The notes beneath the pieces are model-generated. The model did not search any database and was not told the DNA's origin. It saw only the letters and a program-made list of their open reading frames with translations. A stretch of DNA of 64,000 nucleotides from Roseobacter sp. SK209-2-6 (lineage in GTDB: Bacteria > Pseudomonadota > Alphaproteobacteria > Rhodobacterales > Rhodobacteraceae), in NCBI RefSeq assembly GCF_000169455.1, contig NZ_AAYC01000009.1, forward strand, positions 1 to 64,000, written 5' to 3'. Below are positions 1-64,000 of this stretch, piece by piece. A program made the position numbers and the translations under genes. Every line of letters starts with the position of its first letter. Position 1 is the first letter of the stretch.

Positions 1-1
1 G

Positions 2-838
2 GATGGACGTGCTGAACCACAGTTGGCAACCCATGCGATTGCCACGGCCGCAAGAGCCGCCGGTGCCAAAGTGATGACGGAATGCGCGGTGCGCTCGGTT
101 GAGACCGAGGCGGGGCGCATCAGCGCGGTCATTACGGAACGCGGCCGTGTGGCCTGTTCTGCGCTGGTGATTGCGGGTGGCGCCTGGTCGCGGCTTTTCT
201 TGGGCAATGCAGGAATCAAACTGCCCCAGCTCAAGGTCATGAATTCGGTTCTGCGAACTTCGCCAGTGCAGGGAGGACCCGAAAACGCGATCTGGACCAG
301 CGGGTTTTCTATGCGCAAACGCCTGGACGGCGGTTTCTCGATTGCCAATGGCACCGAGAATATTGTGGATCTGGTTCCAGATAGCCTGCGTCTGGGCTGG
401 AAGTTCTTACCCAGCTATTTGCAAGAATGGCGTGCCCTGCAGTTTCGCCTCTCAGGGCGCTGGCAGGAGGAGGCCAGCCAGGCCAGAACTTGGCGGCCCG
501 ATCAAACGACCCCTTTTGAAACCTGTCGCGTGCTGGATCCTGCCCCCTCTCAAAAGGGGATAAAGCAGGCCTGGGCCTCAGCGCAGCGTGCCTTTCCAGT
601 TCTGCAAGGGGCTGATGTGGTGCAAAGCTGGGCGGGGCTCATGGATGTGACACCTGATGCAATTCCGGTGATTTCGCAGGTCGACGAGTTGTCCGGACTT
701 TTTGTTTCAACCGGCTACAGCGGGCATGGATTTGGCATTGGCCCGGCAGCCGGACGGTTGACAGCAGATCTTGTGACCGGTGACCGGCCTATTGTTGATC
801 CGCATGATTTCAGATTTGGCCGTTTTTACGGAAAATAG
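2..838 (+). CDS. FAD-dependent DAO-family oxidoreductase, C-terminal part (cut by window edge)
   Basis: The frame is open to the left edge, so the N-terminal part with the dinucleotide-binding glycine motif lies outside. The visible part starts with a DGRAEPQLATHA stretch typical of the glycine/D-amino-acid oxidase (DAO) fold and ends with the conserved FAD-contacting segment (WAGLMDVTPDAIPVI, then GYSGHGFGIGPAAG). Members oxidise amino acids or N-methylated amines such as glycine, sarcosine or D-amino acids with FAD. The substrate cannot be told from this fragment. It ends at TAG 836-838, 110 bases before gltX. The family call is solid; the reaction is open. Confidence 0.8.
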   Translation, partial: DGRAEPQLATHAIATAARAAGAKVMTECAVRSVETEAGRISAVITERGRVACSALVIAGGAWSRLFLGNAGIKLPQLKVMNSVLRTSPVQGGPENAIWTSGFSMRKRLDGGFSIANGTENIVDLVPDSLRLGWKFLPSYLQEWRALQFRLSGRWQEEASQARTWRPDQTTPFETCRVLDPAPSQKGIKQAWASAQRAFPVLQGADVVQSWAGLMDVTPDAIPVISQVDELSGLFVSTGYSGHGFGIGPAAGRLTADLVTGDRPIVDPHDFRFGRFYGK

Positions 839-948
839 ATAGTGTTGCGCTGAAAAGCACGCAAAGGCCACGACCGCTTGTCAATGTGCCCTGTAACTGG
901 ACAAAGACCCGCCCATATGAGATTGGGCAGGGCAACAGGAGATACGTG

Positions 949-2274
949 ATGACCACCACTCGTTTTGCCCCATCGCCAACGGGCTATATCCACGTTGGCA
1001 ACCTGCGCACCGCGCTGATGAACTATCTGATCGCCCGCAAGGCTGGCGGCACTTTCATTCTGCGCATCGACGACACGGACCCGGAGCGGTCCAAGGAAGA
1101 ATATGTCGATGCGATCAAACAGGATCTCGAATGGCTTGGCCTCAGCTGGGATAAGCTAGAGCGTCAATCTGAGCGTCTGGATCGCTATGTCGCCGCAGCA
1201 GATAAACTGCGCGAGATCGGGCGTTTCTATGAAGCCTTTGAGACCCCGACGGAGCTGGACCTGAAGCGCAAGAAGCAGCTTAATATGGGTAAGCCGCCGG
1301 TCTATGACCGTGCTGCATTGGCTTTGTCAGACGAAGAAAAAGCCGCTCTGCGCGCTGAGCGTGGCGATGGTGTCTGGCGCTTTAAGCTGGACCACCAGCG
1401 CATTGAATGGACCGACGGTATTCTGGGCGACATCTCCATTGATGCGGCCTCGGTGTCCGATCCCGTGCTGATCCGCGGTGATGGACAATTCCTCTATACC
1501 CTCGCCTCGGTGGTGGATGACACTGAAATGGGCGTGACCCATGTGGTCCGTGGTTCTGACCATGTGACCAATACTGCCACTCAGATCCAGATCATCGAAG
1601 CGCTGGGCGGCACTGTGCCCTCCTTTGCCCACCATTCGCTGCTGACCGGCCCACAGGGTGAGGCGCTGTCCAAGCGTCTTGGGACATTGGCCCTGCGTGA
1701 CCTGCGCGAAGCTGGGGTGAAGCCAATGGCGCTGCTGTCGCTGATGGCCCGTCTGGGGTCTTCTGACCCGGTGGAACTGCGTTCGGAAATGGCAGAGCTG
1801 ATCGAGGGTTTTGACATCAATCGTTTTGGGGCGGCGCCGACCAAGTTTGATGTTGAGGATCTGTACCCGCTGACAGCCCGCCATTTGCAGTCCTTGCCCG
1901 CAGAGGCCGTGTCTGCTGAGTTGGAGGCGATTGGCGTTCCGGCGGAAAAACAGGCTTCTTTCTGGGATGTGGCCAAGGAGAACATCACCACCCTGAACGA
2001 CCTTGCCGGTTGGTGGCAGCTCTGCCGCGATGGGGCCGAGCCCTTGGTGGCAGATGAGGACAAGGATTTCATCGCTGAGGCCATGGCGTTGTTGCCAGAA
2101 GGTCCCTATGACACGGAAAGCTGGAAGACCTGGACCACTGCGGTCAAAGAGGCAACTGGGCGCAAGGGCAAGGGTCTCTTCATGCCGCTGCGCAAGGCAG
2201 TGACCGGCATGGAGCGCGGTCCCGACATGAGCGCCTTGCTGCCTTTGATGGAAAAAGTTCGCGCACGGGGCTGA
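949..2274 (+). CDS. gltX: Glutamyl-tRNA synthetase
   Basis: Class I aminoacyl-tRNA synthetase that charges tRNA with glutamate in the cytoplasm. The protein has 441 residues. The HIGH signature is seen as HVGN at residues 15-18 after the FAPSPTG motif, and the KMSKS equivalent as LSKRLG near residue 240. The ATG at 949 is preferred over an in-frame start at 886: it follows an AGGAGA ribosome site and puts the family's N-terminus (TRFAPSPTG) at the beginning. Alphaproteobacteria often carry two GluRS paralogues, so a second copy may exist elsewhere. A strong hairpin follows the stop. Confidence 0.95.
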   Translation: MTTTRFAPSPTGYIHVGNLRTALMNYLIARKAGGTFILRIDDTDPERSKEEYVDAIKQDLEWLGLSWDKLERQSERLDRYVAAADKLREIGRFYEAFETPTELDLKRKKQLNMGKPPVYDRAALALSDEEKAALRAERGDGVWRFKLDHQRIEWTDGILGDISIDAASVSDPVLIRGDGQFLYTLASVVDDTEMGVTHVVRGSDHVTNTATQIQIIEALGGTVPSFAHHSLLTGPQGEALSKRLGTLALRDLREAGVKPMALLSLMARLGSSDPVELRSEMAELIEGFDINRFGAAPTKFDVEDLYPLTARHLQSLPAEAVSAELEAIGVPAEKQASFWDVAKENITTLNDLAGWWQLCRDGAEPLVADEDKDFIAEAMALLPEGPYDTESWKTWTTAVKEATGRKGKGLFMPLRKAVTGMERGPDMSALLPLMEKVRARG

Positions 2275-2327
2275 TTGGCCCACCTATTGGCCCAAAGCCT
2301 ATAGGGCTTGATCACCCGAAAAAAGTA

Positions 2328-2357
2328 AAAGGGCGGCACCTCAGGGGGCCGCCCTTT
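2328..2357. terminator. Bidirectional hairpin terminator between gltX and the converging gene
   Basis: A perfect 10-bp stem (AAAGGGCGGC, 2328-2337, with GCCGCCCTTT, 2348-2357) has a 10-base loop. The A/T flanks make it usable in both directions. It sits between the ends of gltX (+) and the cyclotransferase-like gene (-). Confidence 0.75.
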
Positions 2358-2371
2358 GCTTTAGCTGGGGC

Positions 2372-2941
2372 TTACCGCAGTATTTCACTGTACTGCAGAG
2401 AAAGATGGTGATCGACGAGTTCGCGCTCTTCCTGAGTCAGGACCTGATGGCGTGGATACTGGGGCGCGGTACGATCATCCAGAATGGGTGTTTCCCAGCC
2501 AGAGGTCGTATCAAAGAACCGTTGCACTCCGTCTTCACCAAAGACATGCAGATACCCCTGAACAACCACATCAAGATAACTGAGCAGAATCGGGTGGGCC
2601 TTGCTGCCTGCTTGTTTTCTGTTCTCAGGAATAGCATAGACCGAGATTTCCAGAGAATTTGATACATCATGGCTGACATCCGCGCTCACCGGGTTACGCT
2701 CATAGGCAAATTCACGTTCATCCAATGCCTCCCAATCTGCATTGGGCACCGCAGCGATGAGGCCATCGATGGTACAGGTCGGATCGGCGGTGGCGCTCAA
2801 AAAAGATATATTTCTCAGAGATGTATGGCACCAGTTGCGCCGCCATCCCTTTAACCTTGCTGGGGTTGGAGCCTGATAATCATGGGTGGATGTATTCACC
2901 AGGCTGCCATAGCCAAAGAAGTAGGGGTGAGATTGAGACAT
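2372..2941 (-). CDS. Gamma-glutamylcyclotransferase-like (AIG2/GGCT fold) protein
   Basis: A 189-residue cytoplasmic protein. The N-terminal FGYGSL motif (residues 9-14) is the substrate-binding loop of the gamma-glutamylcyclotransferase/AIG2 fold, which releases 5-oxoproline from gamma-glutamyl peptides or amines. An acidic stretch (EALDEREF, about residues 71-78) probably supplies the catalytic glutamate. The start is set by ATG at 2941 after AGGAAG. The gene diverges from the Rrf2 regulator at 3057 and shares a 115-bp control region with it. The actual substrate is unknown. Confidence 0.8.
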   Translation of the reverse strand: MSQSHPYFFGYGSLVNTSTHDYQAPTPARLKGWRRNWCHTSLRNISFLSATADPTCTIDGLIAAVPNADWEALDEREFAYERNPVSADVSHDVSNSLEISVYAIPENRKQAGSKAHPILLSYLDVVVQGYLHVFGEDGVQRFFDTTSGWETPILDDRTAPQYPRHQVLTQEERELVDHHLSLQYSEILR

Positions 2942-2973
2942 GATCTTCCTGTCGTTTTTTCGAATTTGTGGAA

Positions 2974-2987
2974 TTGATGTATGTCAA
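2974..2987 (+). promoter_or_regulatory. FNR/CRP-type binding site (FnrL-like box)
   Basis: TTGAT-GTAT-GTCAA matches nine of ten defined positions of the FNR consensus TTGAT-N4-ATCAA. A CAATAT element at 3009-3014 could be the -10. That would put transcription near 3021-3022 and centre the site at about -41.5, the class II activating position for the Rrf2 gene at 3057. The match is seen; the regulation is inferred. Confidence 0.6.
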
Positions 2988-3056
2988 ACCGCTCTTTGCG
3001 GACCTGTGCAATATGGACTGATCTGAATTATTAGCGGTAACGACAGGAGCCAAGTT

Positions 3057-3506
3057 ATGCGCATTACCAAAAGGACAAACATCGCGGTCCGACTTCTGAT
3101 GTTTTGCGCGGCCAACTCAGATCGTCTGGTGACTAAATCCGAAATTGCAGAGTGTTGCAATATTTCGGAGAATCACTTGGCGCAGGTGATCAACCAGCTA
3201 AGCCAACTCGGGTATCTGCATACCCAACGTGGACGTAATGGCGGGATGAGCTTGGGGCGCGACCCGCAGGAGATTCTGATGGGTGACATCTTCCGACATG
3301 TGGAGGGGAACCTGCCCATGGTGGAGTGCTTTGCAGACGCAGATAACTCCTGTCCTTTGACCGATGCCTGCCGTTTGCGGGTGGCCCTGTCGGATGCGGC
3401 TCAGGCATTCTACTCTTCTTTGGATGATATCACGCTGGACTCCCTGGTCTGTGACAATCACGATCTGATGCGGCTTCTTCAGCCTGTGGCCTGTGCTGCC
3501 CGCTAG
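3057..3506 (+). CDS. Rrf2-family Fe-S transcriptional regulator (NsrR/RirA-like)
   Basis: A 149-residue DNA-binding regulator. It has a winged helix at the N-terminus (recognition region near residues 27-50) followed by the RGRNGG wing at 58-63. Three cysteines at residues 91, 99 and 105 (C-x7-C-x5-C) match the [4Fe-4S] ligands of Rrf2 proteins. The spacing equals that of rhizobial RirA as I recall it, while the helical region looks closer to the nitric-oxide sensor NsrR. It therefore probably senses NO or iron/Fe-S status. An FNR-type box lies upstream, as expected for a gene induced when oxygen falls. Which subfamily it belongs to is unresolved. Confidence 0.85.
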   Translation: MRITKRTNIAVRLLMFCAANSDRLVTKSEIAECCNISENHLAQVINQLSQLGYLHTQRGRNGGMSLGRDPQEILMGDIFRHVEGNLPMVECFADADNSCPLTDACRLRVALSDAAQAFYSSLDDITLDSLVCDNHDLMRLLQPVACAAR

Positions 3507-3546
3507 GTCTGGCTAAGGCGCCTCCTTGCCAAGGATGTGAGAACAG

Positions 3547-3572
3547 GCCCGAGCGCAACCGCTCGGGCTTTT
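3547..3572 (+). terminator. Rho-independent terminator of the Rrf2 gene
   Basis: GCCCGAGCG (3547-3555), loop CAAC, CGCTCGGGC (3560-3568), then TTTT. It sits 40 bases after the Rrf2 stop and could partly serve the converging ybbP-like gene. Confidence 0.85.
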
Positions 3573-3577
3573 GCTTG

Positions 3578-6121
3578 TTAGTCCCGAGCGCGCAAGATCC
3601 GTGCCGGTCGTGCCGCCAGCGGTCTTAGAGCAAAGAAAAGCCCTGCAAAGAGCGTGACAGCAATGCCGGCAGCAATGACCGAGAGGGCATTGGACCAGAT
3701 CACGATATAGCTGGTTTCAAAGACATAGGTGTTCACCGCCCAGGCCCCGGCAATCCCGGCTGCAAGCGCGACCAAACCGGCACCCGCGCCTAGGATGATA
3801 GAGCGAAGCGAGAAACTCAACAGGATCTGACCACGTGTTGCCCCTAGGGTTTTCAGCAGGGCCGCCTCATATCGGCGCGCAGGTTCCGCTGCTGCAGCGG
3901 TGCCAAGAAGAACCAGGAAGCCGGTCAACAAAGTGGCAGCAGCGCCATAGCTGGTGGCAGCCGCCAATTGACGAAGCACATCAGAAACACGATCAATCGC
4001 ATCTCGTACACGGATGGCAGTAATGTTGGGCATTTCCTTTGCGACATCCCGCAGGATCTGCGCTTCGGCCTGACTTTCCGCATAGACGGTTGCGATGAAA
4101 CTATGGGGAGCACCGGAAAGGGCCGCCTCATTGAGTGTCAGAACAAACCCCATTCCCGCGGTCGAAAAGTCAACATTGCGGAAACTGGTGATTTCCGCCT
4201 GCATTTCGCGCCCCAGTACATTGAGAGTGATAGTGTCACCCAGTACAAGTCCCAGCTCTTCCGCCTCTTCAGCGGCAAAACTGACCTGCGGGGAACCTGA
4301 GTAATCGTCCGGCCACCAGCTTCCCTTAGTGACCTCAGTTCCTTCGGGTTGGGCCGCAGCATAGGTGATACCCCTATCACCACGTACCACCCAATGATCC
4401 CCCGCGACCTCCTGTGCGGGTTGGCCGTTGATGCGGGTGATAATCCCGCGCAGCATTGGAGCGCTTTCAACCTTTCGAACCGCTGGATCGTTTTCCACAC
4501 GGTCCAGGAAGCGGGGCATCTGATCTCTTTGGATATCGACAAAGAAGTATGAAGGGGCAACCTCGGGCAGATTGCCAGCGATGGCGCGGCGCATATTGCC
4601 ATCGATCTGGCCTATGGCTGCTAGCACAGTCAGCCCAAGACCCAGGGCCAAAACAGCGGGTACTGCACCATCCCTGGAGGCGCCGATCGAGGCGAGACCC
4701 CAACGGAGCGCAGGGCGGCCACGGCTGAGGCGCCCACTCTTGAGTGCGATCTGCCCCAGCGCCAGGGCTGCGAGCAGCAAAACCACCAGGGAGCCGCTGA
4801 GGGCGATGGCAGTCCAGAGGGTCAAAACCGCAGAACCGCTGAGCACAGCAGCGGCACCAATCAGAGCAGCGAGCGCGACAAATGTTGCCAAGAGATAGCG
4901 CGGAGCGGGCAGCTTGCGGCTATCTCCCATTTCCCCTCGAAAGAGAGAGGCCGCGCGGATCCGTTCTGCTCGGGCCAAAGGCCAAAGCGCAAAGATAAAG
5001 GCGGTCAGGACCCCATAAAGCGCGGCCTCTCCCAGGGCTGTCGGGTAGATCGAAAAGATCGCTGGAAAGGGCAGTTGAGCGGCTATGACAGGACCAAGCA
5101 GAAGTGGTGCAAATGCGCCTAAAGCCAAGCCAATGCCGATCCCCAAGAGCGTAAGAACACCGATTTGCAAGAAGTAGGTCAGGAAAATGACCTGGCGTTC
5201 CGCTCCAAGGGTTCTGAGTGTTGCAATGGTTTCAGTTTTGCCCGCGAGATAGGCGCGAATGGCTGCAGAGACGCCGACCCCACCAACCGCCAGCCCCGAT
5301 AATCCAACAAGAACCAGAAAGCCGCCTAAGCGTTCTACAAAGGTTGCGATTCCGGGTGCGCCATTGCGCGCGTCGCGCCAGCGCATGCCACTTGCTTCAA
5401 ACAGGCCTCGGGCTTCCTCGCGCAATTGGTTCAGGTCGGTGCCTTCTGCTAGATCCAGGCGATATTTACTCGAATAGATCGAACCAGGTTCAAGCAGGCC
5501 GGAGCCCTGCAGAGCAGGGAGGGCGACAAGAGTGCGGGGCCCAAGCGTAAAACCGGAAGCCGCGGCATCAGGCTCTCTCCGGATGGTTGCCATCAGAACA
5601 AAATCGCTGGTGCCAAAGGTGACAGTATCACCCGTCTGCAGGCCCAAACGGTCGGCAAGCACGCGTTCCATTGCAACGCCAGCGACCCCATCGCGCCCAG
5701 CCAGCGCGCGATCAAGTGCTATATCCGGCTCCAGGGCGACCTCACCCACCAAGGGGTAGCGGCCATCAACGGCCTTGACCTGTGTCAGTGCACGTTCGTC
5801 CCCAACTGTTGCCATTGATCGGAACTCTGCGATTTCCGAAACGGCTATGGCCTGACCCGTCATCCAGGCGCGTTCCTCATCATTGGCAAATCGATAGGTG
5901 AAACTCAGTTCAGCATCCCCCCCAAGAAGGGCGGCCCCTTCGCGGCTGAGGCCTGCTTCGATCGAAGCTCTGATCGAGCTGATAGCCGCAATCACACCAA
6001 CCCCAAGCGCCAGGCAAGCCAGGAAAATACGGAAACCCTTGAGACCTCCTCTCAGCTCTCGCAGGGCAAATTTCCAAGCCAATGCCAGTGGGGCGGTCGG
6101 GCGCAGAGGTCCCATGCTCAT
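3578..6121 (-). CDS. ybbP: FtsX-type ABC transporter permease (YbbP-like)
   Basis: An 847-residue inner-membrane permease of the MacB/FtsX superfamily. A first membrane helix near residues 27-49 is followed by a large periplasmic region, a helical bundle in the middle (about 260-500), a second periplasmic region and three C-terminal helices (about 720-840). It matches the double-FtsX layout of E. coli YbbP. Its start overlaps the stop of the ATPase gene by four bases (ATGA), so the two are translationally coupled. The divergent partner is tesA, the same neighbourhood as ybbA-ybbP-tesA in E. coli. That supports a role in moving lipid-like or hydrophobic molecules out of the membrane. Confidence 0.88.
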   Translation of the reverse strand: MSMGPLRPTAPLALAWKFALRELRGGLKGFRIFLACLALGVGVIAAISSIRASIEAGLSREGAALLGGDAELSFTYRFANDEERAWMTGQAIAVSEIAEFRSMATVGDERALTQVKAVDGRYPLVGEVALEPDIALDRALAGRDGVAGVAMERVLADRLGLQTGDTVTFGTSDFVLMATIRREPDAAASGFTLGPRTLVALPALQGSGLLEPGSIYSSKYRLDLAEGTDLNQLREEARGLFEASGMRWRDARNGAPGIATFVERLGGFLVLVGLSGLAVGGVGVSAAIRAYLAGKTETIATLRTLGAERQVIFLTYFLQIGVLTLLGIGIGLALGAFAPLLLGPVIAAQLPFPAIFSIYPTALGEAALYGVLTAFIFALWPLARAERIRAASLFRGEMGDSRKLPAPRYLLATFVALAALIGAAAVLSGSAVLTLWTAIALSGSLVVLLLAALALGQIALKSGRLSRGRPALRWGLASIGASRDGAVPAVLALGLGLTVLAAIGQIDGNMRRAIAGNLPEVAPSYFFVDIQRDQMPRFLDRVENDPAVRKVESAPMLRGIITRINGQPAQEVAGDHWVVRGDRGITYAAAQPEGTEVTKGSWWPDDYSGSPQVSFAAEEAEELGLVLGDTITLNVLGREMQAEITSFRNVDFSTAGMGFVLTLNEAALSGAPHSFIATVYAESQAEAQILRDVAKEMPNITAIRVRDAIDRVSDVLRQLAAATSYGAAATLLTGFLVLLGTAAAAEPARRYEAALLKTLGATRGQILLSFSLRSIILGAGAGLVALAAGIAGAWAVNTYVFETSYIVIWSNALSVIAAGIAVTLFAGLFFALRPLAARPARILRARD

Positions 6122-6825
6122 TCAGCGGCCTCACTGGTCGAGAGTTCGGTTGCAATCTGACCATCTCTCAGTCGCACAACGCGGTCACAACGTCTGGCTA
6201 GCTCCGGTGCATGGGTCACCATAACCAAGGTCGCCCCATAGCGGTCGCGCAATCCGAAGAGCAGATCCATGATCGCTTCGCCGTTGCTTTCATCCAGATT
6301 TCCAGTGGGCTCATCGGCCAAAAGGATGGATGGACGCGGAGCCAAAGCCCGAGCCAGGGCGACACGCTGTTGTTCGCCTCCCGAAAGCTGGGCGGGAAAA
6401 TGCTCACTGCGATGCCCTAAGCCAACGGCTTCCAGTTCCACCTGGGCGCGATCAAATGCATCCCTGTGACCCGCAAGCTCCAGAGGGGTGGCAACGTTTT
6501 CCAGCGCTGTCATGGTTGGGATCAAATGAAAGCTCTGAAAGACCACCCCCATGTTTTGCCTGCGAAAACGGGCTAGAGCGTCTTCGTTCATCGCGGTTAA
6601 ATCTTGACCCAGGGCATGGACGGTACCGCCTGTTGCAAGCTCAAGCCCGCCCATGACCATCAACAAAGAGGATTTTCCAGACCCTGAGGGACCAATGAGG
6701 CCCAGGGTCTCTCCCTGTTGCACATCCAGATCAATCCCCTGCAAAATTCGTACCGGTCCGGTATTGCTATTCAAGGTCAAAGACGCATCTTTGAGGTGAA
6801 GAACGGGTGTATCTGTTTTGGTCAT
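6118..6825 (-). CDS. ybbA: ABC transporter ATPase (YbbA/LolD-type)
   Basis: A 235-residue cytoplasmic ATPase that powers the YbbP-like permease encoded directly downstream. Walker A is GPSGSGKS (residues 45-52), the signature is LSGGEQQ (about 144-150), Walker B with the following DEPTGNLDE is near 166-176, and a TH switch follows. GNLDE is typical of the MacB/LolD/FtsE group. The start is an ATG at 6825, 50 bases from the divergent tesA start, so both promoters share a very short region. Confidence 0.92.
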
Positions 6826-6875
6826 GAAGTCGCGCCTGTTGAATGCATTCTAACGGATATGGAGCTTTTATTGCG

Positions 6876-7532
6876 ATGCGCAAGGTTTGGACGCTGCTGG
6901 TTTTTCTGCTGTTGAGCTCAGCTGTCGCGACGGCGGATGAAAACCCCCTTCGTTTGACGGCATTTGGGGACAGTCTGGTGCAGGGATATGGCTTGCCGCA
7001 GGACGAAGGCTTTGTGCCACAGCTCCAGGAGTGGTTGTCACGTCAGGGTATTGCTGCTCAGATCACTAATGCAGGGGTTTCGGGGGATACAACTGCTGGC
7101 GGTGCTGCCCGGCTGGGCTGGACATTGGGTGATAATCCAGAAGGCTTGATCGTCCTTTTCGGGGGGAATGATCTATTGCGCGGCGTTCAGCCAAATGTAG
7201 CCGAAGAAAACTTGCGTAAAATCATGCGGCAAGCACGCCAGGAGCAGGTGGAAGTTTTGCTTATCGGGATGAAAGCGCCTGGTAATTTCGGTCCTGCCTA
7301 CAAAGAGGCCTTTGATCGGATCTATCCGGATTTGGCAGCTGAATATGAGGCGATATTTCATCCCGACGCCTTTACCGGCATCCGCGATGTGGTGGGGGAA
7401 GATCCCGCGGCGGCCCGACCCTATATGCAGGACGACAATATCCACCCAAATGCAGAAGGTGTGCAGCTGAATATCGCGGCACTGGGGCCACGGGTGCTTG
7501 ACCTGATTGCACGGATTGAGAGGGAGCGCTGA
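6876..7532 (+). CDS. tesA: GDSL arylesterase / acyl-CoA thioesterase I (TesA), secreted
   Basis: An SGNH/GDSL hydrolase of 218 residues with a signal peptide (residues 1-20) that sends it to the periplasm. The nucleophile motif FGDSLVQGYG puts Ser at 33. GGND follows near 96, and the DNIHPN segment near the C-terminus carries the catalytic Asp-His pair. The start at 6876 (MRKVW) is chosen over the in-frame ATG at 6843: it begins exactly at a signal peptide and follows a GGAG ribosome site. Family members hydrolyse acyl thioesters, lysophospholipids and small esters. Confidence 0.93.
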   Translation: MRKVWTLLVFLLLSSAVATADENPLRLTAFGDSLVQGYGLPQDEGFVPQLQEWLSRQGIAAQITNAGVSGDTTAGGAARLGWTLGDNPEGLIVLFGGNDLLRGVQPNVAEENLRKIMRQARQEQVEVLLIGMKAPGNFGPAYKEAFDRIYPDLAAEYEAIFHPDAFTGIRDVVGEDPAAARPYMQDDNIHPNAEGVQLNIAALGPRVLDLIARIERER

Positions 7533-7594
7533 AGTGGGCTGGGGGCAGAAGTTCCAGACGGCTTAAATACGAAAATGCAAGCTAAAACAGATTG

Positions 7595-7614
7595 CGGCCC
7601 CGAAACCGGGGCCG
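7595..7614. terminator. GC-rich hairpin between tesA and the cold-shock gene
   Basis: CGGCCCC (7595-7601) pairs with GGGGCCG (7608-7614) between two converging genes. There is no clean T-run on the + side. On the - side the hairpin is followed by CAATCTGTTTT, so it may best serve the cold-shock gene. Confidence 0.5.
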
Positions 7615-7651
7615 TCACTTCGTTAGGATCGCCGCTAGGCTACAGCCTGGG

Positions 7652-7858
7652 TTACAGCAATGCCAAGTCTACAGCGGATTCCCGGCCGTCGCGCCCTGGT
7701 TGAAGCTCGTAAGAAACTTTCTGATTGTCAGCAAGGCCGGTGAGGCCAGAGCGCTCAACTGCGGAAATGTGAACGAATACGTCTTTGCCGCCATCTTCGG
7801 GCGCAATAAATCCATATCCTTTGGTGGTGTTGAACCATTTGACGGTGCCGGTCGCCAT
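7652..7858 (-). CDS. Cold-shock protein (CspA family)
   Basis: A single cold-shock domain of 68 residues that binds single-stranded RNA or DNA and melts mRNA structure. RNP1 is KGYGFI (residues 13-18) and RNP2 is VFVHI (27-31); the opening GTVKWFN stretch is standard. The start at 7858 follows AGGAGA. The gene stands alone, converging on tesA, with about 200 bases of untranslated or spacer sequence before the next gene. Confidence 0.95.
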   Translation of the reverse strand: MATGTVKWFNTTKGYGFIAPEDGGKDVFVHISAVERSGLTGLADNQKVSYELQPGRDGRESAVDLALL

Positions 7859-8058
7859 CGTCTCTTCTCCTAGTCTTCTTTCTCAATCTGCCCGCAGAAT
7901 GCGGCAGTTTGGCAGTGTCATGAAATGAACGTGACCGTGCCAATAGGGCGACAGAAACACCATTTACGTAACCATGCGATGACAGCATTGGTCAGGAATT
8001 TGCTTCGCGCAAGAAAAATGCGCCTTCAACTGGCAATTGGTGGCAAAGTTCCGTTAGG

Positions 8059-8616
8059 TCAAAGGACGGTAACCACGGTTCCCAATGGTACCCGTTCATA
8101 CAGATCCGTCACATGGTCATTCAACATGCGGATGCAGCCATTGGAGGCGGAGGACCCGATGGTCTGTGGCTGATTGGTGCCATGGATCCGGAAATAGGTA
8201 TCAACCCCGTTTTGATAGAGGTAGAGCGCGCGGGCTCCAAGTGGATTATCTGGTCCACCGGGTTGGATGTACTCATTGTCGACAAAACGTCTGTAGGTCC
8301 TAGGGCTTCGCTTGATCATTTCCGGAGTGGGGCGCCAGCTTGGCCACTCGCGTTTGCGGTCTATTGTGGCGGTGCCTGAAAACTCTAGCCCGGCCTTGCC
8401 CACACCAACACCATATCGGATCGCTTTGCGTTTCTCGGTTACCAGATAGAGATAGTAAGAGCGGGTAAGAATTAGGATCTGACCGGGCTCAAACTGCTTC
8501 TTAATGCGGACAAACTGAGGGGTGGGATCGTAGCCTTCGCTTGCGGCAGCGGGCAGAGAGGCTGCAGCCAGGCTGGTCAAAGACGAAACGGTGAAGGCGC
8601 GGCGCGTTAACATCAA
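8059..8616 (-). CDS. L,D-transpeptidase (YkuD domain), exported
   Basis: A 185-residue periplasmic enzyme of the ErfK/YbiS type. It forms 3-3 peptidoglycan cross-links or attaches proteins to the wall. The catalytic block is HGTNQPQTIGSSASNGCIR, with His145 and nucleophile Cys161, the expected H-x14/15-SxGCIRM arrangement. An N-terminal export signal begins TRRAF and ends AAAS near residue 26; the two arginines suggest possible Tat export. No LysM or binding domain is present, so it is a minimal catalytic form. The start could be either of two adjacent ATGs. Confidence 0.9.
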   Translation of the reverse strand: MMLTRRAFTVSSLTSLAAASLPAAASEGYDPTPQFVRIKKQFEPGQILILTRSYYLYLVTEKRKAIRYGVGVGKAGLEFSGTATIDRKREWPSWRPTPEMIKRSPRTYRRFVDNEYIQPGGPDNPLGARALYLYQNGVDTYFRIHGTNQPQTIGSSASNGCIRMLNDHVTDLYERVPLGTVVTVL

Positions 8617-8942
8617 AACCTCGTAAATCTATGGAATACAGGTATTCTTGTTGCAGAGGGAAGGCAGGTCAAGTCGGCAATATGCGTCTTCACGCAGCTT
8701 TGCGCAGATAGTTCCGAGAAGGCCTGGTCTGCACAACACAAAGGTAGCCCGCCAAAACCTCAGTGTGAGGATTCAGCCTGAAGACTGTCAAACCCAATTT
8801 GACGTGCTGAAAAGGATCGGGAACGGTTACTGCGGGTTGTCGCAGAAAAGGCTATCTGGTTGCCATGCAGAGAGGGGGGCGAAATCAACGCTCAAGTAAT
8901 TCGAAGAAACAACGGTACAGGTGTCAGTAGAAGATAGGGCTT
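8617..8942. other. Gene-free stretch (326 bp)
   Basis: No convincing gene or RNA. It presumably holds the promoter of the L,D-transpeptidase. A short palindrome CCTCA-GTG-TGAGG lies at 8759-8771. The only long + strand frame here (8648-8899) has no family features. Confidence 0.5.
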
Positions 8943-9155
8943 TCAGGCGGTGCTTTTGAATTGGTCTTTTTCAAGGTCTGCCGATTTGGAAGTATCTGTT
9001 AGCAAAAAACCAGCTATCGCCAAGGCTGTGCAAAGGGTTCCGGTTCCGGAGTAGGTTGCCAGGGCTTGCCAAAAGCCAAAGTCGAGGTGCCACACACCTA
9101 GAAACGTAAATACAACTCCGGCCAGCATCCCAAACAGAATTCCCGTAAACGCCAT
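8943..9155 (-). CDS. Small two-helix membrane protein, unknown function
   Basis: A 70-residue protein with two likely transmembrane helices (about residues 4-21 and 29-51) and a charged, lysine-rich tail. The second segment (about residues 22-36) includes WHLDFGFWQALATYSG. The start ATG at 9155 follows an AAGGGAAACAGGA ribosome-site-like stretch. I do not recognise the family. The hydrophobic pattern and the start signal argue that it is real, but short reading frames of this size can occur by chance. Confidence 0.6.
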   Translation of the reverse strand: MAFTGILFGMLAGVVFTFLGVWHLDFGFWQALATYSGTGTLCTALAIAGFLLTDTSKSADLEKDQFKSTA

Positions 9156-9291
9156 TCCTGTTTCCCTTGCAGATGTTTCAACACCAAGCCTAAACCGGCG
9201 TAGTGCTATTTCTGTAGCAAGTAGTGGTTAGGAATTTGTTTAAATTGTATCGGATCAAGGCAGGCAGCCGATGAGGTTTCTGTACAACCAG

Positions 9292-9663
9292 TCATTTGGA
9301 GGTCAGTGCTATCCCTTCCTTGGCTTTTGGCATGCGCCCGCGTCCCTGCTGAAGAACATGGGCCAATTCATGGACCAGCAGCTCACCATTCTTTGCATCC
9401 GCGGGTTTCATGAAATAAAGATCATTGCCTAGCGTAAAGGCCTTGGCCTTCAATTCACGGCAGACTTCCTTGGCGTTGCCGCCAGTATGTACGCGCACCC
9501 GTGCAAGCTTGGAGCCAAAGTGCTGTTCCAGGCCTTTGCGAATGTCATTCGGGAGTTTTTTCTCCTTGGTGCCCGATGGTTCAGTTTTGAGTTTTTTGCG
9601 TTTGGCCTTTTTGCCTCTGGTGGCTTCGACTTTTGTAGTAACTTCTTCAGGGCTGAGTGGCAT
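9292..9663 (-). CDS. DUF4157 (eCIS-core) protein with HELAH motif
   Basis: A 123-residue protein. A lysine-rich N-terminal third (residues about 15-40) is followed by a compact domain with the zinc-protease-like signature VHELAHVLQQ (HELAH at 98-102), the hallmark of DUF4157. This domain is repeatedly found next to extracellular contractile injection systems and in polymorphic toxin proteins, where it is thought to act as a processing or loading domain. The ATG at 9663 is chosen over 9705 because GGAGG stands seven bases before it. No sheath, baseplate or toxin gene lies nearby, so here it is an orphan with no signal peptide and no attached effector domain. Confidence 0.8.
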   Translation of the reverse strand: MPLSPEEVTTKVEATRGKKAKRKKLKTEPSGTKEKKLPNDIRKGLEQHFGSKLARVRVHTGGNAKEVCRELKAKAFTLGNDLYFMKPADAKNGELLVHELAHVLQQGRGRMPKAKEGIALTSK

Positions 9664-9854
9664 AGGGGGCCTCCAATCCGTCCTCTGATAATACAGGATG
9701 CGCATCTGGGCGCCAATTGAGTGTAGCGCAGAGGAGTGAAATAAAGAAATTTTCTTTGATCAGGCTGAATTTCATCAAACCGCATTGAATAAAGCTTTTC
9801 TCAATTTTCCTGATCCATTTTGTGCTGGACCATGGATCAAGACAGAAGGCTGCC

Positions 9855-10643
9855 ATGAAATCCGCAACTCCCTATCTCCTGCCACTGCTGGCGGCGATTT
9901 ACTTGTGCCCTACGTCAATGGCCTGGGCAGAGCGGTTTTCAATCGTCAATGATGGGTTCCTGCGACAGGGGACGGCCACTGGGCAGGGGGCTTTGATCCA
10001 GCATCGTTCCGCCTCGCTTTTGGTGCCAGAAGCGGCAACACCGCAGGCCAAGGCTTCGCCTGAGTTAGAAGCGGAAATGGAGGCGGTGCAATCGCAACTT
10101 GCCAGCTTGTTCACCGGGCGGGAAGGAACCAGCCTGTTTCGCGCCCTTCCCAAGAAGGTCGGGCAAAACGCTGTACAGCGTCTTTTGCACCTGATTGCCA
10201 GTGCTGAAGCAGGCAAAGCGCAATATGATGCGGTGCAATATGCGGCCCGCATTCGCCCCTCAAAGCGCCCAACTGAAATGACAATTGCAGAAATCTATGC
10301 TTGGATTGATGCCACTCCAGGGCAACAACACGCAATTGGTCGCTACCAGATGATCCCGGCCACCCTGCGCCGACTTGTCAAGAAAACCGGAGCAAGGCGC
10401 AGCGATCGCTTCTCACCGGCCCTTCAGGACCGGTTGGCGCAACAACTGCTGGAAGAGGCCGGCTTGGGCGCGGTATTGGCAGGAGAGATCGGTCGACGTG
10501 ACTTTATGCATAACCTGGCCAAGATCTGGGCTGGGCTTCCGACTGCTAGCGGCAAAAGCTATTACCATGGTTTGGCGGGGAACAAAGCGGTCCTCAGCTG
10601 GGCGCGGTTTGATCAGGAAATGGCGCAGATTTTCCCAAGCTAA
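9855..10643 (+). CDS. Secreted lambda-R-like muramidase (GH104-type fold)
   Basis: A 262-residue protein with a signal peptide (about 1-25), a linker with coiled-coil potential (70-95), and a C-terminal domain. That domain reads like phage lambda endolysin R: a Glu in IASAEAGK (Glu118, where R has its catalytic Glu in LAWSEG), then IGRYQM (GRYQ 162-165), a FSPALQD segment, and IWAGLP near 230 matching IWASLP in R. R is a lytic transglycosylase-type muramidase cleaving peptidoglycan glycan strands. The start at 9855 gives a clean signal peptide; the frame also allows 9822. There are no phage genes around it. The alignment is by eye. Confidence 0.7.
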   Translation: MKSATPYLLPLLAAIYLCPTSMAWAERFSIVNDGFLRQGTATGQGALIQHRSASLLVPEAATPQAKASPELEAEMEAVQSQLASLFTGREGTSLFRALPKKVGQNAVQRLLHLIASAEAGKAQYDAVQYAARIRPSKRPTEMTIAEIYAWIDATPGQQHAIGRYQMIPATLRRLVKKTGARRSDRFSPALQDRLAQQLLEEAGLGAVLAGEIGRRDFMHNLAKIWAGLPTASGKSYYHGLAGNKAVLSWARFDQEMAQIFPS

Positions 10644-10656
10644 ACCAACCCAACCT

Positions 10657-11595
10657 CTAGGGCTCGTGGTGGGCTGCCTGTCCTGCATAGAGGCGGCGCA
10701 TGATCAGTGGGGTCAGATACATCGGTACCTGATAACAACCCAAGAATATCAGCAAAGGATCTGTTGTGCTTGTCGGTAAGGCAATCAGAAACAGCGCAAA
10801 ATTCCGATTTCCTGCGACTAAGGAAGTCGGAACGGATCTGGGGCTGTGTTTGTGCTGAAGCCAGGTGAAGCAGCTCAGTTGCAGGCCAAAATTGAGCAAG
10901 AGAGCCAGCATCATCCATTTGGCCACCACCCAAGGAGTGCTCTTTAAGGCCGGGCCAAGCGCGGCCATCAGGCCAACCACAATGACCGCAAGCATCAAGA
11001 TGGTAAGCCCATCCACGGCTTGGGCATTTTCCTCCGAGAGCTTTGGCAGGAACAGTAATCGGCAGGTAAAAGCGAGGGTTACGATCACCGCAATGCTGCC
11101 TGTCAGTCGTAGAGAGGCCCAGAGAATCTCAGAAAAACTGCCGATCTCCGGAAGCACCAGAAAAACAGGAAGCACTGTCAGCGGCATGAGCGCTGTTCCC
11201 AAGATCAAAAGCCTGAAAGCAGGGTCCGGTGCATACCCAAGCAGTTGGGAGATATTGGGGCTGCCGGTCAAAGCTGGAGCCGAAAGCATCAGGACCACAG
11301 CCAGGGTCACCACCGTACCGGTGAGGCCCAGCAGGGCGAAGACTGCCGCCGCCGCTAATGGCAAGATCATCTGCAAGGTGAGAACGGCCTGAAGGCTGGC
11401 CACACCATCGCGCAGCCCGCCGAGCGCGCGCGATGCTCCTATTCGAAAGGCGTTCAGAAACAAAAGCCCGGCCACCATTTCTGGCAGCCAGGGTTTTAAG
11501 GTTGCGGCGAGGCCGGGCAGGGAAAAACCCGCCACAAGCCCCAGGACCATCAAGGCCTGCCCGTGGCGAGTAATCAGGCCTAAAAGGTATCGCAT
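10657..11595 (-). CDS. BASS-family (bile acid:sodium symporter-like) membrane transporter
   Basis: A 312-residue protein made almost entirely of hydrophobic segments, with nine or ten predicted helices. It carries the internal SAPALTGSPNISQ stretch typical of the BASS/ArsB-like fold crossover region. BASS proteins carry organic anions with sodium. The start lies three bases after the dctM stop, so the gene is the last member of the dadA-dctPQM operon and may handle the same or a related compound (uptake or export of a product). The substrate cannot be inferred. Confidence 0.7.
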   Translation of the reverse strand: MRYLLGLITRHGQALMVLGLVAGFSLPGLAATLKPWLPEMVAGLLFLNAFRIGASRALGGLRDGVASLQAVLTLQMILPLAAAAVFALLGLTGTVVTLAVVLMLSAPALTGSPNISQLLGYAPDPAFRLLILGTALMPLTVLPVFLVLPEIGSFSEILWASLRLTGSIAVIVTLAFTCRLLFLPKLSEENAQAVDGLTILMLAVIVVGLMAALGPALKSTPWVVAKWMMLALLLNFGLQLSCFTWLQHKHSPRSVPTSLVAGNRNFALFLIALPTSTTDPLLIFLGCYQVPMYLTPLIMRRLYAGQAAHHEP

Positions 11596-11598
11596 CGC

Positions 11599-12912
11599 CT
11601 ATCCCGCAGGGCCCGTACGCAGGTTGTTGGGCAACCAGGTTGCCAGCTCTGGCCAGGTCACCAGGATTACCACCATCAGCAGCATCAGCCCCACCATGGG
11701 CACCGCAGTGCGCGCGATGTAAGAAATTTCATGCCGGGTCATGCTCTGCAAAACAAAGAGGTTAAAGCCGATTGGCGGCGTCACCTGTGCCATCTCAACC
11801 ACCACAACTATGAAAATCCCGAACCAGATCACGTCAATACCGGCCTGGCGGATCATCGGTTCGACGATCGCCATGGTCAGCACCACCGAGGAAATTCCAT
11901 CAAGGAACATGCCCAACACCACGTAGAACAGCGTCAACGCCAGGATCAGCACCAAAGGAGATAGGTTCATCTGGTCGATCCAGGCAGCGAGCGCACGCGG
12001 TAGCCCGGTAAAGCCCATGGCCAGCGACAGGAACGACGCCCCCATCAGGATGAGCGCAATCATTGCAGAGGTGCGGGTCGCTCCCATCAGAGAGGCCGTG
12101 AATGTGCTCCATTTCAGCGACCCCTGCGCAAGTGCCAAGACCAGCGCGCCAAGAACACCCACCGCGGCGGCCTCGGTTGCGGTCGCCAGGCCCAGATACA
12201 TGGAACCAATGACGACACTGACCAGAATGAGAACCGGGATCAGGAAGCGGCTTTCGGCTAGCATCTGCCCAAAACTCATCGAGGGTTCTGGCTGGGGGCG
12301 GTCCCCTTTTGAGAAAAAATGCCAGAACATGATGTAGGACATGAAAAGCCCTGCCAGCACCAGGCCTGGGAAGATACCCGCCATAAAGAGCTTGGTGATC
12401 GATTCATTGATCGAGACCCCATAAACGATCAGCGTTAGCGAAGGCGGGATCATCAGGCCCAGGGTCGCCGCACCCGCCAGGGTGCCGATGATCATATGTT
12501 CCGGATAGCCGCGTTTGCGCAGCTCGGGGATCGACATCTTGCCCACCGTGGTCAGTGTTGCCGCCGATGAGCCGGAGACCGCGGCAAAGATGGTGCAGCC
12601 AGCGATATTGGTGTGCAAAAGCCCACCGGGCAGCCAGCGCATCCAGGGCGCCAGCCCGCGGAACATATCCTCTGATAATCGTGTTCGATAGAGGATCTCG
12701 CCCATCCAGATGAACAAGGGCAGGGCAGTCAGCGTCCAACTGGAGGAACCGCTCCAGATGGTGGTGATCATGGCATCCCCAGCAGGTCGGGTGGTGAACA
12801 GTTCCATGCCAACCCAGGCCACGCCCATCAGCGCCAACCCTATCCAGACAGAGCCTCCAAGCAGGGCAAAGAGCACAAACAGGAAGATGAGTGTTGCGTA
12901 GATCTCGCTCAT
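11599..12912 (-). CDS. dctM: TRAP transporter large permease (DctM)
   Basis: A 437-residue, twelve-helix membrane subunit that carries the substrate in sodium-driven TRAP transporters. Family features include the GSSAATLTTVG region near 95-110 and repeated PPS/PPIGFN re-entrant motifs (for example AQVTPPIGFNLFV near 375). The frame is open upstream to 13125, but the real start is the ATG at 12912. It overlaps the dctQ stop by four bases (ATGA) and begins with the normal DctM N-terminus. Together with dctQ and dctP it forms a complete transporter. Confidence 0.93.
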   Translation of the reverse strand: MSEIYATLIFLFVLFALLGGSVWIGLALMGVAWVGMELFTTRPAGDAMITTIWSGSSSWTLTALPLFIWMGEILYRTRLSEDMFRGLAPWMRWLPGGLLHTNIAGCTIFAAVSGSSAATLTTVGKMSIPELRKRGYPEHMIIGTLAGAATLGLMIPPSLTLIVYGVSINESITKLFMAGIFPGLVLAGLFMSYIMFWHFFSKGDRPQPEPSMSFGQMLAESRFLIPVLILVSVVIGSMYLGLATATEAAAVGVLGALVLALAQGSLKWSTFTASLMGATRTSAMIALILMGASFLSLAMGFTGLPRALAAWIDQMNLSPLVLILALTLFYVVLGMFLDGISSVVLTMAIVEPMIRQAGIDVIWFGIFIVVVVEMAQVTPPIGFNLFVLQSMTRHEISYIARTAVPMVGLMLLMVVILVTWPELATWLPNNLRTGPAG

Positions 12913-13622
12913 TCGACGGCCTCCGAAACGATGCTGGCTTTGCGTTCTGTTAGCAGGCGGCAGAGGTAGTCCCACAGAGCAAGCGCAAGAAGAACGGTGC
13001 CGATGGACATGGGCAGCTGTGGGACCCAGACCGGAGTATAGACCCACTCGGATCCGGTTTCGGCCCAGAGTTTCCCCCATTGGCTGGGAGCTGTGACAAA
13101 CATGGCAAGGAAGCTCAACAGCCATTCGGGGACAAAATCCTGTCCCTGCGTGCGATCATTCAGCATCTCCGAGAAGATATTCGTCTTGATTGCGTAGCGG
13201 GCAAAATAGGTCGCGGTGATGGCGGCAACCCACATGGCGGCAGCGTCCAGCCACAGCCCAAACCGGGGGGAGAGATTGAGGAAGATCGAGACCCGGATAT
13301 GGGCTCCGCGTGTTAGGGCATGTGCCAGGGCCAGGAAAGAGGTCGCTGCCATGGCATAACCAGCATATTCGGTGGAGCCGGGGAAGGTCAGATTGCTCCA
13401 ACGGGCCACCATCTGACCTACTATCAGCAAAAGGATGGTGACCATGAAACCAGCCGCGACCACGCCTGAGGTAAGGTAAATCCGGTCCAAAACCACCTGA
13501 ATGGGCCGCAGTAGGCGCCTCACTGGATCCGGTGCAAAAAGGGCTGCCAGGGCCAGGATGGTTGGTAGTACAAAAAGCCAGACCCAAAGCGGTAGGCCTA
13601 GGAACGGTTGCCAGTCTCGCAA
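12909..13622 (-). CDS. dctQ: TRAP transporter small permease (DctQ)
   Basis: A 237-residue membrane protein with four core helices plus an extra N-terminal hydrophobic segment (residues 10-30), which makes it longer than the usual 160-180. The DctQ signature is seen in STEYAGYAMAATSFLALA followed by GAHIRVSIF near 115-120. It pairs with DctM to form the membrane complex. It is separated from dctP upstream by 232 bases holding two hairpins. Confidence 0.9.
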   Translation of the reverse strand: MRDWQPFLGLPLWVWLFVLPTILALAALFAPDPVRRLLRPIQVVLDRIYLTSGVVAAGFMVTILLLIVGQMVARWSNLTFPGSTEYAGYAMAATSFLALAHALTRGAHIRVSIFLNLSPRFGLWLDAAAMWVAAITATYFARYAIKTNIFSEMLNDRTQGQDFVPEWLLSFLAMFVTAPSQWGKLWAETGSEWVYTPVWVPQLPMSIGTVLLALALWDYLCRLLTERKASIVSEAVE

Positions 13623-13764
13623 AGCAAGTTCCCCCTATGTTAGTATGTATTTTTTCGGGCACCGTCCGGTGTTTTGGATGGGAACGGGGCTGCTGTGGTT
13701 GAAGGACGAGATTGAAACGCTGAAGCTTTCGGCAATTTAGTCTGTCCGCGTCAGACCGCGCCAT

Positions 13765-13784
13765 AGGAGGCCCTAAGGCCTCCT
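13765..13784 (-). terminator. Intercistronic hairpin dctP/dctQ (second)
   Basis: AGGAGGCC (13765-13772), loop CTAA, GGCCTCCT (13777-13784): a perfect 8-bp stem without a following T-run on the - strand. It lies inside the operon between the binding protein and permease genes, so it more likely stabilises the upstream mRNA or partly attenuates than ends transcription. Confidence 0.6.
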
Positions 13785-13797
13785 TCTAACTGCGGGC

Positions 13798-13826
13798 ACT
13801 GCCCCGCTTGGGCAAAGCAGGGCAGT
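13798..13826 (-). terminator. Intercistronic hairpin dctP/dctQ (first)
   Basis: ACTGCCC (13798-13804) pairs with GGGCAGT (13820-13826) just after the dctP stop. With the hairpin at 13765-13784 it forms a tandem structure that could give the binding protein more transcript than the permeases. Confidence 0.55.
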
Positions 13827-13854
13827 CGTTCTTTCAACATCCAACAGGCAAAAG

Positions 13855-14838
13855 TCAGTTGCCGTTATACGCGTCCAGGATGGCCTGACCATCTGCACCG
13901 GCGGCCTCAACCCAGTCAGAGGTCATCTTTGCGCCGATGGCTTGCAGCTCCGACAGGAACTCCGGGCCAGCGTCGGTGACGGCCATGCCATTGCCGGAGA
14001 GTTGCTCAAAGTACCAGTTTGCCAGTTCTTCGGATTTAGCGGCGCAGGCGCTGCCGGTTTCATCCGCGGCTTTCTGAACCTGCGATTGGGTCTCAGCGCT
14101 GAGACCGTCCCAGACCTGTTTGTTGACCATCACATAGTTGCGTGGAAGCCAGGCATTGACCTTGTAGTAATGGGTCAGATGTTCCCAGACCTTGCGGTCA
14201 TAGCCGGTGGAACCAGAAGAGATGAAGCTCTCTGCCACACCGGTGGCCAGGGCCTGGCTCAGCTCTGCTGCTTCGATCTGAACCGGGATCATACCAAGCT
14301 CTTCGGCAAAGGTTGCTGTGGCTGTATTGTAGCTGCGGAATTTGATGCCCTGGGTGTCGTTGGAAGAGTTCACTTCCTTTTTGAAATAGAAACCCTGACC
14401 GGGCCATGGGCAGGTATAAAGGGCTACAAGGTTCAAGTCCGCCAATTGAGCATTCACCTTGTCCTTGGCCGCATGCCAAAGCTTGTCGTTATCGGCATAA
14501 GTTGTGGCCACAAAAGGCAGGTTGTCCCACCCCAGAAGAGGTGCCTCATTGGCATGGGCTGACATAAAGCGCTCGCCGATCGGCGCTTGGCCGGTCTGCA
14601 CTGCGCGCTTGATTTCGCCGCCTTTGAAGAGGGAGCCACCTGCATGGACGGTGATATCAATTTCGCCGCCGGTATAGTCGCGCACCTTGTCAGCAAAAAC
14701 CACACCCATTTCCGAATGGAAGTTGGTGGCCGCATAGGCCATTGGCATATCCCAGCTTTCGGCGGCAGTGGCCGCTCCGGCTGCCAGTGCCAGCGCAGAA
14801 GCGGCCAGTGTTGTGGTCAAAGTGGTCCGATTTGTCAT
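13855..14838 (-). CDS. dctP: TRAP transporter substrate-binding protein (DctP)
   Basis: A 327-residue periplasmic receptor with a signal peptide ending ...GAATAAES near residue 27. The DctP fold is indicated by the FKGGEIKRAVQTGQAPIGE region near 70-90 and the KFRSYN segment near 168, where TRAP receptors have the conserved arginine that binds a carboxylate. That arginine predicts an organic acid or amino acid ligand. The start follows GGGAG. The gene lies 55 bases after the dadA-like gene and precedes dctQ. Confidence 0.92.
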   Translation of the reverse strand: MTNRTTLTTTLAASALALAAGAATAAESWDMPMAYAATNFHSEMGVVFADKVRDYTGGEIDITVHAGGSLFKGGEIKRAVQTGQAPIGERFMSAHANEAPLLGWDNLPFVATTYADNDKLWHAAKDKVNAQLADLNLVALYTCPWPGQGFYFKKEVNSSNDTQGIKFRSYNTATATFAEELGMIPVQIEAAELSQALATGVAESFISSGSTGYDRKVWEHLTHYYKVNAWLPRNYVMVNKQVWDGLSAETQSQVQKAADETGSACAAKSEELANWYFEQLSGNGMAVTDAGPEFLSELQAIGAKMTSDWVEAAGADGQAILDAYNGN

Positions 14839-14893
14839 TTTTTTCTCCCTGTGGTTGGTTTTGTTGGTTTCTTATTGTTGGTTTGGAAATCTT

Positions 14894-16141
14894 TTATCGT
14901 CCGGCAAAACGGTTCGGCGCATAGGGGCTCATATCCAGGTTCATGGGCTGACCAGAGATCATATTGGCCACCATACGACCCGTTTTTGCGCCGCCGGTAA
15001 GACCGATGTGGTGATGGCCAAAGGCGGTGTAGACGCCGCTTGAACCGACCTCCCCGATAAGAGGCAGACTGTCGGACGGAGCTGGACGGAAGCCCAGCCA
15101 TTCCTCTTCTCCAGCAGCGCGCATATTTGGAAAAGTCTCCTGAACCTTGCGGCGCAACAGCGCCAGCGGCGCCTTGGAAGGGGTTTCCCCCAATCCGCCA
15201 AACTCTACAATACCCGCACAGCGTAGCCCCTGATCCATTGGTGTGGCTACAAATTTCCCGGCGGCTATCATCATTGGGCTTTTGGGTTGAATGCTGGGCT
15301 CCTTGTAAAGGACGTGATAGCCGCGCTCAGCCTCAAGGGGGACATTTATACCAAGCTTTTGCATCAGGGGTTTGGACCAGACCCCGGCGGAGAGGACCGC
15401 CTGGCTGCACTCAAAACGACCCTCGCTGGTGTCCACCGCGCAGACCTGGCCGCCGCTGAGATCAAAATCCTTCACTTCTGCCTTGATAAACCGCCCGCCC
15501 ATTTCCTGAAGCAATGTAACCAGGTCACGGATGTATCCTGCTGGGTTGAGGATAAAGCCATGGTTCTTATTGATCGCAAGTAGGCTGACCTCTGGGGTCA
15601 AGGCGGGCTCATACTCTTGTACCGCTGGCCCTTCGATCAGCTCTGGCACAAAGCCCGCTTCGCGTCGCAGCTCCCAAACATAGGCGTCGGCCTCAAAGGC
15701 TGCGCGATCCGGGTAGGCGAAATTATAGTCGCTTTCCTGGATCCATTTGGCAGCTGGCGTGCCAGCCGTGAGCGCCTTATGCTGCTCAACACTGTCGCCG
15801 GTGATCTGGCTGAGTGACTGAGCGATCCTGCGTGTGTCTTTGTCATTGGCATGAGAGAGATAGCGCGTAAGCCAAGGAAGGAGCTTGGGGCCATAAGACC
15901 ATTTGATGAACAAGGGGAAGCTTGGATCCAGCAGATACTTGGGGCCTTTGGGTAGCAGGCCGGGGGTCGTCACCGGTACAACCCCGCAACTGGCCAGAAT
16001 ACAGCCATTGCCAAAGGAGGCGCCCATGCCAGGTTCACCTTTGTCGATGAGGGTCACCTCATGCCCTGTACGTTTGAGCCAAAGCGCGGTTGAGGCGCCA
16101 ATGATGCCGGCGCCGATGACGATTACAGGTGCGTTAGCCAT
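14894..16141 (-). CDS. DadA-like FAD-dependent D-amino-acid dehydrogenase
   Basis: A 415-residue flavoprotein. The N-terminal dinucleotide motif GAGIIGASTAL (about 9-19) binds FAD; ERGYHVLY near 280 and a C-terminal GHHHIGLTGG segment are shared with D-amino-acid and hydroxyproline dehydrogenases. It oxidises an imino- or amino-acid and passes electrons to the respiratory chain. It heads an operon with a TRAP transporter and a BASS carrier, which suggests the compound taken up is its substrate or precursor. ATG 16141 is used (TTG at 16144 is possible), behind GAGGTG. A paralogue lies at 58487-59728. Confidence 0.85.
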   Translation of the reverse strand: MANAPVIVIGAGIIGASTALWLKRTGHEVTLIDKGEPGMGASFGNGCILASCGVVPVTTPGLLPKGPKYLLDPSFPLFIKWSYGPKLLPWLTRYLSHANDKDTRRIAQSLSQITGDSVEQHKALTAGTPAAKWIQESDYNFAYPDRAAFEADAYVWELRREAGFVPELIEGPAVQEYEPALTPEVSLLAINKNHGFILNPAGYIRDLVTLLQEMGGRFIKAEVKDFDLSGGQVCAVDTSEGRFECSQAVLSAGVWSKPLMQKLGINVPLEAERGYHVLYKEPSIQPKSPMMIAAGKFVATPMDQGLRCAGIVEFGGLGETPSKAPLALLRRKVQETFPNMRAAGEEEWLGFRPAPSDSLPLIGEVGSSGVYTAFGHHHIGLTGGAKTGRMVANMISGQPMNLDMSPYAPNRFAGR

Positions 16142-16259
16142 CAATCACCTCAAAAAATGAGAGGCCTGTTTGGATCTGGTTCGCGGCATTCTTTGACACG
16201 GGTTCCCCCACCGAAATTGCGGCCTTGAGCCGCTGCTTATTGGGACCATGCCTATTGCT

Positions 16260-16313
16260 AGGTATCATTTCAAATACTAATTTGGAGGTGTTCCATAATC
16301 TAAGGTGATACCT
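16260..16313. promoter_or_regulatory. Divergent lysR/dadA control region with spaced inverted repeat
   Basis: AGGTATCA (16260-16267) and TGATACCT (16306-16313) form an exact 8-bp inverted repeat 38 bases apart. GTAT-N8-ATAC (16262-16277) gives a smaller palindrome in the left arm. This is what a LysR-type regulator's recognition and activation sites could look like. The repeat is seen; its role is inferred. Confidence 0.5.
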
Positions 16314-16318
16314 GGGAA

Positions 16319-17224
16319 ATGCATCTAAGGTTTCGTCAGCTGCAAGCTTTTCATGCCGTGATTGAAACGGGCACAGTGACCGGAGCGGCTTCACTGCTGG
16401 GGGTTTCACAACCTGCGGTTTCCAATCTGTTGTACCAGTTGGAAAGACAAACACGTTTCAAGCTGTTTGAACGTGACAAGGGGCGGCTCAGGGCGACGCC
16501 GGAAGCAAATCTGCTGTTTCGCGAAATCGATACTGTGGTGCGGGGTTTTGACCATGTGACGCAGGCTGTGATCGATTTGCAGAACAAACAGGCGGGACAG
16601 CTTCAGGTTGCCTCACAGCACTCGATGTCATTTGGATTTATGCCTCGTCTGATCGCGGCTTTTGCCGAGGGGCGGCCGGATATGTCGATCTCTTTCCAGT
16701 CGCAGTATTCTTCCAAGATCCAGGAATGGGTGATTTCAGGCCTGTTTGAGATCGGCATCTGCGAAACGCCATTGCTGCACGATGGCCTGGATGCGCGACT
16801 GTTCAAGGTGGAAACGCGTATCGCGATACCAGAGGGTAGCGAGCTGACGAAGCATGAGGTGTTAACGCCAGAACTGCTGGAGGGAGTGCCCTTTGTGGTG
16901 ATGGGGCCTGATCACTTGACTCATCGCCGGACCCGAGAGGCTTTTCAGCAGGCGGGGGTCCCTTGGAAAATCCGGGTACATGCGCAGCTGTTCAAGAACC
17001 TTTTGAGTTTCGTCAAAGAAGGCATGGGCTGTGCGATCCTGGATCCCTTTGTTTTGGACTTTGATCGTGGGGGCGGTTTTGAAACTCGTCTGTTCCAGCC
17101 CACGATTGAGATGGAGCTTTGCGTTATCACCTCACGCAATAGGCCGCTGTCCTCGATCGGTACCGAGTTTCTGGAGCTTTTGCTACAGGAACTGGAGCCA
17201 TATGCCAGTGAAGGTTGTATCTAG
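16319..17224 (+). CDS. LysR-family transcriptional regulator
   Basis: A 301-residue LTTR. It has a winged helix-turn-helix at residues 5-60 (RQLQAFHAVIETGTVTGAA..., SQPAVSN) and a periplasmic-binding-protein-like effector domain from about 90. It diverges from the dadA-TRAP-BASS operon with 177 bases between starts, the classic arrangement for a LysR protein that controls its neighbour in response to the transported compound. The ATG at 16319 begins the usual MxLRxLQxF pattern. Confidence 0.92.
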   Translation: MHLRFRQLQAFHAVIETGTVTGAASLLGVSQPAVSNLLYQLERQTRFKLFERDKGRLRATPEANLLFREIDTVVRGFDHVTQAVIDLQNKQAGQLQVASQHSMSFGFMPRLIAAFAEGRPDMSISFQSQYSSKIQEWVISGLFEIGICETPLLHDGLDARLFKVETRIAIPEGSELTKHEVLTPELLEGVPFVVMGPDHLTHRRTREAFQQAGVPWKIRVHAQLFKNLLSFVKEGMGCAILDPFVLDFDRGGGFETRLFQPTIEMELCVITSRNRPLSSIGTEFLELLLQELEPYASEGCI

Positions 17225-17256
17225 AAAGCCCGGCAGCAAAGCAGGGGCAACATAGC

Positions 17257-17329
17257 GCTCCCGCCGGAACTTGCCCATTCATTGAATGAGCAAAACCCGT
17301 TGGGCCTTGCGCCGTGCAAAGCACGGCGC
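17257..17329 (-). repeat. Dispersed double-hairpin repeat, copy A
   Basis: Read on the - strand it gives a 9-bp hairpin (GCGCCGTGC/GCACGGCGC, 17309-17329), then GGCCCAACGGG, then a second near-perfect stem (17271-17293), then GGCGGGAGC (17257-17265). The same order and the same two single-stranded boxes occur at 40451-40522 and 53991-54064 with different stem sequences. It lies between converging genes. Confidence 0.75.
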
Positions 17330-17466
17330 AGGTGCGTTCCCAAGCAAGGTCTCGCGGATGCTCCCCCCTGGGGGAAGAGCGAGGTCCCACTCAAAGCTGC
17401 CACAAAGACCTCCCTGCCTTAATGCCTCGTTTGAAGCATGACCTCGATCACACCGTTTGCAGGTAA

Positions 17467-19158
17467 CTACCCCATCCAGCGCCGCACAGGGGCGCTGCTT
17501 TCTTCCAGCGCTTGGCAGACCACATCGACCAACGTGGGGCCATCATGGGCCACGGCCTCGCGCATGACGCGGTCGAGGTCCGCAGCGTCTTCTACCCGCC
17601 AGCTTTTGACACCATAGGCCGCTGCGATCTGAGCATGGTCCGTGCGATTGAAATCCACATTGTAATAGCGCGCGTCTTTGTCGGCGAATTGGCTGGCTTT
17701 GATCCAGCCGAAATTTGCGTTGGAAAAAACCACAAAGGTGATCGGCGCTCTGCTGCGACAAACGGTTTCCAGTTCACCCACAGTAAAGCCAAAGGAGCCA
17801 TCGCCCATTAGAGCGACGGTTTTTGAAGCGGGGCGTCCATACCAGGCGCCAAGAGAGGCAGAAAGTGAATACCCAAGGGCCCCATGTGCTCTATTGGTGA
17901 TAAAATACCGGCCTGGCCGCTGCAGTTGATAGTAGGCTGAGAAGTAGGGGCAGCTGGTGCCTGGATCGGACACAATTGTTGCGTCGGGTGGCAGAACCTT
18001 CATCAAGGTGTTGATGACGCGTTCCGGCCGGATTGGGGCCTCATTGCTCTCTGCCAGCATATTGAAACGCTCAAACTTGCGGCTTTTGATATCAGCAATG
18101 GCTTTGGCACCTCCAAAGGTCGCAGCGCCCTGTCCGCGTTTGTCCAGAACTACGTTCACCTCTGCCAGGGCTAGCCGTAGATCACCAACAACCCCCACTT
18201 CCGTACGGTAGTTGGCGCCGATCACCATGGGATCATTGTCAAAATGCACGATGCGGGTGCCGGGGGCGGGTGCCTCCCAGCGAGAGGTTGTGGTGGATCC
18301 GGCGCGGCACCCCATGAAGACGACGAGGTCGGCCGCCTCCATCATTTCCCAGGTTTGGTCGGTGCCGCCATTTGAGCCCACGACGCCAAGGCACTGGGAA
18401 TTGGTTTCAGCCAGAGAGCCCTGACCAGAGATTGACGTCGCAACAGGAATATCGAGGCGGGTTGCGAAGCGGGAGAGTTCTTCCATTGCGCCCGCGATGA
18501 CAACGCCGCCGCCACAAATGATTAGAGGCTTTTTCGCAGAGAGGATGGCATCCAGCGCCTCCTCCGCAGCGCCGGGTTCTGGGGCTTGCGGATATGCCGG
18601 GTAGTTCTGATGCTTGGGGTCGGCCCAGATGTCCGATGGGTCGACCTGGTCATATTGAATGTCATAGGGCAGACCAAGATGGGCAGCTCCAGAGCGCCCG
18701 GTTGTCATCGCCTTGAAGGCTGTGCGGACCATGCGCGGAATATGCTGGGCCTGCTTGATCACCGTGTTCCATTTGGTCAAGGGGCGCATCAGCGCATCCT
18801 GATCCACCTCTGTCAGCGGGTACTTTCCATAGGAAGAAACAGAGATATCCGTTGTAATGCCCAGGACTGCATAGGAGCTCTCTGAGGCTTCGATGAGGCC
18901 TGGAAGAATGTAGGTAGCCCCACCACCCGACGGCCCTTCGGCTACGCCAGGGCGACCGGTCACACGAGAGAACCCATCTGCCATATAGGTGGCGCAACGT
19001 TCATCGCGGGTCAGCACATGGGTGATGTTGTGATCCAGCCGCAGCATGGCGTCATAAAAGGGCAGTGTCGTGTCACCGCAGAGGCCAAAGATATGGCTTA
19101 CGCCATGGGCCTCTAGCATTCGGACCATTGCTTCGGCGCCATTCATCTCGTTGCTCAT
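17467..19158 (-). CDS. Thiamine-diphosphate-dependent enzyme (acetolactate-synthase superfamily)
   Basis: A 563-residue enzyme with the three POX/ALS domains. The N-terminal pyrimidine-binding domain has the activating glutamate region near residue 50. A central domain follows at about 190-330. The C-terminal ThDP domain has GDGSFGF (about 450) followed by an asparagine-containing SNANFGW, the metal-diphosphate motif. It has 2-oxo acid decarboxylase/ligase chemistry, but the normal catabolic family markers I know (Xsc, Ppd, oxalyl-CoA decarboxylase, gluconate-type ALS) do not fit clearly, so the substrate is unknown. It diverges from a GntR regulator with an operator-like palindrome between them. 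Confidence 0.8.
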   Translation of the reverse strand: MSNEMNGAEAMVRMLEAHGVSHIFGLCGDTTLPFYDAMLRLDHNITHVLTRDERCATYMADGFSRVTGRPGVAEGPSGGGATYILPGLIEASESSYAVLGITTDISVSSYGKYPLTEVDQDALMRPLTKWNTVIKQAQHIPRMVRTAFKAMTTGRSGAAHLGLPYDIQYDQVDPSDIWADPKHQNYPAYPQAPEPGAAEEALDAILSAKKPLIICGGGVVIAGAMEELSRFATRLDIPVATSISGQGSLAETNSQCLGVVGSNGGTDQTWEMMEAADLVVFMGCRAGSTTTSRWEAPAPGTRIVHFDNDPMVIGANYRTEVGVVGDLRLALAEVNVVLDKRGQGAATFGGAKAIADIKSRKFERFNMLAESNEAPIRPERVINTLMKVLPPDATIVSDPGTSCPYFSAYYQLQRPGRYFITNRAHGALGYSLSASLGAWYGRPASKTVALMGDGSFGFTVGELETVCRSRAPITFVVFSNANFGWIKASQFADKDARYYNVDFNRTDHAQIAAAYGVKSWRVEDAADLDRVMREAVAHDGPTLVDVVCQALEESSAPVRRWMG

Positions 19159-19224
19159 TGCGTCTCTCCCAGCGGAATGGGGCAGGTAATCGGCTCCAGA
19201 ACAGGGAATCGAAAACTGCGTTCA

Positions 19225-19240
19225 AAATTGTATACAGTTT
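19225..19240. promoter_or_regulatory. GntR-type operator palindrome
   Basis: AAATTGTATACAGTTT is a 16-bp palindrome with one mismatched pair and a perfect TGTATACA core. It resembles the TTGTATACAA-like sites of FCD-type GntR regulators. It lies between the ThDP enzyme and gntR starts and probably serves both. Confidence 0.6.
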
Positions 19241-19318
19241 GGAATTCATTATTGCGGACAAGTCAAGTCTGCTCTACCGTGCCCCCTGAGAATGAGGCAT
19301 CAGGCAGGGCCGGATCAT

Positions 19319-20011
19319 ATGAGCAAACGGGAAAGCAACGTGGATCGGGTCTATGAGGCCCTGCGCCGGATGGCTGCGGATTTTGCCTTTAAGCCCGACC
19401 AGCGGATCAACGAAAGCGCCTTGTCAGAGGTCTTGGGGGCCAGCCGAACGCCATTGCGGGAGGCGCTAAACCGCCTGGTGGCCGAGGGCTTCCTGACTTT
19501 TCAAAGTAACCGGGGTTTCTTCTGCCGACCTCTGACACCCAGCTACATATTGGACCTCTATGAGGCCCGCGTTGCAGTCGAATGCGAAGCCCTGCGACTG
19601 TCATGCCAGCGTGCGAGCGAGGCGGAGATTACGGCACTTTCGGCCTATTTGGAACGAATGGAGCCGGAGTATGAGAGTGCAACCGAGTTGGAAGAGCTCC
19701 TGGCCATGGATGAGAGCTTTCACGCACGCCTGGCGCAGCTTTCCGGCAACAATGAGTTGCAGCGGATCTTGAGAAACCTCAATGGGCGCATTCGCTATAT
19801 TCGCCTCATTGATCTCAAGCGGATGCGGGAAGAGGCGGATGGCCGCGCCCCCGGCGATATCTCGGCGCATCGTCGTGTGCTGGAAGCCTTGGTCAAACGC
19901 GACGCGGATACCGCAGTAGAGGCCCTGCGCAACCATATTGAAAAACGGCGGGAGCAGGCCACAGAAGCCGTGCGCATCGCCTTTTCACAGCTTTATGTGC
20001 CCGAAGACTGA
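19319..20011 (+). CDS. GntR-family regulator, FCD (FadR) subfamily
   Basis: A 230-residue regulator. The winged helix (residues about 6-70) contains INESALSEVLGASRTPLREAL, and an all-helical FCD effector domain follows. The metal-binding residues typical of FCD domains are plausible at DLYEARVAVE, DESFHARL and SAHRRVLEAL. Such proteins repress carboxylate catabolism until the acid binds. ATG 19319 is preferred on family grounds; an upstream ATG at 19292 gives nine more residues and neither has a strong ribosome site. It diverges from the ThDP enzyme and is followed 20 bases later by a small HTH gene. Confidence 0.88.
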   Translation: MSKRESNVDRVYEALRRMAADFAFKPDQRINESALSEVLGASRTPLREALNRLVAEGFLTFQSNRGFFCRPLTPSYILDLYEARVAVECEALRLSCQRASEAEITALSAYLERMEPEYESATELEELLAMDESFHARLAQLSGNNELQRILRNLNGRIRYIRLIDLKRMREEADGRAPGDISAHRRVLEALVKRDADTAVEALRNHIEKRREQATEAVRIAFSQLYVPED

Positions 20012-20031
20012 GGGCAGGTTGGGGGAAATAG

Positions 20032-20361
20032 ATGATTGACTGGACACAGCGAAAGAGAAGCTTGAGGGTGCTTTGTGCATTTAACAATGTTGCGCCTACG
20101 CAAGTTGCCCTCGAATTGGGAATGTCGCCAAATACGCTTACAAAGTTCCTGAATTCAAAATCTGCTCGTGGATTGAATTCAGATAATCTCGGGCTTGTTG
20201 TCAGATACTTTGGTTTGACCGATGCTTCAGACCTGGACACTGACAATCCACTTGGTGATCCCAAGATTGCGCCGCGTAAGATAATTGACGGATTATCGCC
20301 GGATGATGCTTTGGATCTCTGTCGTGAGCTTGAGGCGCGTTTCAAAGAAGAGGAAAAATAG
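20032..20361 (+). CDS. Small XRE/Cro-like DNA-binding protein, AT-rich
   Basis: A 109-residue protein. The segment PTQVALELGMSPNTLTKFLN (residues about 22-41) fits a helix-turn-helix of the Cro/C1 type, followed by an acidic and charged C-terminal tail (LCRELEARFKEEEK). It is clearly more AT-rich than its neighbours, with unlike codon choice, suggesting it was acquired or inserted. It sits between the GntR regulator and the racemase-family gene in the same direction and could be co-transcribed. The target is unknown. Confidence 0.65.
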   Translation: MIDWTQRKRSLRVLCAFNNVAPTQVALELGMSPNTLTKFLNSKSARGLNSDNLGLVVRYFGLTDASDLDTDNPLGDPKIAPRKIIDGLSPDDALDLCRELEARFKEEEK

Positions 20362-20370
20362 GGTCTTATA

Positions 20371-21105
20371 ATGGAACAGGGTGGCAAGACAGTCTTTGGC
20401 GCAGCGGTTGGGATCCTGATGCTGGAAACGCGTTTTCCACGGATCCATGGGGATATGGGAAATGCCATGACCTGGGATTTTCCGGTGCACTACCGAGTTG
20501 TGCGCGGTGCCAATCCTGAAAACGTTGTGCGTGGAAACCCTAGGGAGCTGATCGATCTCTTTGTTGAGGCTGGACGGGATCTGGTAGCAATGGGGGCTGA
20601 TGGTATTACCACCAACTGTGGTTTTCTAGCGCTGATCCAGGAAGAAGTACGCGAGGCATTGGGGGTGCCGGTTGCCACCTCGTCGCTGATGCAGGTGCCC
20701 ATGGTAGAGGCCTTGCTGCCCAAGGGGAAACGCGCGGGTGTGCTAACTATCTCGAAGGAGACACTGACTCCGGCGCATCTGAAGGCCGCCGGAGCGGCGG
20801 TGGATACGCCGGTTGGCGGTACAGATGGTTTGCGCTGCTTCACCCGAGACATCCTGGGCGATGCGCCTGAGATCGATTTTGCGGCCTGCCGCTTGGACAT
20901 GGTTGATGGCGCCAGGGCTCTGGTAGCGGAGAACCCGGATCTGGGCGCCATCGTGCTGGAATGCACAAATATGGTTCCCTATGCGCGCGATGTTCGCCGC
21001 GCCACAGGTCTGCCAGTGTTCTCAATCCAGAGCTTTGTCAGCTGGTTTCAGGCCGGGCTGATGCCACGCCGCTATGAGTTGGATTTGGATGATCCGCGTT
21101 TCTGA
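20371..21105 (+). CDS. Aspartate/glutamate/hydantoin racemase-superfamily protein
   Basis: A 244-residue protein with the two conserved cysteine sites of the superfamily, TTNCGFL (Cys about 90) and LECTNMV (Cys about 197). These provide the proton donor/acceptor pair in Asp/Glu and hydantoin racemases; arylmalonate and maleate-isomerase-type enzymes share the fold. The N-terminal GILMLETRFPRIHGDMGN is characteristic of a poorly described clade. It lies downstream of gntR and the XRE gene, so it may act on the same pathway as the ThDP enzyme. The exact reaction is unknown. Confidence 0.8.
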   Translation: MEQGGKTVFGAAVGILMLETRFPRIHGDMGNAMTWDFPVHYRVVRGANPENVVRGNPRELIDLFVEAGRDLVAMGADGITTNCGFLALIQEEVREALGVPVATSSLMQVPMVEALLPKGKRAGVLTISKETLTPAHLKAAGAAVDTPVGGTDGLRCFTRDILGDAPEIDFAACRLDMVDGARALVAENPDLGAIVLECTNMVPYARDVRRATGLPVFSIQSFVSWFQAGLMPRRYELDLDDPRF

Positions 21106-21108
21106 GGT

Positions 21109-22146
21109 TCAGTCCTGCTCCACCGCGCTGTGCCATTCGCGCAGGAAACGCTGGCGTTTCAGGCGGTCAAGATAGACCATCAGCCCGGGTCCCATCTGGA
21201 TGGGCCGGTAAGGGGCGCTTTCGGCACCGTTGCGTACAGGATAGCGGTGAAAGGGATAGGCAGGATTGCCCTCCGGGCTCCAGGCGGCCTCTAGCAAATG
21301 ATCGACAAGCTCACCTGCGAGCCCGGGTTCCGCCGTGTCCCTCAGGATCACCGCGCTGCGCAGCATCATATTGGTATAGTCCTGCGGCTCCAGGATGAGG
21401 ACCTGCCCCGAAAGATCGCTGCGGGCTTCGGCGTAGCTGCCGAGCACATTATAGGCGAGCGCCAGATCGCCCCGGGCCACATCCTCGATCATCGTGCCCG
21501 AACAGCAATAGAGCCGCAGATCCAGGCTTCCGAAAATCTCCATCATCCGCCAGAACCCGTCCGATGTTCGTGCATCCTGTGTGGCAAAGAGATAGCCCAG
21601 GCCGCTGGCGGCGGCATCATAGGTGCCGATCCGGCCGGAAAACCGCTCCGGGTGGCGCCGCAGCAGGGTGATCAGGTCCTGGCGCCGACGCGGCAGCTCC
21701 AGCCCCTCAAAGGCGCGCGGCGACAGGATCACCGTCGCAGGCTCCTGCGAAAAGCCAAAGACATGATCGCGCCAATTCGCCCAACCGGGCATGGCTTGCG
21801 TGAGGTTCGAGCGGTGCCGGAGGGTATAGCCGTCGTTGGCCAGTTTGACCTGCAGATCCATTGCCGAAGAGATCGCAATGTCAAAGCCGCTGGCATCCGT
21901 GATGACCGCTTGCATCAGGTCGGCGCTGCCGAGTTCATAGTAGTCCAGGGCAGTCTGCGGATGGGTGGCCAGGAAGTCTTCCAGCAAAGGCGCCAGCAGT
22001 GCCGTATCCGTGGTGGAGAGCACCTTCAGTACGGTCTCTGCCTCCAACGGCCCGAACCGGCGCTGGGCCTCGGCTTCAAAGGCTAGCAGTGAAGCCGCCC
22101 AAAGGCTGAGCGCGGTTAGGAGAGTGGGAAGGATAGCGAAACGCAT
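21109..22146 (-). CDS. Periplasmic solute-binding protein in the tctDE operon
   Basis: A 345-residue exported protein with a signal peptide (1-28) and a type II periplasmic-binding fold like the iron(III)/thiamine/phosphonate binding proteins (for example VLSTTDTALLAPLLEDF near 42, then a DYYELGSADLMQAV segment). No ABC permease or ATPase is near. Instead its start overlaps the end of the kinase gene by 31 bases in a regulator-kinase-binding protein operon. It probably works as a periplasmic sensor partner that hands the ligand to the kinase, rather than as a transporter subunit. Confidence 0.8.
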   Translation of the reverse strand: MRFAILPTLLTALSLWAASLLAFEAEAQRRFGPLEAETVLKVLSTTDTALLAPLLEDFLATHPQTALDYYELGSADLMQAVITDASGFDIAISSAMDLQVKLANDGYTLRHRSNLTQAMPGWANWRDHVFGFSQEPATVILSPRAFEGLELPRRRQDLITLLRRHPERFSGRIGTYDAAASGLGYLFATQDARTSDGFWRMMEIFGSLDLRLYCCSGTMIEDVARGDLALAYNVLGSYAEARSDLSGQVLILEPQDYTNMMLRSAVILRDTAEPGLAGELVDHLLEAAWSPEGNPAYPFHRYPVRNGAESAPYRPIQMGPGLMVYLDRLKRQRFLREWHSAVEQD

Positions 22147-23519
22147 GCTCCGGCTCCTGTGCTGGAAGTGGAAAGGACGAGGCGCCCGCCATGGGCTTCG
22201 GCCACTTCGCGGGCGATGGTTAGCCCCAGGCCGGAGCCAATGGTGCCTGCCGCATTGCTGCCGCGGACAAAGCGTTCTGTCAGCGCGTTCTTCTCGGCCT
22301 CCGGGAAGCCCCCGGCCTCATCGGTAACAGCAATGGTCACTGCGGACTGATCCATTGTGACCGAGATGGCGACTTCGCTGTCCGGAGGGGCGTATTTGAT
22401 TGCATTGTCCAGAATATTGCGCAGGGCATTCTGGATCAGGATCGCATCGCCTGGAACCGGCGGAACCGACCCGGCTTCCAGAACCAGAGCAATATCCTTC
22501 AGCTCGGCAACGGGGCGCAACCTGCCTACTAGCTCTTCAGCAAGGGCCTGCAGATCCACTGGCTTACGTTCCAGCGAGTCGGTGCGGAAGGTGACCATGG
22601 CGTGGTCAAGCAGCTGGCCCGCCGCGCGGGAGCTTTCGTCGATGGCGCGGATCATTTCACGCAGGGAGTTGCGGTTCTCGGGCTTTTCCACCCGCCGCAG
22701 GGTGATTTCGGCCTGGGTGCGCACCGTAGCCAGCGGTGTGCGCACCCGGTGCGCGGCCTCGGCGATGAACTCCTCGGACCGGGTGAGGGAAACCCGCAGG
22801 CGTTCGATGAAGCGATTGAGTGAATGCACCAGGGGCAGCATTTCGCTGGGCACCGCGCGCTGCACTGGGCGCAGATCCTTCGGCCCGCGCCGGGAGACCA
22901 CGCCGGTCAGCACCTGCAGCGGGCGGATGCTGGACTGCGCCGTCCAAAGCGCCAGCAGGGCAGCAATGGCAAAGAAACCGCCCCCCAGGGCAAGGGCCGA
23001 GCGGGTGAGGGCGGCCAGCTCCGCCTGCTGGCCCTCGCGGGTCTGGGCGACGGTAATGGCAATTCCTGCGGCACCGCTGTCGAGCGACATGCGGCGGCGC
23101 AGGGTAACGCTGCGTAGTCCGGCGCCCCGGTAGCTGCCAGTCCAATAGCCGGGTTCTTCTAGGCGCGCGCCGGCGGGTGCTTCGGGAAGGTCGCCATAGC
23201 CGGTGAGGGTACTGTCATCCAGGGTCACCCGGTAAAACACCCGGTCATCGCTGATATTGCCAAGCATCGAGAGGGCTGCATAGGGGATATCCAAAGTGAC
23301 CTGGCCTTCCTCAATGGTGACGGAATCCATCAGTGAGGTGGCGGAGGCCAGGAGTATGCTGTCATGGCTGCGCTGCGACACATCGCGGGTGAACCCCAGC
23401 ACCGCAAAAAACAAGAGCGATGCCAGAACCGCGGCGCTGCCGACCAGCTGCAGCGCCAGCCTGCGTCGCAGCGACCCGGAAGAGCGCAGCCGCGCATCTG
23501 GAGTAGGCTGGTCAGTCAT
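22116..23519 (-). CDS. tctE: Sensor histidine kinase (TctE-like)
   Basis: A 467-residue membrane kinase. It has an N-terminal helix (about 25-45), a periplasmic sensor domain to about 165, a second helix (175-193) and a HAMP-like linker. The dimerisation domain has the phosphorylated His257 in EAAHRVRTPL, and the HATPase domain has the N-box NALRNILDNAIKYAPP near 365. The HRVRTPL variant of the H-box is seen in TctE-type kinases. The gene overlaps tctD by four bases (ATGA) and the binding protein gene by 31. It is divergent from tctCBA, which it most likely controls in response to a tricarboxylate or similar acid. Confidence 0.9.
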   Translation of the reverse strand: MTDQPTPDARLRSSGSLRRRLALQLVGSAAVLASLLFFAVLGFTRDVSQRSHDSILLASATSLMDSVTIEEGQVTLDIPYAALSMLGNISDDRVFYRVTLDDSTLTGYGDLPEAPAGARLEEPGYWTGSYRGAGLRSVTLRRRMSLDSGAAGIAITVAQTREGQQAELAALTRSALALGGGFFAIAALLALWTAQSSIRPLQVLTGVVSRRGPKDLRPVQRAVPSEMLPLVHSLNRFIERLRVSLTRSEEFIAEAAHRVRTPLATVRTQAEITLRRVEKPENRNSLREMIRAIDESSRAAGQLLDHAMVTFRTDSLERKPVDLQALAEELVGRLRPVAELKDIALVLEAGSVPPVPGDAILIQNALRNILDNAIKYAPPDSEVAISVTMDQSAVTIAVTDEAGGFPEAEKNALTERFVRGSNAAGTIGSGLGLTIAREVAEAHGGRLVLSTSSTGAGACVSLSFPLS

Positions 23520-24181
23520 GCGAGTGAAATCCGGTAGCCAAGCCCCCGCACGGTAACGATCTGCGCCTGCGAACCGGCCAGATGCTTGCGCAGCCGCGCC
23601 ACATAGACCTCGATGGCATTCTCCGAGACCTCTTCGTCATAGGAAAACAGCCGGTCCACCAGCTTGGCCTTGGAATGGATCTGCTCCGGTGCGGCCAGAA
23701 AGATCTCCAGAAGCCGTAGCTCCTTGTTGCGCAGAGCGATCGATCTGGCGCCCGCCTGCAGCGTCCCGGCAAGGGGATCAAAGCGCAGATCTCCGAATCG
23801 TTTGACGTTGGAACCGCCGCCGCCCTGACGCCTGAGCACCGCCCGGCAGCGGGCTTCGAGTTCGGAAAAGTCGAAGGGCTTGGTGATGTAGTCATCAGCC
23901 CCAAGGTCCAAAACACCAACTCGGTCAGAGACCTCGGAGCGGGCAGTCAAGACGATAACCGGGGTCTTGCCTTCACGGGCGCGATGGGCCTTTAAGAAGT
24001 CACGGCCATCGCCGTCCGGTAGCATAATATCCAACAAAATCAAATCGTAATCCGTAGTGGCGATATAGCTGTCAGCGGCTTCCACGTCAGCAGCATGATC
24101 GACAACGTGGCCGTCCAGCCGCAGCCGGTCCAGTACCGCTGCAGCAAGGTTGGAATTATCTTCGACCAGCAGGAAACGCAT
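23516..24181 (-). CDS. tctD: Response regulator (TctD-like, OmpR family)
   Basis: A 221-residue regulator. The receiver domain has phosphoacceptor Asp51 (LLDIMLP) and switch Lys101 (YITKPF), followed by an OmpR-type winged helix from about 125, with VRGLGYRISL at the end. It is phosphorylated by the kinase encoded next to it and is expected to activate the divergent tctCBA transporter operon. The start at 24181 lies 118 bases from tctC. Confidence 0.93.
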   Translation of the reverse strand: MRFLLVEDNSNLAAAVLDRLRLDGHVVDHAADVEAADSYIATTDYDLILLDIMLPDGDGRDFLKAHRAREGKTPVIVLTARSEVSDRVGVLDLGADDYITKPFDFSELEARCRAVLRRQGGGGSNVKRFGDLRFDPLAGTLQAGARSIALRNKELRLLEIFLAAPEQIHSKAKLVDRLFSYDEEVSENAIEVYVARLRKHLAGSQAQIVTVRGLGYRISLA

Positions 24182-24217
24182 TGATTGTTCTCTTTCACTG
24201 AGGGGCAGGACAGAGCG

Positions 24218-24233
24218 TGACAGGTTTGTGTCA
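24218..24233. promoter_or_regulatory. Inverted repeat in the tctD/tctC intergenic region
   Basis: TGACA-N6-TGTCA lies between the divergent starts of tctD (24181) and tctC (24299). It is a candidate site for TctD dimers. Only the repeat is seen; binding is inferred. Confidence 0.4.
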
Positions 24234-24298
24234 GCTTGGCGTGCTCCCTTTCAGTCATGAGCGGGCAAACCGCTAAATGTCAAATGGAGGAGAGAGAC

Positions 24299-25279
24299 AT
24301 GACATTCACCCTGACACGGCGCACTGTTCTGGCGGCGGCTGCTGCGGCCCTGACTCTGGGCAATCCGGCCTGGGCGGAACAGAAAGTAGCCGAGAGCATC
24401 CACTTCCTGATCCCCGGCGGCGCGGGCGGCGGCTGGGACGGCACCGCGCGCGGCACCGGTGAAGCGCTGACCAAGGCGGGCCTGGTGGGCACGGCGTCTT
24501 TCGAAAACATGTCCGGCGGCGGCGGCGGCAAGGCAATCGGCTATCTGATCGAAAACGCAGACAGCAGCCATGGCACCCTGATGGTGAACTCCACCCCTAT
24601 TGTAATCCGTTCCCTGACCGGAGTCTTCCCGCATAGCTTCCGCGACCTCACCCTGGTTGCGGGCACTATTGGCGACTACGCTGCCATCGTTGTGGGCAAA
24701 GACAGCCCGATCAACTCGATGGAGGATCTTTTGAAGGCCTATCAGGCCAACCCGCGCAAGACTGCGATTGGTGGCGGCTCGGTGCCGGGTGGGATGGACC
24801 ACTTGGTGGCTGCCATGGTGATGAAGGCCGCGGGTGAGGACCCGACGGCGGTGAAATACATCCCCTATGATGCGGGCGGCAAGGCCATGGCGGCGCTTTT
24901 GTCCGGTGAAATCTCGGCCCTTTCGACCGGATTTTCTGAAGCGGTTGACCTGGCCAATGCAGGCGAAGTGAAGATCATCGGCGTCACCGCGGATGAGCGT
25001 GTTGCGGCCTATGAAACTGCGCCCACCATGAAAGAACAGGGCATCGATACCTCTTTCGTCAATTGGCGCGGGTTCTTTGCCGCTCCGGGTCTGCCGGAGG
25101 CCAAGCTGGCGCAGTATCAGGCGGCCATTGCCAAGATGTATGATACACCAGAGTGGGAAGAAGTGCGGGCCCGCAATGGCTGGGTCAATATCCACAACTC
25201 CGGCGATGACTTCAAAACCTTCCTGGAAGGTCAGGAAAAGGCCATTGGCGATCTGATGAAAGAGCTGGGCTTCCTCTGA
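24299..25279 (+). CDS. tctC: Tripartite tricarboxylate transporter binding protein (TctC)
   Basis: A 326-residue periplasmic receptor (Bug family). The signal region TLTRRTVLAAAAAALTLG (with an RR pair, so Tat export is possible) ends near residue 25. The family loop IPGGAGGGWDGTARG near 38-52 holds the conserved ligand-binding backbone of Bug proteins, and a GGGSVPGGMDH segment follows. It binds a di- or tricarboxylate. ATG 24299 is chosen because GGAGGAG precedes it; the frame is open to 24236. A strong hairpin separates it from tctB. Confidence 0.93.
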   Translation: MTFTLTRRTVLAAAAAALTLGNPAWAEQKVAESIHFLIPGGAGGGWDGTARGTGEALTKAGLVGTASFENMSGGGGGKAIGYLIENADSSHGTLMVNSTPIVIRSLTGVFPHSFRDLTLVAGTIGDYAAIVVGKDSPINSMEDLLKAYQANPRKTAIGGGSVPGGMDHLVAAMVMKAAGEDPTAVKYIPYDAGGKAMAALLSGEISALSTGFSEAVDLANAGEVKIIGVTADERVAAYETAPTMKEQGIDTSFVNWRGFFAAPGLPEAKLAQYQAAIAKMYDTPEWEEVRARNGWVNIHNSGDDFKTFLEGQEKAIGDLMKELGFL

Positions 25280-25290
25280 AGCTAAAATTC

Positions 25291-25321
25291 AGCCCGTGCC
25301 GGGAGAGACCAGGCGCGGGCT
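25291..25321 (+). terminator. Intercistronic hairpin tctC/tctB
   Basis: AGCCCGTGCC (25291-25300) pairs with GGCGCGGGCT (25312-25321), a 10-bp stem with one wobble pair, followed by only a short T stretch. It lies right after tctC inside the operon and is likely a partial terminator or 3' stabiliser. Confidence 0.65.
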
Positions 25322-25396
25322 TTGCCGCCACTGAGTAGTGAGACGGCACCGGGGCCATTGTTGCCCGCAATTGCACAATACAGGGGAGGGGGAGTT

Positions 25397-25885
25397 ATGG
25401 CGCTGGACCGCTGGATCGCGCTGATCATCCTGATGATCTCATTGGCCTATGGATATGCGGCCTATTTCACTATGGATGGGCTCCTGCCGCCCTTCATGAA
25501 GTTCAACCCGGTCTGGCCCAGCACCTTCCCCAAGGCGCTGTCGGTGCTGGCCATTCTGACTGCTCTGGTCATTGTTCTGGGGCTGGAAAAGCCAGCGGAA
25601 AGAGAGGCTGACGCGGTGCCGTTGTGGGAGCGGATCTTTGGCGGCAACTGGCAGCAGGCGCTGGCACTTCTGGCGCTGATGGTTGCCTATGCGCTTTTGC
25701 TGCGGCCCGGAGGTTTCCTTCTGTCGACGGTGCTTTTCCTCACCATCGGCGCCATGATCCTGGGCGAGCGCAAGCTGCATATTCTGCTGCCGGTCGCGGC
25801 AGGGGCGGCCGGGCTGGTCTGGTACCTGGTGCAGGGCGTTCTGGGCATCTACCTTAAGCCGCTGCCCGCGCTGATGGGGGGCTGA
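25397..25885 (+). CDS. tctB: Tripartite tricarboxylate transporter small permease (TctB)
   Basis: A 162-residue membrane protein with four helices (about residues 5-27, 47-67, 88-105 and 110-150), as expected for TctB. It pairs with TctA to make the membrane complex. ATG 25397 is used because GGGGAGGGGGAG stands just before it and the family's N-terminus begins there; the frame extends upstream to 25322. Four bases separate its stop from tctA. Confidence 0.88.
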   Translation: MALDRWIALIILMISLAYGYAAYFTMDGLLPPFMKFNPVWPSTFPKALSVLAILTALVIVLGLEKPAEREADAVPLWERIFGGNWQQALALLALMVAYALLLRPGGFLLSTVLFLTIGAMILGERKLHILLPVAAGAAGLVWYLVQGVLGIYLKPLPALMGG

Positions 25886-25889
25886 CACG

Positions 25890-27407
25890 ATGCTGGAAGG
25901 ACTTCTGATCGGCCTTTCAACGGCCTTTTCCCTCACAAATATCCTGATGGTCATTGGCGGTTGCCTCATCGGGACCTTCATCGGCATGCTGCCAGGCCTG
26001 GGCCCGATGTCGATCATCGCCATCATGATCCCGGTGGCCATTTCGCTGGGCGACCCATCGGCGGCGCTGATCCTATTGGCCGGGGTCTATTACGGTGCCA
26101 TCTTTGGCGGTTCGACCTCTTCGATCCTGCTGAACGCCCCCGGAGTGGCGGGCACCGTGGCCTCGTCATTTGACGGCTACCCGATGGCGCGGGCGGGCAA
26201 GGCGGGCAAGGCGCTGACCATCGCCGCCATCGCCTCCTTTGCGGGGGGCACCATCGGCGCGCTTTTGCTGATGGTCTTTGCCCCGGCGCTCTCTTCGGTG
26301 GCGCTGCTGTTTCATTCGGCTGAGTATTTTGCCCTGATGGTGGTGGGCCTCTCGGCCATTGCCGCCTTTGCCGGTACCGGCCAGGTTGCGAAGGCCATTC
26401 TGATGACCCTCTTGGGGCTGATCATGGCCACCGTGGGCGAGGGCGCCCTCTTTAACATGCCGCGCTTCACCATGGGGGTGATGGATCTGCAATCAGGTTT
26501 CAGCTTCATCACCCTGGCCATGGCGATGTTTGCCCTGCCTGAGGCGCTGTTTTTAGTGATGAATCCGCCCAAGGCAGGCGGGAATTCCGGGGAGGGCAAG
26601 ATCAAGGATCTGCGCATTTCCCGCGCCGAGGCCAGACAAATCGCGCCGGTCATCGGGAGGCAATCGCTGCAGGGGTTCTTCATCGGGGTCTTGCCCGGAG
26701 CAGGGGCCACCATTGCCTCCTTCCTGGGCTATGCGGTGGAACGCAATCTTTCCACCAAGGAGGAACAGGCCGAGTTCGGCAAGGGCTCGGTCAAGGGCTT
26801 GGCCGCGCCGGAGACGGCAAACAATGCCGCCTGCACCGGCTCCTTTGTGCCGCTGCTGACCCTGGGCATTCCTGGCTCGGGCACCACGGCGATCCTGCTC
26901 GGCGCACTGGTGGCACTGAATGTGACGCCGGGGCCGCGGCTCATGATCGATGAGCCGCAGATCTTCTGGGCGGTGATCATCTCAATGTATATCGGGAATC
27001 TGATCCTCCTGGTGCTGAACCTGCCGCTGATCCCCTACATAGCCAAGGTGCTGGAGGTGCCGCGCAACTACCTGATCCCCTTCATCCTGTTTTTCACCCT
27101 GATGGGGGCTTACATTGGCCAGAACAACGCAACCGAGTTGCTCATTCTGGTGGGTTTTGGCTTCTGCGCCACGCTTTTGCGCTTTGCGGATTACCCGTTG
27201 GCGCCCTTGCTGATCGGCTTCATTCTGGGCTCGATGCTCGAAGACAATTTTGCCCGCTCGATGCAGCTCTATGACGGGCTCGGTTTCCTTTTGGAGCGAC
27301 CAATGACGCTTGCCCTACTGGTGCTGGCGGCGATCCTGGTTGTGCTGCCCAGCTACCGTGCACGGCGCGCCAGGGCCAAGGCGGATGGGGTGGCCGAAGG
27401 GGACTAA
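25890..27407 (+). CDS. tctA: Tripartite tricarboxylate transporter large permease (TctA)
   Basis: A 505-residue, roughly twelve-helix permease. It has the TctA motifs GTFIGMLPGLGPM near 28-40 and YYGAIFGGSTSSILLN near 70-85, and a second glycine-rich repeat around GVLPGAGATIASF (268-280), reflecting the internal duplication. It carries carboxylates with a proton or sodium gradient. It is the last gene of tctCBA and is followed by tandem GC-rich hairpins. Confidence 0.95.
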   Translation: MLEGLLIGLSTAFSLTNILMVIGGCLIGTFIGMLPGLGPMSIIAIMIPVAISLGDPSAALILLAGVYYGAIFGGSTSSILLNAPGVAGTVASSFDGYPMARAGKAGKALTIAAIASFAGGTIGALLLMVFAPALSSVALLFHSAEYFALMVVGLSAIAAFAGTGQVAKAILMTLLGLIMATVGEGALFNMPRFTMGVMDLQSGFSFITLAMAMFALPEALFLVMNPPKAGGNSGEGKIKDLRISRAEARQIAPVIGRQSLQGFFIGVLPGAGATIASFLGYAVERNLSTKEEQAEFGKGSVKGLAAPETANNAACTGSFVPLLTLGIPGSGTTAILLGALVALNVTPGPRLMIDEPQIFWAVIISMYIGNLILLVLNLPLIPYIAKVLEVPRNYLIPFILFFTLMGAYIGQNNATELLILVGFGFCATLLRFADYPLAPLLIGFILGSMLEDNFARSMQLYDGLGFLLERPMTLALLVLAAILVVLPSYRARRARAKADGVAEGD

Positions 27408-27430
27408 ACCTGCGCCTCACTATAGAAGTT

Positions 27431-27480
27431 GCCCGGCCGGGAGGCCGGGCAGCGCCCGACCCTCCCCACGGGAGGGCGCT
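27431..27480. terminator. Tandem GC-rich hairpins between tctA and the AEC carrier
   Basis: The first hairpin is GCCCGGCC-GGGA-GGCCGGGC (27431-27450). The second pairs AGCGCCC (27451-27457) with GGGCGCT (27474-27480), or alternatively CCCTCC (27460-27465) with GGAGGG (27471-27476). No T-run follows. The two genes converge here, so it probably ends or protects both transcripts. Confidence 0.5.
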
Positions 27481-27509
27481 TCACGCCCGCCCAGAGTCAG
27501 GCGCTTTCT

Positions 27510-28442
27510 TCAGCTCAGAACCAAAAGCCAGAACCAGACGGTAAAGACCGAGGCTGCGGTGGCGATCAGCACCGAGGAGGCCGCAACCCGCTTGGCGCGC
27601 CCGTACATATTGGCAAAGATATAGCCGTTGAAGCCGGTGGCCATGGCCGCATTCAATACGCCGGAGCGGAACAGATCCTGCTTCACATTCAGATAGGTGC
27701 CAAGGCTCCAGACGATTGCGGGATGCACCATCAGCACGGTGAAGCAGACAAAGAGGATGGTGCGCAGATCACCCTCGGGGCGGTACTGCACCAGAACGCC
27801 CCCTAGCGCAAAGAGCGCTGTTGGCAGGGCCGCGCGGATCAGGAGCTGCAAGGCAGAGTCGACCGTGCCGGGGATCGCTAGCCCAGTGAGGTTGAAGGCA
27901 AACCCCATGGCGATGCCCAGGATCAGCACATTCTTGAACATGGCCGAAAGCACCGAGGTCACAGTTTTCACACCGCCCGCTCCCCGGTTGCGCAGCACCT
28001 CCATTACGGTGATGCCAAGCCCATAACAAAAGGGCGAATGGAAGGCGATGATCGCAAAATTGCCGGTCAGGTTATCCGGCCCGAAGGCGCGTTCGGTGAT
28101 CGGCAGGCCCAGGAGTACTGAGTTGGAGAAGAGGCAGCAGAAGCCGATCGCCACGCTGTCTTCCCAATCGCGCTTGAAGATCAGCCGGGCGCCGAAGATG
28201 CCTAGGCAAAAGCAGATCGCGGCACCGGTATAAAAGCTGATCAGCAGCCCGGGGTCGAAACCGGCCGAGAGATCCAGCGTGGCCATGGCGCGGAATAACA
28301 GGCAGGGGATTGCGAAGCTCTGGGTGAACTTCATCAGCCCTTCTATCTGCACCTGGCCGAAAAAGCCGCGCTGGGTGGCGATATAGCCGGCGGCCACAAC
28401 CAGAAAAACCGGCAGGATGACGTCAACTAGGCTTTGCAGCAT
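27510..28442 (-). CDS. AEC-family (auxin efflux carrier / MdcF-like) transporter
   Basis: A 310-residue, ten-helix membrane protein of the bile/arsenite/riboflavin-like AEC family. The AGYIATQRGFF start, the FAIPCLLFRAMA segment near 45-56, and ALPTALFALGGVL near 225 are typical. Bacterial members move malonate, malate or other organic acids. No enzyme gene is beside it to name the substrate. It converges on tctCBA and lies 105 bases from the MBL hydrolase on the same strand. Confidence 0.8.
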   Translation of the reverse strand: MLQSLVDVILPVFLVVAAGYIATQRGFFGQVQIEGLMKFTQSFAIPCLLFRAMATLDLSAGFDPGLLISFYTGAAICFCLGIFGARLIFKRDWEDSVAIGFCCLFSNSVLLGLPITERAFGPDNLTGNFAIIAFHSPFCYGLGITVMEVLRNRGAGGVKTVTSVLSAMFKNVLILGIAMGFAFNLTGLAIPGTVDSALQLLIRAALPTALFALGGVLVQYRPEGDLRTILFVCFTVLMVHPAIVWSLGTYLNVKQDLFRSGVLNAAMATGFNGYIFANMYGRAKRVAASSVLIATAASVFTVWFWLLVLS

Positions 28443-28547
28443 GAGCGGGCTCCGCGCGTCATTCGCACAGCCGGATGGCGGCGACGGTTTTTTACTAGGT
28501 TTGCAGCGCGCTGCTGCGGGATATGCCCAGGGCCAGCGATACCAGCC

Positions 28548-29345
28548 TCAGAGCGGGCAGCGGATCACCAGCCCGTCATAGGCCGGGGTGATATGATCGG
28601 GGGTCTCGGCCTCCAGCGTGGCGTAGTCGAGATCAAAATGCATATTGGTCAGCACTGCGCGGCGCGGTTTCATCCGCTCGATCCACTCCAGTGCCTCTTT
28701 GAGGCAGAAATGAGTGGGATGCGGGTTGCGGCGCAGCGCATCGATGACCCAGCAATCCAGGCCTTCGAGCATGGGCAGGGCCGCGTCCGGGATCTTGACC
28801 ACATCTGGCAGATAGGCGAGCCCGCCCATGCGGAACCCCAGGGCATCAATCGAGCCGTGATTGACCTCAAAGGGCTGGAACGGGATCTCGCCGCCCGGCC
28901 CGTTGATGGCAAAGGCGCCGTCAATGCTGCGCAGATCTAGGATCGGCGGATAGGGCGAGCCCTCGGGCTGAACAAAGGCATAACCGAAGCGGCTGAGCAG
29001 GGCGTTCTGGGTGTCGCCGTCGGCATAGACCGGGACGCGGGCGCGCATGTTGAAGACGATCATGCGCAGATCATCAATGCCATGCACATGGTCCGCATGG
29101 GAATGGGTATAGACCACCCCATCCAGGCGCCCGGTGCCGCTGTCCAGAAGCTGGTCTCGCATATCGGGCGAGGTATCGATCAGCACCGAAGTGGTGCCCT
29201 CCGGCCCCTCGCGCTCCACCAGCATCGAGCAGCGTCGGCGGCGGTTGCGCGGGTTCTGAGGATCGCAATCGCCCCAAAGCCCGCCAAGCCGCGGCACACC
29301 GCCGGATGAGCCGCAGCCCAATATGGTATAGCGCAGCTCCGCCAT
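28548..29345 (-). CDS. MBL-fold metallohydrolase (PhnP/RNase Z-like)
   Basis: A 265-residue zinc hydrolase. The metal site HSHADH is at residues 81-86; the N-terminal LGCGSSGGVPR and a later EVNHGSID support a place among PhnP-type phosphodiesterases. These cleave cyclic phosphodiesters, for example in phosphonate or nucleotide metabolism, but this gene sits in a housekeeping cluster rather than in the phn cluster. Its ATG overlaps the tatD stop (TGATG), a common pairing in Rhodobacterales. The natural substrate is unproven. Confidence 0.88.
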   Translation of the reverse strand: MAELRYTILGCGSSGGVPRLGGLWGDCDPQNPRNRRRRCSMLVEREGPEGTTSVLIDTSPDMRDQLLDSGTGRLDGVVYTHSHADHVHGIDDLRMIVFNMRARVPVYADGDTQNALLSRFGYAFVQPEGSPYPPILDLRSIDGAFAINGPGGEIPFQPFEVNHGSIDALGFRMGGLAYLPDVVKIPDAALPMLEGLDCWVIDALRRNPHPTHFCLKEALEWIERMKPRRAVLTNMHFDLDYATLEAETPDHITPAYDGLVIRCPL

Positions 29346-30154
29346 CAGGCTGCCGCCTCATAGGCAGCGGCTTTCCAGAACAGCCGGTCGAAATTCTCCT
29401 GGGTGCGGGCAGCGAAGTCTGCGTAATCGAGGCCATAGACCTCTGCGCCGACCTTGGCGGTGTGGGCGGAATAGGCAGGCTCATTGCGTTTGCCGCGATA
29501 GGGCGGCGGCGCCAGATAGGGGGCGTCGGTTTCAACCAGGATACGCTCTACTGGTGCGGCGGCGAAGATATCCCGCAGCTCCTGGCTTTTGGGGAAGGCG
29601 GCGATGCCGGACATCGACAGGTAAAAGCCAAGATCCAGCGCTGCCCGGGCCAGCTCTGCCGAAGACGAAAAGCAATGCATGACGCAGCTATAGGCACCGT
29701 TTTGCATCTCTTCGCTCAAGATCCGGGCCATATCCTCATCCGCGTCGCGGGAATGGATGATCAAGGGCAGCTTGCTATCCCGCGCTGCTGCAATATGGGT
29801 GCGCAGGGACTGCTGCTGTACCTCAGCACTTTCGGCGGTGTAATGGTAGTCGAGCCCGGTTTCGCCGATACCGACAAATTTCGGATGCGCAGCCAGGGCG
29901 ACCAGCTCATCATAGCTGGCCATAGGTTCTGCGGCGACGCTCATCGGGTGGGTGCCGGCAGCATAGAAGACCGGAGCATGGGCTTCGGCTATGGCACGCA
30001 CGGATGGCTCATTTTTCAGTTTGGTGCAGATGGTCACCATTCGCGTGACACCCGCTTCAGCCGCGCGGGTCACAATCTCATCCAGCTGGCCTTCAAAATC
30101 CGGGAAATCCAGATGACAATGACTGTCTGTTATCTGCGGAGGGGTCGTGCTCAT
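29345..30154 (-). CDS. TatD-family metal-dependent hydrolase/DNase
   Basis: A 269-residue TIM-barrel hydrolase. The metal ligands of the family are visible: DSHCHLD near the N-terminus, GIGETGLDYH near 90-100, IIHSRDA near 130, MHCFSSS near 158 and VETDAPYL near 208. E. coli TatD is a 3'-5' DNase. ATG 30154 is chosen because GAGGCAGG precedes it; ATG 30178 would add eight residues without a clear ribosome site. It follows holB by 52 bases and overlaps the MBL gene. Confidence 0.9.
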   Translation of the reverse strand: MSTTPPQITDSHCHLDFPDFEGQLDEIVTRAAEAGVTRMVTICTKLKNEPSVRAIAEAHAPVFYAAGTHPMSVAAEPMASYDELVALAAHPKFVGIGETGLDYHYTAESAEVQQQSLRTHIAAARDSKLPLIIHSRDADEDMARILSEEMQNGAYSCVMHCFSSSAELARAALDLGFYLSMSGIAAFPKSQELRDIFAAAPVERILVETDAPYLAPPPYRGKRNEPAYSAHTAKVGAEVYGLDYADFAARTQENFDRLFWKAAAYEAAA

Positions 30155-30206
30155 GCCTGCCTCATGTGGTTCGCTCATCTGCAGGACAAAGAACGCTCAC
30201 TCGGTG

Positions 30207-31343
30207 TCAGCGCTCCGCAGTTTCCTGCATCTTGAAAACCGTATCTAGGACAAGAGAAGCGGGGTCAAGGTTCACTGCCTGTCCATGGCGTGCCCTTGCG
30301 CTGGCTTCCGCTGCCAGATCCGCCCAGGCCCGCGCTTTCTGAGTGTTCGGCGACAGGCGGCTCAGCACCTGTGCTTCCCCTTCGGCAGCCTCCGGAAAGG
30401 GGGCTTGCCCCGCAGCGCCACAATAGGCGAGGCGGGCAAGAAGGATCTCAACCAGGTTGAGCAGAAGTTCAAATTTCTCTGCGGCCCCCCGCTGGGCAGC
30501 CGCCTCAGCCAGGGCAAGAGCCCGTTGTCGATCCAATCGGGGCATGCTGCCCGCGATCTGAACGAGTTCACTATAGATCCGCAATCCGCCAAGATTAATC
30601 AATCGCAGCGCTGCGCCTACTGAGCCTGCCGAAAGTGCCGCCAAATGATCGGTCTGCGCTGGCAGCTCCGCTCCCGCTTGCGCCAAAGCCACTTGCATGT
30701 CTTCTGCGGTGAGAGGAGCAAGGCGTAGAGTGCGGCACCGGGAGCGGATTGTTGGCAATAGGCGTGAGGGTTGGTGCGAGATCAGCAAAATCGTTGTTCG
30801 TGCCGGAGGTTCCTCCAGCATCTTCAACAGGGCGTTGGCCGCGCTGACATTCATATCGTCTGCGGCATCAACGATCACGACCCTGCGCCCACCATCTGCG
30901 GAGGAAAGACCAAAGAAGCGGTTCAAGCCCCTGATGTCATCAACAACGATTTGATCGCGGAGTTTGCCCTTGTCGTTGTAGCTGCGCGAGATCGGGGCAA
31001 GCCCGGGTTCAGCCAGGGCTTGGATCCGGTGCGAGACGGGGTGCTCTGGATCCACCTGCATAGAGGTGGCAGGTGGTGGCGCTCCAAATAAGCCATCTTC
31101 GGCTGGCGGTGTTGCCAGCAGAAACCGGGCAATGCGCCAGGCGAGCGTTGCCTTTCCTATCCCCAATGGGCCGGTGAGCAGCCAGCCATGGTGCAGGCGG
31201 CCAGAGTTGAAAGCATCGAGAAAACTCTGCTCTGCTTTTTCCTGACCAAAAAGTTGAAGGGTTTCACGCGGGTGAGGTGCTCCCGGAGCTTGATCCGCGC
31301 GGGGGAGCTCTTCAGGCTCTTTTGCTTTGCTGCTTCGCGCCAT
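30207..31343 (-). CDS. holB: DNA polymerase III delta-prime subunit
   Basis: A 378-residue clamp-loader subunit that helps load the beta sliding clamp at replication forks. The AAA+ core contains a Walker-A-like GPLGIGKAT near 58-66, a Walker B region around VVIVDAADDMN and the SRC motif (RSRCRTLRL near 210). Its ATG overlaps the tmk stop (TAATG). The tmk-holB-tatD-MBL order is widespread in bacteria and supports the call. Confidence 0.93.
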   Translation of the reverse strand: MARSSKAKEPEELPRADQAPGAPHPRETLQLFGQEKAEQSFLDAFNSGRLHHGWLLTGPLGIGKATLAWRIARFLLATPPAEDGLFGAPPPATSMQVDPEHPVSHRIQALAEPGLAPISRSYNDKGKLRDQIVVDDIRGLNRFFGLSSADGGRRVVIVDAADDMNVSAANALLKMLEEPPARTTILLISHQPSRLLPTIRSRCRTLRLAPLTAEDMQVALAQAGAELPAQTDHLAALSAGSVGAALRLINLGGLRIYSELVQIAGSMPRLDRQRALALAEAAAQRGAAEKFELLLNLVEILLARLAYCGAAGQAPFPEAAEGEAQVLSRLSPNTQKARAWADLAAEASARARHGQAVNLDPASLVLDTVFKMQETAER

Positions 31344-32008
31344 TATTGCGGCTCGCCACTGCGGATCGAGAGTTCGTCTTGCGCAACCGCCAGAACCTTT
31401 GCGGCAACTTTATCGATTGGCTGCGTGCCATCGATGACGCGGAAACGTTTGTTGAACTCCTGAGCCAGAGAGAGGAAACCGGCACGCATTTGCTGCTGCA
31501 AACCAAGGCCGAAATCTTCAAACCGTTCTTCACGGCCTTGACGCCCCTTGGCGCGGGACAGACCTGTTTCTGGGTCCATATCGATCAAAAGGGTGAGATC
31601 GGGCTCTCGCTGGATCATCAGGTCATGCAGTTGGTCAACGGTCTGGCGGAGATCCCCACGCGATAAACCCTGGTACATACGGGTGCTGTCCGCGAAACGG
31701 TCGCAGATAACTACTTTGCCCGCTTTGAGCGCGGGTAAGATCGTACGCTCCAAATGGTCCCGTCGCGCAGCTGTAAAAAGCAGGATCTCCGTCTCTGCAG
31801 ACCACTTGTCCGGATCTCCCTCCAGCACAATGCGCCTGATCTCTTCGGCACCTGGGGAACCACCAGGCTCCCGCGTGAGCACAACCTCTTTCCCGGCAAA
31901 GCGCAATGCTTCGGCCAGAAGTTTGCACTGTGTGGATTTCCCAGAGCCATCAATGCCTTCGAAGGTCAGAAAAAGGCCGGGCAGGTCAGCGGTTTCTTTG
32001 GAAGTCAC
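31343..32008 (-). CDS. tmk: Thymidylate kinase
   Basis: A 221-residue enzyme that phosphorylates dTMP to dTDP. The P-loop is EGIDGSGKST (17-26), the DR motif is CDRFADST near 100, and the substrate-lid region follows around RAKGRQGREERFE. It overlaps the D,D-carboxypeptidase gene by four bases (ATGA) and the holB start by one. The length and motifs are normal. Confidence 0.96.
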   Translation of the reverse strand: MTSKETADLPGLFLTFEGIDGSGKSTQCKLLAEALRFAGKEVVLTREPGGSPGAEEIRRIVLEGDPDKWSAETEILLFTAARRDHLERTILPALKAGKVVICDRFADSTRMYQGLSRGDLRQTVDQLHDLMIQREPDLTLLIDMDPETGLSRAKGRQGREERFEDFGLGLQQQMRAGFLSLAQEFNKRFRVIDGTQPIDKVAAKVLAVAQDELSIRSGEPQ

Positions 32009-33180
32009 TGTGTTGCCTCAGGCCCGTCGATCAATTGCTTGCTGAGCACCTGAGCGGCGGTCTTAATCCGGACCAAAAAGCCTCCTGCCGGCACATCGGC
32101 CTCGGCGACTAGTGGCAGGCGTATTTCTGGCAATTCCTCAGGGCGCAGAACCAGTTCCGCCAGCCTTTGCCCTTTGGAAACGGGCGCATTGACCGGGCCC
32201 TTGTAGACTACTTCTGCGGCGACCTGTTTGCCCGAAAGGGCTGGTAGCAGAACCTCAAAATCATTCGCAGGAACCAGCCCTACCGATTGTTGTGCTCCAC
32301 GCCAGATCTCTGCCTGCGCGACCGGGATACCTGCTTTGGCGATGGTTTTCTTGGCAAATTGGCGAAACGACCAGTTAACCACGGCCTCAGCCTCCTCTGC
32401 GCGTGCTTTGGCACTGTTCAGACCGGTGATTACAAAGATCACTCTACGCTCGCCCTGAACGGCAGACCCAACTAGGCCATAGCCTGCTTCGGAAGTATGA
32501 CCAGTCTTCAGCCCATCCGCACCGATCCCCAGCCCCAATAGCGGATTACGATTTCGGGTATTTGATGGCGCGCGCCCGTCGAAAGCGAACTCCTTTTCGG
32601 AAAACAACGGATAATACTGCGGAAAATCCTCGATCAGCCGCTCTGCGAGGATCCCGAGGTCGCGCATCGACATGCGATGCCCAGCGGCTGGCCAGCCATT
32701 GGAATTGGCAAAGGTTGCGTTTACCATCCCGAGCTCCTGCGCCCGCCGGGTCATATAGCGGGCAAAGCCTGCTTCGGTGCCATCGGGGCTCAGAGCTTCG
32801 GCGATAACCGCGCAGGCATCATTGCCGGATAGAACGATAATCCCACGCAGCAGATCTTCGACCCCGACGCGATCGGTGGTGTCCAGAAACATGGTCGACC
32901 CGCCATAACTCATGGCATGAGCACTGACGGGCAATTTCTCACTCAGCGTCAGCCTGCCGTCCTGCAGTGCCTCAAATGCGATGTAGAGCGTCATCAGCTT
33001 TGACATCGAAGCAGGGGGCAAAGGCTGGTCGGCGTTTTTGGACAAGAGCACCGTATCGGTGCCTTGGTCAATCACATAGGCGGCCCTTGCACCGGTTTCA
33101 AACGCGGCAAGAGGGAGGGCGCTGAGGCCAAGACTAGCAACAAAAGCACTTGTAACGAAGACGGGGCGCATGAAATTCAC
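32005..33180 (-). CDS. D-alanyl-D-alanine carboxypeptidase (penicillin-binding protein, DacC-type)
   Basis: A 391-residue periplasmic enzyme that trims the terminal D-Ala from peptidoglycan stem peptides. A signal peptide (1-26) is followed by the penicilloyl-serine transferase motifs SMSK (58-61), SGN (118-120) and KTG (225-227). A PBP5-type C-terminal beta domain then occupies about 275-380. The usual amphipathic membrane anchor could be the last 25 residues. It lies 24 bases after the SPOR lipoprotein gene in the same operon. Confidence 0.94.
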   Translation of the reverse strand: MNFMRPVFVTSAFVASLGLSALPLAAFETGARAAYVIDQGTDTVLLSKNADQPLPPASMSKLMTLYIAFEALQDGRLTLSEKLPVSAHAMSYGGSTMFLDTTDRVGVEDLLRGIIVLSGNDACAVIAEALSPDGTEAGFARYMTRRAQELGMVNATFANSNGWPAAGHRMSMRDLGILAERLIEDFPQYYPLFSEKEFAFDGRAPSNTRNRNPLLGLGIGADGLKTGHTSEAGYGLVGSAVQGERRVIFVITGLNSAKARAEEAEAVVNWSFRQFAKKTIAKAGIPVAQAEIWRGAQQSVGLVPANDFEVLLPALSGKQVAAEVVYKGPVNAPVSKGQRLAELVLRPEELPEIRLPLVAEADVPAGGFLVRIKTAAQVLSKQLIDGPEATQ

Positions 33181-33204
33181 GTCAGAGCCCTCCTGTTTGG
33201 CTGA

Positions 33205-34074
33205 TTAGTTTGTCACTGCATATGCATCCGTAAAGCCAGCGGCTTTCACGCTTTTTAGCAACTGGCTGCGTTCGGATTTGGACTGTGCAGGTCCAACAAC
33301 CACGCGCCAGAAAGGTTTACCTTTGCTGGATTGCTCCAGCACGGTCGGGATGAGACCAGCATTGCGCATCTGTGCGGCGGTGTTTTTGGCGTTGTTCTCA
33401 ACGCTGAAAATGCCGATTTGGATGAAGGGCTTCTCGAGCGAGGAAACCGCAGCGGGGCGGGGAGCGGTAGGGGTTTGAGGTGGAGCAGCCTCAATTGCGG
33501 CGGCGGCACCCGCGATAGGATCCAAGGGTTCTGCAGAGATTTCAGGATTGGTGAGGGTGGTTGCTTCCGCCTCTTCCAGCGGGGTGGCCTGCTCCGGTTC
33601 TTCCGGTGGCAGCTCCTCGGTTTCACGGCGCAGGGCCGTAACATTCAGTTCAACCGGAGCACCGGCCAGCATTCCCAGTGCTCCCGCAGCATCCGACGAG
33701 ACCTGCAGCCGGGGGCCAGGTATTTCGCGTTCTCGCCGGAACAAGGCGCCAATCACGAATTTGCCATTGCTGCTGTTACGGATAATCACACGCTCTGGAT
33801 CTTTGGCGTCAGGATGTGCGACCCAAACCCCGCCAAGCGAAGGGCGCCCGTCCCACAGGCCCGCTTCGGTAACCTGGAAGACATCCGGAGCTTCGACATC
33901 CCGTTCGACAAGTCGGGTACTGCTTGCCCCTTCTGGGGCTGCACCGCTGACTTTTTGTTGTGGTTGCAAGAATGAAATGCCCTTGCCTTCTTCACATCCG
34001 ACCAGGGCCAAAAGGGCAACTGTCGCCCAGGCGAACCTGACGGAGGAATATCGTGTCGGCACTGCCTTGATCAT
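33205..34074 (-). CDS. SPOR-domain lipoprotein
   Basis: A 289-residue protein with a lipoprotein signal (VALLALVGC, lipidated Cys near 27), a middle part with a D-P-E-rich domain of RlpA-like type (about 60-150), a proline/alanine-rich linker (155-210) and a C-terminal SPOR domain (IQIGIFSVENNAKNTA onward, about 217-289). SPOR domains bind denuded glycan strands at division sites. The pairing with a D,D-carboxypeptidase gene directly downstream fits a cell-wall role at the septum. Confidence 0.88.
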   Translation of the reverse strand: MIKAVPTRYSSVRFAWATVALLALVGCEEGKGISFLQPQQKVSGAAPEGASSTRLVERDVEAPDVFQVTEAGLWDGRPSLGGVWVAHPDAKDPERVIIRNSSNGKFVIGALFRREREIPGPRLQVSSDAAGALGMLAGAPVELNVTALRRETEELPPEEPEQATPLEEAEATTLTNPEISAEPLDPIAGAAAAIEAAPPQTPTAPRPAAVSSLEKPFIQIGIFSVENNAKNTAAQMRNAGLIPTVLEQSSKGKPFWRVVVGPAQSKSERSQLLKSVKAAGFTDAYAVTN

Positions 34075-34357
34075 GGCTGCTTCCTTGCCTGTGCTCTATG
34101 CGCTTGCCTCTTCAAAAGCGTTGCGCGCCTCGCCGGGGTTTCCGGCCAATCTTTTGATTTGCGGAATCATAGCCTTTGGAAGCGGTTATGGAAACCCTGA
34201 CCGCGGTGTGAATTCTGGATTGCCTGAGTGTTGGCACGATCTTGCGCGTCTCACATTGGGTGACAGTAGGGTTTCTATTCCCCAGCAGGATTTCAGCGCT
34301 GCGAGGTCAATTTTTGCTTGCGCCGGATGCAGTCGCACCTTAAACCGCCCGGTGACC

Positions 34358-34447
34358 GGGGAGGTGGCAGAGTGGTCGAATGCGGCGGTCTTGAAAACCG
34401 TTGAACGTGAGAGCGTTCCCAGGGTTCGAATCCCTGTCTCCCCGCCA
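34358..34447 (+). tRNA. tRNA-Ser (anticodon UGA)
   Basis: A 90-base tRNA with an encoded CCA end. The acceptor GGGGAGG pairs with TCTCCCC (one G-U pair). The anticodon stem-loop GCGGT-CTTGAAA-ACCGT has anticodon TGA at 34392-34394. A long variable arm (GAACGTGAGAGCGTTC) marks a serine tRNA, and the T-loop GGGTTCGAATCCC is standard. Confidence 0.97.
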
Positions 34448-34628
34448 CTCAATCACCCACTTGTCGGCCATTTGAGGAGGGCATTCCGGCCCTTAGCCGC
34501 ACGTGCCTGTTGAATTCTTCGGCCTTCTTGATGCGCCTGGTTCTCATCTTCGGAACATTCTGCTGATGTATCCCACATGGTTCCTGGGCTTGAAGCTATT
34601 GGGGGGCACAGGATGCCTTCATCCAAAA

Positions 34629-34660
34629 AAACAGCCCGCTTTCGGGAAAGCGAGCTGTTT
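34629..34660 (-). terminator. Rho-independent terminator of rpe
   Basis: On the - strand AAACAGC...GCTGTTT forms an extended stem (34629-34660, one mismatch), followed by six T residues (34630-34625). It sits 26 bases after the rpe stop. Confidence 0.85.
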
Positions 34661-34685
34661 CAAAAATGTTTAAGCAGTGGGTGAC

Positions 34686-35375
34686 CTAGACCCATGTACC
34701 CTTTGCCGCGTCACGGATTTCTTTGATGTTCTTGCCGTAGACATCTGGGTTCTCAACTGAGCCGCCACGGAAAACGGCGGAACCCGCAACAAGGACATCG
34801 GCGCCGGCTTCTGCGACCAATGGGGCGGTTTTGGGGTCCACGCCGCCATCGATCTCGATATGAACAGGACGGTCACCGATCATCTGGCGCAGCTGTCGGA
34901 TTTTGCTGGTCATATCGATGAACTTCTGCCCGCCAAAGCCTGGGTTTACCGTCATCACGCAGATCAGGTCGGTCAGATCCAAGAGATGGGCGACGGCTTC
35001 GGCCGGAGTGCCGGGGTTCAGTGCTACACCCGCCTTCATACCTGCGGCGCGAATGGCCTGTAGGGTGCGGTGAATGTGTGGGCCAGCTTCGATATGAGCG
35101 GTCAAGACATCAGCCCCGGCATCGGCATAGGCATCGATATAGCTGTCGACGGGCGAGATCATCAGGTGCACGTCCATGACCGTCTTTACATGTGGGCGAA
35201 ACGCTTTGACCGCCATGGGCCCAAAGGTGAGGTTGGGGACGAAATGGCCATCCATGACGTCCACATGCACCCAATCTGCGCCTTGGGCTTCGATCGCCTG
35301 AATTTCCTGCCCGAAATTGGCGAAATCTGCGGATAGAATTGAAGGCGCAATCTTGATCTGGCGGTCAAAGGACAT
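34686..35375 (-). CDS. rpe: Ribulose-phosphate 3-epimerase
   Basis: A 229-residue TIM-barrel enzyme interconverting ribulose 5-phosphate and xylulose 5-phosphate in the pentose phosphate pathway. The family motifs are complete: APSILSADF (10-18), HVDVMDGHFVPNLTFG (37-52), MTVNPGFGGQKF (near 140-152) and EIDGGV (near 175). It is transcribed alone, divergent from phnC, and is followed by a good terminator. Confidence 0.97.
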   Translation of the reverse strand: MSFDRQIKIAPSILSADFANFGQEIQAIEAQGADWVHVDVMDGHFVPNLTFGPMAVKAFRPHVKTVMDVHLMISPVDSYIDAYADAGADVLTAHIEAGPHIHRTLQAIRAAGMKAGVALNPGTPAEAVAHLLDLTDLICVMTVNPGFGGQKFIDMTSKIRQLRQMIGDRPVHIEIDGGVDPKTAPLVAEAGADVLVAGSAVFRGGSVENPDVYGKNIKEIRDAAKGTWV

Positions 35376-35475
35376 GGAACATCTTCTTTTGTGAGTGGGT
35401 CAAGGGCGTGTTGAGCCGTCCTATAACGGCTTGCGAGAGTGCTGCACAGGGCCAGTATAGCTAAATCCGCCCCTC

Positions 35476-35504
35476 AGTTTACAAAAGTTTCACCCAAGCG
35501 ACAC
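35476..35504 (+). promoter_or_regulatory. Pho-box-like direct repeats upstream of phnC
   Basis: Three 7-base units (AGTTTAC, GTTTCAC, GCGACAC) start at 35476, 35487 and 35498, each spaced by four bases. The 11-base period is that of PhoB boxes (CTGTCAT-N4 repeats). The middle unit matches five of seven positions; the others match less well. It lies 55 bases before phnC. Confidence 0.55.
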
Positions 35505-35558
35505 AAATCGTTTGAGGGCAAACGGTAGCCAGTCCCCGAGACAAAAAGGGACTGACCC

Positions 35559-36371
35559 GTGCTGCGCATAGACAAATTGACCAAACGTTTTGGCGACAAG
35601 ATTGCGGTGGATACCGCGACACTGGATATCGATAAACCCTGCATGATCGGGGTCATTGGGCGCTCGGGCGCCGGGAAGTCGACCCTGTTGCGTATGATCA
35701 ATCGTCTAACGGATGCAAGTGAAGGCCGTATCCTCTTTGAAGGGCGCGATGTCACGGGTTTGAAGGGGCGTGAGAAGCGTGCATGGCAGTCGGAATGCGC
35801 GATGATCTTTCAGCAGTTCAACCTGGTGCCACGTATGGATGTGGTCTCAAACGTGCTCCATGGAACGCTCAATCGGCGCTCTACCTTTGCCACCATGTTC
35901 AATCTCTTCCCGATGGAGGACATTCATAGGGCAATTGATATCCTCGATCGCCTGGGCATTGCTGAACATGCGGCCAAGAGGGCGGAAGCCCTGTCCGGTG
36001 GTCAGCAGCAGCGCGTCGCCATCGCGCGTGCATTGATGCAGGACCCCAAAATCATCCTTGCGGATGAACCAATTGCTTCCCTGGATCCGATGAATGCGCA
36101 GACCGTTATGGAAGCGCTGCGTCGCATTCATGAAGAGGATGGGCGCTCTGTGGTCGCCAACTTGCATACGCTGGATACCGCAAGGCGCTATTGTGATCGC
36201 GTGGTTGGGATGCGCGACGGACGTGTCGTATTTGACGGCTTGCCTGAGCAGCTAACAACAGGCGTTGCACGGGAAATCTATGGGGCAGGCTCTGACTTTT
36301 CCGAGGCGGCGACATCAACCGAAATCGAGACATTGGGTGCAGGTATTCGAGCTGAATTAGCCGACGCCTGA
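35559..36371 (+). CDS. phnC: Phosphonate ABC transporter ATPase (PhnC)
   Basis: A 270-residue ATPase powering phosphonate uptake. Walker A is GRSGAGKST (35-43), the signature is LSGGQQQRV near 148-156, and Walker B with [12 protein letters not shown] follows near 170-181. The PIASLDP variant is typical of PhnC. It starts with GTG at 35559, eight bases after AAGGG. It is the first gene of phnC-phnD-phnE-phnE-acyltransferase. Confidence 0.93.
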
Positions 36372-36442
36372 ACCTGTTCCCACAATCTGTTTCATCACCC
36401 GATCCCGATGGGGGGACGGGAAAACTTAACCGGAGAGAAAAG

Positions 36443-37345
36443 ATGAAAAAACTGCTGCTGGCCGCTCTGGCCTCCACCGCTCTGACAACCCCTGTCATGG
36501 CCGAAGAAATCACCCAGTTCCGTATTGGTCTTTTGGGCGGTGAGAATGCCCAGGACCGGCTGAACAACAACGAATGCCTGCGCGCCAAGACCGAAGAGCT
36601 CTTGGGTGTTGAAACCAAGCTCTTTGCCCCGGCTGATTACAACGGTGTGATCCAGGGCTTGCTGGGCGGAACCATCGATATGGCCTGGCTGGGTGCTTCT
36701 GGCTATGCCAAGACCTATCTTTCTGACCCGGAAGCGGTTGAGCCCATTCTGGTCAAAGTCAATGTCGATGGCGGTTATGGCTACTATTCTGTTGGGTTCG
36801 CACGCAAGGATAGCGGAATTGAAACCCTTGAGGATATGAAGGGTAAGACCTTTGGCTTTGGCGATCCCAATTCCACCTCTGGCTTCCTGATCCCGTCGAT
36901 TGAAATCCCAGAAATGACCGGCGCGACCATGACGTCGGGCGACTATTTTGGCGAAGTGAAATTTTCCGGTGGTCACGAACAGACCATCGTAGGCGTCAAC
37001 AATGGTGATTTCGATGGCGGTGTGACCTGGGCGGATGGTCTGGGCGATTGGGAAGATGGCTATAACTCCGGCGCCCTGCGTCGCGCGGTTGATGCCGGTC
37101 TGGTCGATATGAACGATCTGGTGAAAATCTGGCAGTCCAAGCCGATCCCAGAAGGACCGATCGTTCTGCGCAAGGACCTGCCCGAAGATGTAAAGGTAAA
37201 GTTCACCGCTTTGATGGCGTCCCTGCCTGCTATGGATCCAGAATGTGCCTATGGCGTGCTTTCCGGTGAAGCGAAGGGCGTCATGCCGATTGGGCATGAT
37301 GCCTATAAGGTGATCATCGAAGCGCGTCAGCTGAAATCAAACTAA
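36443..37345 (+). CDS. phnD: Phosphonate-binding periplasmic protein (PhnD)
   Basis: A 300-residue receptor with a signal peptide (1-20, ending PVMAEE). The PhnD family features are IGLLGGENAQDRL near 28-40, GTIDMAWLGASGYAK near 76-90 and GDPNSTSGFLIP near 138-149, where serine and threonine residues bind the phosphonate group. It supplies ligand to the two PhnE permeases. A hairpin with a 12-bp stem follows the stop. Confidence 0.93.
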   Translation: MKKLLLAALASTALTTPVMAEEITQFRIGLLGGENAQDRLNNNECLRAKTEELLGVETKLFAPADYNGVIQGLLGGTIDMAWLGASGYAKTYLSDPEAVEPILVKVNVDGGYGYYSVGFARKDSGIETLEDMKGKTFGFGDPNSTSGFLIPSIEIPEMTGATMTSGDYFGEVKFSGGHEQTIVGVNNGDFDGGVTWADGLGDWEDGYNSGALRRAVDAGLVDMNDLVKIWQSKPIPEGPIVLRKDLPEDVKVKFTALMASLPAMDPECAYGVLSGEAKGVMPIGHDAYKVIIEARQLKSN

Positions 37346-37365
37346 GATTTCACCTCTCACTCTAT

Positions 37366-37395
37366 GCGGGGCCCGGAACACAGTCCGGACCCCGC
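37366..37395 (+). terminator. Intercistronic hairpin phnD/phnE
   Basis: GCGGGGCCCGGA (37366-37377) pairs with TCCGGACCCCGC (37384-37395), with one mismatch, followed by TTTCCC. It separates the binding protein gene from the permease genes within the operon. Confidence 0.65.
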
Positions 37396-37467
37396 TTTCC
37401 CGTCACAATCAGCCAGTTGGTTTGAGCTTTGCGGGCAGAATACCCTTTCATATTCAGGACGGCAGAA

Positions 37468-38349
37468 ATGGCAGATCTCACTGCGGCGCCACTTTCGACG
37501 GAACAGATCCGTAACCAATATGGCGAAATGATACGGCGCAAGCGGCTCTATGGTGGCATTCTTCTGGTGCTTTTTGTGGCGCTGATGGTTGCAGGTTTTC
37601 GGACCGCTGATGCACGCAATGCCGGGTCTTTCAGTGATGGAATTGGTCGAATTTTCGACTACCCTGCCGAGGTCCTGTCAGAGGCGGGTGAAAAACTGGC
37701 GGAACTGTCTGGGCATCTGGTTCACTTTTTCCCAGCTTTGATTGAAACCTTGAACATTGCCGGAGCAGCTACGCTGGTCGGGGCTATTCTGGGTAGCTTC
37801 CTGTCGTTGCTTTCAACACGGGGCATGGCGCCCTGGACCAGTCTCATCCCGCTGTTTCGGCGCATTTCCGACATCTGTCGTGCCATCCCTGAAATCGTGA
37901 TCGCTTTGGTCTTGATCTTCCTGTTAGGAGGAGGGCCGGTGCCTGCGATGATCGCGATTGCGATCCACACGGCGGGCGCTCTGGGTAAGCTTTTTTCCGA
38001 GGTCAATGAGAATGCCTCCCTTAAGCCAATCGAGGGCTTGGAATCCGTTGGCGGGACCTGGGGGCAGCGCATGTGGCTGGGTGTCATTCCACAGGTTGGC
38101 CCTAACTATGTGAGCTATGCACTCTTGCGGTTTGAGATCAATATCCGCGCCTCTGCAATCCTGGGTTTTGTCGGGGCAGGGGGCATTGGTTACGAGCTGA
38201 AGAACGCCATGTCCTGGGGGCAGGGGCGCTATGATGAGGCCGCCGCAATTTTCCTATTGCTTTTCATTACCATCGTCGCGGTTGACCAGCTCTCTGGGGT
38301 TTTGCGAGACCGCCTTATTCTCGGCGCCAGGACCGGAGCAAAAACATGA
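37468..38349 (+). CDS. phnE: Phosphonate ABC transporter permease (PhnE, first)
   Basis: A 293-residue inner-membrane permease with about six helices. The EAA-type cytoplasmic loop is seen in SEVNENASLKPIEGLESVGG near 190-210, and the C-terminal GFVGAGGIGYEL segment is typical of PhnE. The ATG at 37468 is preferred over an in-frame TTG at 37429: AGGA precedes it and it opens the conserved N-terminus. It overlaps the second phnE gene by four bases (ATGA). Confidence 0.92.
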   Translation: MADLTAAPLSTEQIRNQYGEMIRRKRLYGGILLVLFVALMVAGFRTADARNAGSFSDGIGRIFDYPAEVLSEAGEKLAELSGHLVHFFPALIETLNIAGAATLVGAILGSFLSLLSTRGMAPWTSLIPLFRRISDICRAIPEIVIALVLIFLLGGGPVPAMIAIAIHTAGALGKLFSEVNENASLKPIEGLESVGGTWGQRMWLGVIPQVGPNYVSYALLRFEINIRASAILGFVGAGGIGYELKNAMSWGQGRYDEAAAIFLLLFITIVAVDQLSGVLRDRLILGARTGAKT

Positions 38350-39716
38350 CCATCATAGAAACGGATCTTTCTCCCGTTACCTTGAAACAGAACATGTCGC
38401 GTCTGTTTTTCAAAAAGAAACTGTTCAACTTTGCTTTGCCCGCTCTGGTGCTGACATATCTAGCCTATGTCTTCTTGTCGTTCGACATGCCGGGGCTATG
38501 GGCGCGCGCGAGCCTGGAGAACGCTAAAACCCTGGTCAGTGACACCTATAGCTACAAAACCCATGTCACACGGGATAACCGGGATGCATCCGTTTCGGTT
38601 GCTATCGAAGGGGAGCGCAAAGGCGCATATCCCGAAGGAGTGAGCCCGGATTGGGTTACTCTGGGAGAGATCACCGTAATTGACCTGGAAGGCGGCCATC
38701 AAGTGCGCTTTGGGCCGCAGGCAGTGGAATATGATATTCCGGGCTACGGGCTGGTCCGCGCGACACCGACCCGGCACCAAGGCGTCCAGGCGGAGTTGCC
38801 CGCCGGTGAGGTGCCAGATTGGATCAGCGTTTCCAAGAACCGCCTGGCGATCAAGACCGAGGCAGGGCGCCTGACCGTGACCCGCAACCGCTCAGAGGTG
38901 TTTCGCTATTTCACCGGCTGGGAGCTGTTCTTCTTTACCCTCGATAGCCCCTATCACGGACTGGGACTGGGTGAAGTACTGCTTCGGGCCGCCGGTGGAG
39001 AAGCCGGAGCGATCCTGCGGGATATCTGGACCAATAAAATGTGGCGCCATCAGGATGTGGCCTGGGCGATTGCAGAGACCCTTTTGATGGCCTTCCTGGG
39101 AACGATTGGTGCGGGCATTCTGGCGCTGCCACTGGCCTTTCTTGCAGCCCGAAATTTCAACCCGCTTGGGCCACTGCGATTTGCGGCGCGCCGTCTTTTT
39201 GACTTTGTGCGTGGTGTGGATAGCCTGATCTGGACGGTTGTTCTGGCGCGTGCCTTTGGTCCCGGCCCACTGACAGGTGCTTTGGCGATCTTGATCACGG
39301 ACACCGGCACCTTTGGCAAGATCTTTTCAGAGGCACTCGAAAATGTGGACGAGAAGCAGATCGAAGGGCTGGCCTCCACCGGGGCGAAACCTGCGCAACG
39401 CTATCGTTTTGGGGTGATCCCGCAAATTACCCCGGTTCTGCTCAGTCAGCTTCTCTACTTCCTGGAATCCAATACTCGCTCTGCAACCATCATTGGGGCC
39501 ATCACTGGTGGCGGTATCGGATTGTTGTTGACGCAGGCCATCATCACTCAGAAGGATTGGGAAGAGGTTGCCTATTACATTACCTTGATCATCATGATGG
39601 TGATGATCATGGATTGGTTCTCTGGCTGGCTGCGCCGTCGATTGATCCAGGGCAAAGGCGAAGGGGACTCTCGCCTGGAACCCAAGGAGAAGACCAAGGT
39701 CTTCTTTCTGCCCTGA
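38346..39716 (+). CDS. phnE: Phosphonate ABC transporter permease (PhnE, second, long form)
   Basis: A 456-residue permease, much longer than the usual 260-290. A first helix near residues 28-46 is followed by about 150 residues without helices (likely periplasmic, 50-200), then the normal permease core (230-440). That core has the EAA loop SEALENVDEKQIEGLASTGA near 330 and the ITGGGIG motif near 385. Alphaproteobacterial phn operons commonly have two PhnE proteins of this short/long kind, probably forming a heterodimer. The function of the extra domain is unknown. Confidence 0.9.
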   Translation: MTIIETDLSPVTLKQNMSRLFFKKKLFNFALPALVLTYLAYVFLSFDMPGLWARASLENAKTLVSDTYSYKTHVTRDNRDASVSVAIEGERKGAYPEGVSPDWVTLGEITVIDLEGGHQVRFGPQAVEYDIPGYGLVRATPTRHQGVQAELPAGEVPDWISVSKNRLAIKTEAGRLTVTRNRSEVFRYFTGWELFFFTLDSPYHGLGLGEVLLRAAGGEAGAILRDIWTNKMWRHQDVAWAIAETLLMAFLGTIGAGILALPLAFLAARNFNPLGPLRFAARRLFDFVRGVDSLIWTVVLARAFGPGPLTGALAILITDTGTFGKIFSEALENVDEKQIEGLASTGAKPAQRYRFGVIPQITPVLLSQLLYFLESNTRSATIIGAITGGGIGLLLTQAIITQKDWEEVAYYITLIIMMVMIMDWFSGWLRRRLIQGKGEGDSRLEPKEKTKVFFLP

Positions 39717-39803
39717 AAACAGACCGGAAATTGTAAAAGGACGCCTCGCCTCAGCTGATCACCTTTGGGGCGTCCACGGTTTCAATAGATATCAGAGGAC
39801 TAC

Positions 39804-40418
39804 ATGACCCGTCTCAGTGCAACGGCCCCGCTACTTCACCCAGGTTGCAGTATCGAAAACAGCAGCTTTGGAACCTATACCGAAGTGGGGGCAGGGACCC
39901 GTGTGCTCAACAGCACCCTTGGGGGCTACTCTTATTGTGACCGCAACTGCGATATTGCCAATGCGGAGATTGGCAAATTCTCCAATATCGCCAGTGCTGT
40001 GCGTATCGGTGCTACGGATCATCCGATGGAAAAGGCCTCTCTGCATCATTTCCACTATCGTTCTTCCTCTTATTGGGACGATGTTTCCGATGATGTCGAG
40101 TGGTTTGAACGACGGGCTGCGCGCCAGTCCAGGATCGGGCATGATACCTGGATTGGTCACGGCGCTCTTATCAAACCGGAAGTTACCATAGGCCATGGGG
40201 CGGTAATCGCTTCAGGCTCAGTGGTGACCATGGATGTTGCTCCCTATACGATCGTTGGCGGCAATACTGCGCGGCTGATCCGGCGGCGGTTTTCGACGGC
40301 CGTGGCAGAGCAGATGATGGCGCTGGCCTGGTGGGATTGGAGCCATGATCAGCTCAAGGCCTCATTGCCCGATTTTCGCAGGCTGAGCGCAGAATCCTTC
40401 CTCGAGAAATACGCGTAG
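39804..40418 (+). CDS. Hexapeptide-repeat acyltransferase, phosphonate-associated
   Basis: A 204-residue left-handed beta-helix acyltransferase (xenobiotic/chloramphenicol acetyltransferase type). Hexapeptide repeats run from about residue 10 to 60 and again from 112 to 155 (IGHDTWIGHGALIKPEVTIGHGAVIASGSVV). The YWDD segment near 72 and the C-terminal WWDW match the phosphonate-metabolism transferase family found next to phn genes. It may acetylate an aminophosphonate or protect an intermediate. It lies 87 bases after phnE and probably belongs to the same operon. Confidence 0.85.
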   Translation: MTRLSATAPLLHPGCSIENSSFGTYTEVGAGTRVLNSTLGGYSYCDRNCDIANAEIGKFSNIASAVRIGATDHPMEKASLHHFHYRSSSYWDDVSDDVEWFERRAARQSRIGHDTWIGHGALIKPEVTIGHGAVIASGSVVTMDVAPYTIVGGNTARLIRRRFSTAVAEQMMALAWWDWSHDQLKASLPDFRRLSAESFLEKYA

Positions 40419-40450
40419 CTCTCGACTTTTCCCGAAGGAGCAGTCCCCTC

Positions 40451-40522
40451 GCGCGCGCCACGCATGCGGCGTCCGGCCCAACTGGAGAGGATCCCGTCAG
40501 GGATCCATCGACAGGCGGGAGC
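40451..40522 (+). repeat. Dispersed double-hairpin repeat, copy B
   Basis: The order is a GC-rich imperfect hairpin (CGCC 40456-40459 with GGCG 40468-40471), GGCCCAACTGG (40475-40485), a perfect 7-bp hairpin GGATCCC-GTCA-GGGATCC (40489-40506) and GGCGGGAGC (40514-40522). It is the same architecture as copies A and C, again between converging genes. Confidence 0.75.
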
Positions 40523-40536
40523 GCTTGCGTTTTCTA

Positions 40537-41016
40537 TCAGCCTTCAGGTGTGGCATGGATCGCAAACTGTTCCAGCCCGGCAGGGGCCGCATCAATTTTG
40601 CGATAGCTCTCGCGCACTCCGGTTTCGCTCAACTCGCGCGCAACAGTCAGCAGTGTGTTGGTGTCATGGTCGGCACAGATCTCTGCCATCTGCCGAAGTT
40701 CTTCTTTGGCGACAGGGCGTGCCGCTTCCAGATTCGGAGCGCCATAGGCTTCAACAAAATGCTGCGCCAAACGATCACAGAGCGCATCATACTCGGCGGT
40801 TTCGATTTGTGTCACCGCAACAAAAGTTACGCGCCCTGCGGTTTCCAGCCCGAGCCAACCATTGGCAAAGGCCTGACGCGGTTTGCCAGTCAGGTCCGCT
40901 TCGATCCAATTGGAAAACTCAAAGCCTCCGGAAATGCACCACTCACCGGTTCGGGCAGGGCTGGAATAGACGTTTTGATCGCTCTCGTCGAAATGAATAG
41001 CACGCGCAAGCTGCAT
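40537..41016 (-). CDS. DUF6505-type conserved protein
   Basis: A 159-residue cytoplasmic protein without signal or membrane helices. I recognise it as the conserved hypothetical found next to the DUF4444 ligase and mrp in Rhodobacteraceae (DUF6505). Visible features are an aromatic N-terminal half and a helical, acidic C-terminal half. Its ATG overlaps the stop of the ligase gene (TAATG), so the three genes mrp-ligase-DUF6505 are translationally coupled. The function is unknown. Confidence 0.7.
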   Translation of the reverse strand: MQLARAIHFDESDQNVYSSPARTGEWCISGGFEFSNWIEADLTGKPRQAFANGWLGLETAGRVTFVAVTQIETAEYDALCDRLAQHFVEAYGAPNLEAARPVAKEELRQMAEICADHDTNTLLTVARELSETGVRESYRKIDAAPAGLEQFAIHATPEG

Positions 41017-41723
41017 TAAAATCTCTCCAGAACAGAGCTCAAGGGGATCAGATGAGTTGTCTCCCCGTCCCGCAACAGCATGTTAAAATTCTCGTCCAGG
41101 CCCAGGAAGCTTCCCTCTATCCCCTGACGTGTCACCGGTTCCCCAACCCCATGCATCAATCCACGCCATTCCCGGTGCAACGGTGCATTGCCTGCTTCTT
41201 CCCAGCGGGCAATCCAATGCAGGGTATGGCGGGCCCAGCTTTCGAGAAGGTCCGGGGCGGAGACTCCAGCGCATCCTTCAGCGTAAAGTGCGGTTTCCCC
41301 AGGGTTTTGCCCCCCATCTTCCTGTTCAGGCCACAGGGGAAGGTCAAATCCGATGACCAGCCAGTCCGGGGCCGCAGTGGGATCTTCAGAACTGGCAGCG
41401 GCCCGCAACAGGCCACAAGAGGCCCCATTGACCCGGATCTTTCCATCCCATTCGAGGTGCATGGCCACCTCGGGAGGGGCGAGCGCCCCCAGGGCGTTCT
41501 GAAAGCCGATGCCACAGGCGGGCAACATCGCCATAGCGCGTTCCAAAGGGACTTCCGGAGCAAAGACCAGGGCGGCCCGCAGCCGGTCTGCGGCCAAATT
41601 GTAGACGATCAACCCCGCGTCACAGCCCAAGACCGCCCGCTGGCAGGCGACCTCAAAGGGGTCAGCCTGCCCTGATACAGCATCTCCCGACATAAGGGGC
41701 GGAAAGGCAGGCTGCTCACTCAT
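41016..41723 (-). CDS. Biotin/lipoate-protein-ligase-like protein with DUF4444
   Basis: A 235-residue protein. The N-terminal two thirds resemble the biotin/lipoate A/B ligase fold (VNGASCGLLRAAASS... with GFDLPLW), and the last 60 residues form the small DUF4444 domain (VTRQGIEGSFLGLDENFNMLL). It may attach a lipoate- or biotin-like cofactor or have lost activity; the usual catalytic lysine is not obvious. ATG 41723 is used because it overlaps the mrp stop by four bases (ATGA); the open frame reaches 41942 without support. Confidence 0.75.
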   Translation of the reverse strand: MSEQPAFPPLMSGDAVSGQADPFEVACQRAVLGCDAGLIVYNLAADRLRAALVFAPEVPLERAMAMLPACGIGFQNALGALAPPEVAMHLEWDGKIRVNGASCGLLRAAASSEDPTAAPDWLVIGFDLPLWPEQEDGGQNPGETALYAEGCAGVSAPDLLESWARHTLHWIARWEEAGNAPLHREWRGLMHGVGEPVTRQGIEGSFLGLDENFNMLLRDGETTHLIPLSSVLERF

Positions 41724-42784
41724 GCGGCACCCCGCTCTACCAGGCCAGCGGCAATATCGAGAAAGGCCTTGGCTTGGGCACTGTCTGGCTTGCTGGTCAC
41801 AATCGGTGCGCCGCCATCGGCGGCCATGCGGACGTCCAGATGCAGTGGGATCTCTGCCAGCAGCGGCACATTGAGTTTTTCCGCCTCCGCTGCCACGCCG
41901 CCATGGCCAAAGACATGTTCTTCGTGGCCGCAGTTGGAGCAAATATGCGTCGACATGTTTTCGATCATGCCCAGAATCGGGACGTTGAGTTTGTTGAACA
42001 TATCGATCCCTTTGCGGGCATCGATCAAAGCGACGTCCTGCGGTGTCGAAACCACAATGGCGCCGTCTACCTGAGCCTTTTGTGCAAGGGTCATCTGCAC
42101 GTCGCCTGTTCCTGGCGGCAGGTCTACGATCAGTACATCAAGGGCGCCCCATTGCACCTGCATCATCATTTGTTGCAGCGCGCCCATCAGCATCGGCCCA
42201 CGCCAGACCACCGCCTGATCTTCATTGGTCATCAGGCCGATCGACATCATGGTGACGCCATGATTGCGCAGCGGCAGAATGGTTTTGCCATCCGGGCTGG
42301 CAGGGCGGCCAGAAACCCCCAACATGCGCGGCTGCGAGGGGCCGTAGACATCCGCATCCAGTAAGCCGACGCGGCGGCCCTGCATGGCCAGGGCGCAGGC
42401 TAGATTGGCAGAAACAGTGGATTTCCCGACTCCGCCTTTGCCTGAAGCTACAGCGATGATCCGATCAACACCTGGAATTTTCTGCGCACCCTGAGGTTCC
42501 GCCGGTTTCTTAGGTTTCAAATCCGGCGGCGCCTTTGCTGAATGGCCCGTCAGCATGACAGAGGTCTTCTCAACACCGGTCAGATTTTGAATTGCGGCCT
42601 CGGCGGCATCGCGGACTGGAGAATACACCTCTGCCTTTGCTGGATCGATTTCGAGCACAAACAGCACAGAGCCATTTTCGACTGTCAGGCCACGGACAAT
42701 ACCTGCGGCAACGATATCCTGACCACTGACGGGGTCGGAAATGGATTTGAGCGTCTCAAGGACGGTTTCACGGCTGATGGACAC
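41720..42784 (-). CDS. mrp: Mrp/ApbC-family Fe-S cluster carrier ATPase
   Basis: A 354-residue P-loop ATPase that carries and delivers [4Fe-4S] clusters. An N-terminal MIP18/DUF59 domain (1-85) precedes the deviant Walker A GKGGVGKST (about 116-124). The cluster-binding CSNC lies near 283. It starts with GTG at 42784, behind AAAGGAG. It sits beside a locus full of Fe-S proteins (formate dehydrogenase), though it is a general housekeeping factor. Confidence 0.93.
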   Translation of the reverse strand: MSISRETVLETLKSISDPVSGQDIVAAGIVRGLTVENGSVLFVLEIDPAKAEVYSPVRDAAEAAIQNLTGVEKTSVMLTGHSAKAPPDLKPKKPAEPQGAQKIPGVDRIIAVASGKGGVGKSTVSANLACALAMQGRRVGLLDADVYGPSQPRMLGVSGRPASPDGKTILPLRNHGVTMMSIGLMTNEDQAVVWRGPMLMGALQQMMMQVQWGALDVLIVDLPPGTGDVQMTLAQKAQVDGAIVVSTPQDVALIDARKGIDMFNKLNVPILGMIENMSTHICSNCGHEEHVFGHGGVAAEAEKLNVPLLAEIPLHLDVRMAADGGAPIVTSKPDSAQAKAFLDIAAGLVERGAA

Positions 42785-42947
42785 GCGCGGTTTGCTCCTT
42801 TGATCGTCCCGCCTTTGGGGGCGTAATTGCGAAGATTTGCACCTGACGGATCTCTGGCGATCTTCTTTCTAGAGGTTCTCTACCCGATTGAGGCTGGGGT
42901 TGCATCCGCCAAGTGCAGCGCAACAAAGGCCGGGGGTGCAGGCCTTA

Positions 42948-44909
42948 CTACTGTTTGCGCTGGGGCTTTAGATAGTCTTCGGTCGTACGCACAGCGGGTC
43001 GGGGGGCGCCGGCCAGAGGGCTGTTTTCCTGATGAAACTGTGCCTGCACCCGACAATCGTCGCACATCTTGATCATCCTGGCCGCAGGACCATCCGCGAA
43101 CATGGCATGCTTGCCAGCGAGCTTTTCGCTGATCTTTTCGATCGCTGATTTCACCCCAAAAAGGGCACCGCATTCGATACAGGCAAATGGCTCTTCCTCG
43201 TGCAGCACCTTTTGCGAGAGCGCATCAGACCCAAGGTTCAGGCGTGGCTCCAGTTTGATTGCCTGTTCCGGGCAGAGGTTGGCGCAGATGCCGCATTGCA
43301 GGCAGGCATCTTCCTGAAACCGCAGTTGCGGCAGGTCCGGATTGTCGCCCAAAGCACCTGAAGGGCACAGAGAGGCGCAAGACAAACAGAGCGTGCAGCT
43401 CTCCGTATCGATGAGGACTGCCCCATAGGGCGCACCCTGAGGGAGCGGGAGTTGTTGATCTGCACCCTGCAGCGCCAGAGCGGCTTGCCGCGTGACCTGG
43501 CGTCTGCTGCCTCTGGGTCTGACGGGAGAAGTAATCGCAGCATCCGCTGCATTGCGAGCTGCCTCGTTGTAAAGCGCTTCGCAGAGGGCGGCAGGATCTT
43601 CCAGGTCCAAAATAACCGCTTTTCCATCTCCCGCAATCGCTTCTGCCAGCGCAAGCTCCCCTTCAAGGACATGCCGATCGGCCTTGGGGTCCAAAAGCAG
43701 GGAGACATGGGAAAAACCAGCGGCCAAAGCGGTCAGCATCTCAGCATGCCCAAAGGTGCCAAGGGCTTCGACCTCAAGGGGGACCACATCAACGGGCAGT
43801 CCCCGATCATAGCGGGCCGCGAATTGAACCATCTCACTCCCGCGCGCTGTGGTAACCAGGAGACGAGGGTTCACGCCCCCTGCCGAAAGATAGGCTTGAG
43901 CCAGGGTTTGAACGCGCAGAAACAGTGCTGATGCTGGAGGCGCATCATATGTGATGGCACCTGATGGGCACAAAGAAGCGCAGGCGCCACAGCCTGCACA
44001 GATCATTGGGTCAATTGTGACGTGATCTCCTTTGGGAGAAATGGCAGATGTCGGGCAGTGATCCAGGCACTTGCTGCAGCCAGCTTGACTGGCGCGCGAA
44101 TGAGCGCAAAGGACCGGATCATTCTTCAGGTAGAGGGTTTTTTCAAAGACACCCACCAGCTGGGCAGCCTCAAAGACAGCTTCCTCCACCGAGGCCTGAT
44201 GCCTAGGGTCTGCCCGAAAGTATCCGTCGCGTTTTTCCGGAGCGGGAAAAAGGGAATTGCCGCCGCTGAGGTCCAGGATGATATCACATTCCGAAGCGCC
44301 CCCTTGTTGCGGAGACGACCACCGCCATTCGCGCCCCGAGGTCACCAGCGTCTCCAATGATCCAAAGGAAAGGGTAAACCCGCCGATGGCACCTTTGGCT
44401 CGCAGCAGGTTGCCGCGCACAGCGTCATAATCGCGGCTCATTGGGGGTTCACAACCGGGGTCCAGCAAAACTGTGACAGCGAGTATGTCTTTCAGCCGCT
44501 CGGCCGCAGACAATGCAACCTCATGAGGTCCAAAGATCAGACAGGTTCCTTCGGAAATGACATCCAGAGTCTTGGCGGCAGGAACTTCCAGCATTGCTTC
44601 TGCGGTGAGGGCGGACATTTTGGGTAGTGAATTTCCCGTATCACGTGTCCATCCGGCCCTGTCCCGCAGGTCCAGGAGCGGGACCGGGGGAACCTCCATT
44701 TCTGCGGCCAAAGCCTCAAAAAGATTTTTTTCCTGCGTGCAGCAAATCACGGCGCCAACGTCGGAAAGGGCGGTGGTTAGCTGTTCGATTTCCTGACCGC
44801 AGAGCTCACTATGGAGTTTGCTGCAAGGATGCCCGCTCGCCTTTGATAGGGCCTCTGGATCGATGGTTTGTGTTCCGGAACAATCACACAAAATCAATTT
44901 ATTAGCCAT
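42948..44909 (-). CDS. Formate-dehydrogenase-associated polyferredoxin (multi-4Fe-4S protein)
   Basis: A 653-residue cytoplasmic protein. Its N-terminal part (1-260) has few cysteines. It then has [4Fe-4S] motifs near 270-310 (CSKCLDHCP and CAGCGACASLCP) and again near 495-560 (CTLCLSCASLCP and CLQCGICANLCP). A final cysteine-containing segment (ACIECGALFG and a CDDC) is at the C-terminus. It is the usual divergent partner of alphaproteobacterial formate dehydrogenase genes, probably in electron transfer or cofactor insertion. ATG 44909 is used with GGGGAAG before it; the frame extends to 45182. Confidence 0.85.
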   Translation of the reverse strand: MANKLILCDCSGTQTIDPEALSKASGHPCSKLHSELCGQEIEQLTTALSDVGAVICCTQEKNLFEALAAEMEVPPVPLLDLRDRAGWTRDTGNSLPKMSALTAEAMLEVPAAKTLDVISEGTCLIFGPHEVALSAAERLKDILAVTVLLDPGCEPPMSRDYDAVRGNLLRAKGAIGGFTLSFGSLETLVTSGREWRWSSPQQGGASECDIILDLSGGNSLFPAPEKRDGYFRADPRHQASVEEAVFEAAQLVGVFEKTLYLKNDPVLCAHSRASQAGCSKCLDHCPTSAISPKGDHVTIDPMICAGCGACASLCPSGAITYDAPPASALFLRVQTLAQAYLSAGGVNPRLLVTTARGSEMVQFAARYDRGLPVDVVPLEVEALGTFGHAEMLTALAAGFSHVSLLLDPKADRHVLEGELALAEAIAGDGKAVILDLEDPAALCEALYNEAARNAADAAITSPVRPRGSRRQVTRQAALALQGADQQLPLPQGAPYGAVLIDTESCTLCLSCASLCPSGALGDNPDLPQLRFQEDACLQCGICANLCPEQAIKLEPRLNLGSDALSQKVLHEEEPFACIECGALFGVKSAIEKISEKLAGKHAMFADGPAARMIKMCDDCRVQAQFHQENSPLAGAPRPAVRTTEDYLKPQRKQ

Positions 44910-45235
44910 ATCTTCCCCGTTTGGTCTGGCGCAGGAAATCCACCGGGAAATCCCTTTGCTGGTGCGATAAACTAGGCATGATTCTGGGGCTAGGTAAACC
45001 TCTCCCCCTCTCTTCAGGGGGCTTGAGACAGGTCGATATCCCCTAGTGATTCGCCTGAAAGAGATCACCGCTTTTATCCGAGTATTTCTGTCAAAATAGA
45101 CAAAACGTCCGTCGAGTCCTGCCGTGGGAAATTCTGCGACCCAATTTGTCCCGCAACTGCAGATTTTAGGAAACTTCCGCAAATCGGCCTTTCAAGGAGG
45201 GATTCCCTTGCGGCAGTCTGTTTGTAGAAAACGAC
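44910..45235. promoter_or_regulatory. Divergent control region of the formate dehydrogenase locus (326 bp, no gene)
   Basis: The region between the polyferredoxin and DUF3305 genes. A hairpin CCCCCT-CTCTTC-AGGGGG lies at 45004-45021 and a palindrome TGTC-N6-GACA at 45089-45102. I found no convincing sigma-54 (-24/-12) promoter or FNR box by eye. It should hold the promoters of both operons. Confidence 0.5.
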
Positions 45236-45832
45236 ATGCAGCATGCAGATTGGCACGACAGGGTGGACGAGGTACTATCAAAAACAGAGGTGATGCCGGT
45301 GGGCATTGTCCTGCGCCGAGCGCCGGGGGTGACACGGTGGGCGCAGTGGAGCTGGACCGTGTCGTCGATCCTGCCTGCGGCAGCGCAGGCGTCCTGGCAA
45401 TTGCTACGCAGAGAAGGAGAGGTTGCAGAGTTCCACGCCGCGACCTTGCCTCTGGAACTGCATCGCAGTGAAGCCGAGGCCTATCGTCAGGGCCTGACAG
45501 CTGAACCACCCTGCCTTTACGTTGTGCTTCGGGAAAGTGCCGAAGAAGCAGCGCCTTTTGAAGTCACCCTAGTTACGGCCTCCCCCTTTGAAGCGCAGGA
45601 CTATGCCGACAGCGGCGAAGAGCTGGTGGAGAAGGTCGCAATGCCCGAGGGGCTTGTGGCTTGGGTACGTGACTTCACGCTGGGCCACTATCAGGAAGAG
45701 CATTTTAAGAAACGTCGCCGCGATAAAAAGGACATAGGCCTTCGCGAAGATGGCATTGGTGACCCTCGGATCGTTCAGCAAAGCGATGTCTACCGTTCTC
45801 CGGCGCTGACACGCAAAGGCAGGTTGCAATGA
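45236..45832 (+). CDS. DUF3305 protein, formate dehydrogenase locus
   Basis: A 198-residue cytoplasmic protein. The MPVGIVLRRAPGVTRWA pattern near 20-36 and the WVRDFTLGHYQEE pattern near 140 are those of DUF3305, found almost only upstream of fdh genes in Alpha- and Betaproteobacteria. It probably helps assemble or mature the molybdoenzyme; the mechanism is unknown. It overlaps the DUF3306 gene by four bases. Confidence 0.85.
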   Translation: MQHADWHDRVDEVLSKTEVMPVGIVLRRAPGVTRWAQWSWTVSSILPAAAQASWQLLRREGEVAEFHAATLPLELHRSEAEAYRQGLTAEPPCLYVVLRESAEEAAPFEVTLVTASPFEAQDYADSGEELVEKVAMPEGLVAWVRDFTLGHYQEEHFKKRRRDKKDIGLREDGIGDPRIVQQSDVYRSPALTRKGRLQ

Positions 45833-46494
45833 GCGCGCAGGATTTCTGGACGCGCCGTCGCGCCGCTGTCGAAGCGGAACAGGTGGCAGAGACCAAGGCC
45901 CTGGTCGAGGCGGAGGCACAGTTCCGTCAAGAAGCGCTCGAAGAGCTGAGTGATGAGGAACTGCTGGAGCAATTCGACTTGCCGCGCCCCGAAAGCCTGG
46001 TCGCAGGTGATGATTTCCGGGTGTTCTTACAGGAGCAAGTTCCAAATCGGTTACGCCAGCGCGCGTTGCGCCATCTGTGGCGGGTCAATCCGGTTCTGGC
46101 CAATGTGGATGGCTTGGTCGATTATGGCGAGGATTTCACCGATGCCTCCACTGTAGTTGAGGGGTTGCAGACAGCCTATCAGGTTGGACGCGGCATGACC
46201 CAACATGTGGAAGAGCTGGCGCGGCAGGAAGAGCTTGCAGCTCAGCCCGAAACGCTGGTGGAGGATAGGCAGCGCGAAGAGACAGATGATGTTGCTCTCT
46301 GCGATTTGCCTCAGACCGAAGCCGATACGCGCGTGTCTGAGCCTGCGCTGGAAGATGTGCGCACTGACTTGCCATCCCCCCAGCCTGCGGCAGCACAACA
46401 TGAATCCTCACAGACGGAAAGCACATTGGCTGAGGCTCCTCCGCCGGTCCCGCGGCGGATGCGGTTCCGTTTTGATGAAATCCAGAAGTCCTAA
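45829..46494 (+). CDS. DUF3306 protein, formate dehydrogenase locus
   Basis: A 221-residue protein of the DUF3306 family. FWTRRRAAVEAE at the start, then an acidic helical region, then LRHLWRVNPVLANVDGLVDYGEDFTDAS (about 78-105) are family marks. The last 90 residues are low-complexity, Glu/Pro/Ala-rich, and likely disordered. It is translationally coupled to DUF3305. Co-occurrence with fdh genes implies a role in enzyme assembly; nothing direct can be read from the sequence. Confidence 0.85.
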   Translation: MSAQDFWTRRRAAVEAEQVAETKALVEAEAQFRQEALEELSDEELLEQFDLPRPESLVAGDDFRVFLQEQVPNRLRQRALRHLWRVNPVLANVDGLVDYGEDFTDASTVVEGLQTAYQVGRGMTQHVEELARQEELAAQPETLVEDRQREETDDVALCDLPQTEADTRVSEPALEDVRTDLPSPQPAAAQHESSQTESTLAEAPPPVPRRMRFRFDEIQKS

Positions 46495-46508
46495 AGGAGG
46501 AACGCAAT

Positions 46509-47120
46509 ATGACAGCACTGGTAGAACCCGTTGCAAGCGTTTCAGAGGAAGATCGTCTGAGGGCGGATCTCTACAATTTTCTGGGTCTTTTCCTTTCAGC
46601 AGCTCCGGATGAGATGCTGTTGGGACAGACTTCGGCGTTGAGTGGGGATGAGAGCGAGTTGGGGCAGGCGGTGAATGCCTTGGCCAAACTCGCGCGACTG
46701 ACCAAGCCTGCGGGCGCGGAACGAGAGTTCAACGCGCTTTTTATCGGTCTGGGGCGAGGTGAGTTGCTTCCCTACGCCAGCTATTACCTCACAGGATTTT
46801 TGAATGAAAAACCTTTGGCCCTGTTGCGGCAGGACATGGCCGCACAGGGGCTAAGCCGAGCGCCAAACGCATATGAGCCTGAAGACAATATCGCATCCCT
46901 GATGGAGATGATGGGTGCCTTGATTGTTGGGCGGTTTGGCACCCCTGCGGATCTTGGGCAGCAAAAGACCTTTTTTAACCGTCACATCGGTCCCTGGGCC
47001 GGACATTTCTTTGCGGACCTCGAAGGGGCCAAATCATCCGTCCTTTATGCGGCAGCGGGAACGCTGGGCCGGGTCTTTATGGAAATCGAAGCCGAGGGGT
47101 TTCGTCTGAGCGCGGAGTGA
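46509..47120 (+). CDS. TorD-family chaperone for the formate dehydrogenase
   Basis: A 203-residue, all-helical cytoplasmic chaperone of the TorD/DmsD/NarJ group, which binds Tat signal peptides of molybdoenzymes and holds them until the cofactor is inserted. The EFNALFIGLGRGELLPYASYYLTG segment (about 70-95) and EPEDNIASLMEMMGAL (about 120-135) fit the conserved TorD core. Its position just before the Tat-signal peptide gene and fdhA makes FdhA the likely client. Confidence 0.9.
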   Translation: MTALVEPVASVSEEDRLRADLYNFLGLFLSAAPDEMLLGQTSALSGDESELGQAVNALAKLARLTKPAGAEREFNALFIGLGRGELLPYASYYLTGFLNEKPLALLRQDMAAQGLSRAPNAYEPEDNIASLMEMMGALIVGRFGTPADLGQQKTFFNRHIGPWAGHFFADLEGAKSSVLYAAAGTLGRVFMEIEAEGFRLSAE

Positions 47121-47205
47121 TCCGCAAAAGGGCCGTCGCTGCAATGCGTGGCCATAACCCGTGCAACTGGAGCCCGGAGGAAACACGCCGGGGGGAGGAG
47201 TTCAC

Positions 47206-47394
47206 ATGAGCGGAAAAGACGAAGGCGGCAAGAACCGCCGGGATTTTCTGAAACTGGCAGCAACGGCGGCGCCTTTGACGGCCGCAGCAGTGGTGAGTGG
47301 AGGCCGTGCAGAGGCGGCTGAACCAGATCTCGCTTCTGACAAGATGCAAGATACCGCGCATACCCGCGCCTATTACGAGAGCACTCGGTTCTAA
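47206..47394 (+). CDS. Small Tat-signal protein of formate dehydrogenase loci
   Basis: A 62-residue protein consisting of a twin-arginine signal (KNRRDFLKLAATAAPLTAAAVV, residues 9-30 approximately) and a short tail after AEAAEP. It belongs to the short Tat targets conserved upstream of formate dehydrogenase genes. ATG 47206 is chosen because GGGGGGAGGAG precedes it; the frame is open to 47161. It may act as an export adaptor or as a small subunit. No cysteines are present, so it is not an electron carrier. Confidence 0.85.
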   Translation: MSGKDEGGKNRRDFLKLAATAAPLTAAAVVSGGRAEAAEPDLASDKMQDTAHTRAYYESTRF

Positions 47395-47511
47395 GAGCCG
47401 CGCGCATATCCCTTTCATACCCGCCCGCAACCGGTAGCGAATGGCCCATCTGTGTGGCGGATTTTCTTTCACCCAGCCTGTCCCTGAATGGGGCTAGCAA
47501 GGGAGGTTTAC

Positions 47512-50406
47512 ATGCTTAGGAAAAAGACCAACGGGGTTGCGAGACGCCCCCAGCGGACCGGCATCCTGAATACAGCGGCGGGCACTTCCGTCGATCGACG
47601 CGCGTTTCTGCGCGGCTCTGGTCTAGCCATTGGTGGCTTGGCGGCAATCAGCGCCACCGGAGGTGCGGTAACACAGGCCAATGCAGCCGGCGCTGCGGCT
47701 GGCGCTGTCGAAAGCGTCAAGTCCATCTGCACCCATTGTTCTGTTGGCTGCACCGTTGTCGCCGAGGTGCAGGATGGTGTCTGGACCGGCCAAGAACCCG
47801 GTTGGGACAGTCCGTTCAACCTTGGAGCTCATTGTGCCAAAGGGGCCTCGGTTCGTGAGCACGCCCATGGCGAACGCCGCCTGAAATACCCGATGAAGAA
47901 AGAAGGAGGAGAGTGGAAGCGCATCTCCTGGGATCAGGCGATTGACGAAATCGGCGGTGGCATGATGCAGATCCGCGATGAAAGCGGACCTGATAGCGTT
48001 TATTGGCTGGGCTCAGCCAAGCACAACAACGAACAGGCCTATCTGTTCCGCAAATTTGCTGCCTACTGGGGCACCAATAACGTGGACCACCAGGCGCGGA
48101 TTTGTCATTCCACCACTGTGGCGGGTGTAGCCAATACATGGGGTTACGGCGCCATGACCAATAGCTACAACGACATCCACAACTCCAAAGCCATTTTCAT
48201 CATCGGCGGCAACCCGGCCGAGGCGCATCCGGTGTCTCTGTTGCATGTGTTGAAGGCCAAGGAGCAGAACAATGCTCCGCTCATCGTTTGTGACCCGCGC
48301 TTTACCCGCACGGCGGCCCACGCGGATGAATATGTCCGCTTCCGTCCCGGCACCGATGTGGCGCTGGTCTGGGGCCTGCTCTGGCATATCTTTGAAAACG
48401 GCTGGGAAGATAAAGAGTTCATCCGCACCCGTGTCTGGGGCATGGAGCAAATCCGTGACGAAGTGGCGAAATGGACACCTGACGAGGTGGAGCGTGTCAC
48501 CGGAACACCCGGAAGCCAGCTGCGCCGTGTGGCCCGGACCCTGGCCAACAACCGCCCTGGCACCGTGATCTGGTGCATGGGGGGAACTCAGCACACCACG
48601 GGCAATAACAATACTCGAGCCTACTGCATCCTTCAGCTTGCGCTGGGCAATATGGGCACCTCCGGTGGTGGTACCAATATCTTCCGGGGCCATGACAATG
48701 TGCAGGGGGCGACCGACCTTGGCGTTCTGTCTCATACCCTGCCGGGCTACTATGGCCTGTCAAAGGGGGCCTGGGGCCATTGGGCCCGTGTTTGGGGGGA
48801 AGAGCCTGAATGGCTGGCTGGTCAATTCGACAAGATCACCGGGGCTGACGGCAAGGAAAAGAGCCTGCAGAACCTCAAAGGTATTCCGGTCAGTCGCTGG
48901 ATCGACGGCATCCTCGAAGATGCAGGCAACATGGATCAGCCTAACAATGTGCGAGCCATGGTCCTCTGGGGACATGCGCCCAACTCGCAGACTCGGATGA
49001 CGGAAATGAAAACCGCGATGGAGAAACTGGATATGCTGGTCGTGATTGACCCCTATCCAACGGTTTCTTCGGTTCTTCATGATCGCACTGACGGGGTCTA
49101 TCTGCTGCCTGCCTGTACTCAGTTTGAAACGCGTGGCTCCGTCACCGCATCGAACCGATCACTGCAATGGCGCGACCGCATCGTTGAACCCCTGTTCGAA
49201 AGCCTGCCGGATGAGGTCATCATGGCCAAATTCGCCAATAAGTTTGGCTGGGCAGATCGCTTGTTCCGTAATATCGAGATGGAAGATGCTGAAACGCCAA
49301 ATGTGGAGAGCATCACCCGCGAGTTGAACAAGGGTCTTTGGACCATTGGTTATACTGGTCAAAGCCCGGAGCGGCTGAAACTGCATATGGCCAACCAGCA
49401 TACCTTTGACCGCACCACGTTGCGCGCCAATGGTGGCCCGGCGGATGGCGATTATTATGGTTTGCCTTGGCCTTGCTGGGGCACCCCGGAGATGAAGCAC
49501 CCAGGCACGCCCAACCTCTATGATATGTCCAAGCCGGTTTCAGAAGGTGGCTTGACCTTCCGCGCCCGCTTCGGAGTTGAGCGGGATGGCGATAACCTAT
49601 TGGCAGAAGGGGTTTATTCCGCAGGGTCTGAGATCCAGGATGGCTATCCTGAGTTCACCATGCAGATGCTTATGGACCTTGGCTGGGATGGTGATCTGAC
49701 CGAGGAGGAACGTGCCTCAATCGAGGCTGTGGCCGGTCCAAAGACCAATTGGAAGACCGATCTCTCCGGTGGCATCCAGCGGGTGGCGATCAAGCATGAA
49801 TGCGCACCCTTCGGCAATGCCAAAGCGCGGGCGGTGGTCTGGACCTTCCCGGATCCAGTACCGATCCACCGTGAACCGCTTTACACCAACCGCCGCGATC
49901 TGGTGGAGGACTACCCGACCTATGAGGACCGGCATGATTACCGCCTGCCAACCCTCTATGCCTCGATTCAGAAAAAGGATGTCTCCAAGGATTATCCGAT
50001 CATCCTCACCTCTGGGCGACTGGTTGAATATGAGGGCGGTGGCGAAGAGACCCGCTCCAACCCATGGTTGGCAGAGCTGCAGCAAGACATGTTTGTCGAG
50101 ATCAACACCCGCGATGCAAATGATCTGGGTGTGCGTGATGGCGAACAGGTCTGGGTCGAGGGGCCAGAGGGCGGCAAGGTCAAAGTCATGGCCATGGTCA
50201 CCGAGCGCGTGGGAGCTGGCGTTGCCTTTATGCCCTTCCACTTTGGTGGCCACTTCCAGGGCAAGGACCTGCGGGACAAATACCCCGAAGGGGCCGACCC
50301 CTATGTTCTGGGCGAAAGCGCCAATGTGGCTTTCACCTATGGCTATGACAGCGTGACTCAAATGCAAGAGAGCAAATGTACGCTCTGCAAAATCAGTGCA
50401 GCATAA
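47512..50406 (+). CDS. fdhA: Formate dehydrogenase catalytic subunit (Mo/W-bis-MGD), Tat-exported
   Basis: A 964-residue molybdopterin oxidoreductase oxidising formate to CO2. A Tat signal (DRRAFLRGSG, arginines 29-30) sends it to the periplasm. The [4Fe-4S] ligands are Cys73, Cys76, Cys80 and Cys108. The active-site pair is Cys198-His199 in ARICHSTTVAG, where E. coli enzymes have selenocysteine, so this is a cysteine enzyme. ATG 47512 follows GGGAGG; the frame allows 47488. fdhB and the cytochrome b gene follow. Confidence 0.95.
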   Translation: MLRKKTNGVARRPQRTGILNTAAGTSVDRRAFLRGSGLAIGGLAAISATGGAVTQANAAGAAAGAVESVKSICTHCSVGCTVVAEVQDGVWTGQEPGWDSPFNLGAHCAKGASVREHAHGERRLKYPMKKEGGEWKRISWDQAIDEIGGGMMQIRDESGPDSVYWLGSAKHNNEQAYLFRKFAAYWGTNNVDHQARICHSTTVAGVANTWGYGAMTNSYNDIHNSKAIFIIGGNPAEAHPVSLLHVLKAKEQNNAPLIVCDPRFTRTAAHADEYVRFRPGTDVALVWGLLWHIFENGWEDKEFIRTRVWGMEQIRDEVAKWTPDEVERVTGTPGSQLRRVARTLANNRPGTVIWCMGGTQHTTGNNNTRAYCILQLALGNMGTSGGGTNIFRGHDNVQGATDLGVLSHTLPGYYGLSKGAWGHWARVWGEEPEWLAGQFDKITGADGKEKSLQNLKGIPVSRWIDGILEDAGNMDQPNNVRAMVLWGHAPNSQTRMTEMKTAMEKLDMLVVIDPYPTVSSVLHDRTDGVYLLPACTQFETRGSVTASNRSLQWRDRIVEPLFESLPDEVIMAKFANKFGWADRLFRNIEMEDAETPNVESITRELNKGLWTIGYTGQSPERLKLHMANQHTFDRTTLRANGGPADGDYYGLPWPCWGTPEMKHPGTPNLYDMSKPVSEGGLTFRARFGVERDGDNLLAEGVYSAGSEIQDGYPEFTMQMLMDLGWDGDLTEEERASIEAVAGPKTNWKTDLSGGIQRVAIKHECAPFGNAKARAVVWTFPDPVPIHREPLYTNRRDLVEDYPTYEDRHDYRLPTLYASIQKKDVSKDYPIILTSGRLVEYEGGGEETRSNPWLAELQQDMFVEINTRDANDLGVRDGEQVWVEGPEGGKVKVMAMVTERVGAGVAFMPFHFGGHFQGKDLRDKYPEGADPYVLGESANVAFTYGYDSVTQMQESKCTLCKISAA

Positions 50407-50419
50407 GGAGTAAAGAGAA

Positions 50420-51013
50420 ATGGCAAGAGCAAAATTCCTCTGCGACGCCGAACGCTGCATTGAATGCAACGCCTGCGTTACTGCTTGTAAGAACGAGCAT
50501 GAGGTCCCCTGGGGCATCAACCGTCGCCGTGTTGTCACCATCAACGATGGCAAACCGGGAGAGCGTTCGATCTCAGTCGCCTGCATGCATTGTTCTGATG
50601 CGCCCTGCATGGCGGTCTGCCCGGTCGACTGTTTCTATCAAAATGAAGAGGGTGTGGTCCTCCACTCCAAGGATCTCTGCATTGGTTGCGGCTACTGTTT
50701 CTACGCCTGTCCCTTTGGCGCGCCTCAGTTCCCGCAGGCGGGCAATTTTGGTAGCCGTGGCAAAATGGACAAATGTACCTTCTGCGCCGGTGGCCCGGAG
50801 GAGAATAACTCCAATGCGGAATTCTCCAAATATGGCCGCAACCGGATTGCAGAGGGCAAACTGCCCATCTGTGCGGAAATGTGCTCAACCAAAGCACTCT
50901 TGGCTGGTGATGGCGACATGGTTTCTGCGGTCTACCGCGAACGTGTCGTTGCGCGTGGCTTTGGCTCGGGTGCCTGGGGCTGGGGAACAGCCTATGATCA
51001 GAAAGGTGGCTGA
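50420..51013 (+). CDS. fdhB: Formate dehydrogenase iron-sulfur subunit (beta)
   Basis: A 197-residue protein with four [4Fe-4S] motif sets: CIECNACVTACK (12-23), CMHCSDAPCMAVCP (about 55-68), CIGCGYCFYACP (about 87-98), and CTFC (about 119-122) joined with CAEMC near 150. It passes electrons from FdhA to the membrane cytochrome b. It has no Tat signal of its own and is probably carried out with FdhA. It lies 13 bases after fdhA. Confidence 0.94.
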   Translation: MARAKFLCDAERCIECNACVTACKNEHEVPWGINRRRVVTINDGKPGERSISVACMHCSDAPCMAVCPVDCFYQNEEGVVLHSKDLCIGCGYCFYACPFGAPQFPQAGNFGSRGKMDKCTFCAGGPEENNSNAEFSKYGRNRIAEGKLPICAEMCSTKALLAGDGDMVSAVYRERVVARGFGSGAWGWGTAYDQKGG

Positions 51014-51123
51014 CCCGCATGGGGCGTGAGCCCCGATGGTTCAGCACTCAGGGGCGGCACAGATTTGCTCTGCGCCGCCCCGAACTCAACAATTCACGCG
51101 CGATCTGAAGAGGAGGCCGGTCC

Positions 51124-52350
51124 ATGCCACGCCTTGCGCTTTCATTGTTCCTTTTTCTGCTTTGCTCCATGGTCCTGCCGTCTATCAGCTCGGCACAGGA
51201 TCAGGGCATGGCGACAGGTGCCCTGACATCTGACCGCAGTCACACCGGAGGGGCACAAACACTTGAAGACATCCTCGCGCGTCAACGAGGTCTGGCCATT
51301 GATGACAGCTTTCGCGCGGGCAATACCGGCAACCCAGAGGGGGCTGCAGCACTGAATGCGCAGCTGGGAACCCTGGGCGGGGTTTCTGATCCGGAACTGT
51401 GGCGTGCTCTTAGATATGGATCGGCTGATATGCGGGCCTCCGCAGGAGGAGAGACCGCAGCGGTTCTGGTACAGGACGGCGGAATGCGCTGGCTAGACTT
51501 TCGCGCAGGCCCCCTGCGCCAATATGGCGGCGGGTTGCTGCTGGCAACACTGGGAGTGCTGGCGCTGTTCTTCCTGCTGCGTGGACGGATCATGATCGAT
51601 GGTGAGAAATCCGGGCAAACAGTGACCCGTTTCAAGGCGATTGAACGCTTTGGTCATTGGTTGCTTGCGGGCTCCTTTATCGTGCTGGGTGTGACCGGCA
51701 TATTGACCCTGTTTGGTCGTGTGATGATTGCACCTTACCTGGGCAAAAGCACCAATGCCTGGCTTTTGGTTTGGGGGAAGTGGCTGCATAACTCTGTTGC
51801 TTGGGCCTTTATTCTTGGGCTGGTGATGATTTTTGCCATGTGGGTTGTTCACAACGTTCCCAACCGCAGTGATCTTGTCTGGCTCCGGCAGTTTGGCGGG
51901 ATCATTGGCAAGGCGCATCCACCGGCAAAAAAATTTAACGCGGGCCAAAAGATGATCTTTTGGTCGGTGGTCTTGTTTGGCAGCTCGATTTCCCTCACCG
52001 GGATCTCTCTACTTTTCCCCTTTGAAATGCCGCTTTTTGCTGCCAGTTTTGACGCGTTGAATGCCACCGGGTTGCCCCAGATGCTGGGCTATGGCGCTCT
52101 GCCTGTTGAGTTGGCCCCGCAAGAAGAGATGCAGTTGGCGCAGGCCTGGCACGCGATCCTTGCCTTTGTCCTCATGGCGATCATCCTAGCGCATATCTAC
52201 ATCGGCTCCTTGGGAATGGAGGGGGCCTATGATGCGATGGGTTCCGGCGAAGTGGATGAGGCCTGGGCGCGTCAGCACCACTCGATCTGGCTCGAGGAGC
52301 TGAAAACACCTCCGCAGGGGGAGACCAAAGCCCAGACCCCGGCGGAATAG
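51124..52350 (+). CDS. fdhC: Formate dehydrogenase cytochrome b subunit (gamma)
   Basis: A 408-residue membrane protein. A signal peptide (1-25), a periplasmic N-terminal stretch (about 25-135) and a first helix near 138-157 come before the four-helix cytochrome b core (about 175-375). That core has heme-ligand histidines in ERFGHWLLAG, KWLHNSVAW, QAWHAILAFV and LAHIYIG. It passes electrons from the Fe-S subunit to quinone. The N-terminal periplasmic extension is normal for the alphaproteobacterial family. Confidence 0.9.
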   Translation: MPRLALSLFLFLLCSMVLPSISSAQDQGMATGALTSDRSHTGGAQTLEDILARQRGLAIDDSFRAGNTGNPEGAAALNAQLGTLGGVSDPELWRALRYGSADMRASAGGETAAVLVQDGGMRWLDFRAGPLRQYGGGLLLATLGVLALFFLLRGRIMIDGEKSGQTVTRFKAIERFGHWLLAGSFIVLGVTGILTLFGRVMIAPYLGKSTNAWLLVWGKWLHNSVAWAFILGLVMIFAMWVVHNVPNRSDLVWLRQFGGIIGKAHPPAKKFNAGQKMIFWSVVLFGSSISLTGISLLFPFEMPLFAASFDALNATGLPQMLGYGALPVELAPQEEMQLAQAWHAILAFVLMAIILAHIYIGSLGMEGAYDAMGSGEVDEAWARQHHSIWLEELKTPPQGETKAQTPAE

Positions 52351-52408
52351 GTTTTGTCGTTTTTTGAAGGCTGGGGTTGCAGTTATAGGCAAAAGGGAGA
52401 CATATGAA

Positions 52409-52534
52409 ATGAAAGCAATGATTTCTGGGCTACTGGCGACAGCCGTGATTGCTGTTCTCGCCGACCTGACCCTGGAAAATGCGGGATATGGAAGCGACGA
52501 GATCTTTGCCAGCGAGGCGGTTCGGCTGAAATGA
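52409..52534 (+). CDS. 41-residue membrane peptide coupled to the response regulator gene
   Basis: A very short reading frame of 41 codons from ATG 52409 to TGA 52532-52534. Residues 4-22 (MISGLLATAVIAVLADLTL) form one hydrophobic helix, followed by an acidic, polar tail (ENAGYGSDEIFASEAVRLK). An AAAAGGGAGA ribosome site lies at 52390-52399. The stop overlaps the ATG of the response regulator gene by four bases (ATGA), which argues for real translation and coupling. It lies 58 bases after the cytochrome b subunit gene. The function is unknown; a small membrane regulator or enzyme accessory peptide is possible. Confidence 0.65.
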   Translation: MKAMISGLLATAVIAVLADLTLENAGYGSDEIFASEAVRLK

Positions 52535-53922
52535 CACTGACCGCGATCAGGAACGAGAGGCAGGGGAGCATGGTGGCCGCCGCTGCAACCAGCGATGAAT
52601 ATGGTGAGAACCTGGCAGGGGCATCAATTCTGGTGATTGATGATGAGCCGGGTATGCGCAATTTCCTGACCAAAATTCTGGCACCAAGATGCAAAAGGGT
52701 GGAGCAGGCGGCTTCCGCTGCAGAGGCTTCCGCAATTTTGGACCAATCCCATTTCGATCTGATTATTCTGGACAATATCATGCCGGGAAAGACTGGTCTG
52801 GAATGGGTAAAAGAACAGCGTCGGGTGGGGCTCTTTGCTGATACCATCTTGGTCACGGCCTATGCTGATCTTGAGACTGCCATTCTGGCCCTACGTACGG
52901 GGGTTGCGGATTTTGTGCTAAAACCCTTCCGGGCAAATCAAATTCTGAATTCTGTCGCCCGGGCCCTTGATCGCAAGTATCTGCGCCGCGAGAATTATTT
53001 GCTGAAACACGAACTGTCTGCCGAGGGGCGCCTTGCACGTGGGCGGTTACTGGGGAAATCCCCCTCGATCTGCCAGGCACGCGAGATGCTGACACGGCTT
53101 GCGCCACTTCCCACTCCTGTTCTTTTCACTGGGGCCAGTGGAACAGGTAAGGAAATTGCGGCCCGGACCCTCCATTCCCAGTCGGACCGGGCGGATAAGC
53201 CTTTTGTCGCGGTGAACTGTGCCGCGATCTCGCCGGACCGTATTGCCGAAGAGCTCTTTGGGAGAATTGATGCGCAGAACCGGCGTCAGGATGGTCTGTT
53301 CCTGCACGCCGATGGCGGCACCCTGTTTCTGGATGAAGTGGCGCAGATGCCTGAGCAGGTGCAGGCGGCCCTACTTCGGGTGTTGGAAGATCAACGTGTA
53401 CGGCCGATTGGAGCGGAGCGTGAAATCCCGCTGAACCTGCGCGTTCTCTTTGCGACCAATGCCAATCTGGAAGAGGCTGTGGCAGAGGGACGTTTTCGCG
53501 CGGATCTCTACCATCGTATCAATGTGGTTGAAATCCAGATGCCTCCGCTGCGGGAGCGCATCGAGGATATTGTTGAACTGGCCTCTCTCTTTATGGAGCA
53601 GTTTTCGACCTCCCTTGGAATGCCAGCCTTGGCCTTGAATGAAGAAACGCTTCTGAAGTTTTCTCGCTATGATTGGCCCGGAAATGTGCGCGAGCTGCGC
53701 AATTTGATTGAGCGATCTGTGATCCTGGGAGAGTTCCCAGATGAGTTCTCTGGCGAGGGGCAGGTGACCGGGATTGCCGCCGTGGAATCGCTGGATCTGG
53801 TGACCCAACGCCATATTATGCATGTCTTGGATGATTGTGGTGGCAACCGTGCGGAAGCCGCCCGTCGCCTGGGTGTGTCGCGTAAGACCATTGACCGAAA
53901 ATGCGCTGGTTGGGGGCTCTGA
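52531..53922 (+). CDS. NtrC-family response regulator lacking the GAFTGA loop
   Basis: A 463-residue regulator with a receiver domain (Asp81 in IILDN, switch Lys131), an AAA+ domain (Walker A GASGTGKE 201-208; Walker B LFLDE 265-269) and a Fis-type HTH (about 430-460, NRAEAARRLGVSRKTIDR). The segment between ELFG (241-244) and DGGTLFLDE has no GAFTGA loop, so contact with sigma-54 RNA polymerase is unlikely. It may act through sigma-70, as HupR or Rhodobacter NtrC do. It is coupled to the 41-residue peptide and follows the fdh genes. Confidence 0.88.
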   Translation: MTLTAIRNERQGSMVAAAATSDEYGENLAGASILVIDDEPGMRNFLTKILAPRCKRVEQAASAAEASAILDQSHFDLIILDNIMPGKTGLEWVKEQRRVGLFADTILVTAYADLETAILALRTGVADFVLKPFRANQILNSVARALDRKYLRRENYLLKHELSAEGRLARGRLLGKSPSICQAREMLTRLAPLPTPVLFTGASGTGKEIAARTLHSQSDRADKPFVAVNCAAISPDRIAEELFGRIDAQNRRQDGLFLHADGGTLFLDEVAQMPEQVQAALLRVLEDQRVRPIGAEREIPLNLRVLFATNANLEEAVAEGRFRADLYHRINVVEIQMPPLRERIEDIVELASLFMEQFSTSLGMPALALNEETLLKFSRYDWPGNVRELRNLIERSVILGEFPDEFSGEGQVTGIAAVESLDLVTQRHIMHVLDDCGGNRAEAARRLGVSRKTIDRKCAGWGL

Positions 53923-53990
53923 GGCTTCTGGCAAAGCTGTGAAGCTGAAATGGTTTCCCAAACAAAGAGCGTTAAGTACTACATCAGTGC

Positions 53991-54064
53991 AGCGCCGCGC
54001 GTAGCGCGGCGCTAGGCCCAACGGGCGAGGGGCAATCTTTGATTGTCCCGAAACGGGCGGGAGC
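53991..54064 (+). repeat. Dispersed double-hairpin repeat, copy C
   Basis: A perfect 10-bp hairpin (AGCGCCGCGC/GCGCGGCGCT, 53991-54013) is followed by AGGCCCAACGGG (54014-54025), a second 9-bp stem (GGGGCAATC 54029-54037 with GATTGTCCC 54041-54049, one wobble) and GGGCGGGAGC (54055-54064). It shares the architecture and boxes of copies A and B and lies between the converging regulator and kinase genes. Confidence 0.8.
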
Positions 54065-54147
54065 CCCCTGTGAGATGGCGTTTTCCTGAGCTCTGATCAT
54101 AGAAGCTCTCTCAAAGCCCATCAAAGAAGCCCTATCATGGCGGGGGG

Positions 54148-56142
54148 CTATTGCGCTGCAGTACCAACCTGGTTTGACTGCAGGGGCATAGCCGATACCG
54201 CTGGAAGCCAAATGGAAAAGGCCGCCCCACCACTTTTCAGGTTTTTGGCTGAGATAAGGCCGCCCGCATTCTGAATCAGGCTCTGACTGATAGAGAGGCC
54301 CAGCCCGGTGCCTTCGCCCAGTTTGGTCGTAAAGAAGGGATCAAAGACGCTTGCCAGACGACCCTCTGGAATGCCGCAACCTGTATCAGCAATAGTGAGC
54401 GTGACACCGGCGGTGCCCTCTCGCTTCTCCTGCTTCAGCTTCAGGGAAAGTGTTCCTTCACCGGCCATGGCTTGGGCTGCGTTCAAAATGAGGTTGATCA
54501 CCACCTGCTGCAGCTCTCCTGGGTCTATGCGGATTTGTGGAACTTGCTCAAATCGGGTCTCGACCCCTATAGACTGACGGGAGATCACATGATCAACCAG
54601 TACGAGGCAATCCCGCACAACAGGTTCAATTTCCAGGCTTTCTTCAAAGGTGCCAAATTCGGAAGGGCGCGCAAATTGCAGCAGCTTGCCAACTATGGCG
54701 CCAATCCGCATGACCTGATTGTCAATCAGCGAAAGCTCGGTTTTGACTTGGGCCGCTTTTTCCTCACCCAGTGTCATGCGGATGACATCCACATTCCCCT
54801 GGATTACCGCCACCGGGTTGTTGATCTCATGGGCGACACCGGCGGTGATTTCTCCAATGGAGGCGAGTTTTTCACTCATCACCAGCTGTTTAAAGGTTTC
54901 TTCCAGCTTCTGGTTGGCCCTGCGTAGCTCAGCAGTGCGCCGGTCAACGCGATCATTCAGCTCGTCGGCGTAGCCGCGCAGCTTCTGGTCACGTTCCTCA
55001 ACCTGATTAAGCAGACTATCCAGATGCCCGGCAACCTGACCAATCTCATCACGCGAACCAACAGGACCAATACGGGCGGCCAGATCCCCTTTTTCCACCC
55101 GCGTCATGGTCTCACTCATTTGTTCCAGCGGAGAGAAAATCCCCTTGGCCAGCCTCAAGAACAATGGCGCGGTTAGCGCAAGGACCAGCAGAAACACTCC
55201 CAGGATGGTCCAATAAGCTTCACGCTTCGCTGCAGAATAGGGTGCTTCGAGGAAGCCGACATAGAGCATGCCAACCCTTTGGCCAAAGCTGTCCGTAAGT
55301 GGGAGATAGCCGGAGATATACCAATCATTGACCACAAATGCGCGGTCGAGCCAGGTTCTCCCCTCGGTCAGGACTTTGTTTCGTACTGCGGCAGAGACGC
55401 GTGTGCCCAGGGCGCGCACCTCTTCGAACAGGCGAACATTGGTTGAAACCCTGGTATCTTCGAGAAAAAGTGTTGCGGTGCCCTGGCGGTTCTCCTCGGC
55501 AGGCCCACCAAGATAGACAAGTGCATTAAGCGTATCGATAAAATCGAGATTTCTGTTCAGGAGCAGCCCACCGCGCAACACGCCTTCATGGCCATCCACG
55601 CGCACAGGGGCGGCTGTATGAACCACCATGCCACGGTCTTCCACCTTTCTGCTGGTGGGGGCGGCGGCTTCTGTCTCAATCAGGGGGATGCGTGCTCTTG
55701 TCGCCAATTCTTCCGCACCCGCTTTCAGCGCTTCCATGCTGAAGATATCAATGACTGACCCATGGTGCCCATTGGCGGCCCCCTGGACTATGGGCCAGCG
55801 TCCCACGGTACTAGAAAGCGCTTGAAGAGGGATGTACTCGAGAAAATCCAGCTGTAGCTCTTGCCGTAGCACTTCCAGGTGAAGGCGGAGTGGATCGGTA
55901 CCGGCATTCAATGCGTGTTGAAAGGCGGTAGAACTGGCGGCTCCAAGCAGCGCATCGGCACTGCCACTCTGGAGATGGCCCAGATATTGCTCGGCAATTC
56001 GCAGATCACTCTCGACCTTGGCGATCAGCACTGCGTCATAGTCAGAGTTCCAGCGCGCGCTAGCCAAAACCAAAAGCAAAGGCATCAGAACGCTGAGCGG
56101 CAGGAGCGCCAGAAAAAGCAATCTGAGGCGGACGGATTTCAC
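54148..56142 (-). CDS. Membrane sensor histidine kinase with large periplasmic domain
   Basis: A 664-residue kinase: helix 1 (8-28), a long periplasmic sensor (30-310, Cache-like), helix 2 (311-331), HAMP (332-385), a coiled coil (380-425), the phosphorylated His438 in GVAHEINNPVAV, and an HATPase domain. The HEINNP box and coiled coil are of the DctB/NtrB-like type that pairs with NtrC-family regulators. It faces the regulator gene at 52531 and is its likely partner. Its ligand is unknown; given the neighbours, a C1 compound or redox-linked signal is possible. Confidence 0.88.
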   Translation of the reverse strand: MKSVRLRLLFLALLPLSVLMPLLLVLASARWNSDYDAVLIAKVESDLRIAEQYLGHLQSGSADALLGAASSTAFQHALNAGTDPLRLHLEVLRQELQLDFLEYIPLQALSSTVGRWPIVQGAANGHHGSVIDIFSMEALKAGAEELATRARIPLIETEAAAPTSRKVEDRGMVVHTAAPVRVDGHEGVLRGGLLLNRNLDFIDTLNALVYLGGPAEENRQGTATLFLEDTRVSTNVRLFEEVRALGTRVSAAVRNKVLTEGRTWLDRAFVVNDWYISGYLPLTDSFGQRVGMLYVGFLEAPYSAAKREAYWTILGVFLLVLALTAPLFLRLAKGIFSPLEQMSETMTRVEKGDLAARIGPVGSRDEIGQVAGHLDSLLNQVEERDQKLRGYADELNDRVDRRTAELRRANQKLEETFKQLVMSEKLASIGEITAGVAHEINNPVAVIQGNVDVIRMTLGEEKAAQVKTELSLIDNQVMRIGAIVGKLLQFARPSEFGTFEESLEIEPVVRDCLVLVDHVISRQSIGVETRFEQVPQIRIDPGELQQVVINLILNAAQAMAGEGTLSLKLKQEKREGTAGVTLTIADTGCGIPEGRLASVFDPFFTTKLGEGTGLGLSISQSLIQNAGGLISAKNLKSGGAAFSIWLPAVSAMPLQSNQVGTAAQ

Positions 56143-56275
56143 TGTAGGCTCCTTCGAGGCTGGGGCTCGAAAAAGCCCTGGCTGGTGGATGCGTCCTGGC
56201 TACGGGCATCCTCCAGCCAGAGTGCCTTACCCCTGCACAGGAGGCAAGGAAAAGGCAGTCAGGAAGGGGAGCTGT

Positions 56276-57304
56276 TCAGCTCGCCAGGGGAATCTTTGCC
56301 TCTTTCAGCAGGCCGCCCATGTGACGGCCGGTGTCGATCATTCGGTTGGAAAACCCCCATTCGTTGTCATACCAGCTTACGACCCGGACCATGCCGCCGG
56401 GAGTAACGGTGGTTTGGGCCGCAGCAAAGCAGGAAGAATGTGGGTCGTGGTTGAAATCGACCGAGACCATGGGATCCTCTTCATAGGCCAGAATGCCGGT
56501 CAAACCGTTCAGAGATGCCTTTTCAACGGCTTTATTCACTTCTTCAACCGTCGCTGCGCGTTCTGGCATAAAACTGAGATCCACCATGGAGACATTGGCC
56601 GTGGGCACCCGAATAGCGGAGCCTTCCAGCCGGCCTTTGAGGTTGGGCAGAACTTCTGAGATTGCCCGGGCCGCACCGGTTGAGGTTGGGACCATCGAGA
56701 GAGAGGCTGCTCGGGCCCGATAAAGATCCTTGTGAGGGCTGTCATGGGTGGGTTGGTCACCGGTAAAGGCGTGGATCGTTGTCATATAGCCCGTCTGAAT
56801 GCCAAATCTCTGGTCCAGAACCTGCGCCAAAGGTGCCAGGCAGTTTGTTGTACATGAGGCGTTGGAAACGATTACATCCGTCTCTGTCAGATCCTCATGG
56901 TTTACCCCGTAGACGACAGTACGGTCGGCGCCTTTACCCGGGGCGGAAATCAGGACACGTTTGGAGCCATTTTTAAGATGTTCCGCTGCTGTCTCGCGTG
57001 TTGTGAACAGGCCCGTGCATTCGTAGACGATGTCCACATCCTGCCAGGGCAGGTCCTTGGGTGCGCGGATAGCCGTAAGGCGGATGTTGTGCCTGCCAAC
57101 TTGCAGCTTGTCGTCCGAGTGCAGAACCGGCGTCCTAAGTCTGCCATGGACGCTGTCATACTTCAGCAGATGTGCCAAAGTGGGGGCTGGGGCCAGATCG
57201 TTGATCGCAACCACTTCTACTTCGCTTTCGTTCCGTTCCAGCAGGGCGCGCAGTACACCACGCCCGATGCGTCCAAATCCATTGATTGCGATCTTCAGGG
57301 TCAT
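56276..57304 (-). CDS. gap: Glyceraldehyde-3-phosphate dehydrogenase (type I)
   Basis: A 342-residue enzyme of glycolysis/gluconeogenesis. The N-terminal NAD site INGFGRIGRGVLRA (7-20) and the catalytic block SNASCTTNCLAP put the nucleophile at Cys151. IHAFTGDQPTHDSPHKDLYRARAA follows. Erythrose-4-phosphate dehydrogenase is an alternative by similarity. It is divergent from a LacI-family regulator whose operator-like palindromes lie just upstream of its start, so it is probably a regulated catabolic copy rather than the constitutive one. Confidence 0.92.
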   Translation of the reverse strand: MTLKIAINGFGRIGRGVLRALLERNESEVEVVAINDLAPAPTLAHLLKYDSVHGRLRTPVLHSDDKLQVGRHNIRLTAIRAPKDLPWQDVDIVYECTGLFTTRETAAEHLKNGSKRVLISAPGKGADRTVVYGVNHEDLTETDVIVSNASCTTNCLAPLAQVLDQRFGIQTGYMTTIHAFTGDQPTHDSPHKDLYRARAASLSMVPTSTGAARAISEVLPNLKGRLEGSAIRVPTANVSMVDLSFMPERAATVEEVNKAVEKASLNGLTGILAYEEDPMVSVDFNHDPHSSCFAAAQTTVTPGGMVRVVSWYDNEWGFSNRMIDTGRHMGGLLKEAKIPLAS

Positions 57305-57345
57305 TGCTTGTCTCCTTGCAGTGGGCCCGCAGGCGTCATGAGGCA

Positions 57346-57357
57346 GGTATCGATACC
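57346..57357. promoter_or_regulatory. LacI-type operator palindrome 1
   Basis: GGTATCGATACC is a perfect 12-bp palindrome with the central CG typical of LacI-family operators. It lies 42 bases upstream of the gap start. It pairs with the similar site at 57370-57381. Confidence 0.6.
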
Positions 57358-57369
57358 GGTTGCGTTATC

Positions 57370-57381
57370 GTTATCGATAAC
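57370..57381. promoter_or_regulatory. LacI-type operator palindrome 2
   Basis: GTTATCGATAAC is a perfect 12-bp palindrome with a further half-site GTTATCG directly before it (57364-57370). It is close to the ATGTTACCGGTAACAT-type operators of GntR-like LacI regulators. It lies 64 bases before the LacI-family start codon. Confidence 0.65.
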
Positions 57382-57444
57382 ATTTGAAAATATCAACCCT
57401 AGAATGCCAGCAGCCACCGACTGGCCCTTGCGAAGGATGGTGAA

Positions 57445-58467
57445 GTGCAAGACCATGCGCCCATGACCAAGAAAATGCTCCTGAAGGATGTGGCACAGCT
57501 TGCTGGTGTCAGTGAAATGACCGCAAGCCGCGCCCTGCGCGGTGCGCCGGATGTCTCCCCCAAAACCAGAGCCAAGGTGGAGGAGATCGCGCGAACACAT
57601 GGCTATGTCCCCAATCGGATTGCCGGATCGCTCTCCTCTCAATCAGTCAATCTTGTGGCCGTTGTTGTCCCTTCGCTGAACAGCTTCGTCTTTCCAGAAG
57701 TGCTTTCGGGGATTTCCTCAGTCTTAAAGGAAAGCCCGCTGAAGCCCGTGGTCGGGGTTTCCGGCTATGAGTTGGATGAAGAAGAGGAAGTCATTCGCGA
57801 AATGCTCAGCTGGAGACCTTCTGGCCTGATCGTTGCTGGACTTGAACACAATGAGGCCACCCGCAAGATGCTGGAACAAAGTGATTGCCCGGTTGTGGAG
57901 GTCATGGATGTTGATGGGACGCCACTGCGCCATTGCGTTGGCATTTCCCATGTCCAGGCAGGGCGCGACATGGCGGAACAGATCCTCGCGCAGGGCTATC
58001 GTCGCATTGGTTTCATCGGAACCAAAATGCCCCAGGATTTCAGAGCTGGAAAACGATTTGATGGATTTAGTGAAGCCCTGCAAAGGCAGGGATTGGAACT
58101 CGAAGATCTGGAACATTATGCGGGCGACAGCTCAATTGAAACTGGACGCCAACTGACCGCTCAAATGCTGGAACGCAATCCCGATATTGATTGTATCTAC
58201 TACTCAAGCGATGTGATGAGTGTCGGCGGCTATATGCATTGTCTTGCAAATGGCCTCTCTGTGCCTGGCGATGTTGCACTTGCCGGTTTCAACAACTTGC
58301 AGATCCTTGCGGGTCTTCCCCTGCAGCTTGCAACCACCGATGCTTGCCGTCGCGAGATTGGGGAACGTGCAGCAGAGATCATCTTGAAGGCTCGCGAGAA
58401 AGGCGATGAACTTGCCCCGGTGTTTGAACAACTAACCCCGGCCATCAGCCTTGGCGGCTCTCTCTGA
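57445..58467 (+). CDS. LacI-family transcriptional regulator (gluconate-repressor-like)
   Basis: A 340-residue regulator. The N-terminal HTH and hinge helix (about 12-60, LKDVAQLAGVSEMTASRALRG) are followed by a periplasmic-binding-protein-like sugar domain. It resembles GntR/IdnR-type gluconate repressors. The GTG start at 57445 is chosen because AAGGATG lies eight bases before it; ATG 57463 would remove six residues and has no clear ribosome site. It faces gap with two operators between them and probably controls both genes. Confidence 0.88.
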   Translation: MQDHAPMTKKMLLKDVAQLAGVSEMTASRALRGAPDVSPKTRAKVEEIARTHGYVPNRIAGSLSSQSVNLVAVVVPSLNSFVFPEVLSGISSVLKESPLKPVVGVSGYELDEEEEVIREMLSWRPSGLIVAGLEHNEATRKMLEQSDCPVVEVMDVDGTPLRHCVGISHVQAGRDMAEQILAQGYRRIGFIGTKMPQDFRAGKRFDGFSEALQRQGLELEDLEHYAGDSSIETGRQLTAQMLERNPDIDCIYYSSDVMSVGGYMHCLANGLSVPGDVALAGFNNLQILAGLPLQLATTDACRREIGERAAEIILKAREKGDELAPVFEQLTPAISLGGSL

Positions 58468-58486
58468 CCGTGATTTGCCCTTTGAC

Positions 58487-59728
58487 CTAGCGATGAAAGC
58501 GCAAAGGTGAAAACGCCGACAGGCTGCAATCGGGTGCTTTGCCCTGCGCCAGCTGAGCGACAAGTTTCCCAGTAATACCTCCAAGCGTTAGCCCAATGTG
58601 CTGATGACCAAAGGCGAAGATCACGCTCTCTGCCTCCGGGCTTTGTCCGATTACAGGTAGAGAATCTGGCAAAGTGGGTCTGTAGCCCAGCCAAGTGCTA
58701 TCAGCTGGACCAAGAGGACCCAGCATTTCCTCCGCCTTGCGGCCTAGGTAATTGGTACGCTTGTGATTCAACGGCGCATCCAATGAGGCGATTTCGACAG
58801 TGCCTGCAACACGCAGGCCCTGCGCCATGGGGGTGCAATAAAACCCAGCCTCCGCCCAGCCAACCGGGCGGGAGAGCAGGTTTTGATGTTTTTGATAAAG
58901 AACATGGTAGCCACGCTCGGTTCCAAGTGGCAGTTTTTCTGCCCCTGCTCCGGAAATACGTGAGGAATGCGCGCCTGCTGCGAGGGCAAATTTTCGTGCT
59001 GTCAGCTCGGCACCGGTGTCCAGATGAACGGTGGCCGCTTTGGGTCCCGCCGTCAGGCGCGAAACGCGCTGGTTTTGCCAACTCCCACCGAGAGTACAAA
59101 ACCGCTGTTGCATGCGGAGCACCAGCGCCTGCGGGTCTACAACATGCCTTGCGCCTTTGAACAACAGGCCGCGATGGAGAGGCATTTTGATCGCAGGTTC
59201 CAGCGCCAAGATCTGCGCCGGTGTCAATTCATCCATCTCGACACCAAGTCTACGACGGAGTTCATTGCCTTCCCGCGCGGCTTCAAAACCTTCGCGAGTG
59301 GACCAGACATAGAGCGCATCATTCTGAACAAAGAGATCTTCGGCTTGAGCATCCGCAACCAAAGGATCAAGCCCCGCGTCAGCAAGCTGCAAGAGCCCAG
59401 CGAGGTTCTGCGCGATCTCCTCGACGCGGCTCTTGCGGCAATTGGCAAGAAAGGAGAGCATCCAGCGCGGATTGCGTAGCGCATGCAAGAGGTCAACGCT
59501 CAAGGGACTCTCTGGGCTCAGCATGAGGCTGGGCAACGAGGACAGGACCGAAGGGCTATTGACCGGCAGACAAGCATAGGTGGCGATGGTACAGGCGGAG
59601 CCGGAAACGGTTCCTGAACCCGGAGAATTTGGATCAACAAGCGCGACCCTCAATCCCTGTTTCTGAGCCCAGAGCGCGGTGGAAGTGCCAACAATGCCAG
59701 CACCGGCAACAACCAGGTCGAAATCCAT
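58487..59728 (-). CDS. DadA-like FAD-dependent amino-acid dehydrogenase (paralogue)
   Basis: A 413-residue flavoprotein with GAGIVGTSTAL (about 9-19), TERGYHVLY in the middle and GHQHIGLTLGG near the C-terminus. It is clearly related to the enzyme at 14894-16141; the ERGYHVLY and F/A-F-GH-HIGLT segments are shared. ATG 59728 is used because GAGGAG precedes it (59743 would add five residues). The neighbouring gap/LacI genes do not obviously share its pathway. The substrate is unknown; D-amino acid or hydroxyproline oxidation is plausible. Confidence 0.85.
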   Translation of the reverse strand: MDFDLVVAGAGIVGTSTALWAQKQGLRVALVDPNSPGSGTVSGSACTIATYACLPVNSPSVLSSLPSLMLSPESPLSVDLLHALRNPRWMLSFLANCRKSRVEEIAQNLAGLLQLADAGLDPLVADAQAEDLFVQNDALYVWSTREGFEAAREGNELRRRLGVEMDELTPAQILALEPAIKMPLHRGLLFKGARHVVDPQALVLRMQQRFCTLGGSWQNQRVSRLTAGPKAATVHLDTGAELTARKFALAAGAHSSRISGAGAEKLPLGTERGYHVLYQKHQNLLSRPVGWAEAGFYCTPMAQGLRVAGTVEIASLDAPLNHKRTNYLGRKAEEMLGPLGPADSTWLGYRPTLPDSLPVIGQSPEAESVIFAFGHQHIGLTLGGITGKLVAQLAQGKAPDCSLSAFSPLRFHR

Positions 59729-59753
59729 GACGTGGCTCCTCATCTCAAAAACT

Positions 59754-59778
59754 CATGCGCCGGAATGTCCGGCGCATG
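59754..59778. terminator. Terminator between the alcohol dehydrogenase and the DadA-like gene
   Basis: CATGCGCCGGA (59754-59764), loop ATG, TCCGGCGCATG (59768-59778): a perfect 11-bp stem with TTTTT on the + side and an A/T-rich flank on the - side. On the - strand it ends the GS-ALDH-ADH operon. Confidence 0.8.
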
Positions 59779-59799
59779 TTTTTCAGTTTCACTAGCGTT

Positions 59800-60945
59800 T
59801 TACATCGCAGTTTTGAAGAGTTGTGTTAGGTTTTCCTGGGTGAGTTTGATTGGGTTTCCTCCGCAGGAGGGGTCGATGATAGCGCCTTTGACGAGGTCTG
59901 GGATTGCCTCTTCTGTGACGCCGAGATCGGAGAGCCTGCGGGGGATTTCCATGCTGTCGTTGAGCTCCTGGACAAAGCCGCGGAAGCCGTCAAAGCCGCC
60001 ATCAATGCCAAGGTATGCTGCGGCCATGTCAAAGCGGTCGGCAATGGCGCCGGCGTTGAACTCCAGCACGCTGGGCATGCAGACCGCATTGGTGGTGCCG
60101 TGATGGGTGTTGAAATGGGCGCCGATCGGATGGCTCATGGCGTGGATGGCACCAAGGCCCTTCTGGAAGCCGGTGGCCCCCATGGCGGCCGCCGACATCA
60201 TATGAGCGCGGGCCTCGATATCTGTGCCCTCCGCATAGGCGCGCGGGAGGTAGTCCTTGACCAGGCGCATGCCCTCCAGCGCGATGCCCTGGGACATGGG
60301 GTGGTAATGGGGGCTGCTGAACGCCTCGACGCAATGGGCAAAGGCATCCAGCCCGGTGCCTGCAGTGATGAACTTGGGCATGCCCACCGTGAGCTCAGGA
60401 TCGCAGATCACCACCGTCGGCAGCACCTTGGGGTGGAAGATGATCTTCTTCTGATGGCTGACGCTGTCGGTGATCACCGAGGCGCGGCCCACTTCCGAGC
60501 CGGTGCCCGCAGTGGTAGGCACGGCGATGATCGGCGCGATGGCCTCCGCATCGGCGCGGGTCCACCAATCACCAATGTCTTCAAAATCCCAGACCGGGCG
60601 GTTCTGGCCACACATGAAGGCAACCATCTTGCCCAGATCCAGACCTGAGCCGCCGCCAAAGGCAATCACGCCGTCATGGCCGCCCGCCTTATAGGCCTCA
60701 ACGCCCGCTTCGAGGTTCTTCTCATTCGGGTTTGGGTCAACCTCGGAGAAGATACCGCGCCCCAGGCCTGCACCCTCCATGATGTCGAGGGTCGATTGCG
60801 TGACCGGCAGATTGGCCAGCCCCTTGTCGGTGACCAGCAGCGGGCGTTTGATCCCGGCCTGGGCGCAGGCCTCAGCCAGTTCCTTGATACGGCCAGCGCC
60901 GAACTTGATTGCGGTCGGGTAGGACCAGTTTCCAATGAGGCTCAT
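59800..60945 (-). CDS. Iron-containing alcohol dehydrogenase
   Basis: A 381-residue group III (Fe-type) alcohol dehydrogenase using NAD(P)H. The nucleotide loop FGGGSGLDLGK is near 96-106, TTAGTGSEVG near 142-151, and the metal-ligand region GAIHAMSHPIGAHFNTHHG near 262-280. It probably oxidises an amino alcohol or diol to an aldehyde for the aldehyde dehydrogenase encoded just upstream. A GC-rich hairpin separates the two genes. Confidence 0.9.
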   Translation of the reverse strand: MSLIGNWSYPTAIKFGAGRIKELAEACAQAGIKRPLLVTDKGLANLPVTQSTLDIMEGAGLGRGIFSEVDPNPNEKNLEAGVEAYKAGGHDGVIAFGGGSGLDLGKMVAFMCGQNRPVWDFEDIGDWWTRADAEAIAPIIAVPTTAGTGSEVGRASVITDSVSHQKKIIFHPKVLPTVVICDPELTVGMPKFITAGTGLDAFAHCVEAFSSPHYHPMSQGIALEGMRLVKDYLPRAYAEGTDIEARAHMMSAAAMGATGFQKGLGAIHAMSHPIGAHFNTHHGTTNAVCMPSVLEFNAGAIADRFDMAAAYLGIDGGFDGFRGFVQELNDSMEIPRRLSDLGVTEEAIPDLVKGAIIDPSCGGNPIKLTQENLTQLFKTAM

Positions 60946-60966
60946 GGATGTCTTCCTTTGAAAGTG

Positions 60967-60996
60967 GCCCGCCCCGGGAGGGAAAGGGGGGCGGGC
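60967..60996 (-). terminator. Intercistronic hairpin ALDH/ADH
   Basis: GCCCGCCCC (60967-60975) pairs perfectly with GGGGCGGGC (60988-60996) in the 61-base gap between the aldehyde and alcohol dehydrogenase genes, without a T-run. It is likely an attenuator or mRNA stabiliser. Confidence 0.55.
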
Positions 60997-61006
60997 AGCT
61001 GCGCCT

Positions 61007-62389
61007 TTAGGCCGTGACCTTTTTCAGGTGATAGCTCTTGGGGCGTGTGAGGTTGTGGAACCCGATGGCCGAGAGACCGCCGCCGCGACCGGTGTCCTTG
61101 CAGCCGGTCCAGCAGAGGCCCGGGTCCAGGTAATCGGCGCGGTTCATGAACACCGTGCCGGTCTCGATCTGATCACCCACCGCCTGGGCCCGCTCCACAT
61201 CCTGGGTCCAGAGAGAGGCGGTGAGGCCAAAATCGCTGTCATTCATGAGAGTGATGGCTTCTTCGTCGGAAGAGACCTTCATGATGCCCACAACCGGACC
61301 AAAGCTTTCCTCGCGCATCACCCGCATCTCATGGGTGACATTGGTCAGGATCTGTGGCGTCAGATATGCACCGCCATCGTCTTCGACCATGGTCTCGATA
61401 TGGGCCACGGCGCCTGCATCGACCGCCTCGGCGATCTGGCTGCGCACTTCATCCGCAAAGCGCACATTGGCCATCGGGCCAATGGTAGTCGCTTCTTCCA
61501 GCGGATTACCCAGCTTATAGCCTTTCACGATGGCAATGGCCTTCTCCAGGAAGGCGTCATAGAGGCTTTCGTGCACGTAAATCCGCTCGATGCCGCAGCA
61601 GCACTGGCCGGAGTTGAACATGGCCCCATCAATTAGCGTGTCGACAGCCGCATCCAGATCGGCGTCTTCCATCACATAGCCGGGATCCTTGCCGCCAAGT
61701 TCAGTGCCAACACCCACAAAGGTGCCCGCTGCCGCGCGCTCCATCGCCTGGCCTCCACCGACGGATCCGGTGAAGTTCACAAAGTTGAAGGCGCGCTCTG
61801 CGATCAACTCGGAGGTGGTGCCGTGATCCAGGAAGACATTCTGGAACACATCCTGCGGCACACCTGCAGAATGGAAGGCCTGCGCCATGCGCTCGCCCAC
61901 CAGGAGGGTCTGTGTCGCGTGTTTCAAGATCACCACATTGCCGGCAATCAGCGCCGGCGCCACGGTATTGATCGCGGTCATATAGGGGTAGTTCCAGGGC
62001 GCCACCACAAAGACCACCCCATGGGGGATGCGTTTGATATAACGCTTGAAAGTCGCGTCTTCGCCAACCTCGATATCCGCAAGAGATTCTTCGGCGATCT
62101 TGGCCATATGGCCGGCGCGCTCGTTGAAGCCGCCGAACTCGCCGCCATAGCGCACCGGACGGCCCATCATATGGGCCAGTTCCGGCACGATTTCCGCGTT
62201 CATCTCACCCACGGCAGCAACACCCGCCATGACCAGATCAATCCGCTCCTGCAGCGGGCGGGCCGCCCAGGCGGCCTGTGCCGCATGGGCGCGTTCCGCC
62301 GTGGCAAGAGCCTCATCGCGGGACAGAACCGCGCGCTCTGCAAAAACCGATCCATCAATCGGCGAGATGCATTTCAGTGTCTGGCCCAT
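61007..62389 (-). CDS. NAD-dependent aldehyde dehydrogenase
   Basis: A 460-residue ALDH. The APWNYPYM segment is near 130-137, the general base Glu230 lies in GTELGGKDPGY, and the catalytic cysteine is the middle one of GQCCCG (about Cys264). It is slightly shorter than typical 480-500-residue ALDHs. It lies between the glutamine-synthetase-like and alcohol dehydrogenase genes and should oxidise the aldehyde made by the latter, possibly while the amine is masked as a gamma-glutamyl amide. Confidence 0.92.
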   Translation of the reverse strand: MGQTLKCISPIDGSVFAERAVLSRDEALATAERAHAAQAAWAARPLQERIDLVMAGVAAVGEMNAEIVPELAHMMGRPVRYGGEFGGFNERAGHMAKIAEESLADIEVGEDATFKRYIKRIPHGVVFVVAPWNYPYMTAINTVAPALIAGNVVILKHATQTLLVGERMAQAFHSAGVPQDVFQNVFLDHGTTSELIAERAFNFVNFTGSVGGGQAMERAAAGTFVGVGTELGGKDPGYVMEDADLDAAVDTLIDGAMFNSGQCCCGIERIYVHESLYDAFLEKAIAIVKGYKLGNPLEEATTIGPMANVRFADEVRSQIAEAVDAGAVAHIETMVEDDGGAYLTPQILTNVTHEMRVMREESFGPVVGIMKVSSDEEAITLMNDSDFGLTASLWTQDVERAQAVGDQIETGTVFMNRADYLDPGLCWTGCKDTGRGGGLSAIGFHNLTRPKSYHLKKVTA

Positions 62390-62427
62390 GCCAAGACCTC
62401 CGTCATTCCCGGGGAGCAGCTCCCCTG

Positions 62428-62460
62428 TTTCATCTTTCTCAAAATACTCCCGCCGGAGGC
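62428..62460 (-). repeat. Rhodobacterales intergenic motif (CCTCCGGCGGGAGTATTT type)
   Basis: On the - strand the stretch reads GCCTCCGGCGGGAGTATTTTG followed by AGAAAGATGAAA. Its CCTCC-GGCGGGAG core is a small hairpin. I recall near-identical sequences in many Rhodobacteraceae intergenic regions. Adjacent hairpins lie at 62411-62425 and 62462-62479, the latter overlapping the end of the glutamine-synthetase-like gene. Confidence 0.55.
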
Positions 62461-62469
62461 CGCGCGCCT

Positions 62470-63822
62470 CTAGGCGCGCTCAAAGCCCCGGGCGATCTCG
62501 TAATCAGTGACCACGCGGTCAAAATCTTCGATCTCCACCTCAGCGGCGCGGGTATAGTGATCGATGACATCATCGCCCATGGCTGCGCGCAGCATCTCAG
62601 AGCCCTTCAGGGCCGCTGCCGCATCACGCAGGGTGCTGGGGATCATGCCGGTCTCCCCCTGATAGACATCGCCCGTGGTGGGCGCCTGCAGCTCCAGCCC
62701 CTCTTCGATGCCGGCAATGCCCGCCGCCAGCATGCCTGCCATGGCCAGATAGGGGTTCATGTCAGAGCCGGGGATGCGGCACTCCACCCGGATCGCCTTG
62801 CTGCCCGCGCCGCAGAGCCGATAGCCCGCAGTGCGGTTGTCCACCGACCAGATGATGCGGGTGGGGGCAAATGTGCCCTTCATGAAGCGTTTGTAGCTGT
62901 TGATATAAGGGGCCATGAAGGCGGTGTAATCGGGGGCGTATTTCAGCAGACCCGCCATATAGCTCTTCATCAGCGCCGACATGCCAAGCGCGTCGCTCTC
63001 GTCATAGAAGGCGGGCTTGCCGTCTTGCCACAAAGACTGGTGCACATGGCTCGACGAGCCAACCTTCTCATGGCTCCACTTTGGCAGGAAGGTCACCGCA
63101 TGGCCCCGGGCCTCGGCAATCTCCTTGATGCCATGCTTGGCGATGGTGTGATATTCCGCTGTCGCCATGGCGGCGGCATATTTGATATTGAGCTCTTCCT
63201 GGCCGGTCTCCGCCTCACCCTTGGAGTTCTCGATCGGCAGGCCCGCATCCCAAAGGTGGTTGCGAATGGGGCGCATCACGTGCTCTTCGCGTGTGGTCTG
63301 CAGGATGCTGTAGTCTTCGTTATAGCCCGAGATCGGCTCCAGATCCTTGAACCCTGAGCGGCGGATCTCATCAAAGCTCTTGGCAAAGAGGAAGAATTCC
63401 AGCTCGGTGGCGCACATGGCCTCATAGCCCATCTCTGTCAGACGGTTGACCTGGCGCTTCAGGATCGCGCGGGGGGAGTGCGGGACCTCTTCATGGCTGT
63501 GATGATCCAGCACATCGCAGAGCACCATGACCGTGCCCTCCAGCCAGGGCACGGGGCGCAGCGTTGAAAGATCCGGCTTCATCACATAATCGCCGTAACC
63601 CCGTTCCCAGGAGGTCGAAGCATAGCCATCCGGCGTCGCCATATCCAGATCGGTGGCCAGCAGATAATTGCAGCAATGGGTCTCTTCCCAGGCGCCCGCA
63701 ACAAAATGCTTGGCATGAAAACGCTTACCCATCAGCCGCCCCTGCATGTCAACAAGGCAGACCAGAACTGTGTCAACGGCCCCAGAAACAACCTGGTCCT
63801 TAAGAGTGTCGAAGGAGAGCAT
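62470..63822 (-). CDS. Glutamine-synthetase-like gamma-glutamyl-amine ligase
   Basis: A 450-residue protein of the glutamine synthetase superfamily. The ATELEFFLF segment near 130-138 gives the metal-binding glutamates, GSSSHVHQSLW near 250-260 is the ATP/metal region, and VDNRTAGYRLCG near 310-320 replaces the canonical GlnA sequence. It is therefore not a housekeeping GlnA but of the PuuA/GlnA4/IpuC kind that ligates glutamate to an amine. ATG 63822 is used with AAGGG before it; the frame is open to 63849. It heads the GS-ALDH-ADH operon. Confidence 0.88.
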   Translation of the reverse strand: MLSFDTLKDQVVSGAVDTVLVCLVDMQGRLMGKRFHAKHFVAGAWEETHCCNYLLATDLDMATPDGYASTSWERGYGDYVMKPDLSTLRPVPWLEGTVMVLCDVLDHHSHEEVPHSPRAILKRQVNRLTEMGYEAMCATELEFFLFAKSFDEIRRSGFKDLEPISGYNEDYSILQTTREEHVMRPIRNHLWDAGLPIENSKGEAETGQEELNIKYAAAMATAEYHTIAKHGIKEIAEARGHAVTFLPKWSHEKVGSSSHVHQSLWQDGKPAFYDESDALGMSALMKSYMAGLLKYAPDYTAFMAPYINSYKRFMKGTFAPTRIIWSVDNRTAGYRLCGAGSKAIRVECRIPGSDMNPYLAMAGMLAAGIAGIEEGLELQAPTTGDVYQGETGMIPSTLRDAAAALKGSEMLRAAMGDDVIDHYTRAAEVEIEDFDRVVTDYEIARGFERA

Positions 63823-63890
63823 GAGCGACCCTTTGTCTGTTGTGCGCAAAACGCCCGTTTCCGGGGCCTTGGCAATTGTCTTGCGGAAGT

Positions 63891-63920
63891 GATTTGGCCC
63901 GCTGCGGCGCAGGCCAAATC
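63891..63920 (-). terminator. Hairpin before the glutamine-synthetase-like gene
   Basis: GATTTGGCC (63891-63899) pairs perfectly with GGCCAAATC (63912-63920) after the stop of the partial upstream gene, without a T-run on the - strand. It is an intercistronic hairpin or weak terminator. Confidence 0.5.
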
Positions 63921-63941
63921 AGGTGTCTTTAAAACAGGTGC

Positions 63942-64000
63942 TTAACCGTAGCGGTAGGGGCGGCCTGCTTTTTGCATGTCGGCGTTATACTTCTTGAAGA
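63942..64000 (-). CDS. C-terminal end of an unrecognised protein (cut by window edge)
   Basis: The frame enters from the right edge and ends with TAA at 63942-63944. Only about 19 residues are visible (FKKYNADMQKAGRPYRYG at the C-terminus). That is too little to name a family. It is 119 bases upstream of the glutamine-synthetase-like gene on the same strand and may be the first gene of that operon. Confidence 0.5.
   Translation of the reverse strand, partial: FKKYNADMQKAGRPYRYG

Follow-up and report, generated by a model that had tools for sequence, protein, structure and literature searches.

The 64 000 nt stretch of Roseobacter sp. SK209-2-6 DNA analysed here (the window) contains three copies of an element made of two hairpins and two short boxes, and their family keeps its shape while its sequence varies. 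This suggests a one-way boundary element that has so far gone unrecognised, or else a structured-DNA site. The predicted positions of the copies and the order of their parts were verified in all three cases, as was their location between convergent genes, which are those for a LysR-type regulator and a TPP enzyme at copy 1, a hexapeptide transferase and a DUF6505 protein at copy 2, and a sigma54 response regulator and a histidine kinase at copy 3. The features are as follows.

17257-17332, minus strand: copy 1 (hairpin 1, GGCCCAA box, hairpin 2, GCGGGAGC box), from the match to model R2 (61.7 bits) and the fold
17308-17330, minus strand: hairpin 1 of copy 1, predicted fold
17260-17304, minus strand: hairpin 2 of copy 1 with its predicted CCC/GGG base, from the fold and family pair counts
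40451-40522, plus strand: copy 2, from model R2 (52.3 bits) and the fold; hairpin 1 is imperfect (40451-40474)
40477-40519, plus strand: hairpin 2 of copy 2 with its predicted CCC/GGG base, predicted fold
53991-54064, plus strand: copy 3, from model R2 (82.3 bits) and the fold
53991-54013, plus strand: hairpin 1 of copy 3, predicted fold
54017-54061, plus strand: hairpin 2 of copy 3 with its predicted CCC/GGG base, predicted fold
16319-17224, plus strand: gene for the LysR-type regulator facing copy 1, stop codon 32 nt from the copy
40537-41016, minus strand: gene for the DUF6505 protein facing copy 2, stop codon 14 nt from the copy
54148-56142, minus strand: sensor histidine kinase gene facing copy 3, stop codon 83 nt from the copy

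Copy 3 is one of the 84 sequences in model R2. Folding of the listed strand gave z-values of -6.7, -3.0 and -3.4 for copies 1, 2 and 3 respectively (200 shuffles), with copy 1 beating all 200 shuffles and copies 2 and 3 all but one each; the opposite strand folds too (z of -5.4, -2.1 and -2.5). The boxes had been described as single-stranded, which is not simply so, as in the predicted folds hairpin 2 is closed by pairing between the CCC of the first box and the GGG of the second. Covariation links bases within the first box to bases next to the second, and it cannot test the CCC/GGG pairing itself because those bases are invariant. The 277 parsed copies were chosen by the words CCCAA and GCGGGA, so the invariance of these words among them and in alignment A6 follows from the selection; in 14 of the 293 pooled copies at least one of the two words is missing. 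CCCAA is followed by G in at least 41 of the 277 parsed copies, and type I copies start with GCCCAAC.

That the stems differ in sequence while pairing is kept is borne out: both hairpins hold their pairing through two-sided changes, and in hairpin 2 covariation exceeds chance (0.480 versus 0.149 ± 0.013). Alignment A6 has 84 rows, drawn from 192 parsed copies that had 7 or more pairs in the hairpin 1 stem, which biases the hairpin 1 pair counts towards pairing; no such selection was applied to hairpin 2, which, counted alone, has 210 two-sided changed cells versus 72.4 ± 6.5 in shuffles and 51-101 in slid versions. Two-sided changes are likewise in excess in 16 copies picked by sequence pattern alone (37 versus 13.0 ± 2.8) and at the orthologous LysR site alone (17 versus 4.3 ± 1.6), and a hairpin 2 stem of at least 6 pairs is found in 117 of 150 pattern-found copies versus 67 of 750 shuffles. 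The p-values overstate the case, since the model used to gather the copies favours paired sequences and many of the copies share a common descent. In many copies hairpin 1 comes close to a perfect palindrome, and the example of compensated change offered originally, GGATCCC/GGGATCC, is a comparison between paralogues.

The pattern GGCCCAACNGG-N18-45-GGCGGGAGC matches the genome 17 times and its reversed form not at all. The family has at least 46-53 matches in the Roseobacter sp. SK209-2-6 genome and at least 36-88 per genome across the genus (12 genomes surveyed); of 199 Rhodobacteraceae genera sampled, 33 have it. These copy numbers are lower bounds, because in the large genome searches not every candidate was scored (116, 150 or 23 per genome were). 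In one step of collecting copies, 245 matches came down to 223 distinct ones. The original prediction was to fall if related genomes held no further copies or if covariation did not exceed chance, and it passed both checks, since dozens of copies per genus genome and covariation beyond chance were found. Elsewhere the element is scarce: phages gave no blastn match to a query of one full pair of copies, a single one of 11 pattern matches in viral contigs reached an E-value of 0.01 with R2 (L333, cut off at the contig end), and of 15 pattern matches from other groups' genomes to which R2 was applied, only L112 had an E-value below 0.1. No Rfam family matched the elements of the window and 15 loci by gathering score, and an E-value search of copy 1 returned three weak miRNA matches, far below their gathering scores. 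Among the matches listed in searches of open PMC text, none describes the element.

The strand listed above is the better-folding one and is antisense to the nearby facing gene. Among 212 parsed copies hairpin 2 has 107 G.T against 32 A.C wobbles on this strand (65 against 24 in a strand-neutral pattern subset of 143), GNNA tetraloops favour it by 79 to 2, and it is the more stable strand in 239 of 277 copies by RNA parameters and 263 of 277 by DNA parameters. The G.T to A.C ratio is 132:26 where a facing gene is known versus 14:13 in ++ contexts (Fisher p 0.0006); hairpin 1 has no G.T excess (26 versus 25). The position had suggested that the element might be the facing gene's own 3' hairpin, in the sense of that gene, but the strand tests favour the other strand. 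With respect to loop type, GNNA makes up 115 of 194 tetraloops, with a pyrimidine as third base in 82 of the 115, and UNCG none of the 194; comparison hairpins elsewhere in the same DNA have GNNA in 11 of 148. The triloops of hairpin 1 are GNA rather than TNC (49 versus 8), and those of hairpin 2 are without strand bias (22 GNA, 20 TNC). Stable DNA loops reported in PMC8373063 and PMC6479982 include the d(cGNNAg) tetraloop and the GNA triloop, and the loop types of the element seem to resemble those of stable DNA hairpins more than those of RNA hairpins.

A facing gene is present at 233 of the 293 pooled copies, and of 223 copies that have one, 136 end no more than 40 nt from the stop codon of that gene. 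Restriction to convergent gene pairs had been proposed; such placement is enriched (170 of 293) and not exclusive, with 50 --, 33 ++ and 10 -+ contexts. No facing gene exists at 45 copies (33 ++, 10 -+ and 2 with the left gene unknown), a sense gene lies on the 5' side of 211, and at 62 the gene upstream lies on the opposite strand (50 --, 10 -+ and 2 with the right gene unknown), so that no convergent mRNA is evident there. Where a convergent gap measures 150 nt or more without the element, 34 single copies lie closer to the facing stop and 12 to the other stop; in gaps below 150 nt the numbers are 25 and 37. These contexts were called with a home-made gene caller, except for 14 matches on six annotated plasmids, of which 13 have an annotated facing gene and 11 a stop codon no more than 47 nt away. 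Inverted pairs of copies also occur, one behind each of two convergent genes. The distances to stop codons within 40 nt are spread over the three reading-frame phases as 60/45/31. The folded strand of single copies is mostly on the leading-strand template, being the G-rich strand in 30 of 108 copies in three genus genomes (searches with 84, 77 and 52 matches, of which the listed chromosomal 60, 48 and 38 were used) and in 10 of 28 from among the matches listed in two other genera; one of the latter, G095, shows no replication bias (6 of 13).

In one whole-genome comparison with the relative G009 (47 of 53 own matches, the 6 weakest omitted, and 61 of 62 of G009), 29 of the 47 own copies lie at the same gene, on the same side and in the same orientation, with identities of 0.73 within the element and 0.46-0.47 in the flanks; the box words are kept at orthologous sites while the flanks have diverged. 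The other 18 have no counterpart among the G009 copies compared. Copy 1 is at the orthologous site in all 11 genus genomes with the LysR gene (own included), and the relatives examined at the copy 3 site lack the element. The earlier suggestion of a mobile element gains from near-identical copies left by a recent burst in a single genome, G016, and from the patchy distribution, and loses from the 29 kept sites and from the scarcity of Y1 (RAYT) transposase genes, the sole transposase type sought: none was found in 11 other genus genomes, one partial gene in the own genome, and genes in just 3 of 13 other carriers. A RAYT/Y1 transposase as general driver is thus not supported, being missing from most carriers.

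The general features of REPs are present, as these are high-copy extragenic palindromes behind genes with inverted pairs. The GTAG REPs and BIMEs that go with RAYTs have dispersed hairpins, inverted pairs and convergent gene ends in common with the element, which differs in having no general link to Y1 transposase genes and in carrying GTAG or CTAC anywhere in just 3 of 277 parsed hairpin 2 segments. CGTC-tagged REPs, found mostly in Alphaproteobacteria and said to occur in all orders of that class, are described in parts of PMC3733652 as single hairpins of 20-40 bp with a terminal tag and a CCA-like tail; that main text has no mention of Rhodobacter, Roseobacter, Ruegeria or Silicibacter, and its species lists sit in figures. 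As far as that text goes, the two have in common that they are dispersed extragenic palindromes, mostly downstream of genes in convergent or tandem arrangement, often in inverted pairs and with no dedicated transposase; unlike CGTC REPs, the element is about 80 nt long, has two hairpins, the GGCCCAA and GCGGGAGC boxes and arms that covary, and lacks a terminal tag. CGTC/GACG does occur in 123 of 277 parsed copies, but inside the foot of hairpin 2 and not as the unpaired end tag of a single 8-9 bp hairpin.

Our tentative first choice is that this is a REP-like dispersed element of the Rhodobacteraceae that selection, after its placement, retains as a one-way 3' gene boundary. Boundary action is what we infer from fold, strand, position and persistence. 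The strand running towards the gene would become single-stranded, for example (our first choice) as nascent convergent or antisense RNA, and then fold; once folded it would end or block incoming traffic, so that no transcription would enter the gene from behind, and a convergent pair with two copies would be guarded from both sides. Bidirectional terminators between convergent genes resemble the element in place and possible effect; unlike them, it lacks U-tracts and forms a family with shared boxes. The proposal of an ordinary terminator did not hold up: the tract past the hairpin is C-rich and not U-rich, leaving an intrinsic terminator unsupported, and a scan of copy 3 alone found no terminator-like site. 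Since a U-tract cannot do the stopping, Rho, a hairpin-binding protein or trimming of the RNA 3' end would be needed to stop RNA polymerase. HRC-8-4, as part of PMC8632094 describes it, is likewise a structured hairpin motif and is limited to the Rhodobacterales, but is a single terminator-like stem followed by a U run, mainly at cco operons, and is not dispersed. The boundary reading is weakened by the missing U-tract, the DNA-type loops, the short-gap copies that are not nearer the facing stop, the 45 copies without a facing gene, the 62 with no evident convergent mRNA, the 18 without a G009 counterpart, the lack of copy 3 in the relatives and the missing G.T excess in hairpin 1.

It is possible, though we think it doubtful, that the element is a structured-DNA site, the antisense strand folding as single-stranded DNA to be read by a recombinase, transposase or hairpin nuclease; its placement at stop codons would then be an insertion preference and its replication orientation a matter of how folded DNA is handled. 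The models for this would be attC and REP/IS200 biology. The attC site is placed directly behind a stop codon and has the consensus R boxes RYYYAAC (5') and GTTRRRY (3'). The GCCCAAC start of type I copies fits the former, but the 3' box, GCGGGAG, does not fit the latter, and the element is dispersed. An integron integrase over the cut-off was found in none of 20 genomes (weaker matches occurred in all 20 and likewise in 13 of 14 control genomes). A folded bottom strand and stop-codon-proximal placement are nevertheless shared with attC and with the attC-like OTH-22-1 (PMC8632094, in part), and the leading-strand-template bias is shared with large chromosomal integrons, this orientation going with larger arrays according to part of PMC5371416. 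The GNNA and GNA loops, the lack of UNCG and the burst with patchy spread fit a DNA site as well; the unbiased triloops of hairpin 2, the mostly missing Y1 transposase and compensated changes at the 29 kept sites, needless for a purely selfish element, do not, while the replication bias would also fit protection of leading-strand genes and is absent from G095. A fuller version, which we regard as unlikely, would make it a strand-specific single-stranded DNA hairpin family unlike attC or REP, read by an enzyme as a 3' gene border, oriented to the fork, spread in bursts and kept by the host against transcription from the rear. Judged by the features tested, the element is not an intrinsic terminator, a GTAG or CGTC REP or an attC site.

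It is improbable that the hairpins act as a stabiliser, blocking 3'-5' exonucleases from the 3' UTR of the mRNA of the 5'-side gene. At the 211 copies that have such a gene, its sense strand is the one that folds, short-gap copies are nearer its stop, and mRNA stabilisation has been hypothesised for REPs (PMC3733652, in part); yet position tracks the facing stop in larger gaps, 62 copies have an upstream neighbour on the opposite strand, and ++ contexts, in which the sense gene is present, have no G.T excess. Strand and position would also be compatible with a small RNA gene, with the element as the folded 5' portion of a transcript antisense to the facing gene's 3' end, a reading which we consider very improbable given the lack of Rfam matches and of a promoter-like consensus in base counts upstream. 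Least probable of all is an element of no function, its arms kept complementary by template-switch correction of imperfect palindromes and its copies otherwise decaying neutrally: the frequent near-perfect palindrome of hairpin 1 would fit, but the box words kept at orthologous sites, the tie to facing stop codons and the strand asymmetries of loops and wobble pairs, which already speak against it, would not.

REP-like repeats are commonly regarded as selfish sequences or as incidental. In this family compensated change maintains a two-hairpin fold in dozens of copies per genome, many of them at fixed sites, and the folded strand, the tie to facing stops and the replication bias lead to opposed, testable predictions for RNA and for single-stranded DNA. 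If the boundary reading is true, the family would be a natural system showing how bacteria prevent transcription of one convergent gene from running into the other; should the DNA reading be true, it would point to a new hairpin-handling enzyme in abundant marine bacteria.

On rereading, all three window copies of the element (17257..17332, -; 40451..40522, +; 53991..54064, +) keep the predicted order of hairpin 1, GGCCCAAC, hairpin 2 and GGCGGGAGC, and all three lie between convergent genes, as the original prediction held. The stated-strand fold of each is better than that of at least 199 of 200 shuffles, and a strict element pattern has 17 matches in the window's genome and none when read backwards. 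The expectation of further copies in relatives is borne out by a covariance model (R1) built from 16 copies found by pattern, which gives 36–88 matches in each of 12 genus genomes (53 in the window's own at E up to 0.5). Among 12 further genera of the family R1 has matches in three (48, 45 and 4) and none in the other nine, nor are there any in 16 genomes of other families. With a second model built from 84 copies (R2), scoring at most 23 candidates per genome, the element is found in at least 33 of 199 family genomes (one per genus). A pattern scan of named genomes gave at least 117 stretches with the element pattern; among the matches listed are Phaeobacter, Leisingera, Ruegeria, Tropicibacter, Epibacterium, Tritonibacter, Mangrovicoccus, Tropicimonas and Seohaeicola, together with some genomes of other groups, one of whose 15 loci scored with R2 has E below 0.1 (L112). 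Contigs titled Nocardioides marinus DP1N28-1 (L112, L170 and L171) carry the element at R1 scores of 38–65 bits, suggesting that the record is mislabelled or mixed and contains DNA from Rhodobacteraceae.

Hairpin 2 is a single long imperfect hairpin in which the words CCCAA and GCGGGA are in register in 277 of 293 pooled copies. Since both words were required for the position counts, they are invariant there and the CCC/GGG pairs fall outside the covariation test. Numbered inwards from the AA/GC internal loop, the positions in these 277 copies are as follows.

Position 1: C-G in 225, G-C in 41
Position 2: G.G in 189; true pair in 65 (CG 28, TA 14, AT 13, GC 10)
Position 3: GC 208, CG 30, GT 18, AT 11
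Positions 4 and 5: G.A in 154 and A.G in 120; true pairs in 39 % and 37 %

The division at position 1 defines two element types, CCCAAC and CCCAAG. That pairing is kept while the stems change, as originally proposed, is upheld for hairpin 2: on an alignment made without structure, two-sided changed cells number 210 (shuffles, 72.4 ± 6.5) and the covariation score is 0.480 (shuffles, 0.149 ± 0.013; slid versions, 0.068–0.125). Both hairpins jointly, in rows selected for the hairpin 1 stem, give 279 cells against 84.6 ± 7.1 and a score of 0.346 against 0.110 ± 0.007; for the 16 copies that the pattern alone retrieved, with a structure drawn from those same sequences, the values are 37 against 13.0 ± 2.8 and 0.377 against 0.164 ± 0.021. 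Hairpin 2 has six or more stem pairs in 117 of 150 pattern-found copies and in 67 of 750 shuffles.

With stem parsing symmetric for both strands, hairpin 2 on the reported strand has 107 G.T against 32 A.C in 212 parsed copies, and 65 against 24 in 143 copies from a strand-neutral pattern; hairpin 1 has no such excess (26 against 25). By gene context the G.T : A.C counts are 105 : 19 in convergent gaps, 27 : 7 where there is a facing gene only (that whose stop codon the 3′ side points at), 14 : 13 in ++, 2 : 2 in divergent and 12 : 3 in other settings. Folding of hairpin 2 favours the reported strand in 239 of 277 copies with RNA parameters and 263 of 277 with DNA parameters, neither singling out GNNA or GNA loops. 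The tetraloops are GNNA in 79 copies and its reverse, UNNC, in two. UNCG is a common stable RNA loop; it occurs in none of a larger set of 194 element tetraloops, 115 of which are GNNA, against 11 of 148 other hairpins of the same DNA (P=4×10−25). The third base of GNNA is a pyrimidine in 82 loops and a purine in the other 33, against four and seven in the other hairpins, a less certain difference (P=0.036), and the pattern-found subset (n=93) has 34 GNYA, 19 GNRA and two UNNC. Triloops are GNA rather than TNC in hairpin 1 (49 against 8) and evenly divided in hairpin 2 (22 against 20). Parts of two published accounts report d(cGNNAg) and d(GNA) as stable DNA loops (PMC8373063, PMC6479982). The loop types thus lean towards folding as DNA, with RNA folding still compatible.

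All 11 genus genomes with the LysR gene that adjoins copy 1, including the window's own, have the element beside it on the same side and strand, and this site covaries when taken by itself (two-sided cells, 17 against 4.3 ± 1.6). By eye, short degenerate units like GCCGAACGGGC(A/G)GAGCC are repeated in the intergenic space upstream of the LysR-site element (L199, L203–L206). Eleven relatives lack a scored copy oriented like copy 3 at its histidine kinase site; four of them have an oppositely oriented one there, the two best lying 38–39 nt behind the other gene's stop. When 47 copies of the window's genome are compared with 61 in one relative (G009), 29 have a counterpart beside the same gene, on the same side and in the same orientation; for the other 18 the gene or only the element may be absent. 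Counterparts are 0.73 identical (flanks, 0.46–0.47; shuffled flanks, 0.375), and 28 parsed pairs contain 24 pairing-preserving two-sided changes at six inner positions, the shuffling control giving 12.7 ± 2.6 (maximum 21 in 500). In the carrier genome G016, 16 of 21 copies viewed, selected for equal length, average 94.6 % identity, and the family can therefore also multiply recently. The 5′ end of the amplified unit is uncertain because part of the upstream sequence also occurs in another dispersed motif, GGAGTATTT-N3-10-(A)AGA(T/G)GAA, which is directly 5′ of most amplified copies. This motif is matched 21 times across 19 of 323 sources; in the window (about 62429–62455, -) it is sense, shortly behind a TAG resembling a gene's stop. 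A partial Y1 transposase match in the window's genome (G000:C29:444709-444825; profile 84–121 of 121) is the sole one in 12 genus genomes.

Convergent gaps hold most copies, but the suggested restriction to them is not borne out: 170 of the 293 pooled copies are convergent, 50 are in -- (facing gene only), 33 in ++ and 10 in divergent contexts, with five inside genes and 25 with one neighbour unknown. These contexts rest on our own gene calls, save for six plasmids whose annotation is real but incomplete; there a facing gene is present for 13 of 14 matches, at up to 47 nt in 11 and at 124 and 141 nt in two (the exception is TM1040 144645-144734). In the 223 copies for which both a facing gene and a parsed hairpin 2 are available, the element ends 1–4 nt from the facing stop codon in seven, 5–40 nt in 129, 41–120 nt in 55 and farther in 32. 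Single copies in convergent gaps of at least 150 nt are closer to the facing stop in 34 cases and to the other stop in 12; below 150 nt the counts are 25 and 37. Inverted pairs with 3′ ends outward recur, some with hairpin 1 in common, and one (L017) points inward. Pairs of about 310 bases (L041 1265-1581, L042 1262-1582, L144 28-336, L081 491-793), whose inner hairpins are alike (GGGCAG-TCTGCCC, TCAAGG-CCTTGA) and whose two copies flank a CTTTTCTTTTGCTGAGA-like stretch, look by eye as if they were parts of a larger composite element.

The rival reading, a structured-DNA site like attC, is only somewhat less likely than the boundary reading given below; position, folded strand and replication bias agree with it. 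Strand switches were placed by base skew at twenty samples per chromosome. For the best-scoring copies among the matches listed, the strand that folds is the G-rich one in 30 of 108 single copies from three genus genomes (9/36, 12/38 and 9/34), where 51–57 % of coding bases are on that strand, and in 4/15 and 6/13 in two other genera; the pooled P of 1.7×10−6 is too small, since only best-scoring listed copies enter it and the orthologues among them cannot count as independent. Against attC speak the second R box, arrays and integrase, none of which matches, and such recombination would leave stable element sites unexplained. Among known kinds, going by part of its description, the CGTC REP super-family of Alphaproteobacteria (PMC3733652) comes nearest: the element has its place, inverted pairs and want of a dedicated transposase in common with it, but differs in size and tag and in having a covarying two-hairpin plan, and is therefore not counted as a member. 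Rfam has no family match at the elements of the window and 15 loci; elsewhere in the window it matches Cis8_sRNA (Ruegeria cis8; 26931-27058, -; 79.8 bits). Of the suggested roles, that of an ordinary intrinsic terminator is not supported: the tract of about seven bases after the last box is C-rich pyrimidine and not a U-tract.

We tentatively prefer, at somewhat less than even odds, to regard the element as a boundary against transcripts arriving from behind the facing gene, because the structure is on the antisense strand and tied to the gene's stop, wobble bias is absent in ++ contexts and convergent gaps are enriched. This boundary reading, under which a convergent mRNA or an antisense RNA would fold at the element and be ended there, is weakened by the absence of a U-tract and by loops of DNA type.
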